Assembly (NCBI GenBank): GCA_907165065.1
Contig: OU015525.1
Location: forward strand, 48,471,037 to 48,535,036
Length of the DNA stretch: 64,000 nucleotides
Source of the DNA: Caprimulgus europaeus
Taxonomy: Eukaryota; Chordata; Aves; Caprimulgiformes; Caprimulgidae
Reading direction: 5' to 3'
The position numbers were made by a program, and so were the translations under genes. Of the stretch, positions 1 through 64,000 are shown piece by piece; positions within the stretch are counted from its first letter, which is position 1, and each line of letters opens with the position of its first letter. The notes under the pieces are model-generated. The model had not been told where the DNA came from. It saw only the letters and a program-made list of their open reading frames with translations, and did no database searches.

Positions 1-996
1 TAGTAACTTCCAGCAACTAGAACAGGAACATCTTCAACCTGTGCAGTTCATGGCAGAAAGAACATGCACCTACAGCCTCACTCTGCAGCACCAGCAGCAG
101 GTACAAGACCACATGCATTCTGTTTCCTAATCATATCTATCACCTCTGCTTCTGACATATACCTCTGTCCCTCTGTATGCTGTGGCCATCTCAGAATCTC
201 TGTAGGTACAACAAGAACAGAGATGTCTAGGCCTGGCATTCATTTCTGCTGTTTCTACTTTTATGGCAGTGGAAAAGAGATGCTGAGCACTAGAAGTGGA
301 CCACCATAGAAGCCATGCATTCATTTTTCTCATAGTCATAATGTTTTGGATTTTGATTTTGTTATTTTTCCCAGCTAGGCAAAATCAAGCCTGATCACCT
401 GGGATAGAATCCCCCACTGAAATGACAAAGAGTCATCAGTAGGCACAGACATGGTTCTCTCCTGCAAGTGGCTTGCCTAAAAGCTCTGTTTGTGTTACTG
501 CAGCATTGTGCTGAGCTTTCTAGCTTTGCAATACCAGCATATCAGGTACCACATTTCTCTGTCGGTGTTGAACCAGTTTCTTAATATATGCTTATGGGCT
601 GCTTCAAGCTTGACATCTAGAGGCACAAAAGTTGTCTTGAATTTCTTCTGGCAGTGTGATACTATTTTGCTAGTGGATAACTTCTGACTGCAAAAGTTTG
701 TGCCAAAACACACTACAGAGTGCTTGAGAAAATCTAGGTACCTCATAACAGAAGCCAAAACAGCCAATATACTTTTCAATGTAATTGCAGCCTACTCAGG
801 CTTAGGGCAATGTGGCATGAAACTTTGGGCAAATGCATGTATCTTCAGTTTTACCTCTTCAGGGGCTGAGGTATTTAATATGTTGTAAAATGCAGTTAAA
901 ATCTGTTTAGGATTCACTGCCCAGAACCTTGTCCCAGGCGGATCATGGCACTCCTTTTTTTTTTTTTTTTTTGACAGCTGATCAGAAAAGGAGCAT
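1..996. other. Non-coding stretch, nothing recognised
   Basis: Mixed-composition DNA with stop codons in all frames. The short open frames on both strands look random. An 18-base or longer T run (from about 955) precedes the CR1 fragment that follows. Confidence 0.6.
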
Positions 997-1049
997 GTTG
1001 GACTCTATGATCTTAAAGGTCTTTTCCAACCAAAATGTTTCTATGATTT
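997..1049 (+). mobile_element. CR1 LINE, extreme 3' end fragment
   Basis: Matches the conserved CR1 tail: a GTTGGACT-type start, then GATCTTAAAGGTCTTTTCCAA, ending in the TTCTATGATT terminal motif. Only about 50 bases survive, typical of severe 5' truncation. It is the most common avian LINE family. Confidence 0.85.
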
Positions 1050-1342
1050 CCACAGCTAAGGCTGCCCTTGGATGGAAGACTCTGCAAGAGGGAGATCCAA
1101 CTCAATGACCCTCATCGTTCAGGCTCCCTTCCACTGGAAATGAAAGAGGAGGTTGAATTCCCCTGAACAAAGGAGGGCAGAGAACTGGAGACTTCACAGC
1201 ACATGTCCATAGCACTGCCACTTGGTCTCCTCTGTCCTGGGCAGAGCAGGGTTTGGGTCTGTGCACCAGCCTGAGTAAAAGCCAGGCCTTGCTTTAGGGG
1301 TGGCTGTGTATAGTTGCATAACACTGAAGCAATCACTGCAGA

Positions 1343-1364
1343 CACTTACACTGAAGTGTAAGTG
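1343..1364. repeat. Perfect inverted repeat, 10-bp arms
   Basis: CACTTACACT and AGTGTAAGTG are exact reverse complements separated by two bases. No surrounding element is recognised. Confidence 0.85.
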
Positions 1365-1985
1365 CTTATAGCACTTAAAGCTCCCTGAATGATCTCTGCA
1401 CAATTGTAAGCTATATAAACACTTTTTTTCTTTTTCTTTTTTTTTTGTGTGTGAAAGTCCAAGCTATTTGTGCCTATCTTCAGTTGCCCAGAGCTTACTG
1501 AGACACAAAGCCTAAAGAATTTTAAGCACTACTACAACATACTATTCCTCATTAAATTCTGTCCTTCCACACCCACATCCCCTCACCTCACAGTATTAGG
1601 TGCCGCTCCTACCCTGCAGCACAAAGCCATCAGCCCCGAGAAGTGATGATAGCCTATTTCAGACTGCAGCACTGCTGTGAACAAGGTGCTCAAGTATGAT
1701 ACATTATCCCTCCAAGGCCAAAAATATCACCTCTGCGATGCTCCTAAACTCTGAGTTAGGTGAGGTTGACACCACAGCCCAGGTTTCTCATGTGATAGAA
1801 CATTATGCTCCTAACCAAAAAATCAAGACTGCTTATAAATACAAGACACTGGTGCTTATTACACTTTGCGTCACTCTGTGCACAATTTATGTGATATCCA
1901 ATGTGGGTAGAACAGTTTGTAGCTCAGAATACCTCTCCAATAAGCTTTTATACATATCACATAATTTGGTTAATTAGCACTAGCT

Positions 1986-2129
1986 AGTGGAAGCTCCATT
2001 ATGAACTAGTACATTTTGCAAATTAACGACTATGAGACTAAGGACTACCAAATAGTGTGGAGTGGAAGCTCCATTATGAACTAGTACATTTTGCAAATTA
2101 ACGACTATGAGACTAAGGACTACCAAATA
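1986..2129. repeat. Recent tandem duplication, period 75
   Basis: Bases 1986-2054 recur without any change at 2061-2129. The six bases between the copies complete the 75-base unit. A perfect 69-base match in otherwise unconstrained DNA implies a very recent duplication or an assembly artefact. Confidence 0.95.
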
Positions 2130-5100
2130 AACCAGCAAAGGATGCTTCACCAGACATTAGATTTATTTCCTTGACAGGTGTATAGTTTTAATGTATTTAC
2201 TGAAGTGATTCTCAGTATAAACTTAAAAGTTTTATATATTTATGATGACAAAAAAAATTCTGTGATAAAAACCCAAACTGATCCACCAAAATGGAATTCC
2301 ATTACCACGGTCTCCTATAAAGCCAAATTACAAAATAAAGGGATGCCTGCCACTGCCTGGGCAATAAAAGACAAATTTATTTTAAACCAGGTTTTTCTGC
2401 CCTGTCACGTCAATGACCTGTACCGTATCTCATGCCATTCAAATGCTTAAATAAAGGTGTAAGCAGGTACTTCCATGACAGCAATCACTTCTCTCTGACT
2501 CTGTGTTTATAAAATTGTAGGCACCTGAAATATGATTCTTCTAAGACTTCATTTGAACTCAAAGTTCCCCCCTGCACATACAACCAAGATGAATCTTCCT
2601 CCAAGCAGAATGCACTTGCTAGTCCTATCAGAGAGCAGCACCGCACAAAACTGCTGGGAACAACCTGAAGAGTGTTTTATCCAATTGCAGCTGCCTGGGG
2701 TCAATGAAGAAGATATTAGCTTTATTTTTAGCTTGCTTTTATAGTCTGATTGCATTTTCCATATAATAATCCAGTAGAGGTTCTCCTCTCTGTTGCTTTG
2801 GGTTTCTTTTTAAACATCAGGTTGGCCACATTATTAATTAACAAGATCTTAATAAATCATTGACTGATTAATGTGAATCAGAAGAATCAAACACCGGCAT
2901 CCCTTTACTAATTTTTTTCATAGTTTCTTAATAGAAACTCTAGGATGTTCATCACTGAAGTACCCCAGCACCTCTCAAATAGTAAAGAATTTGGTCTCGT
3001 GATAACGATAAGTGGAAAAGTGATGTAAAAGGAGGCTAACAAGTAAGGAGCAGAAGAAAGATCAATTCAAAAACTTGCTTGCAGTCTCAAAAGAAACTAG
3101 TAGCATCAATGCCAAGGCATAGTAGGCTGTTTATCAGTTGGTCTTACCTGATGACTCTTTGCAGTCCTTCAATAGTCTTGGGTTTAGTTTTTAGTTTAGA
3201 TTGGAAGACCATTGAAAGAGGAAGAGGTTGCAAATGAAAATCAAGACCCAAACTTGCTTGCAGTTTGGCTTTTGATAGCAGATACCAAACATATATTTGC
3301 TTTTATGTAAAGCTGGAGTCCCTGCTTGGAAAAATCTATGCTATGATATTTTTAATAATGCTAGCAGTAAGGGTCAGAAATCATGAAGTAGATTTTGAAA
3401 AATCACAAGATTAGTGTAAAAAGTATAGGAATGTTTTAAAATACTCTTTTTTGTTTTCATTTTTTTCTTTATTCTCACTTGCTCTAAAAAAGTCTTGAAA
3501 TTTGTATGCAAAAAAGTCTTCAGGAGCTGGGTTTTTAAGACAAATGCTCAATGTTGTAAAACTCATGGAAATATTGTTAGAGCTGGTACTGTATTTATTC
3601 AATAGTATTGATTATGCAGGGAGATTAGTTCTATCAACTCAAAGGGTTATGCCTCATAGAGCCTGGTGGCAGGCAAATATGAAGATATTAGACAGAATTT
3701 CAATAATATTGAGTTGTCAGCTTTTGAGCCAAGACAGAGGGTTGGATTCCAAAACCATGTTATTGGCCTTGTCAGGTCTTCTCTAGCTATGAACCCAATG
3801 CCCAGAATAAGAGATCAGGATTTGCTAATGCTGTGGGCAAGCAGCCAGATGCTAACGACTCTGTGTTTTGCTCACTGTACCTGGCACCAAAGTTGGGTGA
3901 AAGGAGCTGCTGAGGCAGTGACAGGATGCAGTTGTCTGCACGGAGTGTGCTGATGCCCCCAAGACACTGGTGGGTTAGACAAGGCTGGGGCAACCGGAGG
4001 GTACCTACCCTCATTTGGTCCAACGTATTTAAAAGAGCTGAATGAATAAAGGACAGGACAATATCTAACCAAATAGAAACATGTTCAGACATTTTTTTCC
4101 CCCAACAAAAATGTTTAAAATCCTCTGTTACAACAGGTAATCTTTCTGCCTTTATTTACCAACATACACCTGCCACTGTCTCCATCTCTAATGAGACTCA
4201 TTCAACAAGTTGTTCACCCAACACACATTTTGCTTCCCTGATACTAAAGGCATAGAGTTATTGGCTTTGCAGGACCAACTGTCAAAGCACTGTGCAAACA
4301 GCAAGGAAAGAGAAAACTCATATTGAGAAATACTGTATCTTTTTGTAAAAACATTTCATCAATGCACTTCCCTGTCTTTTCAGTGCATAAAACACATCTA
4401 GTCTCAGTCTTAAAATGGTAGTTTCATCTCTGTTAATTTCCTCTTATACGGGATTTTGTGGTTGGGAACTTTTTGTTCCTCTTTTCAGCCTCTTTTTTAC
4501 TCTTAAGTGTTTTGATCAGAAGCTAGAATACTGAAGCCAGCTGAGAGCGTATGCAAATTCTGCCAAAGCCTTCTGCCCATTTGATTCAATCTTCCCTTTA
4601 ATCCCCGCAATGATCCACGTTAATGGATAAAAAATCTGAGTAGGAGAAAGAAGGAAAAAAAAAAAACCCTTAGGAAGCAATTTTGATTGCTGTGAGGAAG
4701 CACTGGAGGCTCTTGCCCCAGGGAACTCTCCCCAGTTCATTGGAGGCTTTCAGATACCATGGTGATGGGGGACTTTATGAATAACTAGATAGATAAATGG
4801 TAAGTGCTTTTGATCTCTGCTAGACTGTGTTTCATTTTGTCAGCTGAGGAAGAGGCTATTCAAATCTGTCAGCTGTAGGAGGTCAGCCAGGAGAGAGAAA
4901 ATGTCTTCATTACAGCCTTCTGTTCAGCCAGGCCTCCCAGCTGACCTCTGCGCCCAGGCTTGTCAGTCAGACAAGGCAAATTTTCCAACCGAGGGAAGAC
5001 ATTGCTGCGCCAGATTTATCCCCGGTGTCAGAGCTCAGAGGCAGCCGCATGAGGACAAGGAAGACTTCACTTACACAGGGACATGTCCCCCAGAATGGCC

Positions 5101-8100
5101 ACGGGGTTCGGGGGCACCTTCCCCAGTGCAGTTGGGGGGGGGGACCTGAACCTGTTTTCCTCAGCGCTTTCAGTGCCGTGGGGGTGGGAGGGTCCAAAGG
5201 CACACTCGAGCTGAGCTTTTATAGAAGACAGCCTTACTCTGTAGCTAGAAATGCCTAAATATTAATTACATTTTATGCACTGAGTCTTTTCAATCAGCTA
5301 GTCCCCTCTCACAGATCTGATATACATTTCAGGCAATGGAGCTGGAGTTCACTTCAGTTTACATTTCAGGCTGAAAGTTAATTTCTCGTGTTTAAATATT
5401 GTGCTCTGGCTCTGCGGGCACAGCCCCACTGAGGCTTGTGGCAGTACTCAGGAAGGAAACCAGGACAGGTTATCACAATGCAGAGCTCCGTCTAATGGAG
5501 AAGGAAGATCTCAGCTATTCAGGAGGGAGAAGGAGGGCATGTTTTAGCAAGAGGATGCATAAAAAATGAAAGAGGAATTCCAATCCCATTATTTGGTAAT
5601 GGGATTTGTAAACCTCATGTTCACAGGCTGAGATAAACAATATATGCTTCCCGAATTCCTCTTGGAAGAAGAGCTCCTTGCAGCATAGCTAAATTACACA
5701 GTAAGTTATCATTTACAAAGAACGAAAATAGGAAAGGAATCAGCAAAATTAATTTATGTCTAAAGGATTTCTCAGTTTTTGGATTGAAGGCTGAGGAAGC
5801 AGAATCTCCTCCAAAACCACACTCTTAATGGAGATGGTTTTACTGTGTTAGTTCATTTCCAGAAAGCATTATAAAAATGTTCCCTTTACTCAAGCAAGCC
5901 AGGTTTTAATAGTATCAAAGCAAAATATAGTCTGCTATTAGCTTGAAATAATATTAGCATAAATGGAAAAGAGTCAGGACGCTTGAAAAAAATTCCATGT
6001 AAGTGGCCTACTCATTTCACTAGACATCACTGTAGCTGAGAAACTGTGAAATTTCCATAATAATCGAGTGCAGAGAAAAACAAACAGCAATTTTATTGAT
6101 AGGGAAATTACATCCTGTTGCTGAATATAAAACCACAGCTCTGTTCAATGGCCCCTTCACAGCATTGAAAGTGCATATTAATTTGTAAGTGTAAATGAAA
6201 TGTAAATAAAATATTCAGTTTGATCTGGCCACAGAAACTTTCTGATAGTATTTCAGTGTAGGAACCCAGGAGATACATATTTGGATTCCATATCCTAGAC
6301 CCTGAGATAGTGGTATCTGATATCTTTGTGGAAAAGATTTACTCAGCTGGTATGTGGTGTTATACTTGTGACAAAAAGCACAGTACCAACTGGTCAATGC
6401 GAGACACAGGCTTTGGGGGAGAAGGACTCCTTGGGGTTTTTTGTTTGCTTTCTTTTGAAAAGAAGATCCTTCAATACTTTGCAGGAATAATCCCAGATAT
6501 TACTGTTTGAAGTTATACTGCTGCAATGCTTCAGACTGTTACTGTGGTGCTTTTCTTTGCAGTAGGATTGTATTTCCAAGAGGAAGCAAACTGGTTTTTT
6601 TACCAGCTGGGTAGCAGTAAGGAAAGCAGCTGTGGAAAAGGAGTCCAGCTGAGAGGGACCATACCAGTTGTCACCACAGAGACCTGGAGCTGGCAGCAGG
6701 GAGATGGGGCTCTAGAGGCAACGAAGTTGTGGCTGTGGGCTGTACCAGCAGCCTCCAGCTCCTTCAGTCTGCACTGGCAGGGACAAAGTTGCTTTGTTTT
6801 TTTAATGAGCATCTTCCTATCTGAAGTTCATCACTGGTCACCATGAAGTTTGGAAAACCCACTGAGGGTCTGGGGCTCACAAACACACATGAGCTCTCTG
6901 CAGCCCCTGGGTTGCTCTGGTCCCAGAAGCAGCAGCAATCTGGGCTGTAGCAGAAGGGACCCTTCCATCCATCTCAACAGACCTGGTAGAAGCAGATTTC
7001 TTCCTCCTGCCTGGACACATGCCTAGGCACTGAAGGCTGCTCTCCCCATCACTTCCTGCAGCCATAAACACTCCTGTAAAGTAGGTCTGAAGCACTACCC
7101 AGTCAGCACGAAGGTGCTTTACATCCCCTGTGAGCGCTGCCAGGCAGTGAATTATTTCCCCCAGGGCAGTGCCATGGAGAAAAAGGCCCTGAATTTGTGC
7201 CTTTGGCCGCACTCCTGCCAGGTAGCCCCCACAGAGCCCTCCTTGGATGGCTTGTCCCCAAAATGATGTTTGGGGCAGAAAGTTTAGGGGGGGATGGGAG
7301 CAATTGTGTGGCTGCACAAAGCCAGTTGAACAGTTAATGCTTTAACCTTGCGTATAATTTATACAATAAACAAAGTCACATGTTTCTCTAATAATTTAGA
7401 TGTAAGCAAATGTTGATTTATTCAGGAAGGCTACTGCCAGCAGCAAAGCCTGCAGCACTGAAATTTGAATTAAACTAGGACAGAAGCAGGCTAGTCTATA
7501 ATAACATTTGTATAATTTTATTTTTGCCCTTGGCTCAGTTCATTTCCTTCTACAGTAGATGCATGAAATTGGTTCTTCAGCCACCTTTAGCTGATGTTCA
7601 TTGATATTGGGGGTAGGCAGAGAAGCAAGAGAATGTAACCTTTTTAGACTTTGTGTTTGCAATCGTAAGGCCATGAATTCTTAGGTCATTTATGACAATA
7701 ATTTTCTTCTCTGCCTTTCCTTCCCGTATTCTCTCTGAAAAAGCTCCATTTAACTTGGAGAGATGGGTCTTTTCCCCCCGTTTTTTTTCCTGCATGGAGA
7801 CTTCTAGAACAGAGCCTGTTAAACAGATGCAAATGTTGTGTTGTTTTTATTCTTTTATTCAGGCCTGAGGGCATGAAATTTGAGTTCTCTTACTCTGCTT
7901 TCAACATGAAGGAAGGGGACTGTATGATACTTTTAAAATGATGGTGAAAAAAACATGCACTAGTACAGATATCCGGAATGGATCCCTTGGCTTCTCTTCC
8001 AACTTTGCCTTCGAGGAGCAGAAAATATGCTGGGTAACGGGGAAGATGCAGAGCAGCGCAGGGCAGTGATTTCATCAGGGTTTTCTGGTGACAGCAAAAG

Positions 8101-9740
8101 GGGAGCCTCAGGGGATTTACAGTGCCAGAACACAAACATGAACCACTTCATTTTTGTCCAGGGAGCCCACAATAGGTTTCAAAGTGAAGTCAGGGATTCC
8201 TGCTCTGTGAGTGGGGCCTGTTCCCAGGCTGGCAGGCACTGGGCATGGAGGGGAAGCCTGGTGTTACCTGGCTGTGACCCCACAGGCTCTCTCCAGCGCT
8301 GGGTTGATAAGCCCTGGAGATCCTGTTTGAAATGCTCCCAAGGGCATGGTGTTTGCTTTTGCTGAGCCAAGAGGGACACTCTTAGGCTGAGGGGACTTGA
8401 TGGGCAAAGAAGTGAAAGCAAAGCGGAGGCCAGAGAGCAGGGGAGGTGAGGGGAGCTAAGAGCAGTGCTGGCAGAGGAGTGATAATGTCTCTGTCTGGCA
8501 AAGTGACAAAGATCATCTTTTAACTGCAGCCAGGACGAGCAAGACTGTTGCATGGGAATGACTCAAGTTGTTTTTTTTCCAGACGTAAGCCTGGCCAGGT
8601 GCAAAAACATGAATGCCTATCGCAAATTAAGGTAATGGTTGTCTTACACATAACACCCATGTACGTGGTGATTTCATGGCTATGGTATCTCCTAAAGAGT
8701 AACTTCATTTTTGCAATCCTCTAGGTTGCAAAGAAAAGCTTTTTAGCATGAGTCAAGACTAAACCAAGTCCTAGGGCTCAGGAGCTGTCCCTAGCCTTGC
8801 ACATGTACCTGTCCTCAGCATGCTCAGACCCTGAAACCTGTCCGTGGCACTTTCAAAGACCAGGGCAATAAAAGTTTGAGCAGAAACAGCCACCTGATGT
8901 GTTTCAGTAGAGAACTGTGGCTCACTGCAAGGACGGAGAATGCCACCCTCAAGATCCTTCCTTGAAAAAGTAATACACTCCATCTCCTCACCACAGAGGG
9001 ACCATGAAAATGATAGGCACTCTTTGAAGGAGTGTAAAAACTGAAGTGGGACAGTTTTCCAGTCCTAAAACCTAGCAGTATGTGACCTATAGATGCTTTG
9101 AATCTTATGGCCCCTTTTGACCCCTCTTGTACTGTCACATCTGGAAACTATGGGTCATGATATATTCTCCTTCAAACAGCTTTCTCTGACCATGGACCAC
9201 AGTGAAGGGAGGAGAGCCACCTCTGTGTGACAGTAGTGTCCATTCAGCTCTGCCCAGGGCAATACGAGCAGACCTTTGTTCCAGTCCCCACTCCTCTTCC
9301 TCTCCCCACGTGCTGGTTACTGCAAGCAACGGAAGAGCAGGTCAGAGGTAATCCATGTGCCAAAGCATATGAGAAGTAGGAGAAGACTGCAACAGCAGCA
9401 GCCACAGTCTCGCAGGCTGCTCCTCAGGTAGTGCAGCCATGTTCTGCCCCTGACCTGGAGCAAAGTCACGGCTGAATTCTTAGTTCCCTTATTATTAATT
9501 AAAACATCAGAGGAGATCTGCAGCTGGAACTGCAGTTCATTGCTCCTGGACCTCAACCACTGGTTTCCAAATGCACACAGAAGTAGCCACATTTATGCTG
9601 TTAACACTGAACACTTCTGCAGTCAAATAAATAAATATCACCGCATCACATTTAGCTCTGTTAATGCCACATTAAGAATGGCATATGTTTTGACATAACC
9701 ACCCTTTCCACTTTTTTTTTAAAGCCATAAATGAAGCATT
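2130..9740. other. Upstream intergenic DNA, no gene recognised
   Basis: AT-rich non-coding sequence. Open frames of up to about 146 codons on either strand (for example near 6877-7317 and 8179-8553) have no recognisable domain or plausible splice arrangement. Stretches near 5.6-6.2 kb and 7.32-7.58 kb are AT-rich with homeodomain-type TAAT cores and could be conserved enhancers, but this cannot be judged without alignment. A 10-G run lies near 5127-5136. Confidence 0.5.
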
Positions 9741-9800
9741 AAAAGTCACAATCCATCACAGTGACATCAGATCACTGGACTGTGACTTTTATGACATCAG
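9741..9800. promoter_or_regulatory. Candidate regulatory element with long hairpin and two TGACATCAG sites
   Basis: AAAAGTCACA (9741-9750) and TGTGACTTTT (9781-9790) are perfect inverted arms, with AGTGA/TCACT pairing inside. TGACATCAG, a CRE/AP-1-like sequence, occurs both inside the hairpin and directly after it. Function is inferred only from motif density. Confidence 0.35.
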
Positions 9801-12800
9801 AGCAATTGATTATATGACTCTTTTATGTGTAACTTGCTATGCAATGATTGCTCTTCTCTCCATATATTGCATCCTAACATCGTGGAAAAATCTCAAGAGA
9901 TAAAAAGGAATCACTGTGAAGCAGTGAAGTACAGTAGTTACAGAACTGACATAAAACTGTCATAAAAATTGTAGAAACAAAAATGTCTTTAAAGATGGCA
10001 ATGTTCCATTATGGGTCCCTAGCTAATGGTCTGTAGTTGCCCTATGCATACCTGACTATATTTACTGCTTCTGGATATTTCTGTACCTTTATCACAGAAG
10101 CTTGTATGGTTACCAAGACATGCAGGGTTGTTACCTGCATACTGTAAGTCCTCTTAACCCATTATGCTACCTCTAACAAGTCAAGTGCTGTTTGTACCAG
10201 GCTAAATTCAGAGCATGTTTTCTAGTAGCACTGTATGCCCCCCCCTCCCCCATCTCAAAAAAAAAAAAGGTGACAGAGAGGTATAGAGGTATAAGCTGCT
10301 TGTCACCATAAAAATGCTGAAAGAAAACAGATACTCTGTAGTGCTTATAAAGAAAGGTGGTGTTAAAATTAGATTCAAGGCACAGAATAAGTAGCTGTTT
10401 CCTGCTGAGAAGTGACATGGAAAGCTCTGCCCAGAAGACAGAGTTCCAACTGGATTTTTTACTATAAAACCGTATGTGCCTGAGCCCAGTTAACACGCAA
10501 GGTGCTGGGCCACGTAGCTATGTCTTTTCTTCTGCTTTCCAGGTTATCCACACAAGGTTACTAGTGCGAATGATGATCAAGCCAGTGTTTCTTTCTTAGA
10601 TACAAATATGGCCTCTGTTGCTCTGTGGAAGGATAAGCCCCAACAAGCAATGTTAAATGCTCTTTTTTTTTTCTTTCCCTTTTTTTAATCTCAAGGCAAT
10701 TTAATGTAAGGAAAGAGGTGCTACAGTCTTAGGAAAGGTGTAAGACATCTGAGAAGTTTATGCCTAGGGGTTCTGAAAGAGGAGCTCTGGCAAATCTTGC
10801 CATGCCTCTGCAGATGTTCCTGTCCCCGTCTCTCCACCACTGCTCCTCCTCCCTGCCTCTGAGCAGGAGCACAGAAAGCATCATGAGCCAGCACCCTCCC
10901 TGCTTCAGCTGCCTCTAGGGGATAAGGATGGACGTACACCACTGCATCAGCCCCCACAGAGACACAGAGACATGGACAGACATCTGTCCTGCTACTTCTG
11001 CTCCTGCAAGGGATGACCTCTGGCAGAGGAGAGGGGCCAGTGACCAGAGCAAGGGCTGTTATCCCCTGAGCAACTGCAGCTGTTGCTGCTATAGATGTGA
11101 GTGGGTGCCTATAGTTCCTTTCCCAGGTCATCTGCCTCACTATAGCAATACAGCAGCTTCATGAAATACGTTAAAATACTTTGTAATCCTTAAACAAAAG
11201 GTGCTAGAGAAAACATATATTTATAATAAAAATTCCATGGTGAGTGTGTCAAGATCCTCTAGTCACCCTTCAGAAATGATGCAGTGTGAGGAAAGCAGCA
11301 CCTCTGGCTGGCTTTCTTCAGCCCCACTAGCATGCACACGCATAGATGTACTCATACGTGGGAACTCCAAACCGCAGCTGGACAGGTCATTTGCTGAGGG
11401 AAGAAAACACAATCTCTTGGCCCTTCAGCCAAAATTGTCAAACAGGGAAAGCTGCAGTGAGTTCAGCAGCCAAAAAAACAACTTCTATGCATGGTGACAC
11501 CTCTGGGAAAATCCTGATGCTGGTGTGGGAGGTGAGATTCTCCAGCCGCTCCCAGTCTGGCTTGCTAGTCACATGGAGTGGGGACCCAGAGGTGAAATAC
11601 TCCATGCCCTCTTTCTTCTTCCTCTGTCCCTCCTTAATAGGTGCATTTGGCAGGCTGAGAGACAATTTAAGCTATCTAAGATGATGAATGATTAGTAGTT
11701 ATCCCTCTTTCAAGGATCCATACTCTGTTTTATTGGGGTGAGAGGGGAAAAGATGTGTGGCTGAGACCTTTACAAGTGCCCTTTGCAGACTCCAGGGTGA
11801 TTTCAAGGGCAGCTTATGGCACAGGATATTGACAACAACAGAGCCCATCTTGAACACCCACCCCTAACTCACTCTAATTTATATGCAGACCAAGCAGCAA
11901 CATTATTGTTCAGCTGGGGGCATATTTAATTGCTGAATGTTCTGCAGATGTCTTGCAGGCTGTATAGATAAAGGCATTTAAGTTGCTGACTTATAACAGC
12001 ACATCTTTCTTCTTTTAACATAAAAATTCCTACCTTCTTTGATGGATGTGGAATTTTTAGGACTGAAGTCCTGTGCTGGTACTTTAGAATACTTTAGTGA
12101 ATGTTAAACTCCCTGGCACTGTGAGGGAGTACCTGATGCCTTTTCATCAGGAAAAAAATGAGCTTCATTACTGTAAAAGCAGTCCTTTCCTATGGTATAA
12201 AATTGAGGACAGTCCATTATTGTTTCTCTAAACCCAGCAGTATGACTTGTCAGGCTTCAGCCAGACAGCGAAGCAATTGCAGCTTATTTAAATGCAAGCA
12301 GTCTGCTCAGTGCTGAATAAGATGTACATGGAGTGAGGAGCCTTGCCCCAAGGAGGCTCCGACCCAAGGGCAGTCGTGCAAAGCATTGCTGGTGCCAAGG
12401 GTCCAGCACAGCTCCCCTTCACAGCAATGCTGTGAGGTGGCAAGTGATATAGGATCAGGCCCATGAACTTAAAGCTCTCTGGGGAGAGGGGAGAACCGTC
12501 TTGTCTGTCTCTAGTTCATTTCTTATCCTCAAGGACTAAATACTTCATATTGTCTCTTTTTTCATTTTTTTTTTCAAATCCTTCCCAACTTTCAATAATT
12601 ATCAGATTTAAAAAATTTGATATCTCATCTATTGTTTTAATGACGCCTACAATGTCCTCTCTTGCTGGCACCACGCCAGGACACCTCCATCCTAGTGACA
12701 TAGGTGTCTGACAATTTGTCAGAGAGATAGCCATAAGTTAGTCAGAAAACCGGACTCCATTAAAAAAACATAAAAGCTGGGAGGAGGCAACTTGATGTGG

Positions 12801-15800
12801 CATGGCTCCTGGCGATGAGGAAGCATGAGTGCATACTGAAGCTTAGAAATAGAAAGTGATGTCCTCATAAAAATATGGCTTTAGGCTGGTGTGCCACTAG
12901 AAATTCTTCTGTCAGTTTAGAATATTTAGCTCTAAGGGATCTCTACTTTCAAATGGATCTTTTGATGCAAAATAGGCTGCACAGACGGAGATAGTGTTGA
13001 AGAAGGGAGAGTCGCATTCGCTTCCAGTTATACTTGCTAAAGTGAAGATTTTTAGATAGGCTTTTTGATCCCAAAGTATTGAGTAGGCAGGTGGGTTACC
13101 TCACCGGTGCGCTAGCTCTCCAGGCCCTTCTAACTGAAAAGCATTATTGCTGCCTGGGCAGCTAAATAATACTGAAAACTCCAACACTGCTGGTTATCAG
13201 GGGAACCTCTTTAGCCTAATTTGAAAGCTCAAAGCTCCAGGCAACTGAATTTTTTTGGTTACAGGCTCTTTTGTGTGATGTTCCAATGCAGTATATCCAA
13301 TCAATGATATGATATCATGCACACTACCATCATGTGGATGTTTATTCCCTCTGTGTTTTGTATTTGACTTGTTAAACTGCAAGAAGAGTTCAGGGAACAA
13401 ACAGAAAAAAAAAAAAAAAAAAAAAGAAACCAAACTCTCCAGCTCCCTTGCTGCAGAAATTTAAAACTAGCAAATACACAAGCCTCAGTGCTCCAAGAGA
13501 AATGAAAAAGAGCGGAAAGTAAAAATATATACATATGTATACACATGAACAAAACATGAGCCACAGTCATGGCAATCTGGGCTCCAACGTGCCAAACAAA
13601 AGGGGTTATTCCTCCAAGCAATCTTTGTGCTGTAAAATTTAGGACACAACGAGGCTGGTTTATGATCACACTGTAGATTCCACTAGAAAACATACAGTTG
13701 CAGTACAGTAAATTCCACTGGATGACTAGGGCAGGCTGATTTGGGGGATTTTTAATATTGCATCTGCTAAAAGAAGTAACGTTAAGGATAGTCTAGATGG
13801 GGGAGGGGGATTGAGACTAATTATCAAGATACTCATTCTTCCTTTCTTCTCTAATTCCTCTCTCACACACACACCCTTCATAATTTATGTTCATTTAGGG
13901 AAAATTCAAGAACTGGGAAGATTCTTTCTGAACTGATTTTTTTAACACAAATAATAATGGGTCAGATTTTCAGATTAAATAGATCAGCCTAAACCATTTT
14001 ATTTACAGCATGCCTGTGTAAATAATGTTCAATTGATTTTATTTGTTAGGATGTCAAAAATAAAAGTAAGAGAAAACTCTATAATGAATGATTCATTTAC
14101 AGAGGATGCCTGATGCCTCCTGAGGTTTTGACGCAGAAGAGCAGGAGCAGCTTATGGAAACTGTATTGTTTTATAACACTTTTGATTTAATTTGTTGTGA
14201 GCTACTTCATCTAGTCCAGTGCTAAAAATATAAAAAGTGGTTCAGGTCTAAGAATTCAAGCAGGACTAGATTAAAAGATTTTAAACCTTTGGGATGAAGA
14301 TTTCAGCTCAACTCAAACCAGTGCTTACATTAACTGCATTTTCTTGTGTTTACAAAATTTTACTTCCAGTCCTGTTTCTCTTGCCGGTCTGTTCTGAGGC
14401 AAGCCATAAGCTTGCATTTCAGATACTGTAGTCCCTGGTCAGTGAGACAACTGTGACACCAGAAGATGCTCCTTGTTGTTTCACAGTCACTCTCAAATGA
14501 GAACTCACATTTGAACCTTAATATCTGTGACTATGAGGCAAATGAACAGTCAAAAGTGGCAGGCATTTCACAGCAGCAAGCTTCCAAGACACACACTGAG
14601 CTGTTTTTCTCACACCAAGAGAAAAATCTCTTCTTTTTTCGCTTGATCATGCTGGTGTTTAGTGACAGCTGATGGTGCTGATAACCTTGTGCTGTCATTG
14701 ACATGAGCCAGGCGTGAGACTGTTCCATCCTGCAGGACTGTATCCTGTGCTTGCCATTACCCTGGAGCATTTACCAGGTAGCTGGATCTTAGAAATAAAG
14801 CTGTCCTAAAAAATAAAATAATCTTACCGCTGTTTATTCATTTTCATGGAAGCAAAGTCTCTGTGTTCAGAACTCAAAGCCTCAAGTTCAACTAATGCTG
14901 CTGTCCCTTTCACTGCATTAGCTCTCTTCCATGTGAATCTTCAGTGAGTTGACCATGATATTGTTGATTCCCGGAAGATGTCATCAGGGTCTCTGCGACA
15001 GTGAGGAAGCAAGTAATGAAGCAGCACTTACGCATTCACACTGGGTATATTGATCTCATTCACAAGGGAAGCGTTATCCAAAATTAAAGGCATTGTTGAC
15101 TTAGCAAACAAGTCACTGCTAAAGTTGTAATCAGATGAGACCTCTTTTCATTCTTAAAGGCTTTGACATTAGACTAAGAAATCAAAGAGCATGCCAAGGG
15201 GTGTTGATCAAATTCATCCAAGATGAGCAAAATTTTCCTTCTTACACTTACCTGTCTTACCCTCTGTATCCACACAGTTCAGATCTGTGTGAATACCTTT
15301 TAGCTATTTTCTGCTCATGTCATTTGTAAGCAGGGGGGAAGGTAGGAAGCACAGCAGAAAAGCAGAGTTACGTGATTAGGAAACAAGGTGAGGCATCTAA
15401 CCTCTCATCTCAGGGAGATGGAAAGGATAGAAAGGCCTGCCCAGCTCTGCAGGGGACCTGCAGTCCCCAGGAGTCCTGGAAATTGTGCCAACACCTGCCA
15501 AAATGTGCCTGGGGCGACACAGCATCGCCTACCTTTTGAATTCCTCTGAAATCTGAAATGAAGCTCAGCAAAACCAATGTACAGCCCATAATCAGGCACT
15601 AAGAAATGGGAAAAAAAACCCCAAACAAGTAGGGAATGTGTTTATTTAAACCACAGCTGGGAGTTTTATGAATCTAGATGTGTTACAAACCCCGTGCTCA
15701 AATGATACAGCAAGTGACATTAGGAGGAATGCTTTCTCTACAGTTGAAAATAATCTGGCACGAAATTACTACAAAATTCTATACTGCAGTGACAGCAACT

Positions 15801-17372
15801 TTTTTACCTACTTCCAGCTTATTTTGCCTGTTCATACATGACTGTTTGGGAGAGACATTTTTCCAAAACCTCATAATCCAGACATTCTGGAAACACCAGC
15901 ATGCCCGCGAGCAAGAGTTTTTCCTTTTGCTGCTGTTTATTTTCACTTTGTGCTGGGGGAACGTAACATGCATTTCTGTCAATATGTAGTCATATGGTAG
16001 CAAATATGCTCAAATGAATGCTCACTCTAACAATGATGTCAGAAGTAACTAGTTTTTCCAAACAGCAAATTTTAATTGCTGGCTTATTCTAGTGTAATAA
16101 TAATATAGAGGCTCTATGTCTTAGTTCATAAAAGCATTTAAACATGTGCTTAAGTATCATTGCACTTAAAGGGACTTAAGTCTCTGCCTAAGTGTTTAGC
16201 TAGTTCAGTGAATTGATACAGGAACTGAAGAGTAAAAGTTCACTGACTAAGTCAGACCACTGATAATATGATTTCTGAAAATAGCATCTGAATGAAACTT
16301 CTGACTAAAGTAAAGTTTAAGAGTGCAAGGGCATTAGCAGGCTGAAGGGCAAGATAAAACTCTTAAATCTGGTGTATGAACTTGTTGTCCTTAGGAGCCA
16401 ATTGGCATACTCCCATACAAAACAGAAATCATAAAAAGTAATCAAATACCACCATGCAGCAGAATCCAGCAACTCAAATTAAGAAAACACCCTTTGAGAA
16501 GGAGAGATCTTCTCCAAATGATAGTCAGGAAACAGGTCACCTCCCATCACTGGAGATCCCATCGTGTACAGGGGTGGCTGCTGCCTGCAGTCACTCAGAA
16601 GCACCCAATGCCTGAGCAGGGGGAACGGGCACCTGAACCTTGAGAGAGCCTTTGGGTAGTCTGTGATCCAACCTAGCATTTCAGCGTGTGGCATTTACAC
16701 ATCTTCCTGAAATCTTCTCCACAGTCTGCCCAACAGTCTTTCTTATTTTCCCATTTTTCTCTAAAAAATAAATTATTTTGAGAAAACTCAGTAGGTGAAA
16801 GCCATTCTGAATAGAGCACTGATTTTATAGCTCATTATTTACAAATTAGGAAATGCAGAAGTGAGGTGTTTGTGCATAGCTTTGACTCCGTCTGTTGCTC
16901 ACAGATAGAGATATGTATGTGTATTTATACATACACACAGATATATGCAGAAGAGTATTGAGTACTACAGTTCCCATAAAACCAGGTAATGTTTAAAACC
17001 TGAAAAAAATCTAACACAACATATTTGTTACCAGTACTAAAAGTATATGAAATTGCAGTATGCTTGTTTCTGCAAGCTTACAGTTCAGATCCATTATATT
17101 ATCTCCACAGTAAAATGCATTTAGAGATTAAAATAGAAATGAGAAGTACAAACCTGGGGTATATAAATCTATAGGAACTTTGCTATTGAATTCAGTTTGA
17201 CAAAGAGTACAGTTGGCATGAAAATTACTTTTTCTTGGGACATACAAATCTTTGAAGTACACCAAGTAACTGAAAAATCCAGAAGGGTCGTGTATGGGAC
17301 ACATCTATTTGCAAGTTCCTCATTCCCTGCAGTGCTATGCCAAGCATTTATTACAAGGAAGTTTGCAACTTA
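9801..17372. other. Upstream intergenic DNA, no gene recognised
   Basis: AT-rich non-coding DNA with a poly(A) run at 13405-13425 and TA/CA-rich patches near 13520-13550 and 16910-16945. The segments near 12330-12450 and 16130-16250 resemble old interspersed repeats, but I cannot name the family. Open frames here are short and lack domain signatures. Confidence 0.5.
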
Positions 17373-17728
17373 AATCATAGAATCATAGAACCATAGAATC
17401 ATAGAATGGGTTGGGTTGGAAGGGACCTTAAAGATCATCTAGTTCCAACCCCCCCGCCATAAGCAGGGACACCTTCCACGAGACCAGGTTGCTCAAAGCC
17501 TCATCCAGCCTGGCCTTGAACACTTCCAGGGAGGGGGCATCCACAACTTCCTTGAGCAGCCTGTTCCAGTGTCTCACCACCCTCACAATGAAGAATTTCT
17601 TTCTAATATCTAATCTAAACCTACCCTCTTTCAGCTTAAAGCCATTTTCCCTTGTCCCGTCATTAAGCATCCTTATGAAAAGTCCTTCCCCAGCTTTCCT
17701 GTAGGCCCCTTCAGGTCCTGGAAGGCTG
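17373..17728 (-). mobile_element. CR1 LINE 3' end, including the last codons of ORF2
   Basis: On the minus strand the sequence ends in the CR1 terminal repeat TTCTATGATTCTATGATT, seen inverted at 17373 onward on the + strand. Upstream of it an open frame (17428-17670) carries CR1 reverse-transcriptase C-terminal motifs, including RHWNRLLKEVVDAPSLEVF. The copy is 5'-truncated, starting near 17728. Sequence quality is good, so it is younger than the relic at 17957-18781. Confidence 0.93.
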
Positions 17729-17956
17729 AATCTTCCAGTTAGTAAAGTTTAGCAACTAAATTAGTTAAGAACAGAAGATTTAAAACACATACGTAAAAAA
17801 AAAAATCCTGCAGGTGTATATCTAAGGTCATAGAGGGAAGTTGTATTAACTTTACTTGAGAAAGAGATTGTATTTTTGTGATCTTATGACATAATTTCTT
17901 ACTGAAAGCTGGCAAGCGTGCAAGTTCCTTTCACAAACTTCAATCATCTGCACCAA

Positions 17957-18781
17957 TATATGATAGTTAAGATGATTTATTTGGATTTCTGTCAAGCTTT
18001 TGACAAGATCCTTACTAAAAATATCCTGTCAAAGCTGTACAGTAGAAAAGTAGTGTTGTTCTCTGTTGTAAAAGCGGACTGGGAGACAGGAGCTCCTGAG
18101 TTCTCATTGTATTTCCTTTGATCTATATGCCCTGTTCATAATAAGCCTGACACTTATTCCTTCTGTGGCTTTGGGCAAGTCATATAATCTCTCTGCCTCG
18201 TTTTCTTATCTTGGGGGGGTATTGCATGGATTATTTAGTCAATGTTTGTAAAGTAGCTGAAAGAGTATTGACCCAATTCTCCCAAGGAAGCAGGGACATT
18301 CAGCTTCTTCGGAAGTCATGACCGATAAATTCTAAGGCATGCTACAGAAAATAAATACCAGAAGAAAAATGAACCCAGCCTTAACACACACTACATGTGG
18401 TTTAGTTCAGCTTGTTCCTGAAAAAGGCTGCACGCACCCACTCCCCTGCCACAGCTGTCAAAGGAGCACAGGAACTCCCCAGGGGTGTGTGGCATCCTTC
18501 AGGTTTTGGGTCGTAGCTGCTGATGAGAAAAGAGGGAAAATGGAACATTCACAAAGGGGAAACCAAAACTGCTCTCAACATGTGTTTGCACTAGTGAGCT
18601 GGCAGAGGAAAATAAACAGTGAGTGAGTGACACTTGCTGAAGTTACTCGTCATCCCATTTGGTTGAAAAGGATTTGAGAAGCCTGAGATCAATTAAAAAG
18701 CATTGGTGTATGCCAAATTTGGGGATAACCAATCAAATTAAATTTATCTTGGACAGGTATAAGGTAATAAACATTGGCAAG
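17957..18781 (+). mobile_element. Decayed LINE reverse-transcriptase relic, probably CR1, in pieces
   Basis: A frame at 17957-18052 reads IYLDFCQAFDK and NILSKL, close to the CR1 RT block IYLDFxKAFDTVxHNIL. Farther on, 18706-18729 reads YAKFGDN, which fits the catalytic KFADD box with changes, and 18755-18781 reads RYKVINIGK, which fits the KCKVMHIGK-type block. The order of the blocks is right but the frames differ, and a MIR follows the first block. Single blocks could be chance. The three in order make an old LINE plausible. It is not functional. Confidence 0.5.
18070..18268 (+). mobile_element. MIR SINE
   Basis: Contains the MIR-type order of a GACTGGGAGACAGGAG-like segment, then TGGCTTTGGGCAAGTCA, TCTCTGCCTCGTTTTCTTATC and a divergent tail. 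It lies between pieces of an older LINE relic. Confidence 0.65.
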
Positions 18782-21700
18782 GTTCTCTCTGTGACCTCAT
18801 TGATTTTACTTTGATTTAAGTTTGTCTTGAATTCGGTGCACAGTCACAACCAGTATGTTTCCATGTCTATCTGTATGATAGCATAAAGAAACAACTGAGA
18901 GACGATCGCTCCTCTGCTAGGCATCAGTGTGTGTGGTTTAGCTAATCATTGAGTTAAAAAGGCAAATTGAGAACATCATTCTTTAAAACTAAGAGAGAAA
19001 TCAAGAGAGACAATATCATGGCCAAGCCATGGATAAGTGGCAATAAATCCCCAGGCAAAGGCAAAGGAATATTTTCTCAGTATTTTTGACCTTTCCTGAT
19101 CATTTTGGAAACTGCTTTTCTCTGTTGGCTGATGTCAAGAGAACAAAGGCGGCTGCTGCTGCTGCATTAGCAAAACTCTGCATTTTCTGTTGAGGAAGTG
19201 TAGGACACAGAGGGATAAGCCAGTTTTGCCAGTGTGAGTGCATCTGCAGTAGTTGTTTTTCACTTTGGAGTAGCTATTTGTGTACACAGGTAGTGTAGCT
19301 GCAAAGAGAGGATGGCAGTCAATTGCCTTGACACGGGCAATTGCCTTGCCTATCTCTTTCTTTGCACCAGCAACTATGCCAGCTACATCAAGCCACTGAC
19401 TCTTTGCCAGCACTGTTTGCTATTATATCTGTCAGGGGAGTGTTTCTAGTACAGACGTGGCCTTGGCAGCAGTGCTCACTTCCTGATGTGTACTCACGTC
19501 TCCTTCCTGCCACCTTCCTTGAACTGTCTTTGGATTTATATTTGGTGATCATTATGTACTTTCTTTTCCAGGGGCTCCACTTCAGCATGTACACTCCATG
19601 GTCCAGTCACTTACAAGAAGACTGAAGACTGGAAGAAAAACAATGACAAAACCCAAAGCAGGCTAGAAGGTAGCTGGCTGACAAGGTAGAACTTCTCTGA
19701 ACATCTGTCTCATGTTAGTCAGGATGGAGAAGAGTTATCTGGAGGTGCGTATGGGATTATTGCCTTTGCATGAACTAGCACGGCAATTTTCAGTGACTGT
19801 GGCGTGAGAGGGAGAGTTTTGCCAGACGTGCGTTTTCCCTGGCAGACAACTTCAGCCTCTGCCTTAGGAGATGACTGTGTCTACTTTCACAGGCAGCCAA
19901 CTAAAATCTTCTTTAAACTTCTAAGTCTCTTCATGTCCCCCTAGCAGCTGTGACAGGACCAGCACGGCATAGATTAAAATATTAATGAGCTTCTGACAAG
20001 CCACTGTTTTCAACCAGGAAATTAACAAATAAGAATAGTGATGTGGCTACAAGTATCATACCCTTTCTGACTGCTATCACTACCCAAAAACCTGCTGCTG
20101 TCTATTATTGCTCAGTGTTCAAATGTTTCTTGTATGAAGCAAGGTATTGGGACACTACTAAAACATGAAAATTACCCTTATAACTGCAGCTGTGATATAT
20201 ACACTACATACTGAACCAAGAACAAAGCACATAACAGCTTACATTTATGTACCTTTCCTCCTTTGCATAAACTCATCCATCAGGTATGTCCAGAGTAGCC
20301 CAGCTCCTGTAGTTGCCCTTAAACTTGGGAAATTACAATGATGTAAAATTGGTATGAGGTGAAAACCTGCTGTTTTTCAGGAAGTGGCTAGAAGAAAAAA
20401 ATCATTGATTTAAAAGTGGATTTCTCCAAATTATTCCAAGCAGAAAAGTACAATTGCTTTCCATGGATTCCCGTTTCTATGAAGAGCAAGGAGATGCTGG
20501 AAACATCAGTTTTTCAAAGCTCATGCATAGCATTGAAAGCATAGTGCCACATAGAAATATAACACAAACTGTAATACACTTTAATTTTGGAAAGGGAGTG
20601 TTCCAGAAGGCTGCTGTTTCTTTAACAGAAGGGTAGTGATTATCTCCTTCAAATACCTTTTAGAAAAGGGTAGAATTGGTCTACAATGAGTCTAGAAAAT
20701 TAATCTGGTTCCAAAATCTGTGGATCACATATTACAATCAGCATTTGTAGGTCTAAACCCTTGGAATGGACTGTTTCCCAACGGTGAATTTAATAAAAGC
20801 CCTCTTCAAATTCTATGATCTGCCCCTTCTTTATCCAGATCAGCTGCTTGACAATCCCAGAGCAATATACACACCCCAAGACTTTGGGCTATTCAATACA
20901 CAGATACAAACCCAGATTTCACAGCCTGGGTTTCTCTTGCAGCTGTATTGTGTATTCATCTGAAATATTTCCTCAGTTGAATAGGATAGTTTATTGGGTA
21001 GAAATTCATACTTCAAATAACTATCTCAATGTATTACGATATTATGCTAGTATCTCACACTTTCTGGAAGAGTGTGTTTAGAAATATAGCTATATTGAAA
21101 GAGAGTATGGTATCATCAATGTCAATATTATCTTTGAAAACTTATGGTACAATGAGTAATGCTTCTGAGAATGGTGGTTTTAATGTTTAAAGTCCAGGAG
21201 GGAAGGTTGTCGGTGTGTTTTGTTATTTAACAACACCAAATACCTCTGCTCATTGTCTCTATGTATATAAGTGTGCTCAGGGAATAATTTTTATAGGTAG
21301 GAAAGCTGAGAGATTCTGACACCCAAAGGATGTGCAAAGAGATAGAGTAACATAAATTTCTATGGTGCCCTGAAGGTACTTCCATTGTATTACAGGGCTT
21401 CTCGTGAGTGGTTTTGGCTCAGGCGATAGGACCGTGAAGCAAAGCTGAGTGGTTCTGGAGTAGATGAACTGAGGATGAGGCAGATTATACTACCGTAGAA
21501 ACCATGATTTTTTGTTGTAGGGTACTGGAATATAAAATAGCAAATCCAAGTTAGTAAAATGCTTATTTTCCTCCTTACCAATTTCCCTCTCCCTCCAATA
21601 TACGCAGATACACATACACACACACACTTTACCCTCTTTTCCTCAGTGTAGTCTTTAATTAGAATGAGTTGAGCAGTTAAATTGGAACAATCTTAGATCA

Positions 21701-24700
21701 ATTTGTACAATCTCATGAGATACATTATCAGTTATGCCCTGAATTCTGCACGCTTTATCTGAATGGTGAGACCAACTGAAGTTTCTTCCATGTTCAGCCT
21801 TGCTGGTGCTTCACATGATCCAGCCCTGAAAAGCTTACAGTGACCATAAGGGTGCTTTAATCTTTTTGTAAAGCGTACTGAGTAATCTGAATAAAACATT
21901 TGGCTTTCAGTGAGAGGAGAGGTTTCAAATGTGCATAGGGAAAATCCAGTCAAAGCAGTAAGTAGCAGGAGCAGACATGAACTCTGATTTGCTCTCTGCC
22001 CTCATAGGATGTGCAGATTTGGTCCTGTCCCACCTATTTTGCAGCAAAGACAGACAGACTTTCCTGTTCAATGACAGCCTGAAGGCAGGAAGCAAAGCCA
22101 GTGTGGTACTATAACCGTTGTGCCCCTCAGAAAGCTTCTGCAAACACCGAGCAAGCCAAGGGGCTGCTTCTCAGAGGAAGGAATAACTGGGGAGGGAAAA
22201 GGGAAGCAGAGAATATCAGAGAAATACAGAGAATTTCCCAAAGTCCATTCTAAATGCATAGGCACATAGGAGGCAATGACATCAGGGTTCATGTTCTCAG
22301 TCCTGCATACTCAAGGCCAATCTTCTAAACCCTTCTTATTTTTCCCTTTCCACAAGTGTCATGATTTGCTGGAGGTCTTAGCATCTCCAGTTCCCATTGC
22401 TGGCAGATTTAGGGGCACCGAAGGCTTCTGAAAGACACACAAGGAAGAGCCCCAAAAACCTGAAGAGAGGCTTTTTGTGAAACTACTCTGTGGTACCTCG
22501 ACTGCCCATACAGTCTGTAAGCTTACCTGTACCTTCACAAGGGACTCAGAAACTCCCAGGACATTTTGGTACACTAAAAATTGGTGTTTCTGGAGAATAA
22601 CATAGTTCAACCTGTGAGTTTCCATACCAATGATAAAATTGCATAAATAAGCTTCATGTCCTACTCCAGTGATGCTATTTATCCTTAAAACAGCTGCCCA
22701 CAGGCTTTGGTCTTACTTTCTGAAGCAGACAACTGAGTGAGCTCGGAGTTCAAGAGGTTCTGGTGCTGTGATGCAGAGAGAGACATCACCTCCTTTACAG
22801 TGACTGGTGGGCAGAGCTGTCATATCTGGGCAGCTGAGGGCAGAGCTAAGGGATCCACATAGAAACCCATCACTACTTCTGTTTCCATTGCCCAACACAG
22901 AGACACCCTCACAACCGGGAATTGTAGTGGGATATGGAAATACTTTTATTCAGCTTCTGGTTTTGCTGCAAAAGGGCATAAGTGCAAGAGGTACATAAGG
23001 GTTACATAGATATAGGTAGAAGTACTTGTTGCTGCATTAGTTCAGCCACCTTCCTGTAGCAGACCTGTGTCTTGATTCCCTGCTCTTCTCAGAAATGCAG
23101 AAGGGATGCTGTTGCTTAGGCTACTTGACTATTTGGTATGGTTTGCATTGTCCAATTCATTTCACAGTTAAATAACAAAGTCTTCAAATACTGCATCAAA
23201 ATGTTACTGGTTATAAAGAAAAAATATATTATTTTTAACACTCCTTGGGGAACATACATCTGCAGAAACTGTGTTCATAAATCTCCCTCCTCAAATGTAA
23301 ATTCCTTTCTATTTTTCTAAAAAGAAAAAAAGAGCCACTGGAAATATCTAATTTAGGCAACTGTGGCTAGCTTTTATTTTCACACTGAGCTGCTCTTTTA
23401 GTATTTTTGAAACAAGATTACAACATGTATGAAGACTATAGAACTGCAGGAGGGAACCTCCAAAAGAAGGTCAGACTGACACAAGGGCCTTTCTGAGAAG
23501 ATCCCCTGTACTTGTTTCCAGAAAGGATTACAGCTAAATCAGAAATAACGCCCTGTAGCAAGTGGACACATATGATCTGCAGCCTTTGGAAAACCTGCGT
23601 CTTCAAAAGCTGCAATTTTCCAAACTGTTAACATTGACAATGATACTGCAAAACTACTACTGTTTTCCAGAGGCCAATTATGAACAGGTGATGATTTGAG
23701 GAAAAAATTCAAAAATCAAATATTGAGCTCTGTTTGAGCTCATTAAGGTTGCTATTCAGCATCAGTAAAATATTCATAATCCACAAACACAATGTATTTT
23801 TATGTAAACCTGTTTAAAAAAATATAACTCCAAGTAAAACAGAACACAATTTGGTTTAATGTGTTCTTCTTTGTATGAAAATTACATCCCAGCAGTTAAT
23901 AAAGGCAAACCTTGCTAACGTATTTAGATATTTGTGACAGCACTTATGGGCTATATTGATATCTTGTGAACCTTACCAATGTCACAAATATATCCTAGAT
24001 CAGAGTCCAGCCATACCAGTAGTAAATTCAGGCCTGAGTTAAGGCAGCAAAGGCTGGGGATACTGAAAGCTGTGAGAAGGAAGACTTAAGCGAAGCCAAG
24101 GTCTTTCCTCTCCTCTCCCGAGGAAGTACTAAGGAAATGTTTAATTTACATGTGAAAAGAAATGCAGCTAGTTCTTCAGTGTAGCAGTTAACATAGACTT
24201 CTTCCAGAATACCTCCACTTCATTCAAGTAGGTTTATATTTTTCGCCCACCGTGTAAAGGACCAGGCTGCAGTCCCATCATGGCATGACAGTGGACAAAT
24301 GGATGCAACAATATCTACCCAAAATGGTTTGCAGTTACCCCCAGCGAACATTTGTCCTATCCTAAGAATGTGAATTGAGACTTAAGTCCTTGATTTTGTG
24401 ACTTGGAAATGAAAGTTTTACCAAATGACCCTTCTTGAGGTAATAAACACATTTTCTTACTTCTTAAGAAAATATACCTTTTCTTATCTAGTGCTGACAT
24501 CATTTGATAAACTCCTGCCGCAGGTAAAATAACAGCACAAGGACATTCTTCACATTTTTAAAGGATGCTATGTTGCTATTTTTCTTCACCTTTCTCCACA
24601 ATAGCCATTTGCAAGCTTGAAATTAAAATTTGTTCCTTTACTGATTTTTTTTCTCTGTATTATGCAGGTCGCTAATGAGTGCCAGGCTGCTGGCATTGCT

Positions 24701-26317
24701 TTATTTATTTATTAGAAAGAGAAGAGCAGTGAAGCATTTGAAAAAGTCACATAAAAAGAGACATAAATTTTTTTGCCATGACACACTGTAAAATAGAAAT
24801 AAAGTTAGGTCAAGACACAGGTCTACTGAACTTGTAAACGGCTCATTTCTACTGGATGGAAAACTTCAAAATTTTTTTTACTCTGTCTTAATTGACAAAC
24901 CATGAGAATCTTTAAGTTATTAAACCAGCGTTAAGTATTTAAAAATTACTCTGTTGCTAAAGCTGTATAAGAGTAGAAAGGTTTGCAATGAGCCTGGTCC
25001 TCACAAAACCAAGCTAGGGAAGGTTGGAGGGAGTTTTTCATCTTGTGTCCTACTAGTTTTTGGAATAATATTAAAAATAAAATTTGAAGATTAAGCCATG
25101 CTGAGTGTTTCTTGGGGCATGTAAGTGTGTAGTTACTTAAAGTTTTTCCTTTTAATTTCTATCAGCCATTCCAGGTTAATTAACCTAACATATTTGTGCT
25201 CGTTATATCTCAATGATAAAGCATTCGCAAATGGCGTGATTCCTACGTGAGAAGTCCTACCACGTTATCATGCTTATCATTTAAAGAGAAAAGGAAGGAC
25301 AAAAATAATGTATTGGGTCGAATGTATTTTTAAGCAAGAGAATTAGTCATTCCTTAGGCTGCAGCAACTGCCCCGGGAGGAGAAAAAAAAAAAAAAAAAA
25401 AAAGCGCGATTGTTATATTTTGCATTGCTTTCTTTAAAGTATTAAAATCGTACAATAAAAAGCTAATTGTAGGTATTAGCTGGACACGTCTGGTTCTATT
25501 CAGTGCCTTTATTGGGCAGTTTTGGCCTCACAGCCTGGTCTTTTTCATAAGAAATGTCAGCAAAGTCTCTGAATTAATGGACTGTGAAGTGCTTAGAAAC
25601 ATACCGTTTCACAAAAGTACACTGCGAGGATGTGATACCAACGGGAGGTGACCCACGGGTTTATGACAAAATAGCCCTCTCTAACAACAACAGCAACGAA
25701 TTAATACAGCTGCTATACATAGGAGCTTTGCACAAAGCAATATAGAGTGGAGTGGGAGGTGAGGAATGGTAGAACAAGGGAAATTATTTGGTTATCCCCG
25801 GTTTGGTTTTCTTCAGAAGGGAGCTGCAAACTCCCGGCTGAAGGAAAGGAAAAAGGCAAGGCTCCGTTCCACTTGGGTAATTGGAGAAGGAAAGTTAGTA
25901 GCATTTGCGAGCGATGTCACATGAACCTAAGTGGTAAATTCCTGCATTTGCTTACATAGATTTGTTTTCTTCTAATTTTGTTGCTTTAAAAAAATAAAAA
26001 ATAAAAAATGCAGTGCAACTCCTTCAATCTTTTTGCAATTCTGCATGGTTGAACATTTGAAATGAGTTTGTGTATCACCCCCAGGCATTGATTCAGACTT
26101 GATTGGGGCAAAGCAGACTCCATGTGCTTATTTTTATACACGTCATTTGGGAAGTTATATAGCCAAGGGAACAGAAAATGTGTTGCTCCACTGCAAATTA
26201 TCACATATCCCTCAATCAAAACGGGAGGTGATCCTAATCAACAAGTTGTGCGACCTTAGTGCAATGGCAATGTCAGGTCAGCTCGGGAAAGTGAAGAGAC
26301 AGATTTAAATACAAATA

Positions 26318-26356
26318 AAAAGAAAGAGAGAGACAGAAAGAAAGAAAGAAAGAAAC
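26318..26356 (+). repeat. GAAA-type microsatellite
   Basis: Imperfect (GAAA)n with GAGA interruptions in the first half and uninterrupted units at the end. Confidence 0.85.
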
Positions 26357-26576
26357 AACAATCCTTATAATTATCATCATCTGCTGCTTTTCCCTCTTCT
26401 GGCAAAGAAACACTCCATCCATTTGCAGAAATAGCCCGCGGAAACGTTACATCAAAACTAATCACAACGATTAAAATCAGCTTTTCTGTGCAAGAGGAGA
26501 GTAAAAAGCAAGTTGGAGGCTGGAATGAGACTGTTTTTTCCACCAAAAAAATCCGAAAAAAAAAAAAATACGCGCG

Positions 26577-26600
26577 ATATATATATCTATCTATCTATAT
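26577..26600 (+). repeat. AT / ATCT microsatellite
   Basis: An AT dinucleotide run passes directly into ATCT tetranucleotide units. Confidence 0.85.
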
Positions 26601-26779
26601 GCACGTTTCGAAGGAGATCAATTTTATGCCCGTGTGATCAGTTAATTTAATTTAACTTTTATTTCGGAGATTGATTCCGACTGGAGGTAGAGACATGAGC
26701 TAATTGTATCCTGATCCTTGCCTTGAGGGGTTTCAAAGCCCTGGAGCAACTATTCTCTGTATTTTGCTCTGTCTACCTT

Positions 26780-26951
26780 AGCCAAGCTATTGCATTTCTC
26801 TCTGGTGTAGCGAGGAGAGCAGACCGCTGCCGGGAGAGAGAAATATCGGAAGTGTGAGTTGGGGGAGAAAGGAGAAAAAGGGGAAAAAAAGGGGGGGGGG
26901 GAAAGGAGGGGAAAAAAAAAAAAAAAAAAAAGAGGGACACTGTCGGCTCCG
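26780..26951 (+). promoter_or_regulatory. KCTD1: Proposed core promoter and 5' UTR of the upstream KCTD1 first exon
   Basis: The segment lies at the left edge of a CpG island and directly before the Met-Phe-Gln exon. It has an ETS/GABPA-type site (CGGAAGTG at 26847-26854), no TATA box, and a 77-base pure purine run (26861-26937) ending 14 bases before the ATG. The transcription start cannot be fixed from sequence alone. The placement is inference from the exon and the base composition. Confidence 0.5.
26861..26937 (+). repeat. 77-base homopurine tract in the proposed 5' UTR
   Basis: Every base from 26861 to 26937 is A or G, including an 11-G run and a 20-A run. Such tracts can form triplex or G-rich structures and are prone to length change and sequencing error, so the exact run lengths should be treated with caution. 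Confidence 0.9.
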
Positions 26952-28265
26952 ATGTTCCAGGTAAGGGCTGCTCGGGATTGTTGTTGTTTGCAGCGGAGGG
27001 GCTCGGGCGCCGCTCGCTTCCACGCATGTGCCGGGCGCTCGCACCCCGCGCGGGGACGCGGAGCGGCCGCCTCGCCCGCCGCGCTCCCCCGCGCAACCGG
27101 CGCCCCCGCGCAGTGCCGCGCAGCGCCGCGGGGAGGCGAAAGGGAGGCGGGTGGGGGGGCCGGGCGGGGGCTCCTCCTTTCCCCACCGCCTCTCCACGGG
27201 GGTACACGGGGGGCGGTGTGCGCGTGGGGGGACTCATTTAATTTGCATGTGTGTATTTCCGCGCGGGGGTCCGTGGCCGGCATTGTTCTGCGGCGGGCAG
27301 CGGGAGGGGGCCGCCATTGTGTGTCTGGGTGTGTGTGAGTGGGAGCGGCAGGCACCTTCCCCCCCAACCCCGCGCCGCGCCCGCCCCGCCGTCCCTCCGC
27401 GGCACCCCCCCCGCTCCGGAGCCCCCGCGGCGCCCTTTGTTGCCGGGGCGGCGAAGGAAAGGGCGGCCCCGCGGCCCTTCCCCCACGCGGCCGGCGGGGC
27501 GAGGCGAGGCGGCGGGGCCGCGGGGCAGCGCCCGCCCTTCCTCCGCGCCGCCCGCTCGCCCGCCGCTGCGGGGCTGAGGCGCCGCCGTTGCTGGCAGCCG
27601 CGCGTGGCCGCGAGGGCTGAGGCGGCTGAGCCGCCGCGGTCGTTGGCGGCGGGACGGCGGTTGCCCCGCGAGGCTGCCCGCGCTGCCCCGTCCTCGGTGT
27701 CCGCCGCCGTCCCGGAAGAGAGCGAGCCGCCTCCGCCCAGTCACCCCCTCAAAAAAGCCGAAGCGCGCTGTCCGCCGCCTGGTTCCAATCAGCGAGACAC
27801 AAGTTTATCCGAGCGTGCCCGCGGGCACTGAGCGCTCGGACTGTTGGGGCAAATTAAAAATGGGCGAAACGCTTCCCCCTTCCCAGCGGTGGGGGCTGCT
27901 GAGAGAGGCCTCCGGTGCTTCCCGCCGACCGGCGGGGGAGGCCCGGGCAGCACCGCCCGGTGTGCGGGCGGGGGCGGGCGCTGTGGGGCCGGTGCCCGGA
28001 GCGGTTATTTCTGTTGTCACCAGCGCGGCGGAAAGGCTGCGCCCGAAACGCAACTTTCCATCCTCACCCTTCCCCGAGCGCCCGGGGCGGCGGGGAGGCT
28101 GCGGGGCGACCCGAGGAGGTTGGTCCCTTGCGCACGCCGAGTCCGGGGGGGGAGAGAAAGAAAAAAAAGTGTCATTTTTAATTGTTGCCGGTTGGGTTGA
28201 GGAGCGCCCGTGCGATCGATGCTCGCCCCGCAGGTCGGGGGCACCCAGTGAAACTTCCCCTCGCG
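26930..28265. promoter_or_regulatory. CpG island 1 (upstream KCTD1 promoter and start of first intron)
   Basis: Base composition changes abruptly from AT-rich to very GC-rich with dense CG dinucleotides, and returns to AT-rich near 28.27 kb. The island begins at the proposed Met-Phe-Gln exon and extends about 1.3 kb into the intron, the usual arrangement at a constitutive vertebrate promoter. Long open frames appear here on both strands only because GC-rich DNA has few stop codons. None shows domain-like sequence, and several end in poly-Pro, poly-Arg or poly-Gly. Confidence 0.88.
26952..26960 (+). CDS. KCTD1: KCTD1 short-isoform first coding exon (Met-Phe-Gln), partial gene
   Basis: ATG TTC CAG is followed at once by GTAAGG, a near-perfect donor, and lies at the start of a CpG island. 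An in-frame TAG at 26808 closes the frame upstream, with no other ATG in between. The exon ends in phase 0 on Gln, exactly like the long exon at 60530-62386, so either can join the same next exon. From memory, mammalian KCTD1 has a far-upstream promoter whose transcript starts with these residues before the common exon that contains the usual start Met. The Kozak context here is poor (C at -3), so many ribosomes may instead start at the Met in the next exon, giving a protein only a few residues shorter. The assignment rests on splice phase, CpG context and this recollection, not on an alignment. Confidence 0.62.
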
Positions 28266-28900
28266 CCTTCAAAATGACTGCGGTGATTGTGGTGTGTTAA
28301 TTACGCCCGAAGCACAACACCAAATGCTCCAGCACTCACTAGAGGTCCCTCTCAGAGCTGGCAGACGTTAGGGTACTTTCCGGTTGGGTTGTTGGTTTTT
28401 TTTTTTTTCCTTTTTTCCCCCACTTTCACTGTTTGACCAGCACTGAGTACTGCTGCAAACATCAGCGCATCGTACATTATTCAAACAAGGGTGCAAAAAA
28501 GATTTGCGACGTTTCTTTTTGTGCTCTTGCTGTTTGGGCATTGGTGGGACAGTTTACGTACACGTTCCTTTGCGCTCTAAAAAACTAATCTACATGGGAC
28601 TAATTTCATGCTGTAACTTACGAGTTTTGTTTGAAATACCCTCGCAGATTGCTGTCGTTGGGGCCAAGTTCCAAATTTTGTACTCACTTTTCTCATGTGA
28701 ATCCTGCCATGGAAGTAAACAGTGTGAAATTTGAATAAGGATTCCAGGCTATGGCTCATGGTTTTTAAAAGAAAAATATGCAGGCAAGAGAAAGCCGAGT
28801 ATTAAGATTGTAAGGAGTCAATAATGGTGCTGGAGGTGACTAAAAATGATCGATCCCCAGCAATTTTTATATCCAGACCATGTTAGGGAACTAAATAGTC
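26961..28900 (+). other. KCTD1: KCTD1 first intron, CpG-island part and its edge
   Basis: The donor GTAAGG begins the intron. GC-rich sequence continues to about 28.27 kb, followed by AT-rich DNA with a T-rich tract near 28390-28420. No internal exon is recognisable. Long open frames on both strands are composition artefacts. Confidence 0.55.
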
Positions 28901-28914
28901 CCCCTGATCTTCAT

Positions 28915-29035
28915 GTATTACAAGCAGTATTATCACCATTTTACGGATGGAGAAACTGAGAAATAAAAAGAAGGTCACTGACTTGCCTAAAGCCATATAG
29001 CAAATAAGAGATAGATCTGGAATCAGCTAGGACAG
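28915..29035 (-). mobile_element. MIR SINE (inverted)
   Basis: The + strand shows the reverse complement of the MIR core: TATTATCACCATTTTACGGA, GGAGAAACTGAGAAA, then GACTTGCCTAAAGCCATATAGCAA. All MIR hallmarks are in the expected order, at the divergence expected for an ancient SINE. Confidence 0.8.
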
Positions 29036-29272
29036 ATTTAGATCTCTTGCTGAGTTGCACTGCGGTAACCATTGATTTCAGTGGAGTTCTTCTGGATTTA
29101 AGTCAGATTCGGACCTTAGGTGTTGCTCTGTCCCTTAGAAACACTGTCTTCATCTAAATTCCGTTTTGAACATGACTGAAATAGATGCAAGATTTTGAGG
29201 GGAATATTTGTTGTACATCTAGTTTCTAAAAGACAAAGCGCTATGAAACTTTAGGACTATGTCTTTTGATTG

Positions 29273-29294
29273 CCCCCCCCCCCCCCCCCCCCCC
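29273..29294 (+). repeat. Poly(C) run of 22
   Basis: 22 consecutive C bases. Runs of this length are rare and are length-unstable in sequencing. Confidence 0.9.
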
Positions 29295-30107
29295 ATTACA
29301 GTTTTGTCTGTCCCATCAGCATAGTTCCCTAGTTGTTTTTTAGTATTGTTGGGAGGGTTTTATGAACAATTTCCTCAAAAGTCTAGTGCAGCTTGTGTTA
29401 CTGGTTTCCAAGAAGTCCTTCTCACTAGATGTCTCTGAATGAAGCCTTCAGTTTTGTGTCAGCACAATCTGAGAACAAATGATTTTGCATGAGGAAGACT
29501 TCCATTCATTGTGGGAAGAAATGAAAAATTGCATGACCGTGGTATATAAAAAAGCCAGCCTTTCCCCTGCATAGAGGGAAGGCTGCATGTAGAAGACTTA
29601 CTCCCATAGGCTCTTTATTGGATTATGATAAGTTTACCTATGGAGAAAGTGTGATGTGAAAGGAAATACTCGCTGATCATAACAAATGTGAGTATGCTAT
29701 TCAAAGTGGGGTCTCTCACAATTTAACAAAATATCAAATCTGCCAGTCACAGTCAGACAGCATTTCTCATGAGCCCAGCTGGGAAGGAATGATAATTTCT
29801 GCTTTCTGTATTCCAACTACTTTAGAAACATTTTCAGGATACCATAAAACAGACACAGATGCACAGATTGTGATTATGGTGCTTTACTGTTCATTTATTA
29901 ATGTGTGTATATGCAAACTGCCACCACTAAAGCCTAATGCAAAGTTCCTGCTTTCATGTAACTCATCATCAGTTCGACTAAGGTGCTGGTACTTGCGAGA
30001 GCTCCCAGTCTCCTGGTGTTGCTAACACCCCTGCAACGAGGGTCTGACCCCACATCTTAATGTGTAACAGAGACATAAAACATGGGTGTAATTAAGGATA
30101 TATTACG

Positions 30108-30135
30108 CACACACACACACAGACACACACACACA
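30108..30135 (+). repeat. CA microsatellite
   Basis: (CA)n with one CAGA interruption. Confidence 0.9.
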
Positions 30136-33100
30136 ATTTTAGTTTATATGTCTCTGAAATAGCATATAGGTGGGAATTAGCCCCACAGACTGTATCTGGT
30201 TTGTTTAAGACCATGTGCTCACTCTGTCTGAGCCAAGTTTTAAATGTCAGAGCTTTAGCAGCCTTTTCCGTGTTCTGTGCAGTAAACTACTGTGCCTCAC
30301 TTGCAGTGTGTGTTCAACTCTTCTCTGGTACCAGAGGAAAAATAATGTCTATCAGAAGCAAATTCTAGCGGAGATGCCTGCTGTTACTTATTTTGGATCC
30401 TTTTACACTGCAGCAGCAGAGCCAAGTTGGATCTCCTTCCAGGAAACAAAATTAGCTAGTTGTTGTTTTTTTCTGACAGAAACATAATTCTTACATTAAA
30501 CGGAATCTCTTCTGTTGGTCTGTGTTGCACTTATGTTTTCTTTTTACAGCCTGGGTGAAATTCATCTCTGGTATAGTGCCATTGACTTCTGTGTTGTTTC
30601 ACAAAGAATTAATTTGCCTTCCTGTGTTAAAATACAGATTTTTGTTGTCCTGCTTTCCACACGGTACAATTTCAATTTTTTTTTTCAGTTTCAAGGAGAA
30701 AAATATAAAATGCACATCTTCATTTTTATTTTGTCCAACTTCACTACTTGTGCAGGCAGAGGTACCTCTTCTTTCACTACTTCTCTGGTAAATTAAATTG
30801 AATATATACGCATACATTTAGAGAATGTCTGTAGGTGGGAGGAGGGAGTAACTACTATCTTCCTAGATTATAATACCTTAAAACAAATTTTTATGTATGT
30901 GAAAGCAATTAGCACATAATATATTGATGATGTATGTTGTAGCTTTAATAATCTTGGGTTCTCGAATGTGTATTTTAATCTTGCTTTTGATCCAGAAGTC
31001 AAATAAACAACATCCTATATCCAACTGAACCAAAGTTGATGCTGTTGCACGTTCAGTTGTTGTAAGCCTGTGTTTATGAAATGAGCGGCTCACCTGATAA
31101 CCTTTTCCCAACAGCTCTTCATCGGGCTGGCTACCCTCACTGGCAATGGGAGTTCAGGGTTTGATGTGGTCGGCAGGTTAGCGCAAATGCGGCTTTGCAG
31201 GTGGTTTGTGTGTAGCCAAAGTCTACGGGTGAGGGATGCAAACCTTTGAAGTGCTTGTTGGGGCAAAGGACAACTCATCCTGACAAATTACTTAGTGGCT
31301 TTTACTCAACTGGTTTTCCTTGCCCAACATGCTCATAAATAAGGAACAGCCTTTAAAAAAAAAAAAAAACCAACCACAAAAGGTTAAACTGCACGGCAGG
31401 TTTGCCCCACGATGACGGGAAACGAGTTCTGTCTCGCTGCTGTCAATGGCTCTTTCTGCTTCTGATTCTCAAACAAGACCTTCACAATTGTGGTCGTTCC
31501 CCCTCAGCCAGCATTTGTGACTCAGTTCTGCCTCAAACCTTGGGTTCAGTTTAGACATTTATGGGTTTTCCTTTATTTTCACTGGCATAATTCAGGATTA
31601 TTTGCAGAATAGCTCACATGTGGGGCTGTAACTGATAGTATGTAGGCTCAGGCATGTGCACTCCATTCCTGACTCTCTGTTAGTGTGGTTGCCTCTATCA
31701 GACAGGCACCTGGTGTGGGGACAAAAGTGTCTCCTACTGCTGTAGCAGGTTTTGCCAGACCTCACCTGTCATAGCTTTTAGTTTTCACAGAGAACTGTGA
31801 AGCCACATTGTGATTTGGTCAGACAGAGATGATGGGAGATTGTCTCGGGCAAAGTATTTCTAGCAGACACAAGGAAATGTCAATATTTCAGTGCAAGGCA
31901 CAGGCAAAACCTAATCTAGAGCACGGTGTGCACCTCTGAGCACCCATCTTTTGAGAAAGGTGAACTTCAGCTGGAACCATGGCTAGAAGGATGATCAGGG
32001 AATGGAGTGTTTGTCTTGTGAAAGGAGATTAGAAGAGGCTTGAAAGTCCACGTTAGCAAAGTGTAGTCTGGAAAGTGATATGGCTGTTCCCTGTAAATAC
32101 ATACAGGTAGTGAATCCCAGAGAGGAGAAGTAACTGTTCAGGCTAAACAAAAATAAATGTGAATATGAAGTGGCCCTGTTTAGGCAGTAGTTTCCAAGAG
32201 CACTGTCTGATAGATTATCTAGAAGATTCAGCATTGAAAGTGAGACCTTGAATTTGGTAATACTCTACTTTGGTCATATCTTTAAAACCTGGGCTACTTG
32301 GAGAATATTTGCCAAAAAAAAGCACTATTAGCCCTTTACCTCAGTAACCTTACCTGCACAGTTCCAATAGGCTATAGCTAAGTTTTTTCATGAACATTTC
32401 TGTCAGGGGAGAAGAGGTTTAGTTTTTTCAAAGAAAAAATACATTTTAATATATATTTTTAAAATCTAACAAAAAGCAATTTGATATTCTTTTACAAAAC
32501 TGAAACCAGACCTTTCTCATACCTGAAAACCATTGTTTATTTTGAATTTTCTTGAGACATAAATTTGAAAAAAAACAAACTGATTTTTTCACAGAAGAAA
32601 AATCCTTAGTTGATGTCTGGTTTATGGTCAGTGAAAATTTTGCATCTTTGTCAGTGGGAGGAATTTCTGAATTGCTCTTTAAATAATCTTAATCTTTTAT
32701 TTCTTCTTTGTTCCAGCTGCAAAACTATTTCTTTTTCTATAGTTCTTATTTTTTTCTGTGTTAGACCTTTAATACTTACAGTTTTCCTCTGTTTATTTAT
32801 TTAGTGGCGTTCACTTTATTTTCATCATACTCTATAACAAGGAGAGGAGAGATTTAATAAAGAAACATGAGCAATGAGCCCTTTTTTCTTTTCCTCACCT
32901 TCTTACAAACATTAACTTAAAAGCATCCTCTTCATCATCCAATCACCCAGCAAACTTTGTATGTGCTAGTTTACTTGTATACCCAGCTTGTCAGTCCTGG
33001 TGGAGAAGGACCGTCTCTCCTGCTGCACCAGAGCACTGCAGGTATTCAGCAAGTAATTAATAATAGCTCCTGCTATCAGTGTTGCCAGAGGAGCAGGGGG

Positions 33101-34947
33101 AAGAGAGGAGAGGAGTGGCGGACATTGAGAACATATAAATAACTGTCAGAAACTGAACTATCCAGGGGCTGCTGAAGTAGCTAAAAGTTACGGCAAAGTG
33201 CTTTTATGAAATAAAACCAGCTTTATTTTCTTGTGTGAGCAGAACCTGGCAGTGGCATTAGATGGAGGAGGTGCTGTGCATATCACCTCTTACAAAGGAA
33301 GGATGGGCCCAACATGACCCCACAGGCATCGAGGGAGGGAGGAGTGTTGTGGTCACCCAGACCCAGAGGAAGGAATTAAATGGGGATCTCTGACTAAAAA
33401 ACTGGTGTTGGTCTCCCCAAGGTGTATTGCTTTCTAAACAAGCCAAGTCTTACCTAGAGGTTTACTGAAGATGTCCTAAGAGAGATTGGTGGTCCATCCA
33501 CTCAGCACGGGAACTAGTGCTGAAAAATTCAGAGGATCATTATAATTTCTGTAGTCCATTATGTACCCATTATACCAAACACTTTTCTAAACAGTGAAGA
33601 GAGAGAATCCATGCACTAATGGCCACTCACACAGAGTAAACAGACCTTCCTAGCTTGCCAGAAACAAGTATTTATCTGTAGCAAGCCTGTTCTGCTGTGA
33701 GTGGTATGGCAGGAAGGGTGTTAGACAGGCTTGGCCTCTGTGTCAGAGGGGGCCTTAAGGGTGATGTCAAGGTGGTGACTGTAGGTGAAGGCATGAAGGC
33801 GACTATAGGAGAAAATGAAAAATGGGCAGACTAGATGGACAGAGGATAATTTACACCCTGATTATCAAAGGAAGCTCAGATATGTGGGAAGTTAGGGATA
33901 GCCTGGAAGACTGGTAAAAATCAGCAGATGCAGCACCAAGAGAGGGATTCAAAGACCGTCAAAAAGGAGAGCTGGACAATAAAGGCTCCATTCTGTGTAG
34001 ATAAACCAAAGGCTGATAGATTTATCCTAGACATCCAAGCGGCAGTCATTAACGAGATCCAGGTGGGATCTTACATGGATCTGCAGCTTGGCTCTGGAGA
34101 AAAGGAAAGCAGTGGAGTTTGGAGGTGGCTGCAGATGTGAGCTGAGGGGAAAAGAACAAGATGGTGCAACCTTCCTTACCCTCCAGCTTTTCCTTTCAGT
34201 GGCCTCTGTAGTACAAAGACATCTTGGTGTTCCTGGAGGCAAAATGAGAGCATTATTTTTGCTATCAACAGAAAACTGAATTTCTGGGGCTCTTGGTGCT
34301 GTTCTGAGGAAGAGGCTTCCTCAAAAATGTGTAGGCAGGAGTGTTCCTGGTTTGAGGACATATAAGAAAGCAGCTGCAGTCTTTGCTGGGCCTTCTGCAC
34401 TCAGGGAGGTAAGACTTCATCAAGAATAAAAAAAGTTAGCTCTTTCTCAGGGAAAGAGGTTGTTCTTTCAGGGGAAAACTGTAGCTTTGAAGAAGTATTT
34501 GCTTTAGCTCAAAAATCTGTATTTATTACTGGGTACATACAGTCTTTCCTTTTTTTCCTTCATCTTCTTGAACTATTTACATCTATGCCTTGCAACTGAG
34601 AGTTCCACGGGTTGCTTAAGAGATAAGCTGAAGAGTGATATCCTTATGCACTTATAAGCTAATGGCTTTTTAAATTCCATTAGATGCCCTCTTATTTTAT
34701 GAAGGGCATCTGATTTCTTCTTCACACCATTCATTATTTTCTATACCGCAATTCTATCATCTTTTACTGTTTTCCTTTCTAAATGAAATAGTTCTGGTCT
34801 TAATCTTTTTGTTTAGAAATACCCCCACATGTCTCTAATAATTTTTGTTGCCTCTGGCTATCTTGTGTAGCTATCTAGCACTCCCATCATTGCATCTCAC
34901 TGGATCTTTTAAAGCTAGTTCCAAAGTCATTAGTGTGAAGGAGACTG
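30136..34947 (+). other. KCTD1: KCTD1 first intron, nothing coding recognised
   Basis: AT-rich intronic DNA. Short open frames (for example 30515-30796) are hydrophobic because of T-rich codons and are not convincing. A poly(A) run lies near 31352-31368. The purine-rich segment at 33.7-34.1 kb has an old-repeat look but no family signature. Confidence 0.5.
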
Positions 34948-35045
34948 AAGGATGGTCTTGTGGTTAAAGTACATCACCAGGAGTCCAAAGTTTTGCTTAC
35001 AGATCTCCTGCCCTATGACCTTGGACTAATCACTCAGCAGCAGAG
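34948..35045 (+). mobile_element. MIR SINE
   Basis: MIR order is visible: TCTTGTGGTTAAAGTACATC, CAGGAGTCCAAAG, then ATGACCTTGGACTAATCACTC, matching the head and core of MIR with many substitutions. Confidence 0.6.
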
Positions 35046-38000
35046 ATCCCAGTTTTTTTTTCTAGTCCCAGGAAACAGTATGGGGGAATTTAAAGCAAAA
35101 TATGTTAAGTGTTTCTTTATGCCCGGATGGAAATTACAGAAGCACAAACATATTAAATGTAGTAGTTTCAATTGTTTTTCCACGAGGTAGCTGCATGTGT
35201 ATTGAAATTTGTAACTTTCTCCCTAACTGTTGATTGTATGGCGCTTGGCTGTTTTCTGTTTGTTACACTGCTCCCCAAACAAATTCAATTAAGTCATTTC
35301 TTTTTGGTTTTTTTATGGTGAACTTCATATGGAAAGTATGAGTTACAAACAACTTGGGCCAAACAGACACATGGCTTTCATGCATCCTTGGGGACTTGGA
35401 AAGGCAGCACAGTCCTGCTGAAAGTGAAAAACAGAATCAAATTCCGATCTTTTACATGTAGGACATGGCCTGTTCCTGGGAGGCAGTGGGTAGTCCTCAC
35501 TCCTACTCGTACTTCCCACATGTGGGATCAAGACTAAGGTATTGCTGGCTTGTCTCCTCTCTAAATGAACTAATTATCCACAACCTGTCAAGCCTCTCAC
35601 AAGAGACGTAAGATTCACCCATCTGGTTCCCTCCTCTGACGCTTGCAGCTAGGCCTGTCTGTTACATATTTCTAGCACCTCTATCACTCTCCAAAAGCCC
35701 TCTTCAGGTCTGGGGCACCTCACTGCCTTGGTGTGTCATTCGGTGCCTCATCGTTTCTGGCACACAGGAGCCTGCAACACTGCAGCTGGGCGTGCACTGC
35801 TGTCACAGCCCCACACTCCAAGGGATCTCACAGCAAACACGTTCCCAGATGTCATCGCTTGCTGCAAAACAGTCATGTCTCAAGCACTGGGATAGGAGAT
35901 CTCTGAAGTTTCTGAACTATTAAACCTACTTTTTAAAAAATATCTTATGCCACAAAAGGTGCTAAAATACTCTTCTTTGACAGGATGCTACTCCACCAGA
36001 ACAGCAAAGGCAAGATGCTTAGATATTTGTAGCAGAAAACTAAGCATAACAGAATTCCGATTTAAACAGCATTGTTTTGTCTGCTGGTTATCCTCCTAGG
36101 CCTGTCCCTCCTTTTTTTGCCTTGATGTCCCTCTTTCCTTTTGTAAGCAGCTACTACTCCTGTGAATACCCCAGATGGCATTGCTTGCTCCTTTTGCTGG
36201 CTGACTCCAGCCTCTGCACACATTCCCATGCAAGCCCTGGGAAGTTCGATATTCCTCTGATCTCTTTGAAAAGAGGCCAGTCCTACAAGACTCTCTTGAT
36301 AACCCCAATCTTGTCAATAGGCCTGTTTGTGTGATTAAGGATAACACCTAAGGATGCTCAGCAATTTTGGAGCATCACAAATCTTTGCAGCTTTAAAAGA
36401 GGAAAAGGGTGGTTTGCCCTTTGGTGGGGCTTGGAGGATTTTGTTTCCCTTCTGCCTTGTAGCTGGCATTTTGTCAGAGCTTTCTGCTCACTAGCATTCC
36501 CATGACACGTGAACACACTCAAAGAAAAATTTCCTGTGAGAAATCAGTGGGCTTCATTAAATTTTCAAAGTTTAGAGCTGTGTTCTTCTCTGCCCCTCTC
36601 CATGGGCAGCTGGCCCTGCCAAGTTCTCATTGCTTATGTGAACACTTGATAAATCTCACTGTGGACTACATTTGCTCTTTCACTGAAGCAGTTATCACAC
36701 ACATTTCCCTAACACTTTAAAATTATGCCTGCCAAACATTTTCTGATGTAAAGTTAAAAGTCATCTATTACTGAAGTGATTTTTTCAGTCCTTGTGGGCA
36801 TGTTTTTCTTTCCTTTTTTTTTTTTTTATGTAGTTCAGATAGTTTCAGGCTCTTTTAAACAGGCTGCCAAGGGTCAGTTTCAAAGTGTATATATTTTTTT
36901 AATTTTCTGTGCCCTAAAAATATGTTGGTGCTATTCTTCTCTTTTATACATCTCCTTTTAAAGCTGAAGTCAAGTGAATGTAATGTTGCCTTGCTGCCAA
37001 GGCCACAGAGAACTTCATATAAAACTGGAAGTTCCTTCTTCCTCTCCCATGCAGGTCTCAGTCCTGCACTTACACCAGGAAGGATGCTTTTCCCATTGAC
37101 TTCAGTTAGCCACTGCCAAAGAGGCCCCATATCACTGTGCAAAGTCAATGACACTTTCTGAAGTGGCCTCCTCTGGGTATGGTGGCACTCGTGCTGACTG
37201 TGCTCCTGAGGTGTCCAAACCAGGGATGTGGCTTGAAGGGTGTGCAGCTCCCACCTGGCCGCCACGGCAGCTCACATGGAAGGGGAGCAGGATCTTGCCT
37301 AGGGCAGAGCTGGGATGGGACTAGATCAGGCATCCAGATTTGAAAAACTTCCACAGTTGGGTTGGATCTATCTGGATCTGGTTGCAGCTTTGCAGTCTAA
37401 TGATTGAATGTCGTTTATGGCCAGCCTCTATATGCAAATCCTTTGTTCGTATTCAGAGCTGTGCCTGACCCTTTCCTCATTTTTCCCTCTTTTCACCTCC
37501 TATATTGATCATACTCCTGTTCCCAGAGTATGAGCAGAAGGCAAGATGTCACTTCTTTCCCTCTGATCCTCTCGTTATCCCCTCCTCAGTGCTCCTGGCA
37601 TTTTTCTTTAAATGCCTCTTTTCTTCCTCTAGGCTCCAGAGCTGTGTGTGGTTTTTGAAACTGATTAAAGCAGTTTGTCCTACCATGGCAGGGAGATGCT
37701 AAAACAAAGCATATGTGCCTCTTGGTTTTAAACTAGGGTTTTCCTTACTCTTTTCCCAGTTTCTTGTTTAGCAAACATGGTTAAACAGGATCATGGTGCA
37801 AAAAAAGCAAAGCAACTCCTTCCACCCTGGAGAGCACCAGCCTGATAACACATCCAGCTTTTTTCTAAAACCCTGCTAGTGCCCTTGAACTTACTGAAGC
37901 ATGCTCCAGCATCAAATGGTCTGACCAAGTTGAATTTGTCATTTCCCTTCAAAGTGCCTTGGCAGGACCTTTATTTGAAGTTGCAATTGTCAGTTGTTTA

Positions 38001-39099
38001 TGTCACAGCTGCATTTTGTGCAGTATCTGGAAGTGTAGAAACTTTGGGTTTGGGCCAGTCTGAAATAAAGAAGCTAATGCAAAAGCCCTCCACTGCAGTA
38101 AAACACATGCAAAACATCATACAAAGCTTTCTAGGGTGGAGATGGTAGAAATCTAATAGCTAGCTAACACTTAAACTGCACTGCAATTAAAATATAATCC
38201 TTTAAATTTCTTGCATTTGGAGGGAGCAGAGGGCTGGAAAGGTACAGAGAAGGAAGCAGGTCGGAAGTGAAGATATTACAATCCTTGACCTCAACATGGA
38301 ACTACTTAAGCATACCGTAATTGCATCACAGAAGGTATGCATACCCTGAAACCAAAAAGGAAGCAGGAAGGCAAGAAAAAACAAACACAGTATGATGAAC
38401 CAAACAGGTAACCTTCAGGAAAAGGAAATCTAGTGCTGGCTAACCCGAAAGAAAGGAACGCAAACTGGCAAGGAAAAATGAAAGATGGGAAACAGGAGGA
38501 ATGAGAGGAAATTTCAAGTGCAAACAGACACATTTCTGCAAGCCAATGAGAAATATAAATATTTGAAAGAGAATTAGTCAATTTGCTGGATCAAAGGAGC
38601 AATTAAAAAATGACAAGGGTATTGCTGAGACTACATTATATCCTCCCATCAGTCCTTATTGGTTGGAAATACATTCACTCTCTACATATTTTATTTAATT
38701 ACTAAAGATTAGGGCCTGTCAGACATTGAGGTATCAGAAGAGAAACTGCAGGATTGACATGCTGAAGTAACAAACCTCCCAGAGCAGATGGCGTAAATCA
38801 AGGCTGATAGCTGTTAACAAAATCATGCAAGTTTCCCTTAAAAGTAGACTATTCTACTATACCATATCAATGGAACGTGACATGTTTTTTACTTTAAAAC
38901 CAAGATCATCTCAGCTACATTAAAAAGAAAGGAAGGTTGACATATAAGTTAGTGAGTTATAAAACCTAGACATGAGCTTGATGCTAAGCATGACTGATCC
39001 AGTAACAGAAAAGCATGCCTTTTTTAGCTTCCTAAAAAAAACCTTGAAGTATCTCAATGAAGCCATGGATTACGAAGAACCATTTAATATAAACTGTAG
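35046..39099 (+). other. KCTD1: KCTD1 first intron, nothing coding recognised
   Basis: Intronic AT-rich DNA with a T run near 36815-36828. The segment near 37050-37110 contains a CCATTGACTTCAG motif shared with 29071 and 30581 and may be an unnamed ancient repeat. Open frames of up to about 136 codons show no domain. Confidence 0.5.
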
Positions 39100-39180
39100 A
39101 TGACATTTCAGGAAGTCTTTGATAACTTTTCTCACAAGGTGCTCTTAAGAAAATCTAGCGGTCATGAGGTGAGATGCAAA
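39100..39180 (+). mobile_element. LINE reverse-transcriptase relic
   Basis: One frame reads FQEVFDNFSHKVLLRK, which aligns with the LINE RT block LDFxKAFDxVSHKVLLxKL. Just upstream, in another frame, VDDI fits the residues that normally precede this block, implying a frameshift. No other RT block is recognised nearby, so family and extent are uncertain. Confidence 0.45.
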
Positions 39181-41964
39181 ATTATCTCCTAGCATTTGTT
39201 TTACAAAAAGAGCAAGTGTTGCAGGAACATACAGTGAAAGGTTAGCAAGGGAGGCAGTAGAATACCCACAGATAGACCTTAGGAGTGATCTTTAAGACTT
39301 TGATGAATTATCAGAACAATAAGCTGTGACATTTGGAGGTAATAACATTGTCAAAATTTTATGGACCCTTCATCACCCAGAGCAAGACAAGACTCTGAAA
39401 AACTTGGGGACCCTAATACAGTTATTATGACCTGAGTGAGCCAGTCTGGTCACACTGTTGTACAAAGTTAGAGTAAACACAGAAGGGACATAAATTGGAC
39501 AAAAACACAGAGGTGTGGAAAGTCACTACCTGGCTGTGTGAGAGGTGGTTTGTTTAGAGTGAAGAATGAGAATATGATAAAAATAGACCATATAACAAAT
39601 ACAGTCGAGAAGAGAAATTATGTGTTTCATTTTACTTTTTCATAATATTAGGAAAAGTGTTATGTGACAGGGTTAGTTTGTAACAAGGAAACTGGTGTTA
39701 TTCCTGGAGGACTCAACTTTTATAAATTTCTGCCCAGAACTGGCTGCAGCATCACTCCTGCCTACTCCCATGTGTTTCCCTATCTTTGAAACAGCCAGGG
39801 CAACGCTCTCTTAAAGATCAGAAATACAAGAAAACATAAAGCCAGCAAGTCTAAAGCTGATAAGAGGAATTATATTTTGTTACCAAATGGAAACTCCCTG
39901 ATGCAGTATATAACTGACAGCAAATACTATTCAGCTCAGCATGGGCTGGTACAGTGAGGTTCACCCAGGCTGGTCCCTAGGAGAGAGAGACAGGAGAGAA
40001 GGCTGTGCAAAGGCTGGACTTAGTGCACTACAACAAAACTGTCATCCATTTTTAAGGAGAACTGTACTGGACCTTTCATATTAAATGACTAAATTTTGTA
40101 ATCCAATGGTTCCTTTCACTGTTCTTTTGTATTTTCCTTCCCTTACTCCTTCAGTGGTCACATCCTGTTGCAAAATTACTAGTGGAAAATGTTCAGTTCA
40201 GTATGGGCTATTTGAAATTTTGTCAGTTTTGGAGTGGGCAAGAAAGAAATTGAGAGATGCTTGAATAAGGAGAAATTCTATTTTAAGGACATTAATAGGG
40301 CATGATTAAAGCACAGAATAAGCTCCTTTCATCTCACAGCAAAGACAATATTTGGGGGATGTCAGGATTACGAGTTCCTTGAATGACTAGAGTTCAAAAT
40401 ACTCCTATTTGTAATTTTGTGGCTAGTGGCACTTCAGGGTCCCAGAGTCACCAGAGGAAATTACAGAGAGGGAAATAATGTAGAGAAGAAACTAAAAGTT
40501 TATTAAGACACAAATCACAGTGGAGGAACACAAGATGAATTTTGTTCCCACATGTAGTACATGCTTTAGTCTGCAAGCTAAGAAATAATACAAAACTTCT
40601 CTACCTAACCTGATCTACAAATAAAATCAATTTAATTCCTCCACCTTTTCCTGTTAGTAAAGAGTGACAGTATAGGTAAAATGTAGGTGACTTCAGGGTC
40701 ATATATTGTCAAGACTGAATTTTTTTTGTTGGTTAGCTAAAAAAATAAAAAAAAAAAAAAAGAAAAGGAAGGTAAGAAGGTCACATTTTGTCCTTTTTAA
40801 TCAGTGTCCCTGGTGGATGCTTTTGCTCTTGCTCTTACAGGGTATGTTATAAGAAACTGCATTTGAAAGCCCAGTATTTGACTTCTGGTTTTGTCTAACA
40901 GGACTGATAATCTTAGGTGCAAAATTGCTAACCTATGAGAGTGCTGAGATGTCAGGCCTTACAGAGGCCACTAAAAAATAGGAAGCATTCAATATGTGAT
41001 GGGCTTCCCACAAACTGTTTATAGAGACTCCTAGGGTAGCACTTACTGCTATGTGTATGTGAGAAGGGGAGGGCAGGAAAGGGAACAGCTAGCTCACTGT
41101 TTTCTGTTCTCAAGGACAGATTGTGTAATGTCCATAGGTGGGTACACATCTTTAAATATATTCTGAGTCTTAATTAATTTGGCATTCATGTCTGTCAGCC
41201 ACAAAAGAGCGATCTGTGAGCTGCTCAGAGCATCTTTCACTGTGCCAGGGTTTCTGAGAAGGTGGTTAGAACCTCACAGGATTAGACACACTGGACAAAA
41301 CCTGCTATATTTAGCTGTGCATAGGGAGTTCCCTGTTTCCTTGCTTCTCTATTACATTTGCAAATAAGTGTTCTGCTGAAGGCATTAATAAGTGGTATCA
41401 ATAACTTCTTCAATCCGTAAAGTTATCACAGAGAAGGGCAAAACTGTTTGCTGTGTAGAAAGTGCAACTGTGACCCCATACGCTGGCAAGCAGAACAGCA
41501 GAAGTCACTGTCCTAAGCCTAAGAAATGAATATCAGGGTCTGTTCAGAAGTTAAAACCAAGCAGGTGGAGCATTCCCTAGTCACACATGGAGAAGGAAAG
41601 AGTTACTTGGTACACCATGCATTTATGAAAGGTTATGGGTACACAGTTAAACAGAGAGAAGTGCTTTTGTACTCTATTTGGAGAAAAAATGAAAGAAATA
41701 GGTGCCCAAAAAACACAGGTTTACCTGGAGAGGCAGCCATGGAAATTGCGGACATGTTTCCATTGTGCTCAGGAGAACCTCGCTTTTGCTATGAACAGAT
41801 GACACCAAAGGTTAATTTGAAACTATGATTATTTGAATAGAATAACTACAAAGTAAGGTAATGATAGTAATTATAATGTCCACGACTTCTATTACATTTT
41901 TTATCAGCAGATATCAAAGTTTATAACAACTGTTATATGCATCCAAACTGGTGTTTAAGTTTTG
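39181..41964 (+). other. KCTD1: KCTD1 first intron, nothing coding recognised
   Basis: AT-rich intronic DNA, possibly including more of the LINE relic at its left end. An A-rich stretch lies near 40738-40768. No exon or RNA gene is recognised. Confidence 0.5.
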
Positions 41965-42075
41965 ATACATTTTACAGAAAGGGAAACTGCTGTACAGAAG
42001 ATGGAGTGACCTATCCAAATTCAGCCAGGAGGCATTTGGCTGAGCCAGAAATAGAAACCAGAGTGCCAGCCCAGT
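41965..42075 (-). mobile_element. MIR SINE (inverted)
   Basis: The + strand carries the inverted MIR core: ACATTTTACAGAAAGGGAAA, then GAGTGACCTATCCAAATTCA, then GCTGAGCCAGAAATAGAAAC. The open frame here (41937-42140) is therefore a repeat artefact. Confidence 0.72.
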
Positions 42076-43794
42076 GGGGAAGGCTTCTTAACATGGAACC
42101 AAGGAGAAATGGGAACAAAGTCTTCACACTTCAGCAGTGAGAAGCGCCAGCTATCTTATTCACCATTTCTTTAGAATACTTTTTTTTAAAGATGAGTATT
42201 TAGTTTATCACTAAGCTTGCTCTTCAGTTCCTCTACAGGATGAAAACAAACGCTTAAATGAGCTTCTTCTGCCAACCCCACCCAACACCTACTCAGTTAC
42301 AACAGATGGATGAGTGCCACAGACCAGATGTCAAAGTTATACAAAAGTTGACACTACACAAGAAACTGTAGCACTCCGCAAAAAAGAACCGCTCCCACAG
42401 TAACATTATTTCAATGCCAGATTGCACTGATCCCTGTTAGAAGTGATGTGGACAGAACCCAGACAGCTAAGCTTGTAGTTTGCTGCTGCAACTTCCTGAA
42501 ATAGTTCAGTCCCTTTTAATAGTCTTGTCTAAACTGTGTTGTCCTCCAAGGGTGGGAAGCATTACTGAAAGAGGATATAGAAATACCTGACTGAAGTCCA
42601 AGAGAGACGGGATGACTGTCTCCTCTCCTTGCAACAGCTTTGATTATACCTGCTTTTGTAGTGCCTAGTAAATAGGGCTACTCAAGGTGCTCCTTGACAC
42701 CCTTGGACACTGGCCTTGAAGGACAAATGATATCTCTTCTAAGAGATTCTCCATTCCTAAAAGAGGAAGAGGTTCAGATGTAGCATGGACAGGGACATAT
42801 GTATCTGAAGAAGGTATAAACCTTTGACATTTATATAGGTTGCAGCTTCATTCAAATAGTTTCTATGATGTTGTACTAATTGACTACTTTAAATATGAAG
42901 CAGGGTACCCTTCCAAGGAAATGTGAAGGCCCTGCAGGTTGGATAGGTGGCCCAGGGTTACTGGGCTTTCCAAGGAGATTGGTCACCCCAGGTAGCATGG
43001 GATAATGACCTGAGCCAGGTGAGCTCCCCTGGAGTTCTGGAGCATCTGTAGTTGGTACCACAGAGTTCAGATGGAGATGCCTTTGCAAGCCTAGTTTGAC
43101 TTCATCCAAAGTAACAACCTTTGGAAACAGAAACATGTACAATGGGACTGGTACACTCTTCCAAGAGAGTCTCAACAGTCCAGACAGGAAACATGTACAA
43201 AGCAGTTGTCTGGCAAGAAAAGTTCTGTCAAAACTGAAGCTTTTTTTCTGGAATGTATCTGTTCTGATTAAATCCTATCCAGGAAAGGTTTCTCAGAACT
43301 GAGTGTACAAATGACCTAGAAATGCCAAAGGTCTGCTGATGTGAGGAACTACATAGGAAGACCTGAACACCCGGAAGCAGTATGAAAGGTCCTCACCTCA
43401 GAATTGTGAGTGATTTTCTTTTTGTCCTAATGGGGATTTGAAACAACATTTTACGGAAAGGAAATGCCAAGTTCCAAACACACAGTTGTAACTGTCACAT
43501 TCTCCCCATGCTGCAAGAAGCACTTTGCATAAAGGAATGGAAATCCAGGGAGATCACAGCTAAAACTGTTTACTAATTTTAAGTTTGAGCTGATGAGTGT
43601 CTATCTTTTTCAGAATATTTAACATTTTTGTAACATTCTGTTCCATTAGCAGCATTAGCACACATACAATGAGTGCTTAGGTCTTTCACAAATGAGATCT
43701 CAAGTGATTTGAGTCAGGCACCCACAGCATAAAAAGAGGCTTTTGGTGCCCACTTTGATTTGGTTTAAGTGAATAGTCCAGTATCTTAACATAG

Positions 43795-43860
43795 GAACTT
43801 TGTGGCAGAGCCAGGGATAGAATCAAAAGATGTATCTTCAGCTCCAGGCAAATCTGCAGA
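43795..43860 (-). mobile_element. Possible MIR/L3-type fragment (inverted)
   Basis: GTGGCAGAGCCAGGGATAGAA resembles the inverted segment common to MIR-like SINEs and L3. The rest is too diverged to be sure. Confidence 0.4.
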
Positions 43861-46800
43861 CAAACTGTCAGACTACAGATGCCTATTCAATGAGTCCCAT
43901 CCATCCTGGGCACTGAATGAGGCAAAGGCCCTGTAGAAAAAGGAGGATGTGATTAGATCATTAAGTGCAAAAGAAAATGTGGCAGTAGGAGAAGAAGCAC
44001 AGCCAAGCTGGCTTTAATCTAGCTAGCGGGGAAACATTTTTATTGTAGATGTGGCTGTATGGAAGACTCCCGTGTTGGGTGACTTGCGTTAATGTCACAC
44101 CCTTAGGTTGCTGAGCAAACTTACCATATTCTCTTTGGTGCCCACAAACTCTCAGCAACATAAGAGAGTCAGGATCCATCCTCAGATTAAAGCTTAGTCA
44201 TGTTCCTGCTGCCTTATCACATTCTCTTTATTTGCAGCATGCGTGTGGGATGCTGCAGACATGGCAGACATGACCTGAAATACTAAGGCACTACGTGTAA
44301 AATAATGGCTGGTCCTTGGCAGCAAAGTCAGGAATCATGCACATTTTTAATATTCTGTAAGATTTTTGCTTTTTACCATGGTGCAGTCTTAAAGAATATC
44401 ATCTATTTCAGAATCCTTATATTATATCTGTGTATTCCTGCATTTTAGAGAAATCCTGATAGTATGTCCATAAAGCACAGGAGTTAATCCATGTTAATCC
44501 TTAACTGACTCCAGAACAATGGCGTGTGAATGCAAATTCTTTGTGGATATTGGACCTCATTACTGTGTTCCCATTGGAGCAGTGACCTCACCATTTTGGC
44601 TTTTATTGTGTTAGTACTGTTTAACACTGTGGAAATGGAAGTACCAGAGGTTTTTAAACGTGGTTATTGAATTCTGTGTGCTTTAGTAGAGGGTTTTTAT
44701 GTCATACAGTTTTGCAAGACAGAAGTTTGTAGTGTGTTGCTCTAATTCCTAAGATGGAAAGCAGACTCCCTGATGTATCAAAGATCAAAGAAGTGGTACC
44801 CATTTGTAGCTACACAGGGCTTGGGTGATGTTCTCATCAGAAAGGTGGCTTGCATAGGTCATCTTCACAACTACGCAGCTGTGATAACAACGATGAGACT
44901 CTCTTAGTACAACTGCAGGTCAAAATGAAACAAAAACTCTTCCATTTATCAGTCACATTAGTAAAACTGTCAAAGGTAAACAAGTCCTGATATGGTACAG
45001 GAAGCCTAGTAACAGAGAATGGGGAGGACTGGGTAGATCTTTTGGAGTTCTGTAGTTGGTCATTTTGTACTACTTGATTAGCAGATTGCTGTCATTTCTT
45101 GCAGTAAATATTTTCTTTGTGACAATTCTGTTTGATTAAGTGTTGGAGAAAACAAGGGGAAGTAAAGAAGAAAACCAGGCAAAGCATATCAGTTCTGCAG
45201 GTCATGGAGTTAAAAGTTGAAAGAAGGGGCAGAGAAGGAGGAATGGTCTGCAAATAAACAAGAGGAAGAAAAAACAATAGAAGTATGACACAGAAAAGAA
45301 CAAATTTGGAGTGAAGTGCCAAATACGTGCCTCTCAAGTGCAAAGTTCCCAGTGGAGTCCCCAAGTAAGGGTACAAATCAAAGTTTCAAATGTTTTCAAT
45401 CGATGCACTTCCCATTCCATAGTCTGTCCCCAGAGACAGTTATCTACCTCTAATCATCCAATAGCCCTTCAGGAGCTCTGGTAGGTGGCAAAGGGAAGGA
45501 GCATCTGAGGCCATGGTTTCTGCAGCTGAGAAGACTAATTTCCCTTCATTTAAGGATTTATCTTTTTCATAGTTCTAAGGATGACTGCTCCAATGTTCTT
45601 AATCATGTGTGTGCCTACGTGATGGGAAATGTGCAAGAGCATTTGGGGACTGTGGCTTTGGTACATGGCAAATGGCAATTAACGGAACAAAATCTGCCTC
45701 TGGCAAATTAACCTTGCACAGAATTCTAGAGAGGTTTTTTTCATTGGTTTTGTTTTGAAATTGAGGTTATAATTTTGAAATGTTCATGGGGATGGAGTCC
45801 TTCTCTGACATATGCACTTATTTTTCAGTCCTTTTTCCCACTTCTATTTGCTTCGGCATTGGCCTGCATCCTTTTGTGTGTATTGCCTCTGATGCCTGAC
45901 TCATTATGGCAACAGAAGTGTTGATGCCAGGCCCAGAAGCAGTACTTAAAAACCTGCTATTCTCTCTCCTTCAAGCTCAAAGCTAACCCAGTTTGTGGCA
46001 AATGAAAGAAATGCAATCATTTGGCACCTTGTCCATGCATCAGTTTGGAAACATAAGACCTTTCTCCTTCACTTTTCTGAGTCTTTTTCTGTTTGACTAG
46101 GCTGTCATAAAGCCCACTAACTCTAGGGTGTGGAGTTTAATGCTTTGGAAGGAAATGACTGGTTTATTGCATTCTTTCCTGGGTTGCCAAGCCTCTTCCC
46201 CCGCCTCACCTACCAGTATATTTCCCAGTGCCTCATATCCAGGAATCAAGAGATTCTCAGATTTAAAAGGGAGAAACAATCATCCTTTGCACTTATGTTT
46301 GGGATAGAGGACAAATGGAGAGGGCAGTGGGAGAAGAGGAAGGTAGGATAGGACTTGAAAACAAAAGAAATGCAATCTGAAAACTCAAAACCATAAGTTA
46401 AGTGAATACTCCCAAATAATAATCAAGGCTTTTTCTTTATACTTTTTTGAGAATGACTTGTGGTCATGGATACTTGAGACTGACAAGGACTGGACACTGT
46501 TGTACCCAAACACTTGGAAGGACACATGACTGAAAGCACAGAGTACTCCCCTATGCATGGCGAGGGAGATCGGTACCAGCAGACTGCTGCAGCGCTTGGT
46601 GCCACCTTGAGCAGAGAATCACAGCTGTTTTGGGCCACGTGCCAAGGTGAGGAGTTGGAACCTCTTGAGGAGGCAGGCAGGGTTATGCAAAAATGGATGA
46701 ATTTGGAGAAGGAAGGGGAGGATCATCCTGTCTTTCCCACAGATATTAGCGCTGTTTGTTCAGCTGTTTGTATGCTTCCATAGGAACAACAGAGCAGCCA

Positions 46801-49800
46801 GGGATTCTCCCAGAGAAATGTGGGAAGTTGTCCACCCTGAGATATAATCACAGCTCAGGGATGAAGGGATTTATCTCTTGTCAGATAGCTGGGCATGTAC
46901 TTCTGCTCATTCCTGAAGGAAGAATAGGTGGTGAAGGAGGAGGTATGAGAGGAAGAACAAGGGGATTAGCAGAGAGCGGAGTACAGATGAGGAGAGGAAA
47001 CATTGTCCAAGCTGAGACTGGCGTGCAGCTTTTCCGTTACCTGGGTGTAATGCAGAAAGGAGAGGGGAAAAACTGAGGAGTTTCTCATAGAAGAGTAACA
47101 GCAGAAGGAAGAGCACCAGGCCCAGGACATTTATCAGCCAATTTTGCCGGCATGAGACTGGACTGCCAAGAGTGGCGTGAAAGGAGAAAAAGCAGGAAAA
47201 GGGGTCTAAGATAAATTTCTCCACAGTTGCTTTTAGTTAGAGTGAACAGTGAGAAACTAGTAGGTTTTGTACCCCTTTGGAGACTGCAAAAAGGCAAATG
47301 CAAGAAGCCTTGGTGTGTCTTAAACCAGACCTCCTGTTCACTTTCAGCCACGTTCAGGGTGAAGTGACTCTGTCTGCCAATGACAACACTTGCATGACCT
47401 CTGCAAGATGTGTGCTGCTTGGCACCAGTGTCGAGAGTCCCTATCAGTGTCCCAGGAGAAATCCTCTCTTGCCTCTGCAGGCACAGTAAATTTACTTAAG
47501 CTTTGCTTGTGACACAAGCAGTTTGACTTGAGACAAGGCTGCTGAAAGTGTTGCACAGAGCTGACTCAAGGCTCTAGCAATGCAGAAGCTGTTGAGGGCA
47601 CAGATTGCCTTGAGGAGCTCTGGCTCCTCTTCTATGTTACCTAAGCCACAGCCCTAGAAAATGAGACTTGCTCCTGTTGCTGCCTTCACCAAAGGAGAGT
47701 CACTGCTGGGATGGAAAAGAGTCTGATCGCACCCCTTGTCAGCTGTGGGATGAAGGAAGTCTGGCTCTACAGCACCCTTTTTCTAGCTCTGTCACATTTG
47801 TCCCCTCCCCTTTCTTTGTCAAATGTGTTATGGCCCTGAATCCTGTCTACCACTGCCCCTTCACTGGGACTGCAGAATTCAAATTCAGTTGTGCTACCGA
47901 GAAGAGTTCACCTGTTCTGGATATAGAGCTCATGAATATGCCTGTATGTGGCCAAGGATCATAGATGGATCAGGCCTATGGGAATGCTCCCACAGTGACT
48001 CTATGCGCTGGGACTGCTGATGGGAAGAAACAGCAGGCAGCCAGACCATGTCCTCTTCTATTAAATGTTCCTCTCAGCAAAGTATAGGATGAATTGCACA
48101 CAGTTTGACAACAGGATGGCTTTAGGGCTGCAAAGGCTCGGATAATTGCCAACAGACTTAGGGAGCACACAGGGATTGTTGAAGGAAAGTGCAATCTAAG
48201 TGGAAGTAATTTCAGAACCACTTCATATTCTTTTGTAGTCCAACTTCAGCCCTCCACCTTTTCCTGTCATTCACTGTTTTTCCAGCTTATTTTCCTTGGT
48301 TAAGCCAGCCCAGCCTTGACATTCTGGTATCAGATCTTCTCTGATAGAACTGTGGCAGTGGTTCAAAAGGAGCAAGACAGGATGCTAATGGAGGAAATAG
48401 CCCTCTGTTTGGTCTGGATTTCTGGGTTGTTTGTTTTGGTTTTTTTTTCAGGAGAGGTTTATTTAAGTGGAATGTTCATGGTGAAATTGTATTTCTATCT
48501 GTTATGACCTTGCAAGTCATCATCTGTCAGACTGGTTGTCATGAGTCCAAGATGAGCTCCTCCTGATATTGCTAGTTTTGCAAATGTGGTGGGAGATTTT
48601 CTAGAGTTCCTGCTCTCTCCTAGAAAATTTTAATGACTCAGAGCTCTGTATTAGCAGGGCAAAATTAAGGTCTCATGTATATCATGAGGGCACAGCAGCA
48701 GCCTTGGTATCCTTGCTGTTAAATCTGAATGTCTTTTAAAAATAGAATAGTAAGTTGAATGATGGTTGACTACACCGAGCAAGGGGGCTTCTTATTTCTT
48801 CCATGAGGAAACTAAGCCAAATATGTGATGCAGATTATTCTACCAGAAAATTTTTAGTTCTTGTGCCCAAATTACTGACATTTTCCCCCAAGGTGTATAC
48901 ATTTTGCAGCGAGCACAAACAGTGGGGCATGGATCACCACAAGCTCTCAGATAACTGCAAACAGCTGAGACTCAATTCTCCTTCCTGTTTACTAAGCCAT
49001 ACTCTGTTGGCAGAATCAACAGAATCAACCCAGACCATGTCAGTCCAGAACACAAGGATACTCTTCATCCCATCTTCATGATGGGATGCAAAAGAAGAGG
49101 TGCAACCAGTCATCTTAGATTTGAAGTTTTCTCTTTTCTTGCTTTTAGGTTGCTTCTTGAAGTACTTTTCTTTGCAGTATTAGGTAATAGGTGCTTCGTA
49201 GTAGTAGGTAATTTCCACATGGCAAATGTGTCCTCTTCATTATCCAACCACACGTTTTCAAACTGGTTATGCCAATACAATTACTGCCTATTTCTGTGTA
49301 CTGTTCTGTTGACTCAGTGACACTTGAGGAAAGAGATCCTCTTTTGGCACTGTGTAAAACTCTTGTGTCTTCCAAGCCAGAAATTTTGTTACCCGTTTTT
49401 GGTTTTTTTCTTTATTTACCTTAGTCTATTTTCAGTTTAGGCGGGTTTTTTGGTTCTGGTTTGGGTTTTTATTCTATTTCAAAACATATCCAAAATTGTA
49501 GATCATTCACAACATTTTTTGTGTTGTTTCATGTCCTTGTTAAAATGACGGGTAAACTCTTCATACAGGCAAGTGCTAGCTTGCCTACTGCCTATTAAAA
49601 TAACTGTTTACGCATAGGACTTTGAGAAACTACTGTAGGACCAGTATTTACCCCCTTTCATTTAAAAATGTGTCATTACTGATGTACTATGTGGAGCCTT
49701 GCCTTATACAAATATCACAGTGCTTACGTTCAAATTATGATAAAAAATGTTGTTTGACTTTTATGAAACTTTCAGAAGGTGAAAACTCTTCTTGCTTATT

Positions 49801-49995
49801 TATTTCAAAATTCTCCTATTGACCAGTAGGTAAAAAAGTAAAAATATTATAAGCTTGCAGAAACAGGCATTATGCCACTAAAATGTCCAAAAATACTGAA
49901 AAATTATCAGTTTTTGTATATTTGCTATTTTAACAACTGTCACCCAGCTCTAGATAAAACCTAAAAAGACAACCCTTCAGAATACCCCTTTGTAT
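43861..49995 (+). other. KCTD1: KCTD1 first intron, nothing coding recognised
   Basis: Non-coding intronic DNA. Open frames such as 46514-46783 (89 codons) and 47668-47964 (98 codons) have fairly ordinary amino-acid composition but no recognised domain, partner exon or signal. Confidence 0.5.
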
Positions 49996-50572
49996 CACAA
50001 ATAGCATGGCCAGCAGGACTAGGGAAGTGATCATCCCCCTGTACTCGGCACTGGTGAGGCCACACCTCAAGTACTGGTTTCAGTTTTGAGCCCCACACTA
50101 CAAAAAAGACATGGAGGTGCTGGAGTGTGTCCAAAGGGCAACAAAGCTGGTGAAGGGTCTAGAGCACAAGTCTTACAAGAAGAGGCTGAGGGAATGGGTG
50201 TTGTTTAGTCTCAAGAAAAGGAAGCTAAGGGGAGACCTTATCGTTCTCTACAGCTACCTGAAAGCAGGTTGTAGCAAGGTGGGTCTCAGTCTGTACTCCC
50301 AAGTAATAAGCAATAAGATGAGAGGAAATGGCCTCAAGTTGTACCAGGGGAGGCTTAAATTGGATATTAGGAAAAAAATATTTACTGAAAAGGTTGTCAA
50401 ACATTGGAACAGGCTGCTCAGGGAAATGGTCTAGTCACCGTCCCTGGAGGTATTTAAAAGATGTGTAGATGTGGTGCTTAGGGACATGGTTTAGAGGTGG
50501 ACTTGGCAGTGCTAGGTTAATGGTTGGATTTGATGATCTTAAAGGTCTTCTGCAACCAAAGCCATATTATGA
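49996..50572 (+). mobile_element. CR1 LINE 3' end with C-terminal ORF2 remnant
   Basis: Begins near the CR1 segment TGGCCAGCAGGACTAGGGAA and GTACTCGGCACTGGTGAGGC, and runs to the 3' tail TGATGATCTTAAAGGTCTTC. An open frame at 50111-50434 retains ORF2 C-terminal motifs ([32 protein letters not shown]) and then hits a stop where other copies continue with VDAPSLEVF. About 575 bases survive. The element is 5'-truncated and inactive. Confidence 0.93.
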
Positions 50573-50657
50573 CTCAGAGAGCATCCACAAAACCATAACT
50601 CAGTTGTCTGTCCCTTGGGTGGGCTTCTGAGTAGGACAGTGAAGGGGTGTAGTAGCG

Positions 50658-50709
50658 TTTGTTCATGGCATTTGTTCGTGGCATTTGTTCATGGCATTTT
50701 TTCATGGCA
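50658..50709 (+). repeat. 13-bp tandem repeat, four copies
   Basis: TTTGTTCATGGCA-type unit at 50658, 50671, 50684 and 50697, with single-base differences in the second and fourth copies. It lies about 85 bases after the CR1 end. Confidence 0.9.
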
Positions 50710-53700
50710 TTAGGGAGACTCTTCATGAGATTGGTCAGAGAACATGAAGAAATTAAGGTCTGACTACCTTCCCCAGCATGGGGGTGGTTGTGTAGCTCCT
50801 GCATGTTACTAGTACTACTGCTGAGAGCTGAAAATCTCAACGTGACTTCTTGAAACAGTACCAGCCTTCTTGGGCCCCACAGAGCTTAAGAGCCAGAGGT
50901 ACCCCTGCAAGGGGCAAACTTGTTTTGCCAGGCAGCCAAAAAGCCTCTGGGCTTGAACTGTCCATACAACAATTTTTCAGCAACCCCACTAGGTCAGAGT
51001 GATTATAACAATCTTAGGTGGACAGTTTAGCCATGTGTTTCTGCCATAGTATAGCATCAGAATAATTTTCCCACAAGGTTTTGGATGTGGCCTAAGCCAG
51101 GAAGCTCAGCAGGTAGGTTCAAGCAGATTTCCTGTCTGTGGGTGCTAATAAGTGCTGCTGACCTCAGTGGGACATCAGGATTTTTCTAGATTATTCAGCA
51201 GCATGCAGGGTTCTCTCTACCTGGCCCTAATTAGCCCATGCACTAGTGGCCAAGCTGGAATTCAGACGACAAAATCCTGTCCCTCCCTGTTTGGGATCTG
51301 AGAAGGTCATTTGAAGTGATGAGTTAACAATTTGAACCTAGAACTTCCTTTCAGATAAAGTGCCCATGCCCAAAACATTACAAATTAATCCAGATACTTT
51401 GATCCCTTTAGCTTCACAAACAAATCTCCTGTAATTCTTCATCTCAATTTTACATATGACTGAGATTCCTAAGTACTTAAACACCAGTACTTTCTGATGG
51501 AATAAAACTAGTTCTTCAAGAATATTACTAAACTTAGCAAAGCCCAATATATCTTGCTGAAGAAAAGAAAAGCTTTAAAATTTGGGAACTCCAGTGAAAA
51601 TAGAATGAAGCTGATTAACTGTTGTATCTAGAGTTGGACAGAAAAAGCCAGCTGTGATTGCTGAAAATGCAGTGAAATAGTGGGAGCTTTTGGTAGAAGT
51701 ATCCTGAAAGTCACATCTAGCTAGTTTTAGAGGAAAAAAAATTGTGGTGCAGGATGTGTGAAACACAGAAAGGCTGTATTTTCCTTCATTCTTCTACCAG
51801 TGTGCCAGAAAGACCAAAGGTCAGGTTTTCAGAAGAACACTGTGTTCACTAAGTCTAATTTAATTATCTACATAAGCAGTCATGTTTGCAAATGGCTAAG
51901 CACCAAGCAGCTCCCATGGAAACCATATCAGGTGCAAGCCTGTTTAAAAGTACAGCTGGTTTAAATACCTATACAATAGCTTTTAAATGCAGAGACCTTC
52001 TAATAATCAGAACAGTTATTGGTTCTGAGAACGTGACGAATTCTGAACATTTCAAATTTCCCAGAGTAGTTCCTTGTGATTCTTTGACTCTTCTAAACAT
52101 TTTGGAAAGAGGAGAGAAAAATGGCTTGCATAGGATTTAGATGGTGATTTTTTGATAAAGAAATCCCGAGAGGAAAAGAGGTCAGTAATTTAGAGACTTG
52201 TCCAGAAAACCAAGTCAAGTTACCAGCTTAGTTCTCATAGGCAAGCTTATCTGGGAAATCCCAGGAGTGCTAACCACCAGTCTTCAGAATAAGAAGTCTA
52301 TCTTAAAAATCACAGGGATTTCTTTTTCCTAAAATTATAAAACTATGGTTCTCCACCTGATTTCCAAGTTTTTTACAGAGCAGTAATTCAGGGTTCCAAA
52401 CTTGTCTTCCAAACACTAATTTTCAACCCCTCTGTTCCAGCATACGGAGAAGGAAACTCCAAACCTACTAAGTATCACAAGCCTGTGTGATTTGGCAACC
52501 CAGTTATCAAGATGTTACTGTCAAGGCCAAATCCATAGGAATAACCTTGAAATAAAGGCCCTATTGTCTCCCACAAGCTCTTCAAATTATCCGTACCCCA
52601 AGAAACTTCGCAATTGGAATAGGATGCTGGGCATTTTGGAAAGAGATTAAATTGTTCACGGCTGCCTGGGAATTAACAAACTTCCTCCTCTTTACAGTGG
52701 AATGCAGCATATTTCTGAGCCAGGTGGAGGATACCATGTGAGGTTCTTGTAGGACCTGGAGTTGGCACAAAGAACAACATTTTCAAGTCTGCACATATAT
52801 CTGAGTTACCAGGGCTCAATAATAATTTTCTGGCAGATTAGTCCTGCCCTACAGCAGGTTTCTCTGATCACTAAAGCCAGAATGAAAGCAATGGGTCTGG
52901 ATTTCACACTTTATATTCTTCCAGACTGAAGCTTTGATTTTAAAAACTGTTTTTTTTCCTGTGACACCAGTCAACAAGAACAAGTCTGACAATACACAGG
53001 TAAACAGCAGAGTAAACAGCTCCATTACAGGCCAAGTGACACACTCATAACTTGAAGGAAATTATTCAGCATAACTCGATAAACCTCTGACAAGATTGCT
53101 AATGGAGAGATTGTGCACTGCAAATTGCAAATGTGACCTTGTTTTGTCCAAGGCAAAAGAAGAGCTTACAATTTTTTTCTTGCTTATGTTAACAATGCTC
53201 ATTGATCCTAAAAACCAGGGTCTTTACTAGCAAATAATTACCTGCATGTAATTAAATAATTCAGTCCATGAATGCGCAAAGTGTTGACTCTGAGGGTTTT
53301 TTAAATTGTTTATTTGATGACACCTTCAGTTTGGTGAAAGAAGCTGGATTTTAGGCTTGATCTTCACGTAAGGAAACTTTGATTTGGGCACAGTTTAATC
53401 TTTCACAAATAGAAAATGGCAAGGTACAACTCAGGTACAAAGCAAGGTACAACTCAGGGATGGACAAAAAATGTTGCACTTAAGCCTTCTCAACAGTTGA
53501 AGATGTAATTTTTTTAGAATGCCAAACTCTAAGAAAATACTGATGCTCACCAGCTGTTAGAAGGTATTTTTCATCTGTTTTAGTATTACCTGATACTGAA
53601 AACACAAGAGGTACGTCCAATGCACCCAGTCTTTTTCAGTAAACTTGATAAGCTTTCTCTGTCTTATCTCTGTATCAATTTAGTTTCTTTACTTTTCCAA

Positions 53701-54481
53701 GCTTTTACCCTCTCTAACTTAAAATACAGCACTCTATTGCAGTCGGCACATTCAAGTCTCTCTTAGTTCATGGCCTCTGGCTTTAAACCTCAAATGAAAA
53801 TCCTGACAATAAGCTGAAGATTTTCCCCCAGATTTTACCTGGAATCACAAACAACACTAGCAACATTTAGTTTGTGAAAGTGGTTTTGTACACAAGATCA
53901 GTCAAATCAAAATAAGCAAGCAAATTTTCTTTATCTATTAATATTCTGCCACATGGTCTACAATTTTTTCCTTTATATTAATCAAATCATGGTCTGATAA
54001 ATGACGTGACATGGGCTGGAGGTGAACATGCTGTACTTTTTTATCCCTGTATTCTTCTTCCATATGATCTACAAATTTGTTCCCTTCTACTCAAATGCTA
54101 CTTTACCAGTTAGTGTAATCTGTGATGCAAACCTTATTTAGGCAGTTTCTCTATGTTTAGATCTCATAGGGTAACTAGCAATACTTAAGCATCTCTCACA
54201 CTGAGAAGGAAATGTATCATTCTATTATTAGGGCCAGAAAACTTCATGACCAGATCATGGTTTAAAAGAAAATAGATGCAAAATTTGCATGAGTCAGATT
54301 TGCCCACATCCTATCAAATAAAACGAGGGAGAATGAAGAGAAGGCATACAAAACTTAAGGTTATATTTAATTGTAAGCTACAGTTTCAGCAAGGGGAAGG
54401 TGAGGCTGGGTGACAGCCTGAGCAGAGCTCTGACACTGTTTAACAGTATGGTTACACTCTCTGTGGGCATCGTTTGAACTC

Positions 54482-54526
54482 ACCCAGTTTTAAAGTTGCT
54501 TAAACTGGGTTTGTGTCAACCCAGTT
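54482..54526. repeat. Inverted repeat cluster ACCCAGTTT
   Basis: ACCCAGTTTTAA (54482-54493) pairs with TTAAACTGGGT (54500-54510) with one bulged base. ACCCAGTT recurs at 54519-54526. Confidence 0.75.
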
Positions 54527-57500
54527 GAGATAACTCAATTGAGAAAAGAAAATCCAAGTAGACAGACCATTGGTGCTGGGGTTTTTGCTACATGAATACC
54601 TGAAAAGGAATTTCCAAATTCACTATGACACAGACATAATACTGGTGGAAAAGGGGAATAATCAGTTTATTTCAACCACTAAGTCAAAACAAAAGTATAT
54701 TGACAGTGAATTCATGGTATAAGGAGGCGTTAAAGCTACTAGCTGATGGTCAAAGGAAGATTCCCTTTTTCAGGCTGTGCTGAAGGCCAGCGGTTGCCCT
54801 GTCCCTTGACAACCCCAGCTCTGAGAAAATCTTGATGTGAATAAGTTTTTTGGGGTGTAAAGCCCTACCTCTGGCCCTGCACGAGAATCAGAGCGCTCAG
54901 CACACCTCGTGGCAACACAGAAACTTCAGGTCATGCAATGGAGATGGAAAAAGAAAATAAGAAAAAATCCATGTGGTACAGAAAACAAGGTGGAAAGTGC
55001 ATTTCTTCAGAAACCTATTACATTACATTTTTGTTTGTGATATTGTAAGGGCTCAGCTTTTCTCTTTCTTTTTGCTTAACGGAATGCTTAAGAAGTCTCC
55101 TCAGCCAGACACTGTTATCATATAGCCAGTTATCCCTCCCTGCATTTCTACACTTCATTCAGCCCAGTGTGACTTCCAGCTTGAACTTTTAATTCAAAAT
55201 GTTCTTTTATTGGAAGATTATGAATGGAAAATAGGATTTCAAGAACTCTATGTCCAATATAGCATCAATTTATGCTCTATTACATAGTACTGAAAGCACT
55301 GTACAAAATGCAAACTTGTACTTACACAGACCTACAACACATATAAAGGCTTTGTGGTTCTCAAGGATCTGTCTTTGGAAGTTCCTTTCCTCAGATGCTG
55401 GCTTGGTCCTTCTAAATTTCCCTCACATCCATGTAGAATTTATGGACCCTGTTGAGGAGTAAAATCTAACTTATATTGTCAGCTTGGAAGGAAAGAGCTC
55501 TTTCTCTCCATGGAGGATAAATGTTATGCCACTAATATGCCAGGTTGCTCAGTGTCAGTAGTTCATAGAAACAACTGGACAACCACTGGAGCAACTATAA
55601 CCAGCTAGTGCTATGCCTCACAGACCAGCCAATTTGTTTCAAGTGCCCTCATCACCACAGAAGCAAAGACAAACATAAACCGAAGCACAGCTAAATAAAA
55701 CACTAGTATATCTCCTAGCAATTTACCTCCAGCACTTTTTAAAAGACCCTTAAAACCTTTATGCAGAGCAATGCAATTTATTACCTGCCTCTCTTCAAGC
55801 TGTCTGACAACATATTTCTTCTGTATTTTTGGAAGCAAAAATGCTTCAGCTGCTTGACACTGAAAATAATGATGATTCACAAAGTCTTGACTTTTAATTT
55901 GCAAAGCACTAAACACGTGCTTTCTTACAAAGATGATGACTCAGCTTTTCTCCGGTTTGTTTGGAAAAAGGACCAATCAAGACACAAATTGTGGCCTCAG
56001 CAACAAAAATATTGCTTTTGTAAAAGAAAAAAAAAAGTCAAGTGAATAACAGCAAATACCTATGGGAAAAAAACATATGAGCATACTTCAGAAATATGCT
56101 TCCAATTGGCACCATGGAACTTCATGAGGGGGCTGGTTTGATGTTGCCTTCACGTTTCACAATGTGTCAGTAGTAGCTGGTGCTTTGATATGCACAGCTA
56201 CCACTAACATTTCATAATATGACAATCTAAGAGGTGAAATAGCTTTTGTATTTTAAAATTCATTAAGAACAGCTGCAACTTAGTGCTGATGGATACACCC
56301 TTACTTTCCTAAATCAATGTCGCCTTTGTTAAGTTATACAAAGCCATTTCATTGCCATGCAGACAGGAGACACCAATCTAAAAAAGAAAAATTTAAAATA
56401 AAAGAGATTTAAAATCTATTATAGCATATTATGTGTCAGCATCAGCTGTCCCTAGTGTGAAAAAGTAATGAAACAACTAGAAATATCATATCTACAAGTC
56501 AAAAAGTAAAATAAAAATGTAATAGCATTTTAAAGTGACAATTCTGAAATGCTAGAAAACTTCTCTCAAAACTCTGTGTTTCTGGGTGGAAGAAGGATTT
56601 CTAGGACATGCTTTTTCTCTAAGTGAATTTTCCAAGAGACACAAGTGTTATTTGCCTTCTAGTTCTGTAGTGTCAGTATGGATTTCTCATACTGATTTCC
56701 ATGTAGCCTGCCTCTACAGCAAAAATATCTTGTGTTTAGAAAACGTACTAACACATTTTAAGAACATGTTTATTGCATTTAAACTAACAGTAAAAGCACA
56801 CATGGAGAAAAAAAAAAAATTCTTAAAAAGATGCCATGCGGTCAGACTTAGGGTTAACACACAAGCTTGTTTCAAGCAGTGTATTTTTTAATTCTTTTCT
56901 ACATGACTAGACTGGATCCCAGGGAGCAAATAAGTGCAATGGATGTTCTTTGCTTCTTGGCTTTTGGGGGATATTCTGGTTTAGTTCCTAGTGAAGCTTC
57001 ATGATGAAACATCTACCAAGCAATACCGAACCAGGAAAGCTTTAGGTGGATGTTAGTGAAAGAACCACCTACCAAGGCTACAGGAGGACCAGCCTGTGTT
57101 AGTCGGAAGAAGGGTAGGCTGTGGAGAGCTTCAGCACAATAGTCGGATTGTGAAAGAATGTGGCTCTAGCAAGCTCTGTGTTTGCCAGGAGAGAGACCAG
57201 GAGGCAGGGGAAAAAGTAGCTTTAAAAAGAATAGAGGAAAGGCCTGAAACTATTTGGTAATGTGGTTACAAGCATTACCTTTCTTGTAAACCAACTGACT
57301 CATCGACAAGGTTTTTTGGTTTGGTTTTTTAACCTGGCATGCTAATTCTGTGGCATATGCATTGATTTCCAGCAATACACAAGGAAAGATAATCTGGTCT
57401 AGGGTTGCAGCCTTAGTGGGGCAGGGTGCATTAGTAGTGTTCTGTGGGTGTTACATCTTCTTTACTGACAGCAGTAATGAAATGTATTCTCCAAGTGTGA

Positions 57501-57819
57501 AGAGGACCTATTCAAAAATCAGCCTCAAACCTCGAGTCCTAGGGGAGAATGCTGCCTATGCCCACACGGGCCTCTCGGCTGGAAAAAACTCTGATTAGTG
57601 ACGTGGAGGGTGGAGTGGATGTAAGTTTAATGTTATTATGCCAACTTGCATTAGACAACCTTGGGCAACTCTGGCAGTTTCGAAATGCAGTTCGATTACC
57701 TCGTCTAACTTGAGAGCTTGAACAGTATGATTTCAACTTCTGGAATACAACTGACTAGGCTAAATCTGGCCTTTAGGAATGTAGACAGATAGGTAAGTTA
57801 ACATGTATGTATTATTAAC

Positions 57820-57890
57820 TTACATATGTATATATACACATACACATACCTATATACATATAGGTTATACAGGTATATATGTTATATGGG
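57820..57890 (+). repeat. TA/CA-rich microsatellite
   Basis: Degenerate TATA, CATA and ACAC units. The short open frame across it reads as repeated Thr/His/Ile and is an artefact. Confidence 0.8.
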
Positions 57891-60394
57891 TGTCTGCCCA
57901 ATTATGGGTGCCTGCAGCATTCTATAAACACCTCACTTGCTACTCTCTGAATTCCTCCTGGCTGCTGAGGTACTTCCAACTGATGTGTGTAATATGGATG
58001 CTCCGTATACATTTTTCCCCTCCAACCTCACTGCAAGTTCTTCATGTCCTTTATACTTACTATTAGTATACTGGACTCCATATTCATCTCCAAGTCTGTC
58101 AACATAGTTCACCTCCTGTAATCAGGACATGGTGATTAAATGAACATCCAAGTACAGAAGCTGTCAACCTAGTGTTCATCTTTTGTAAAGTTTAAAAGAA
58201 TCAAATGTTCAATTACCTTTTGTACTCATGTGGCTCTGAAAAGCTCTTCTTAAAAAAAAAAAGCAAAGAAAAAAAAGTATCTTCATTCCTCTACAATCTT
58301 AAAATAGAATCAAGTTCAAAGGTTAATGCCAACCATGTCATTTTTAGCATTTATGGGATCAAGAAGGGGAAAAAAAAGATCCCTGTAGAAAAGGTGTATG
58401 CTGCAAGCCCTGCAGTTCTCTGTCTTCTAGGGTGGGTTGTTATATGTCCTAAAAAAAGCTTGTCTGGGGTATTTAAAACACAATCTTGCCGCTTTTGCTG
58501 CATTTAGCTATCTGTTTCAGCACCTGGTCCATCTCATTGGAAGGTCTTTGAGACTTTGGTTCAGGATTGGGTTGCAGATAGCACATGATGGGGGAAAAAA
58601 AGTTATTTATAACCTCTTTATGTGCATAGGAAAAAAGTTTCTAGAATATATAGATATATGCTATTGACCTAAGAGGGAACATAATCCACTCTCAAACTAC
58701 AGAGCTAGAACAACTTCTTCAGCGCATGCAACAACTTTGACCTCCATGTAATTACTCCAGGCTTACATCAATATAACAGTGCCGGGTTTCTTTTCAATTA
58801 TTTTCTGGGAGTGGCAGGCTCTCTTCCTGGAGTGCTTATTTGTTTCGAATTGGCCTAATTTGCGCAACAATTTGCACATCCCTTTTTTGGGATTCCACTT
58901 TTGACTGGACGGCGAGGGCTGGGGCTGCCCCGGACGCCCCGTCCGTGGCCGCCGGCCTCTGCCCCGGGTGGGGGCGGCCGCGGGGCTCGGAGCTGCCCGG
59001 CACCGGTACTGAGCCCTCCCCACGGGTAACCGCCGCGGTGGGGCCCGGCGCTGAGCCATTGCCTACGGATGAGTAAGCACCAAGTGTGGTAACTCCGAAC
59101 AGCAGCTCTGCAATTAAGGCTATAATTTCAGGTGTAGCCAGTAGTCGTAATGAATATTTATTTCAAGGTACCAAGTAAAAGAAATCGTCCGTCTGAGTGG
59201 CGTGGGGAGGGCTGTGTGGTAGTTTGGTTTGTGTAAGGTGGGTGCTACCGGCGGGGAGCTGCTGAGGCACGGCCGCCTCGTCCCCTCCTGTCCCGACTCG
59301 GGTGGGACAACTTTCCCGCCCGCGGTGCGCGGCCGCAGGGCTTGAGCCTTCCTGCTCGGGCCGGCACAGGACCCTTCCCGGGGAAGGAGGAGTAAGGAGG
59401 GTGCAGCGAGGCTGCCGGTTGCGGCTCCGTCGGGTTCGGCTCCCCCAGCGGCTCCTCTCTGCCGAAGCCCCCGCAGAGCGGCCTCGCTGGGTCCGGCTCT
59501 GTGCCCCTGTGCTATCTGGCGTGGGCGGCGGGAGAACCCCGGGCTTTCGCCCTGTCGCTGAAGGGGGCAGCTGAGGAAGAAGATGGAAGGCAGCGGCGTC
59601 TGTGGAAACCCGAGAGCCCTCCGGCTCCCCTAAACCCTGCAGCCCCAGAGAGCGGCCCGGGGAGGGCTCCCATAAGCCCCCGAGTCCTTATTTTTCTCCC
59701 TCCGCAACCAACCTCGCCGGGGCTGCCGGAAACCAAGCGAGCGCTGCGGCTACCGACCGGCTCTTCCTGGGTAGGTTGCGAGTCGCACGGATGCAAAATC
59801 CCGAGCGTCCACCTCATCCTGAGCCCCTCGACCGAATTCCAGGTTCCTGGTAAAGGTGCGAAGCCGGTGGTGGGCGGTGCCGCAGGCAGCGACCAGGTCC
59901 GCCTCGCCAGCATCCCGTCGAAGGCAGAGCCGTTCTGCCGGGCAAGCACAGCCCGAGTTTTTTTGGTGGGTTTTTTTTTTTTTATCCCTTTTTGGGTTGT
60001 TTGCCTTTTTTTTTTCTATGTTTGTTTTTAAGTTACTGTGACATGAGGATGTGCGAGGGTTGAGGAGGTGTGAGGCGCGCCGAGTTCCGTCCCAACTGCT
60101 TGGTCCAAAAGGAGCTGCTCCACAGACGGAGCGGTTTATTTTCGGGGATGGGGAGGCCGGACGGGCGCTCGGGGTGGGGGGCAACCGCCGGGCAGGGGCG
60201 GATGCCCTGGTCCGGCCGTTTCTCCCCACCCCCGGTGCCCATCTCCGTAGCTTGACGGGACGGACCCGAGGTGAGCGGCGGGCGCGGTAAGTACCGCTCC
60301 CTTCCCCGCGGTACCCCCTTAGAGCGGCTCTGCTGCCTCCTCCTCCTCTCCTCCATCCATCCCAACCCCTCCCGCCCCTTCCCCGTCGCCGCCA

Positions 60395-60535
60395 CTGGGA
60401 GCGCGGCCCCTTTAAGAGCCCGGCTTTGCCTCCCGGTAGCTGAAGGTCATTAAAACACAAAAGCGCTCCAGCGCTGCGGTCCAATATAGCGCATGCGCCC
60501 TGCCCGAGGACTGGCAGGGAGACGGCAATATGGCG
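60395..60535 (+). promoter_or_regulatory. KCTD1: Core promoter of the long KCTD1 exon with NRF1 and YY1 sites
   Basis: A palindromic NRF1-type site (GCGCATGCGC) lies at 60489-60498, a CCAAT motif at 60481-60485, and a YY1-type element (AATATGGCG) at 60527-60535 that includes the start codon. A long pyrimidine-rich tract precedes them (about 60322-60398). There is no clear TATA box. NRF1 plus YY1 at a CpG island is typical of housekeeping-style promoters, and YY1 sites at the ATG commonly lie just downstream of the start site, implying a short 5' UTR. That last point is inference. Confidence 0.6.
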
Positions 60536-62386
60536 AGAATGCCTGGCAGCGGCGGCGGCGGAGAGTGGAGCGGCGGCGGGGGAGGCGGAGGCGGTGGCGG
60601 CGGCGGGAACAATGCTGGGGACCGGCCGCCCGGACGGGGCCGCGGCGTCGCCCCCCGCCCGCACCGCTACTGCAGCGCCGGCGAGGAGGAGGAGGGCGAG
60701 GAGGAGGATGAGATCCAGGAGGTGCAGATAACGGGGGACGAGGAGGAGGAGGAGGACGGAGCCGATGGGGGGCTGCTGCTGGACGAGGAGGAGGAAGAGG
60801 AGATGGGTCTGGAGTGGGACGGCGAGGAGGAGACGGAGCCGCTGCCGCCCGCCCCGGGCCGTACACCGGGCGGTGGCAGCGGCGGCGGCGGCAGCGGCGT
60901 CGGGGCGGCCCCGGGGGGCGCCGCGGCGACTGCCCCGGGGGGTGGCGGTGGTGGCCCCGGGGGGGCGGCGGAGGACGCGGAGCTGGAGGCGGCCCTGCTG
61001 CTGCAGCGGCCCGAGCGGGCGCGGCTGAGCGAGAACACGCGTCTGGCCACCCGCTACGCCGTGCGCATCTTCCGCGAGTACCTGAGCGAGAAGGCGCAGA
61101 GCCCCGACTTCGAGACGATGGACAAGGGAGCGCTCTGCCGGGTCCTGCGCTCCTTCTACGCCGAGGCACGCTCCAAGAGCGGGCAGCTCTACTCCAAATC
61201 CTCTCTCATCAGCATCCGCAGCTCCCTCAACCGCTACCTCAATGAGCCGCCCTACTGCCGCACCCTCGACCTCACCAAGGACCCCGAGCTCCGCGCCGCC
61301 AACCTCACCCTGGCCGCCGTCATCCGCAAGCTGGAGGAGCAAGGCGCCGGGCCGGTGGTGCAGAAGCAGGCCATCACCCGCGCTGACCTCCGCAAGCTCT
61401 ACACCTGCAGCGTCTTCAGCACCCAGAGCCCCTTCGGGCTCCTCAACAAGGTCTGGTTTGAGACCTGCATGTACTTCTGCACCCGGGGCCGAGAAAACCA
61501 GCGGGAGCTGGAGGAGGACTCTTTCGGGCTGGCCGTGGATGAGGACGGGCGCAAGTTCGTCTACTTCAAGGCGTTGGGGCCATACCACAAGTCGCGCTCG
61601 TCCTCCTGGAGCAAGAAGCGGGCGGAGAGCAGCGACGAGGAGAACCTGCCACGCATGTATGAAACTGGCACCGAGTTCTGCCCCTATGCCAGCTTTGTCA
61701 AGTACCTCTCTAAGCGCAACCCCCTCTGCAAGGCCTTCTTCCAGCGCCCACGGGACCACTGCAGTGAGGGTGACATCACCTGGTATGAGAACAAGGCCAT
61801 CGGCAAGAACCTTCTGGGCACCCGCATGCAGATGCTCTCTAAGGCCGCTAAACTCTCCAAGACCTACACCAACCACTGCATTGGCGCTGTCTCCATCGCC
61901 ACCCTCAACAGCATCGCCGGCATTGGCACTAAACTGGGGGGGCCGCAGCCGCCGCACCATCACCCCCCTCCTCACCACCACCATCACCTCCTCCACCACC
62001 CCAGCGGTGGGAGCTGCTACACCCCAGCTGCCCTCAATGGCGGGCCGCGGCCCCGGCCACCCACTGCCAACCCCTACGTGCTGCCCAAAGACGGTGACGC
62101 TGCGCCGGTGAAGGCAGAAGTGGCCGCGGTGGCCCCAGCCAAGCGAGCCCTCTATGAGGCAGTGTTCCCAGCAGGGGCCGCGGCTGGTGGCGAGGCCTGT
62201 GGGCCCTCTGCCTCCCCCAAAAGACTCTGCCGTCGCCCCGCTGAGCCCTTGGACGCTGCCGCGCCTGCCGTGGTGGTGGTCTCAGTGAAACATGACCCCC
62301 TGCCTCACCTCCTCCCCGAAGCCAATGGGCACAGAAGCACCACCTCACCCACAGTAGTTTCACCTGCTATTGTTTCCCCCACACAG
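60530..62386 (+). CDS. KCTD1: KCTD1 long-isoform first coding exon (DUF3504 / Crypton-derived domain), partial gene
   Basis: This exon encodes 619 residues. ATG 60530 is the first Met after an in-frame TAG at 60437 and has a good Kozak context (A at -3, G at +4). In order the protein has a poly-Gly run (residues 15-26), acidic Glu/Asp-rich blocks (about 51-103), a Gly/Ala/Pro linker, a conserved globular region (about 166-468) that I recognise as DUF3504 (motifs LATRYAVRIFREYL, IRSSLNRYL, TYTNHCIGA), a His/Pro-rich stretch (about 473-494), a VKAE sumoylation-like site (Lys528), and a Ser/Thr/Pro tail. Known: long KCTD1 isoforms join this domain to the BTB protein KCTD1, a nuclear transcriptional repressor, and the domain descends from Crypton tyrosine recombinases. 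The exon should end at CAG|GTAACT (phase 0, Gln619). The open frame runs on to 62530, but that part is Lys-rich low-complexity sequence and is read as intron. The BTB exons lie outside the window. The recombinase residues look lost, so a DNA-binding or interaction role is more likely than catalysis. Confidence 0.9.
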
Positions 62387-64000
62387 GTAACTGCAAAAAG
62401 AAAAAAAGGAAAGAAAAAAAAAAAAGTGGTGACCCTGCACCCCATCCCACGTAGCCCCCACTGCACCCCTCCTTCCTTCCCCATCTCCCCCAAGGCTGAG
62501 CACCGACGCACAGTGCTGGCCCTGGGGTAGCTCCCAGGGCAACTCTCACTGTTCAGGCACCCAATGAGCCCAGAGGCTAGTTATCCAACTTTTTGCCCCT
62601 CCATTTTCTCACCCCCCAGCCACTGGTCCAGCGGCCACTTGCTGTGTGTCTGTGGGTTGGATGTGAGAGGTGCCCAGGTGCTGTCGTGCTCACCCTCTGT
62701 GGCGTTACTGATGGCTCAGCCTTGCTGGCTCCCCCTTCCCCTCCTTTTTCATTCTTCTCCCCCTTTTTTCTTTCTGTTTTTTTTGCGGGAGATGCAAAAG
62801 TTATGAAAGTAGGGCCAAAATAGTAGATAAGGGTGTCAGGTATCATTAGTGTGTGTGTGGTGTTCTTGATGTGCTAATGAAGTATTTGAATAACCTCAAA
62901 TGCAGGAAACAGCCAGGAGAATACTCAATTACACACTAGTAATGAGGGTATAATTTTAAACTTCAGAAGTTAACAAGAGGGTTAATATGGCAATTGCATT
63001 CATCTTGTATTTGTTTATTTAAAATAGCTCTGTTTCCTGGCAGTGATCCTCTTCTTTTTTTCTTTTTTCTTTTCTTTTCTTTTTTTTAAATAAGGCAAAT
63101 TGGCTTTAGTTGTGTTAGTTGCCATAGTGGTGAAATATACAGTAAGAGCACAATTAAACGAGTTTAGGTGCAGCTTAACTGTGGAACGAGCCCAAGTTCA
63201 TTACATGTGTTTCGCTGAGGTGAAGCGGTCTTGTCAAAAACGCAGTTGAGCTGTTCCTTCATGCGTGCCTTGCGAACCCCCTCTGCTGTGCGCCAGCACG
63301 TGCTGCTGCCTGCTCCCCATCCCCTCCAAAAGTACTTTCCTTTCGGGTGTTTGAGCGCTGGAGCTGAATTACGTCAATTAAAGACTCGCTGCACCTCTGG
63401 AATTGGCTTGAAGTTTGAAAATCATTCTAAGTAAATCTATAAAGCGTGTGCAGTTACGCTGCGCCCCGTGAAATACCGTGTTTCAGGCAAGAACGTTACT
63501 GCTGGCTGCCTTACGCGGTTACAAAACCCTCTGACATTCCTGTGTCAAGTAGTAACAGGGCTGGCAGCTGCCGGCCACAGAGCGCGGTGCTGGGTGAGCA
63601 CAGGTATATGACATGCCTGAGCTGTTTCCCGAGTGGAAAGACCAGTTCTGGACAGACTGACCCTTTCAAAGAGTTTGCCAGCTAATCAGCCAGCCTGAAG
63701 GCTAACTGGGAGGGGAGGGGAGGGGAGGAGAGGAAGGGAGAGGGGGACTTTCTGTGAATGCCTGCATAAGCATCTATGTTCTTTAAAATACCTGTGACCG
63801 CTCCTTTCTAGCAGGAGTTTTTTTGGTTTTGTTTTGGTTTGGGGTTTTTTTGGTTGTTTTTTTTTTTTTGTTGGATTTTTTTTACCTCTTCAGTGAAGTA
63901 CTGTAGTTTGATCTCCCGCTGTGTGTATCTGGTGTCTCTCAATGGCTTAGAGGCTTGATTATGTGCAGATAATGTTTTTGTTCTAGCTCATTATTTCAGG
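62387..64000 (+). other. KCTD1: Start of the KCTD1 intron after the long exon
   Basis: After the donor at 62387 the sequence soon loses its coding character: an A-rich stretch, pyrimidine tracts, then AT-rich DNA. Two ATTAAA variant poly(A) signals occur at 63153 and 63377, so an intronically terminated transcript is conceivable. A G-rich simple repeat (63708-63747) and T/G-rich tracts (about 63818-63885) lie near the end. No further exon is recognisable. Confidence 0.7.
63708..63747 (+). repeat. GGGGA-type simple repeat
   Basis: Repeated runs of three to five G separated by single A or GA, with at least four G-runs in a row. The arrangement is compatible with a G-quadruplex on the + strand. 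Confidence 0.8.

Follow-up and report, generated by a model that had tools for sequence, protein, structure and literature searches.

Does the choice of promoter decide whether the KCTD1 protein of Caprimulgus europaeus carries a transposon-derived domain? The question arises from a 64,000-nucleotide stretch of DNA (the window, C3:48471037-48535036 of the 1,177,730,439-base assembly), in which a tiny exon and an exon of 619 codons had been predicted to serve as two alternative first exons some 33 kb apart, sharing the same phase-0 Gln/GT junction (the slash marks a splice boundary throughout). To follow both exons to their common target we also read 100 kb downstream; the 2,036 bases in which this stretch overlaps the window are identical in the two.

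Two first exons and a common exon 2

Both exons were found as the original prediction had described them:

26952..26960, + strand: coding bases of the tiny upstream first exon, ATG TTC CAG (M-F-Q), with a phase-0 end; its start context is weak, with C at -3 and T at +4
26961..26966, + strand: splice donor of the tiny exon, GTAAGG; predicted intron up to exon 2 of 67,833 bases
60530..62386, + strand: long alternative first exon of 619 codons, with CAG as its last codon and a phase-0 end; its start context is strong, with A at -3 and G at +4
62387..62392, + strand: splice donor of the long exon, GTAACT; predicted intron up to exon 2 of 32,407 bases

The tiny exon, read directly from the letters, is marked by ATGTTCCAG/GTAAGG, with the GT following its CAG at a codon boundary; the long exon likewise reaches its CAG at 62386 on a codon boundary, with GTAACT directly after it. 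The two start codons are 33,578 bases apart. The original prediction also required that both junctions lead to one acceptor beyond base 64000, and this acceptor was located at C3:48565830, in frame with KCTD1 for both first exons. A piece of BTB_2 was identified at C3:48592737, on the strand that carries the window exons, and the downstream exons are as follows:

C3:48565830-48566008, same strand: KCTD1 exon 2, 30.8 kb past the window end, with a phase-0 acceptor
C3:48592757-48592901, same strand: predicted KCTD1 exon 3
C3:48595209-48595514, same strand: predicted KCTD1 exon 4
C3:48597643 to the stop at 48597801, same strand: predicted KCTD1 exon 5

Exon 2 starts in phase 0 (CTTCACAG/GAC AGT CGG CCC AAT ATG). 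Joined to exons 2-5, the tiny exon gives MFQ-DSRPN-MSRPL..., a product of 265 aa, and the long exon gives DUF3504-DSRPN-MSRPL..., a product of 881 aa, both of them open to the KCTD1 stop; translation from the exon-2 ATG (MSRPL) gives 257 aa. The splice matrices used here are approximate, and on their scale the predicted exon 4 acceptor scores just 2.75 (rank 565 of 12,045).

The identity of the gene was examined with the 265-aa product, which matched the Pfam families PF20871 (KCTD1-15_CTD, 162.1 bits, 3.5e-48) and PF02214 (BTB_2, 62.5 bits, 4.8e-17). Its best PDB chains are named KCTD1 (best 2.7e-170) and align over residues 8-265 or 9-265; full-length KCTD1 chains reach 565-568 bits, and among BTB-only chains the gap between KCTD1 (224.2 bits) and KCTD15 (210.3 bits) is small. 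Exons of the aquaporin family (MIP) lie on the same strand at C3:48395138-48397004, i.e. 74-76 kb upstream of the window, so that the KCTD1 orthologue has an aquaporin gene nearby, in line with mouse, where Kctd1 (15.0 Mb) and Aqp4 (15.4 Mb) share one chromosome (PMC5559776). A search of the window for noncoding RNA returned no Rfam match at the gathering score and no tRNA.

Mouse Kctd1 isoforms of 257 aa, 265 aa and, with DUF3504, 861 aa have been reported, the 265-aa form carrying an insertion of 8 residues right behind the start codon (PMC5559776). Subtracting the five codons for DSRPN from this insertion leaves a three-codon phase-0 first exon, if the mouse exon 2 boundary is the same; the match therefore rests on the length of the 8 extra residues, not on their letters. 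A common phase-0 acceptor that is in frame for both first exons, together with a 265-aa length equal to that in mouse, settles the observation, and we regard it as confirmed.

CpG islands, promoter-like elements and the status of each first exon

CpG islands were called by sliding over 200 bases with thresholds of GC 0.55, CpG ratio 0.65 and a length of at least 400 bases, which identified one island at each first exon:

26842..28405, no strand: CpG island 1, covering the tiny exon; 1,564 bp, GC 0.696, CpG obs/exp 1.0
58769..61792, no strand: CpG island 2, reaching into the long exon from 1.76 kb before its ATG; length 3,024 bp, GC 0.657, obs/exp 0.85

The 161,964 bases contain three islands, the third of which lies 24 kb past the KCTD1 stop codon; the 94.8 kb ahead of exon 2 hold just these two, one per first exon.

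The donor of the tiny exon ranks 4 among the 9,163 GTs on the + strand of the 161,964 bases (by the approximate consensus matrix), and is the sole donor of at least 5 bits in 26700-28499. When 26701-28500 was shuffled with dinucleotides preserved, a donor as strong appeared in 26 of 1,000 shuffles, and one with a phase-0 ATG no more than 60 nt ahead in 5 of 1,000. Three donors in the 94.8 kb ahead of exon 2 match the strength of that of the tiny exon, and two of the three are led by an ATG in phase 0. Because of these shuffle and donor counts the tiny exon is weak evidence by itself and needs outside support. It might be an unused chance ATG near a donor, with exon 2 fed only by the DUF3504 exon and a noncoding leader, and ATGNNNCAG/GTRAG does occur at two places on the + strand of the same 94.8 kb. 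We consider this very improbable, given the rank of the donor, its site in a CpG island, the rarity of equal shuffles and a product of exactly the published 265 aa (PMC5559776).

A second alternative concerns the 5' side of the tiny exon, where an in-frame stop at 26808 precedes the ATG with no ATG between. Acceptor-like sites at 26782 (score 2.88, rank 525 of 12,045) and 26811 (2.46, rank 662 of 12,045) are weak, yet comparable in score to the acceptor of exon 4, and the tiny exon could therefore be the 3' part of an internal exon whose true promoter lies further 5'. This is unlikely, as CpG island 1 begins at 26842 and covers the tiny exon, and the 26.8 kb of window upstream contain no other CpG island.

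The long exon has no credible acceptor ahead of it: the best of the 66 AGs in 59500-60529 scores 1.86 and ranks only 900 of 12,045, and the exon is for this reason very probably a first exon. An in-frame stop at 60437 precedes its ATG, again with no ATG between. An arrangement in which the long exon is internal and joined to the tiny exon was rejected, since no AG in 59500-60529 scores above 1.86 and in-frame stops lie at 60437 and 26808. At its 3' end the donor is weaker than that of the tiny exon (rank 81 of 9,163 GTs, same strand, span and matrix) and only moderate, with C rather than G at +5; the donor 9-mer CAGGTAACT is common to the long exon and exon 2 of the same gene. The reading frame continues past this donor for 47 further codons to a stop at 62528-62530, and the next 10 kb after the exon contain 15 AATAAA/ATTAAA signals, the first at 63153. 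Splicing nevertheless accounts better for the in-frame fit to exon 2 and for the 861-aa form in the literature, and unspliced read-through was rejected as the long exon's principal product.

Candidate promoter elements were found close to the long-exon start codon:

60481..60498, + strand: promoter-like elements ahead of the long exon: a CCAAT at 60481 and, at 60489, the palindrome GCGCATGCGC, which we take to be NRF1-like
60526..60535, + strand: CAATATGGCG around the long-exon start codon, presumably YY1/TISU-like

The palindrome GCGCATGCGC occurs at one place in 162 kb, but a search with the longer NRF1 pattern, YGCGCAYGCGC, found nothing. CAATATGGCG is the sole match to NAANATGGCG on both strands of the 162 kb; the CCAAT pattern is common (88 matches in 162 kb). 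Six GGGCGG boxes lie in 58769-60560. Around the tiny exon, 26500-28400 contains 12 GGGCGG boxes and one CCAAT match, and neither the palindrome nor the NAANATGGCG element. The long exon is thus predicted to have promoter-like elements of its own. That separate promoters start each first exon we infer from the CpG islands, which are indirect evidence; the idea of two promoters feeding one set of exons gained support from the presence of one island per first exon and from the lack of a credible acceptor ahead of the long exon.

The exons, their frames, the shared acceptor and the two islands are present in the DNA itself, and we are highly confident that the KCTD1 orthologue here has a pair of alternative first exons, each in its own putative CpG-island promoter and both predicted to splice in phase 0 to the same exon 2. 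Transcripts starting in the upstream island, once spliced, would encode the short BTB protein, 265 aa long when translation begins at MFQ. Leaky scanning would probably yield the 257-aa protein as well, from the in-frame MSRPL start 24 nt on. The start contexts (-3/+4) are C/T for MFQ, A/G for MARM and A/T for MSRPL; because that of MFQ is weak, ribosomes on the tiny-exon transcript are predicted to reach MSRPL too, giving both 257 and 265 aa. Transcripts from the downstream island would encode the 881-aa protein, i.e. a domesticated and presumably catalytically dead Crypton recombinase domain ahead of the BTB protein.

Candidate third first exon in the second island

The original prediction held that promoter choice would decide whether DUF3504 is attached. 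The two-promoter layout behind this claim is supported, but the claim itself may simplify too far, given a pair of strong donors in the CpG island of the long exon, upstream of its ATG:

60271..60292, + strand: tandem donor candidates GAG/GTGAGC (GT at 60271) and GCG/GTAAGT (GT at 60287), ranks 25 and 45 of 9,163; prediction only

The long ATG follows these donors at a distance of 243-259 bases, and both outscore the long exon's own donor. A further candidate, AAG/GTGGGT at 59238, ranks 34 of 9,163. A noncoding first exon ending at 60270 or 60286 might therefore splice to exon 2, in which case the choice of start site or splice site within island 2 would also decide whether DUF3504 is included. 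The ranks of the three donors speak for such an exon, as does the published 257-aa form, which would start in exon 2 and needs either a noncoding leader or leaky scanning (PMC5559776). However, the promoter-like elements at 60481-60535 are downstream of the donors, suggesting starts below them; a longer leader would be encumbered by the ATGs at 60018, 60043, 60049, 60148 and 60202; and donor-like sites arise by chance in GC-rich islands. We therefore treat the third exon as a tentative possibility. The specific form, in which starts above 60271 would splice out the DUF3504 exon and starts at the NRF1/YY1-like elements would keep it, is slightly more doubtful still. If true, a shift in start site of about 250 bases within one promoter would decide domain attachment, in addition to the distant upstream promoter.

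The Crypton-derived domain and its known relatives

The domain that would be gained from the long first exon was identified by Pfam:

61376..61831, + strand: DUF3504, at residues 283-434, a domain that goes back to a Crypton tyrosine recombinase; PF12012, 55.7 bits against a cut-off of 29.7

A phage-integrase SAM-like match upstream of it reached 12.7 bits, under its cut-off of 22.3. Searched against PDB, the long exon produced only weak matches (27 rows, best E 0.0026), which we read as low-complexity, and no match emerged when the frames of L003 and L004 were compared with this exon.

DUF3504 originated from Crypton tyrosine recombinases, and Kojima and Jurka (2011) described a long KCTD1 isoform b and a short isoform a, proposing that a new transcript variant arose from a Crypton insertion upstream of KCTD1 before the cartilaginous fishes branched (PMC3212892). 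According to the same source KCTD1 has retained the catalytic His and lost the second Arg and the Tyr. In the long exon the R-H-R-Y tetrad is mostly lost: the segment TNHCIG keeps the His, Gly replaces the Arg, and a Pro/His-rich stretch stands in place of the Tyr block, an assignment that is our own and comes from one pairwise alignment to the ATF7IP relic. The presence of TNHCIG and the lack of a tyrosine block in this alignment agree with PMC3212892. The link with the ATF7IP Crypton is repeated in PMC9004415. As to the role of the Crypton domain in KCTD1, the available literature offers only suggestions of DNA or protein binding.

The two-first-exon arrangement of KCTD1 is already known and has been described in mammals. 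Isoform b likewise has a single-exon DUF3504 N-terminal to the BTB part, and occurs as a long form beside a short one (PMC3212892); there is no difference in principle, and what is worked out here is the shared acceptor, the phase 0, the CpG islands and the intron lengths. Mouse Kctd1 resembles the locus in its 265-aa short form with 8 added residues after the start and in its long DUF3504 form, and differs in the length of the latter (861 aa in mouse, 881 aa here; PMC5559776). Other Crypton-derived recombinase domains are found in KIAA1958, ZMYM2/3/4, QRICH1 and the Crypton in an ATF7IP intron; in KIAA1958, ZMYM2/3/4 and QRICH1 catalytic residues have been lost, as in KCTD1 (PMC3212892, PMC9004415). 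All of these belong to other host genes, and going by this literature a BTB domain is found in KCTD1 alone among the genes compared. The word 'promoter' is absent from the main text of PMC3212892, and the available part of PMC12657730 holds nothing on KCTD1 isoforms. None of the listed literature matches has KCTD1 promoter choice in its title, although this does not prove that such a study is lacking.

The two isoforms and the Crypton origin have been in print since 2011 (PMC3212892), so these results alter no general idea. The exact junctions simplify testing when and where KCTD1 carries the Crypton domain, and the locus, read without annotation, is a clear case of a domain of transposon origin joining a host protein through an added first exon that matches a shared acceptor in splice phase.

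DUF3504 matches across the genome

Genome-wide, 17 matches to DUF3504 were found in all, counting those in the window and on contig C5 of the same assembly (G000); among them are the following.

C37:13054216 and C37:13076969, DUF3504 matches 23 kb apart
C27:3359598, DUF3504 match
C14, C23, C1 and C12, loci with DUF3504 matches

Our guess is that the two C37 matches are likely to be KIAA1958 a and b, that the C27 match is possibly KIAA1958L, and that the intron-split matches likely represent ZMYM/QRICH1.

A probable Crypton relic near ATF7IP

The C5 locus (L002, G000:C5:47490550-47491443) contains an open frame of 523 codons with 35% identity to the DUF3504 region of KCTD1. With an ATF7IP_BD match (C5:47486773-47486952) 3.6 kb before it, this DUF3504-like frame probably represents the Crypton relic of the ATF7IP intron. 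Pairwise alignment with KCTD1 placed Leu at the catalytic His position, with the Arg kept and the Tyr seemingly absent, and the product is therefore probably inactive, though the frame is open. PMC3212892 describes the ATF7IP-intron Crypton as frameshifted in chicken and turkey and intact in frame in zebra finch.

At their C-termini, the L002 frame and KCTD1 also carry similar versions of an IKQEP motif, VIKQEPMT in the former and IRIKQEPLD in the latter, which resembles a SUMO-attachment consensus; the likeness is curious but probably coincidental.

Tandem duplication and possible read-through in the window

A perfect 75-bp tandem duplication (window 1986-2129; 1.9 copies, 100% match) is probably of recent origin. 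Beyond its donor, the frame of the DUF3504-carrying long exon stays open for 47 further codons before a stop (62387-62530), and this extension includes a very basic run, KRKKGKKKKK, ahead of the stop. The basic extension is possibly due to chance. Intron retention with early polyadenylation would produce a protein that carries DUF3504 alone and ends in a tail resembling a nuclear signal.
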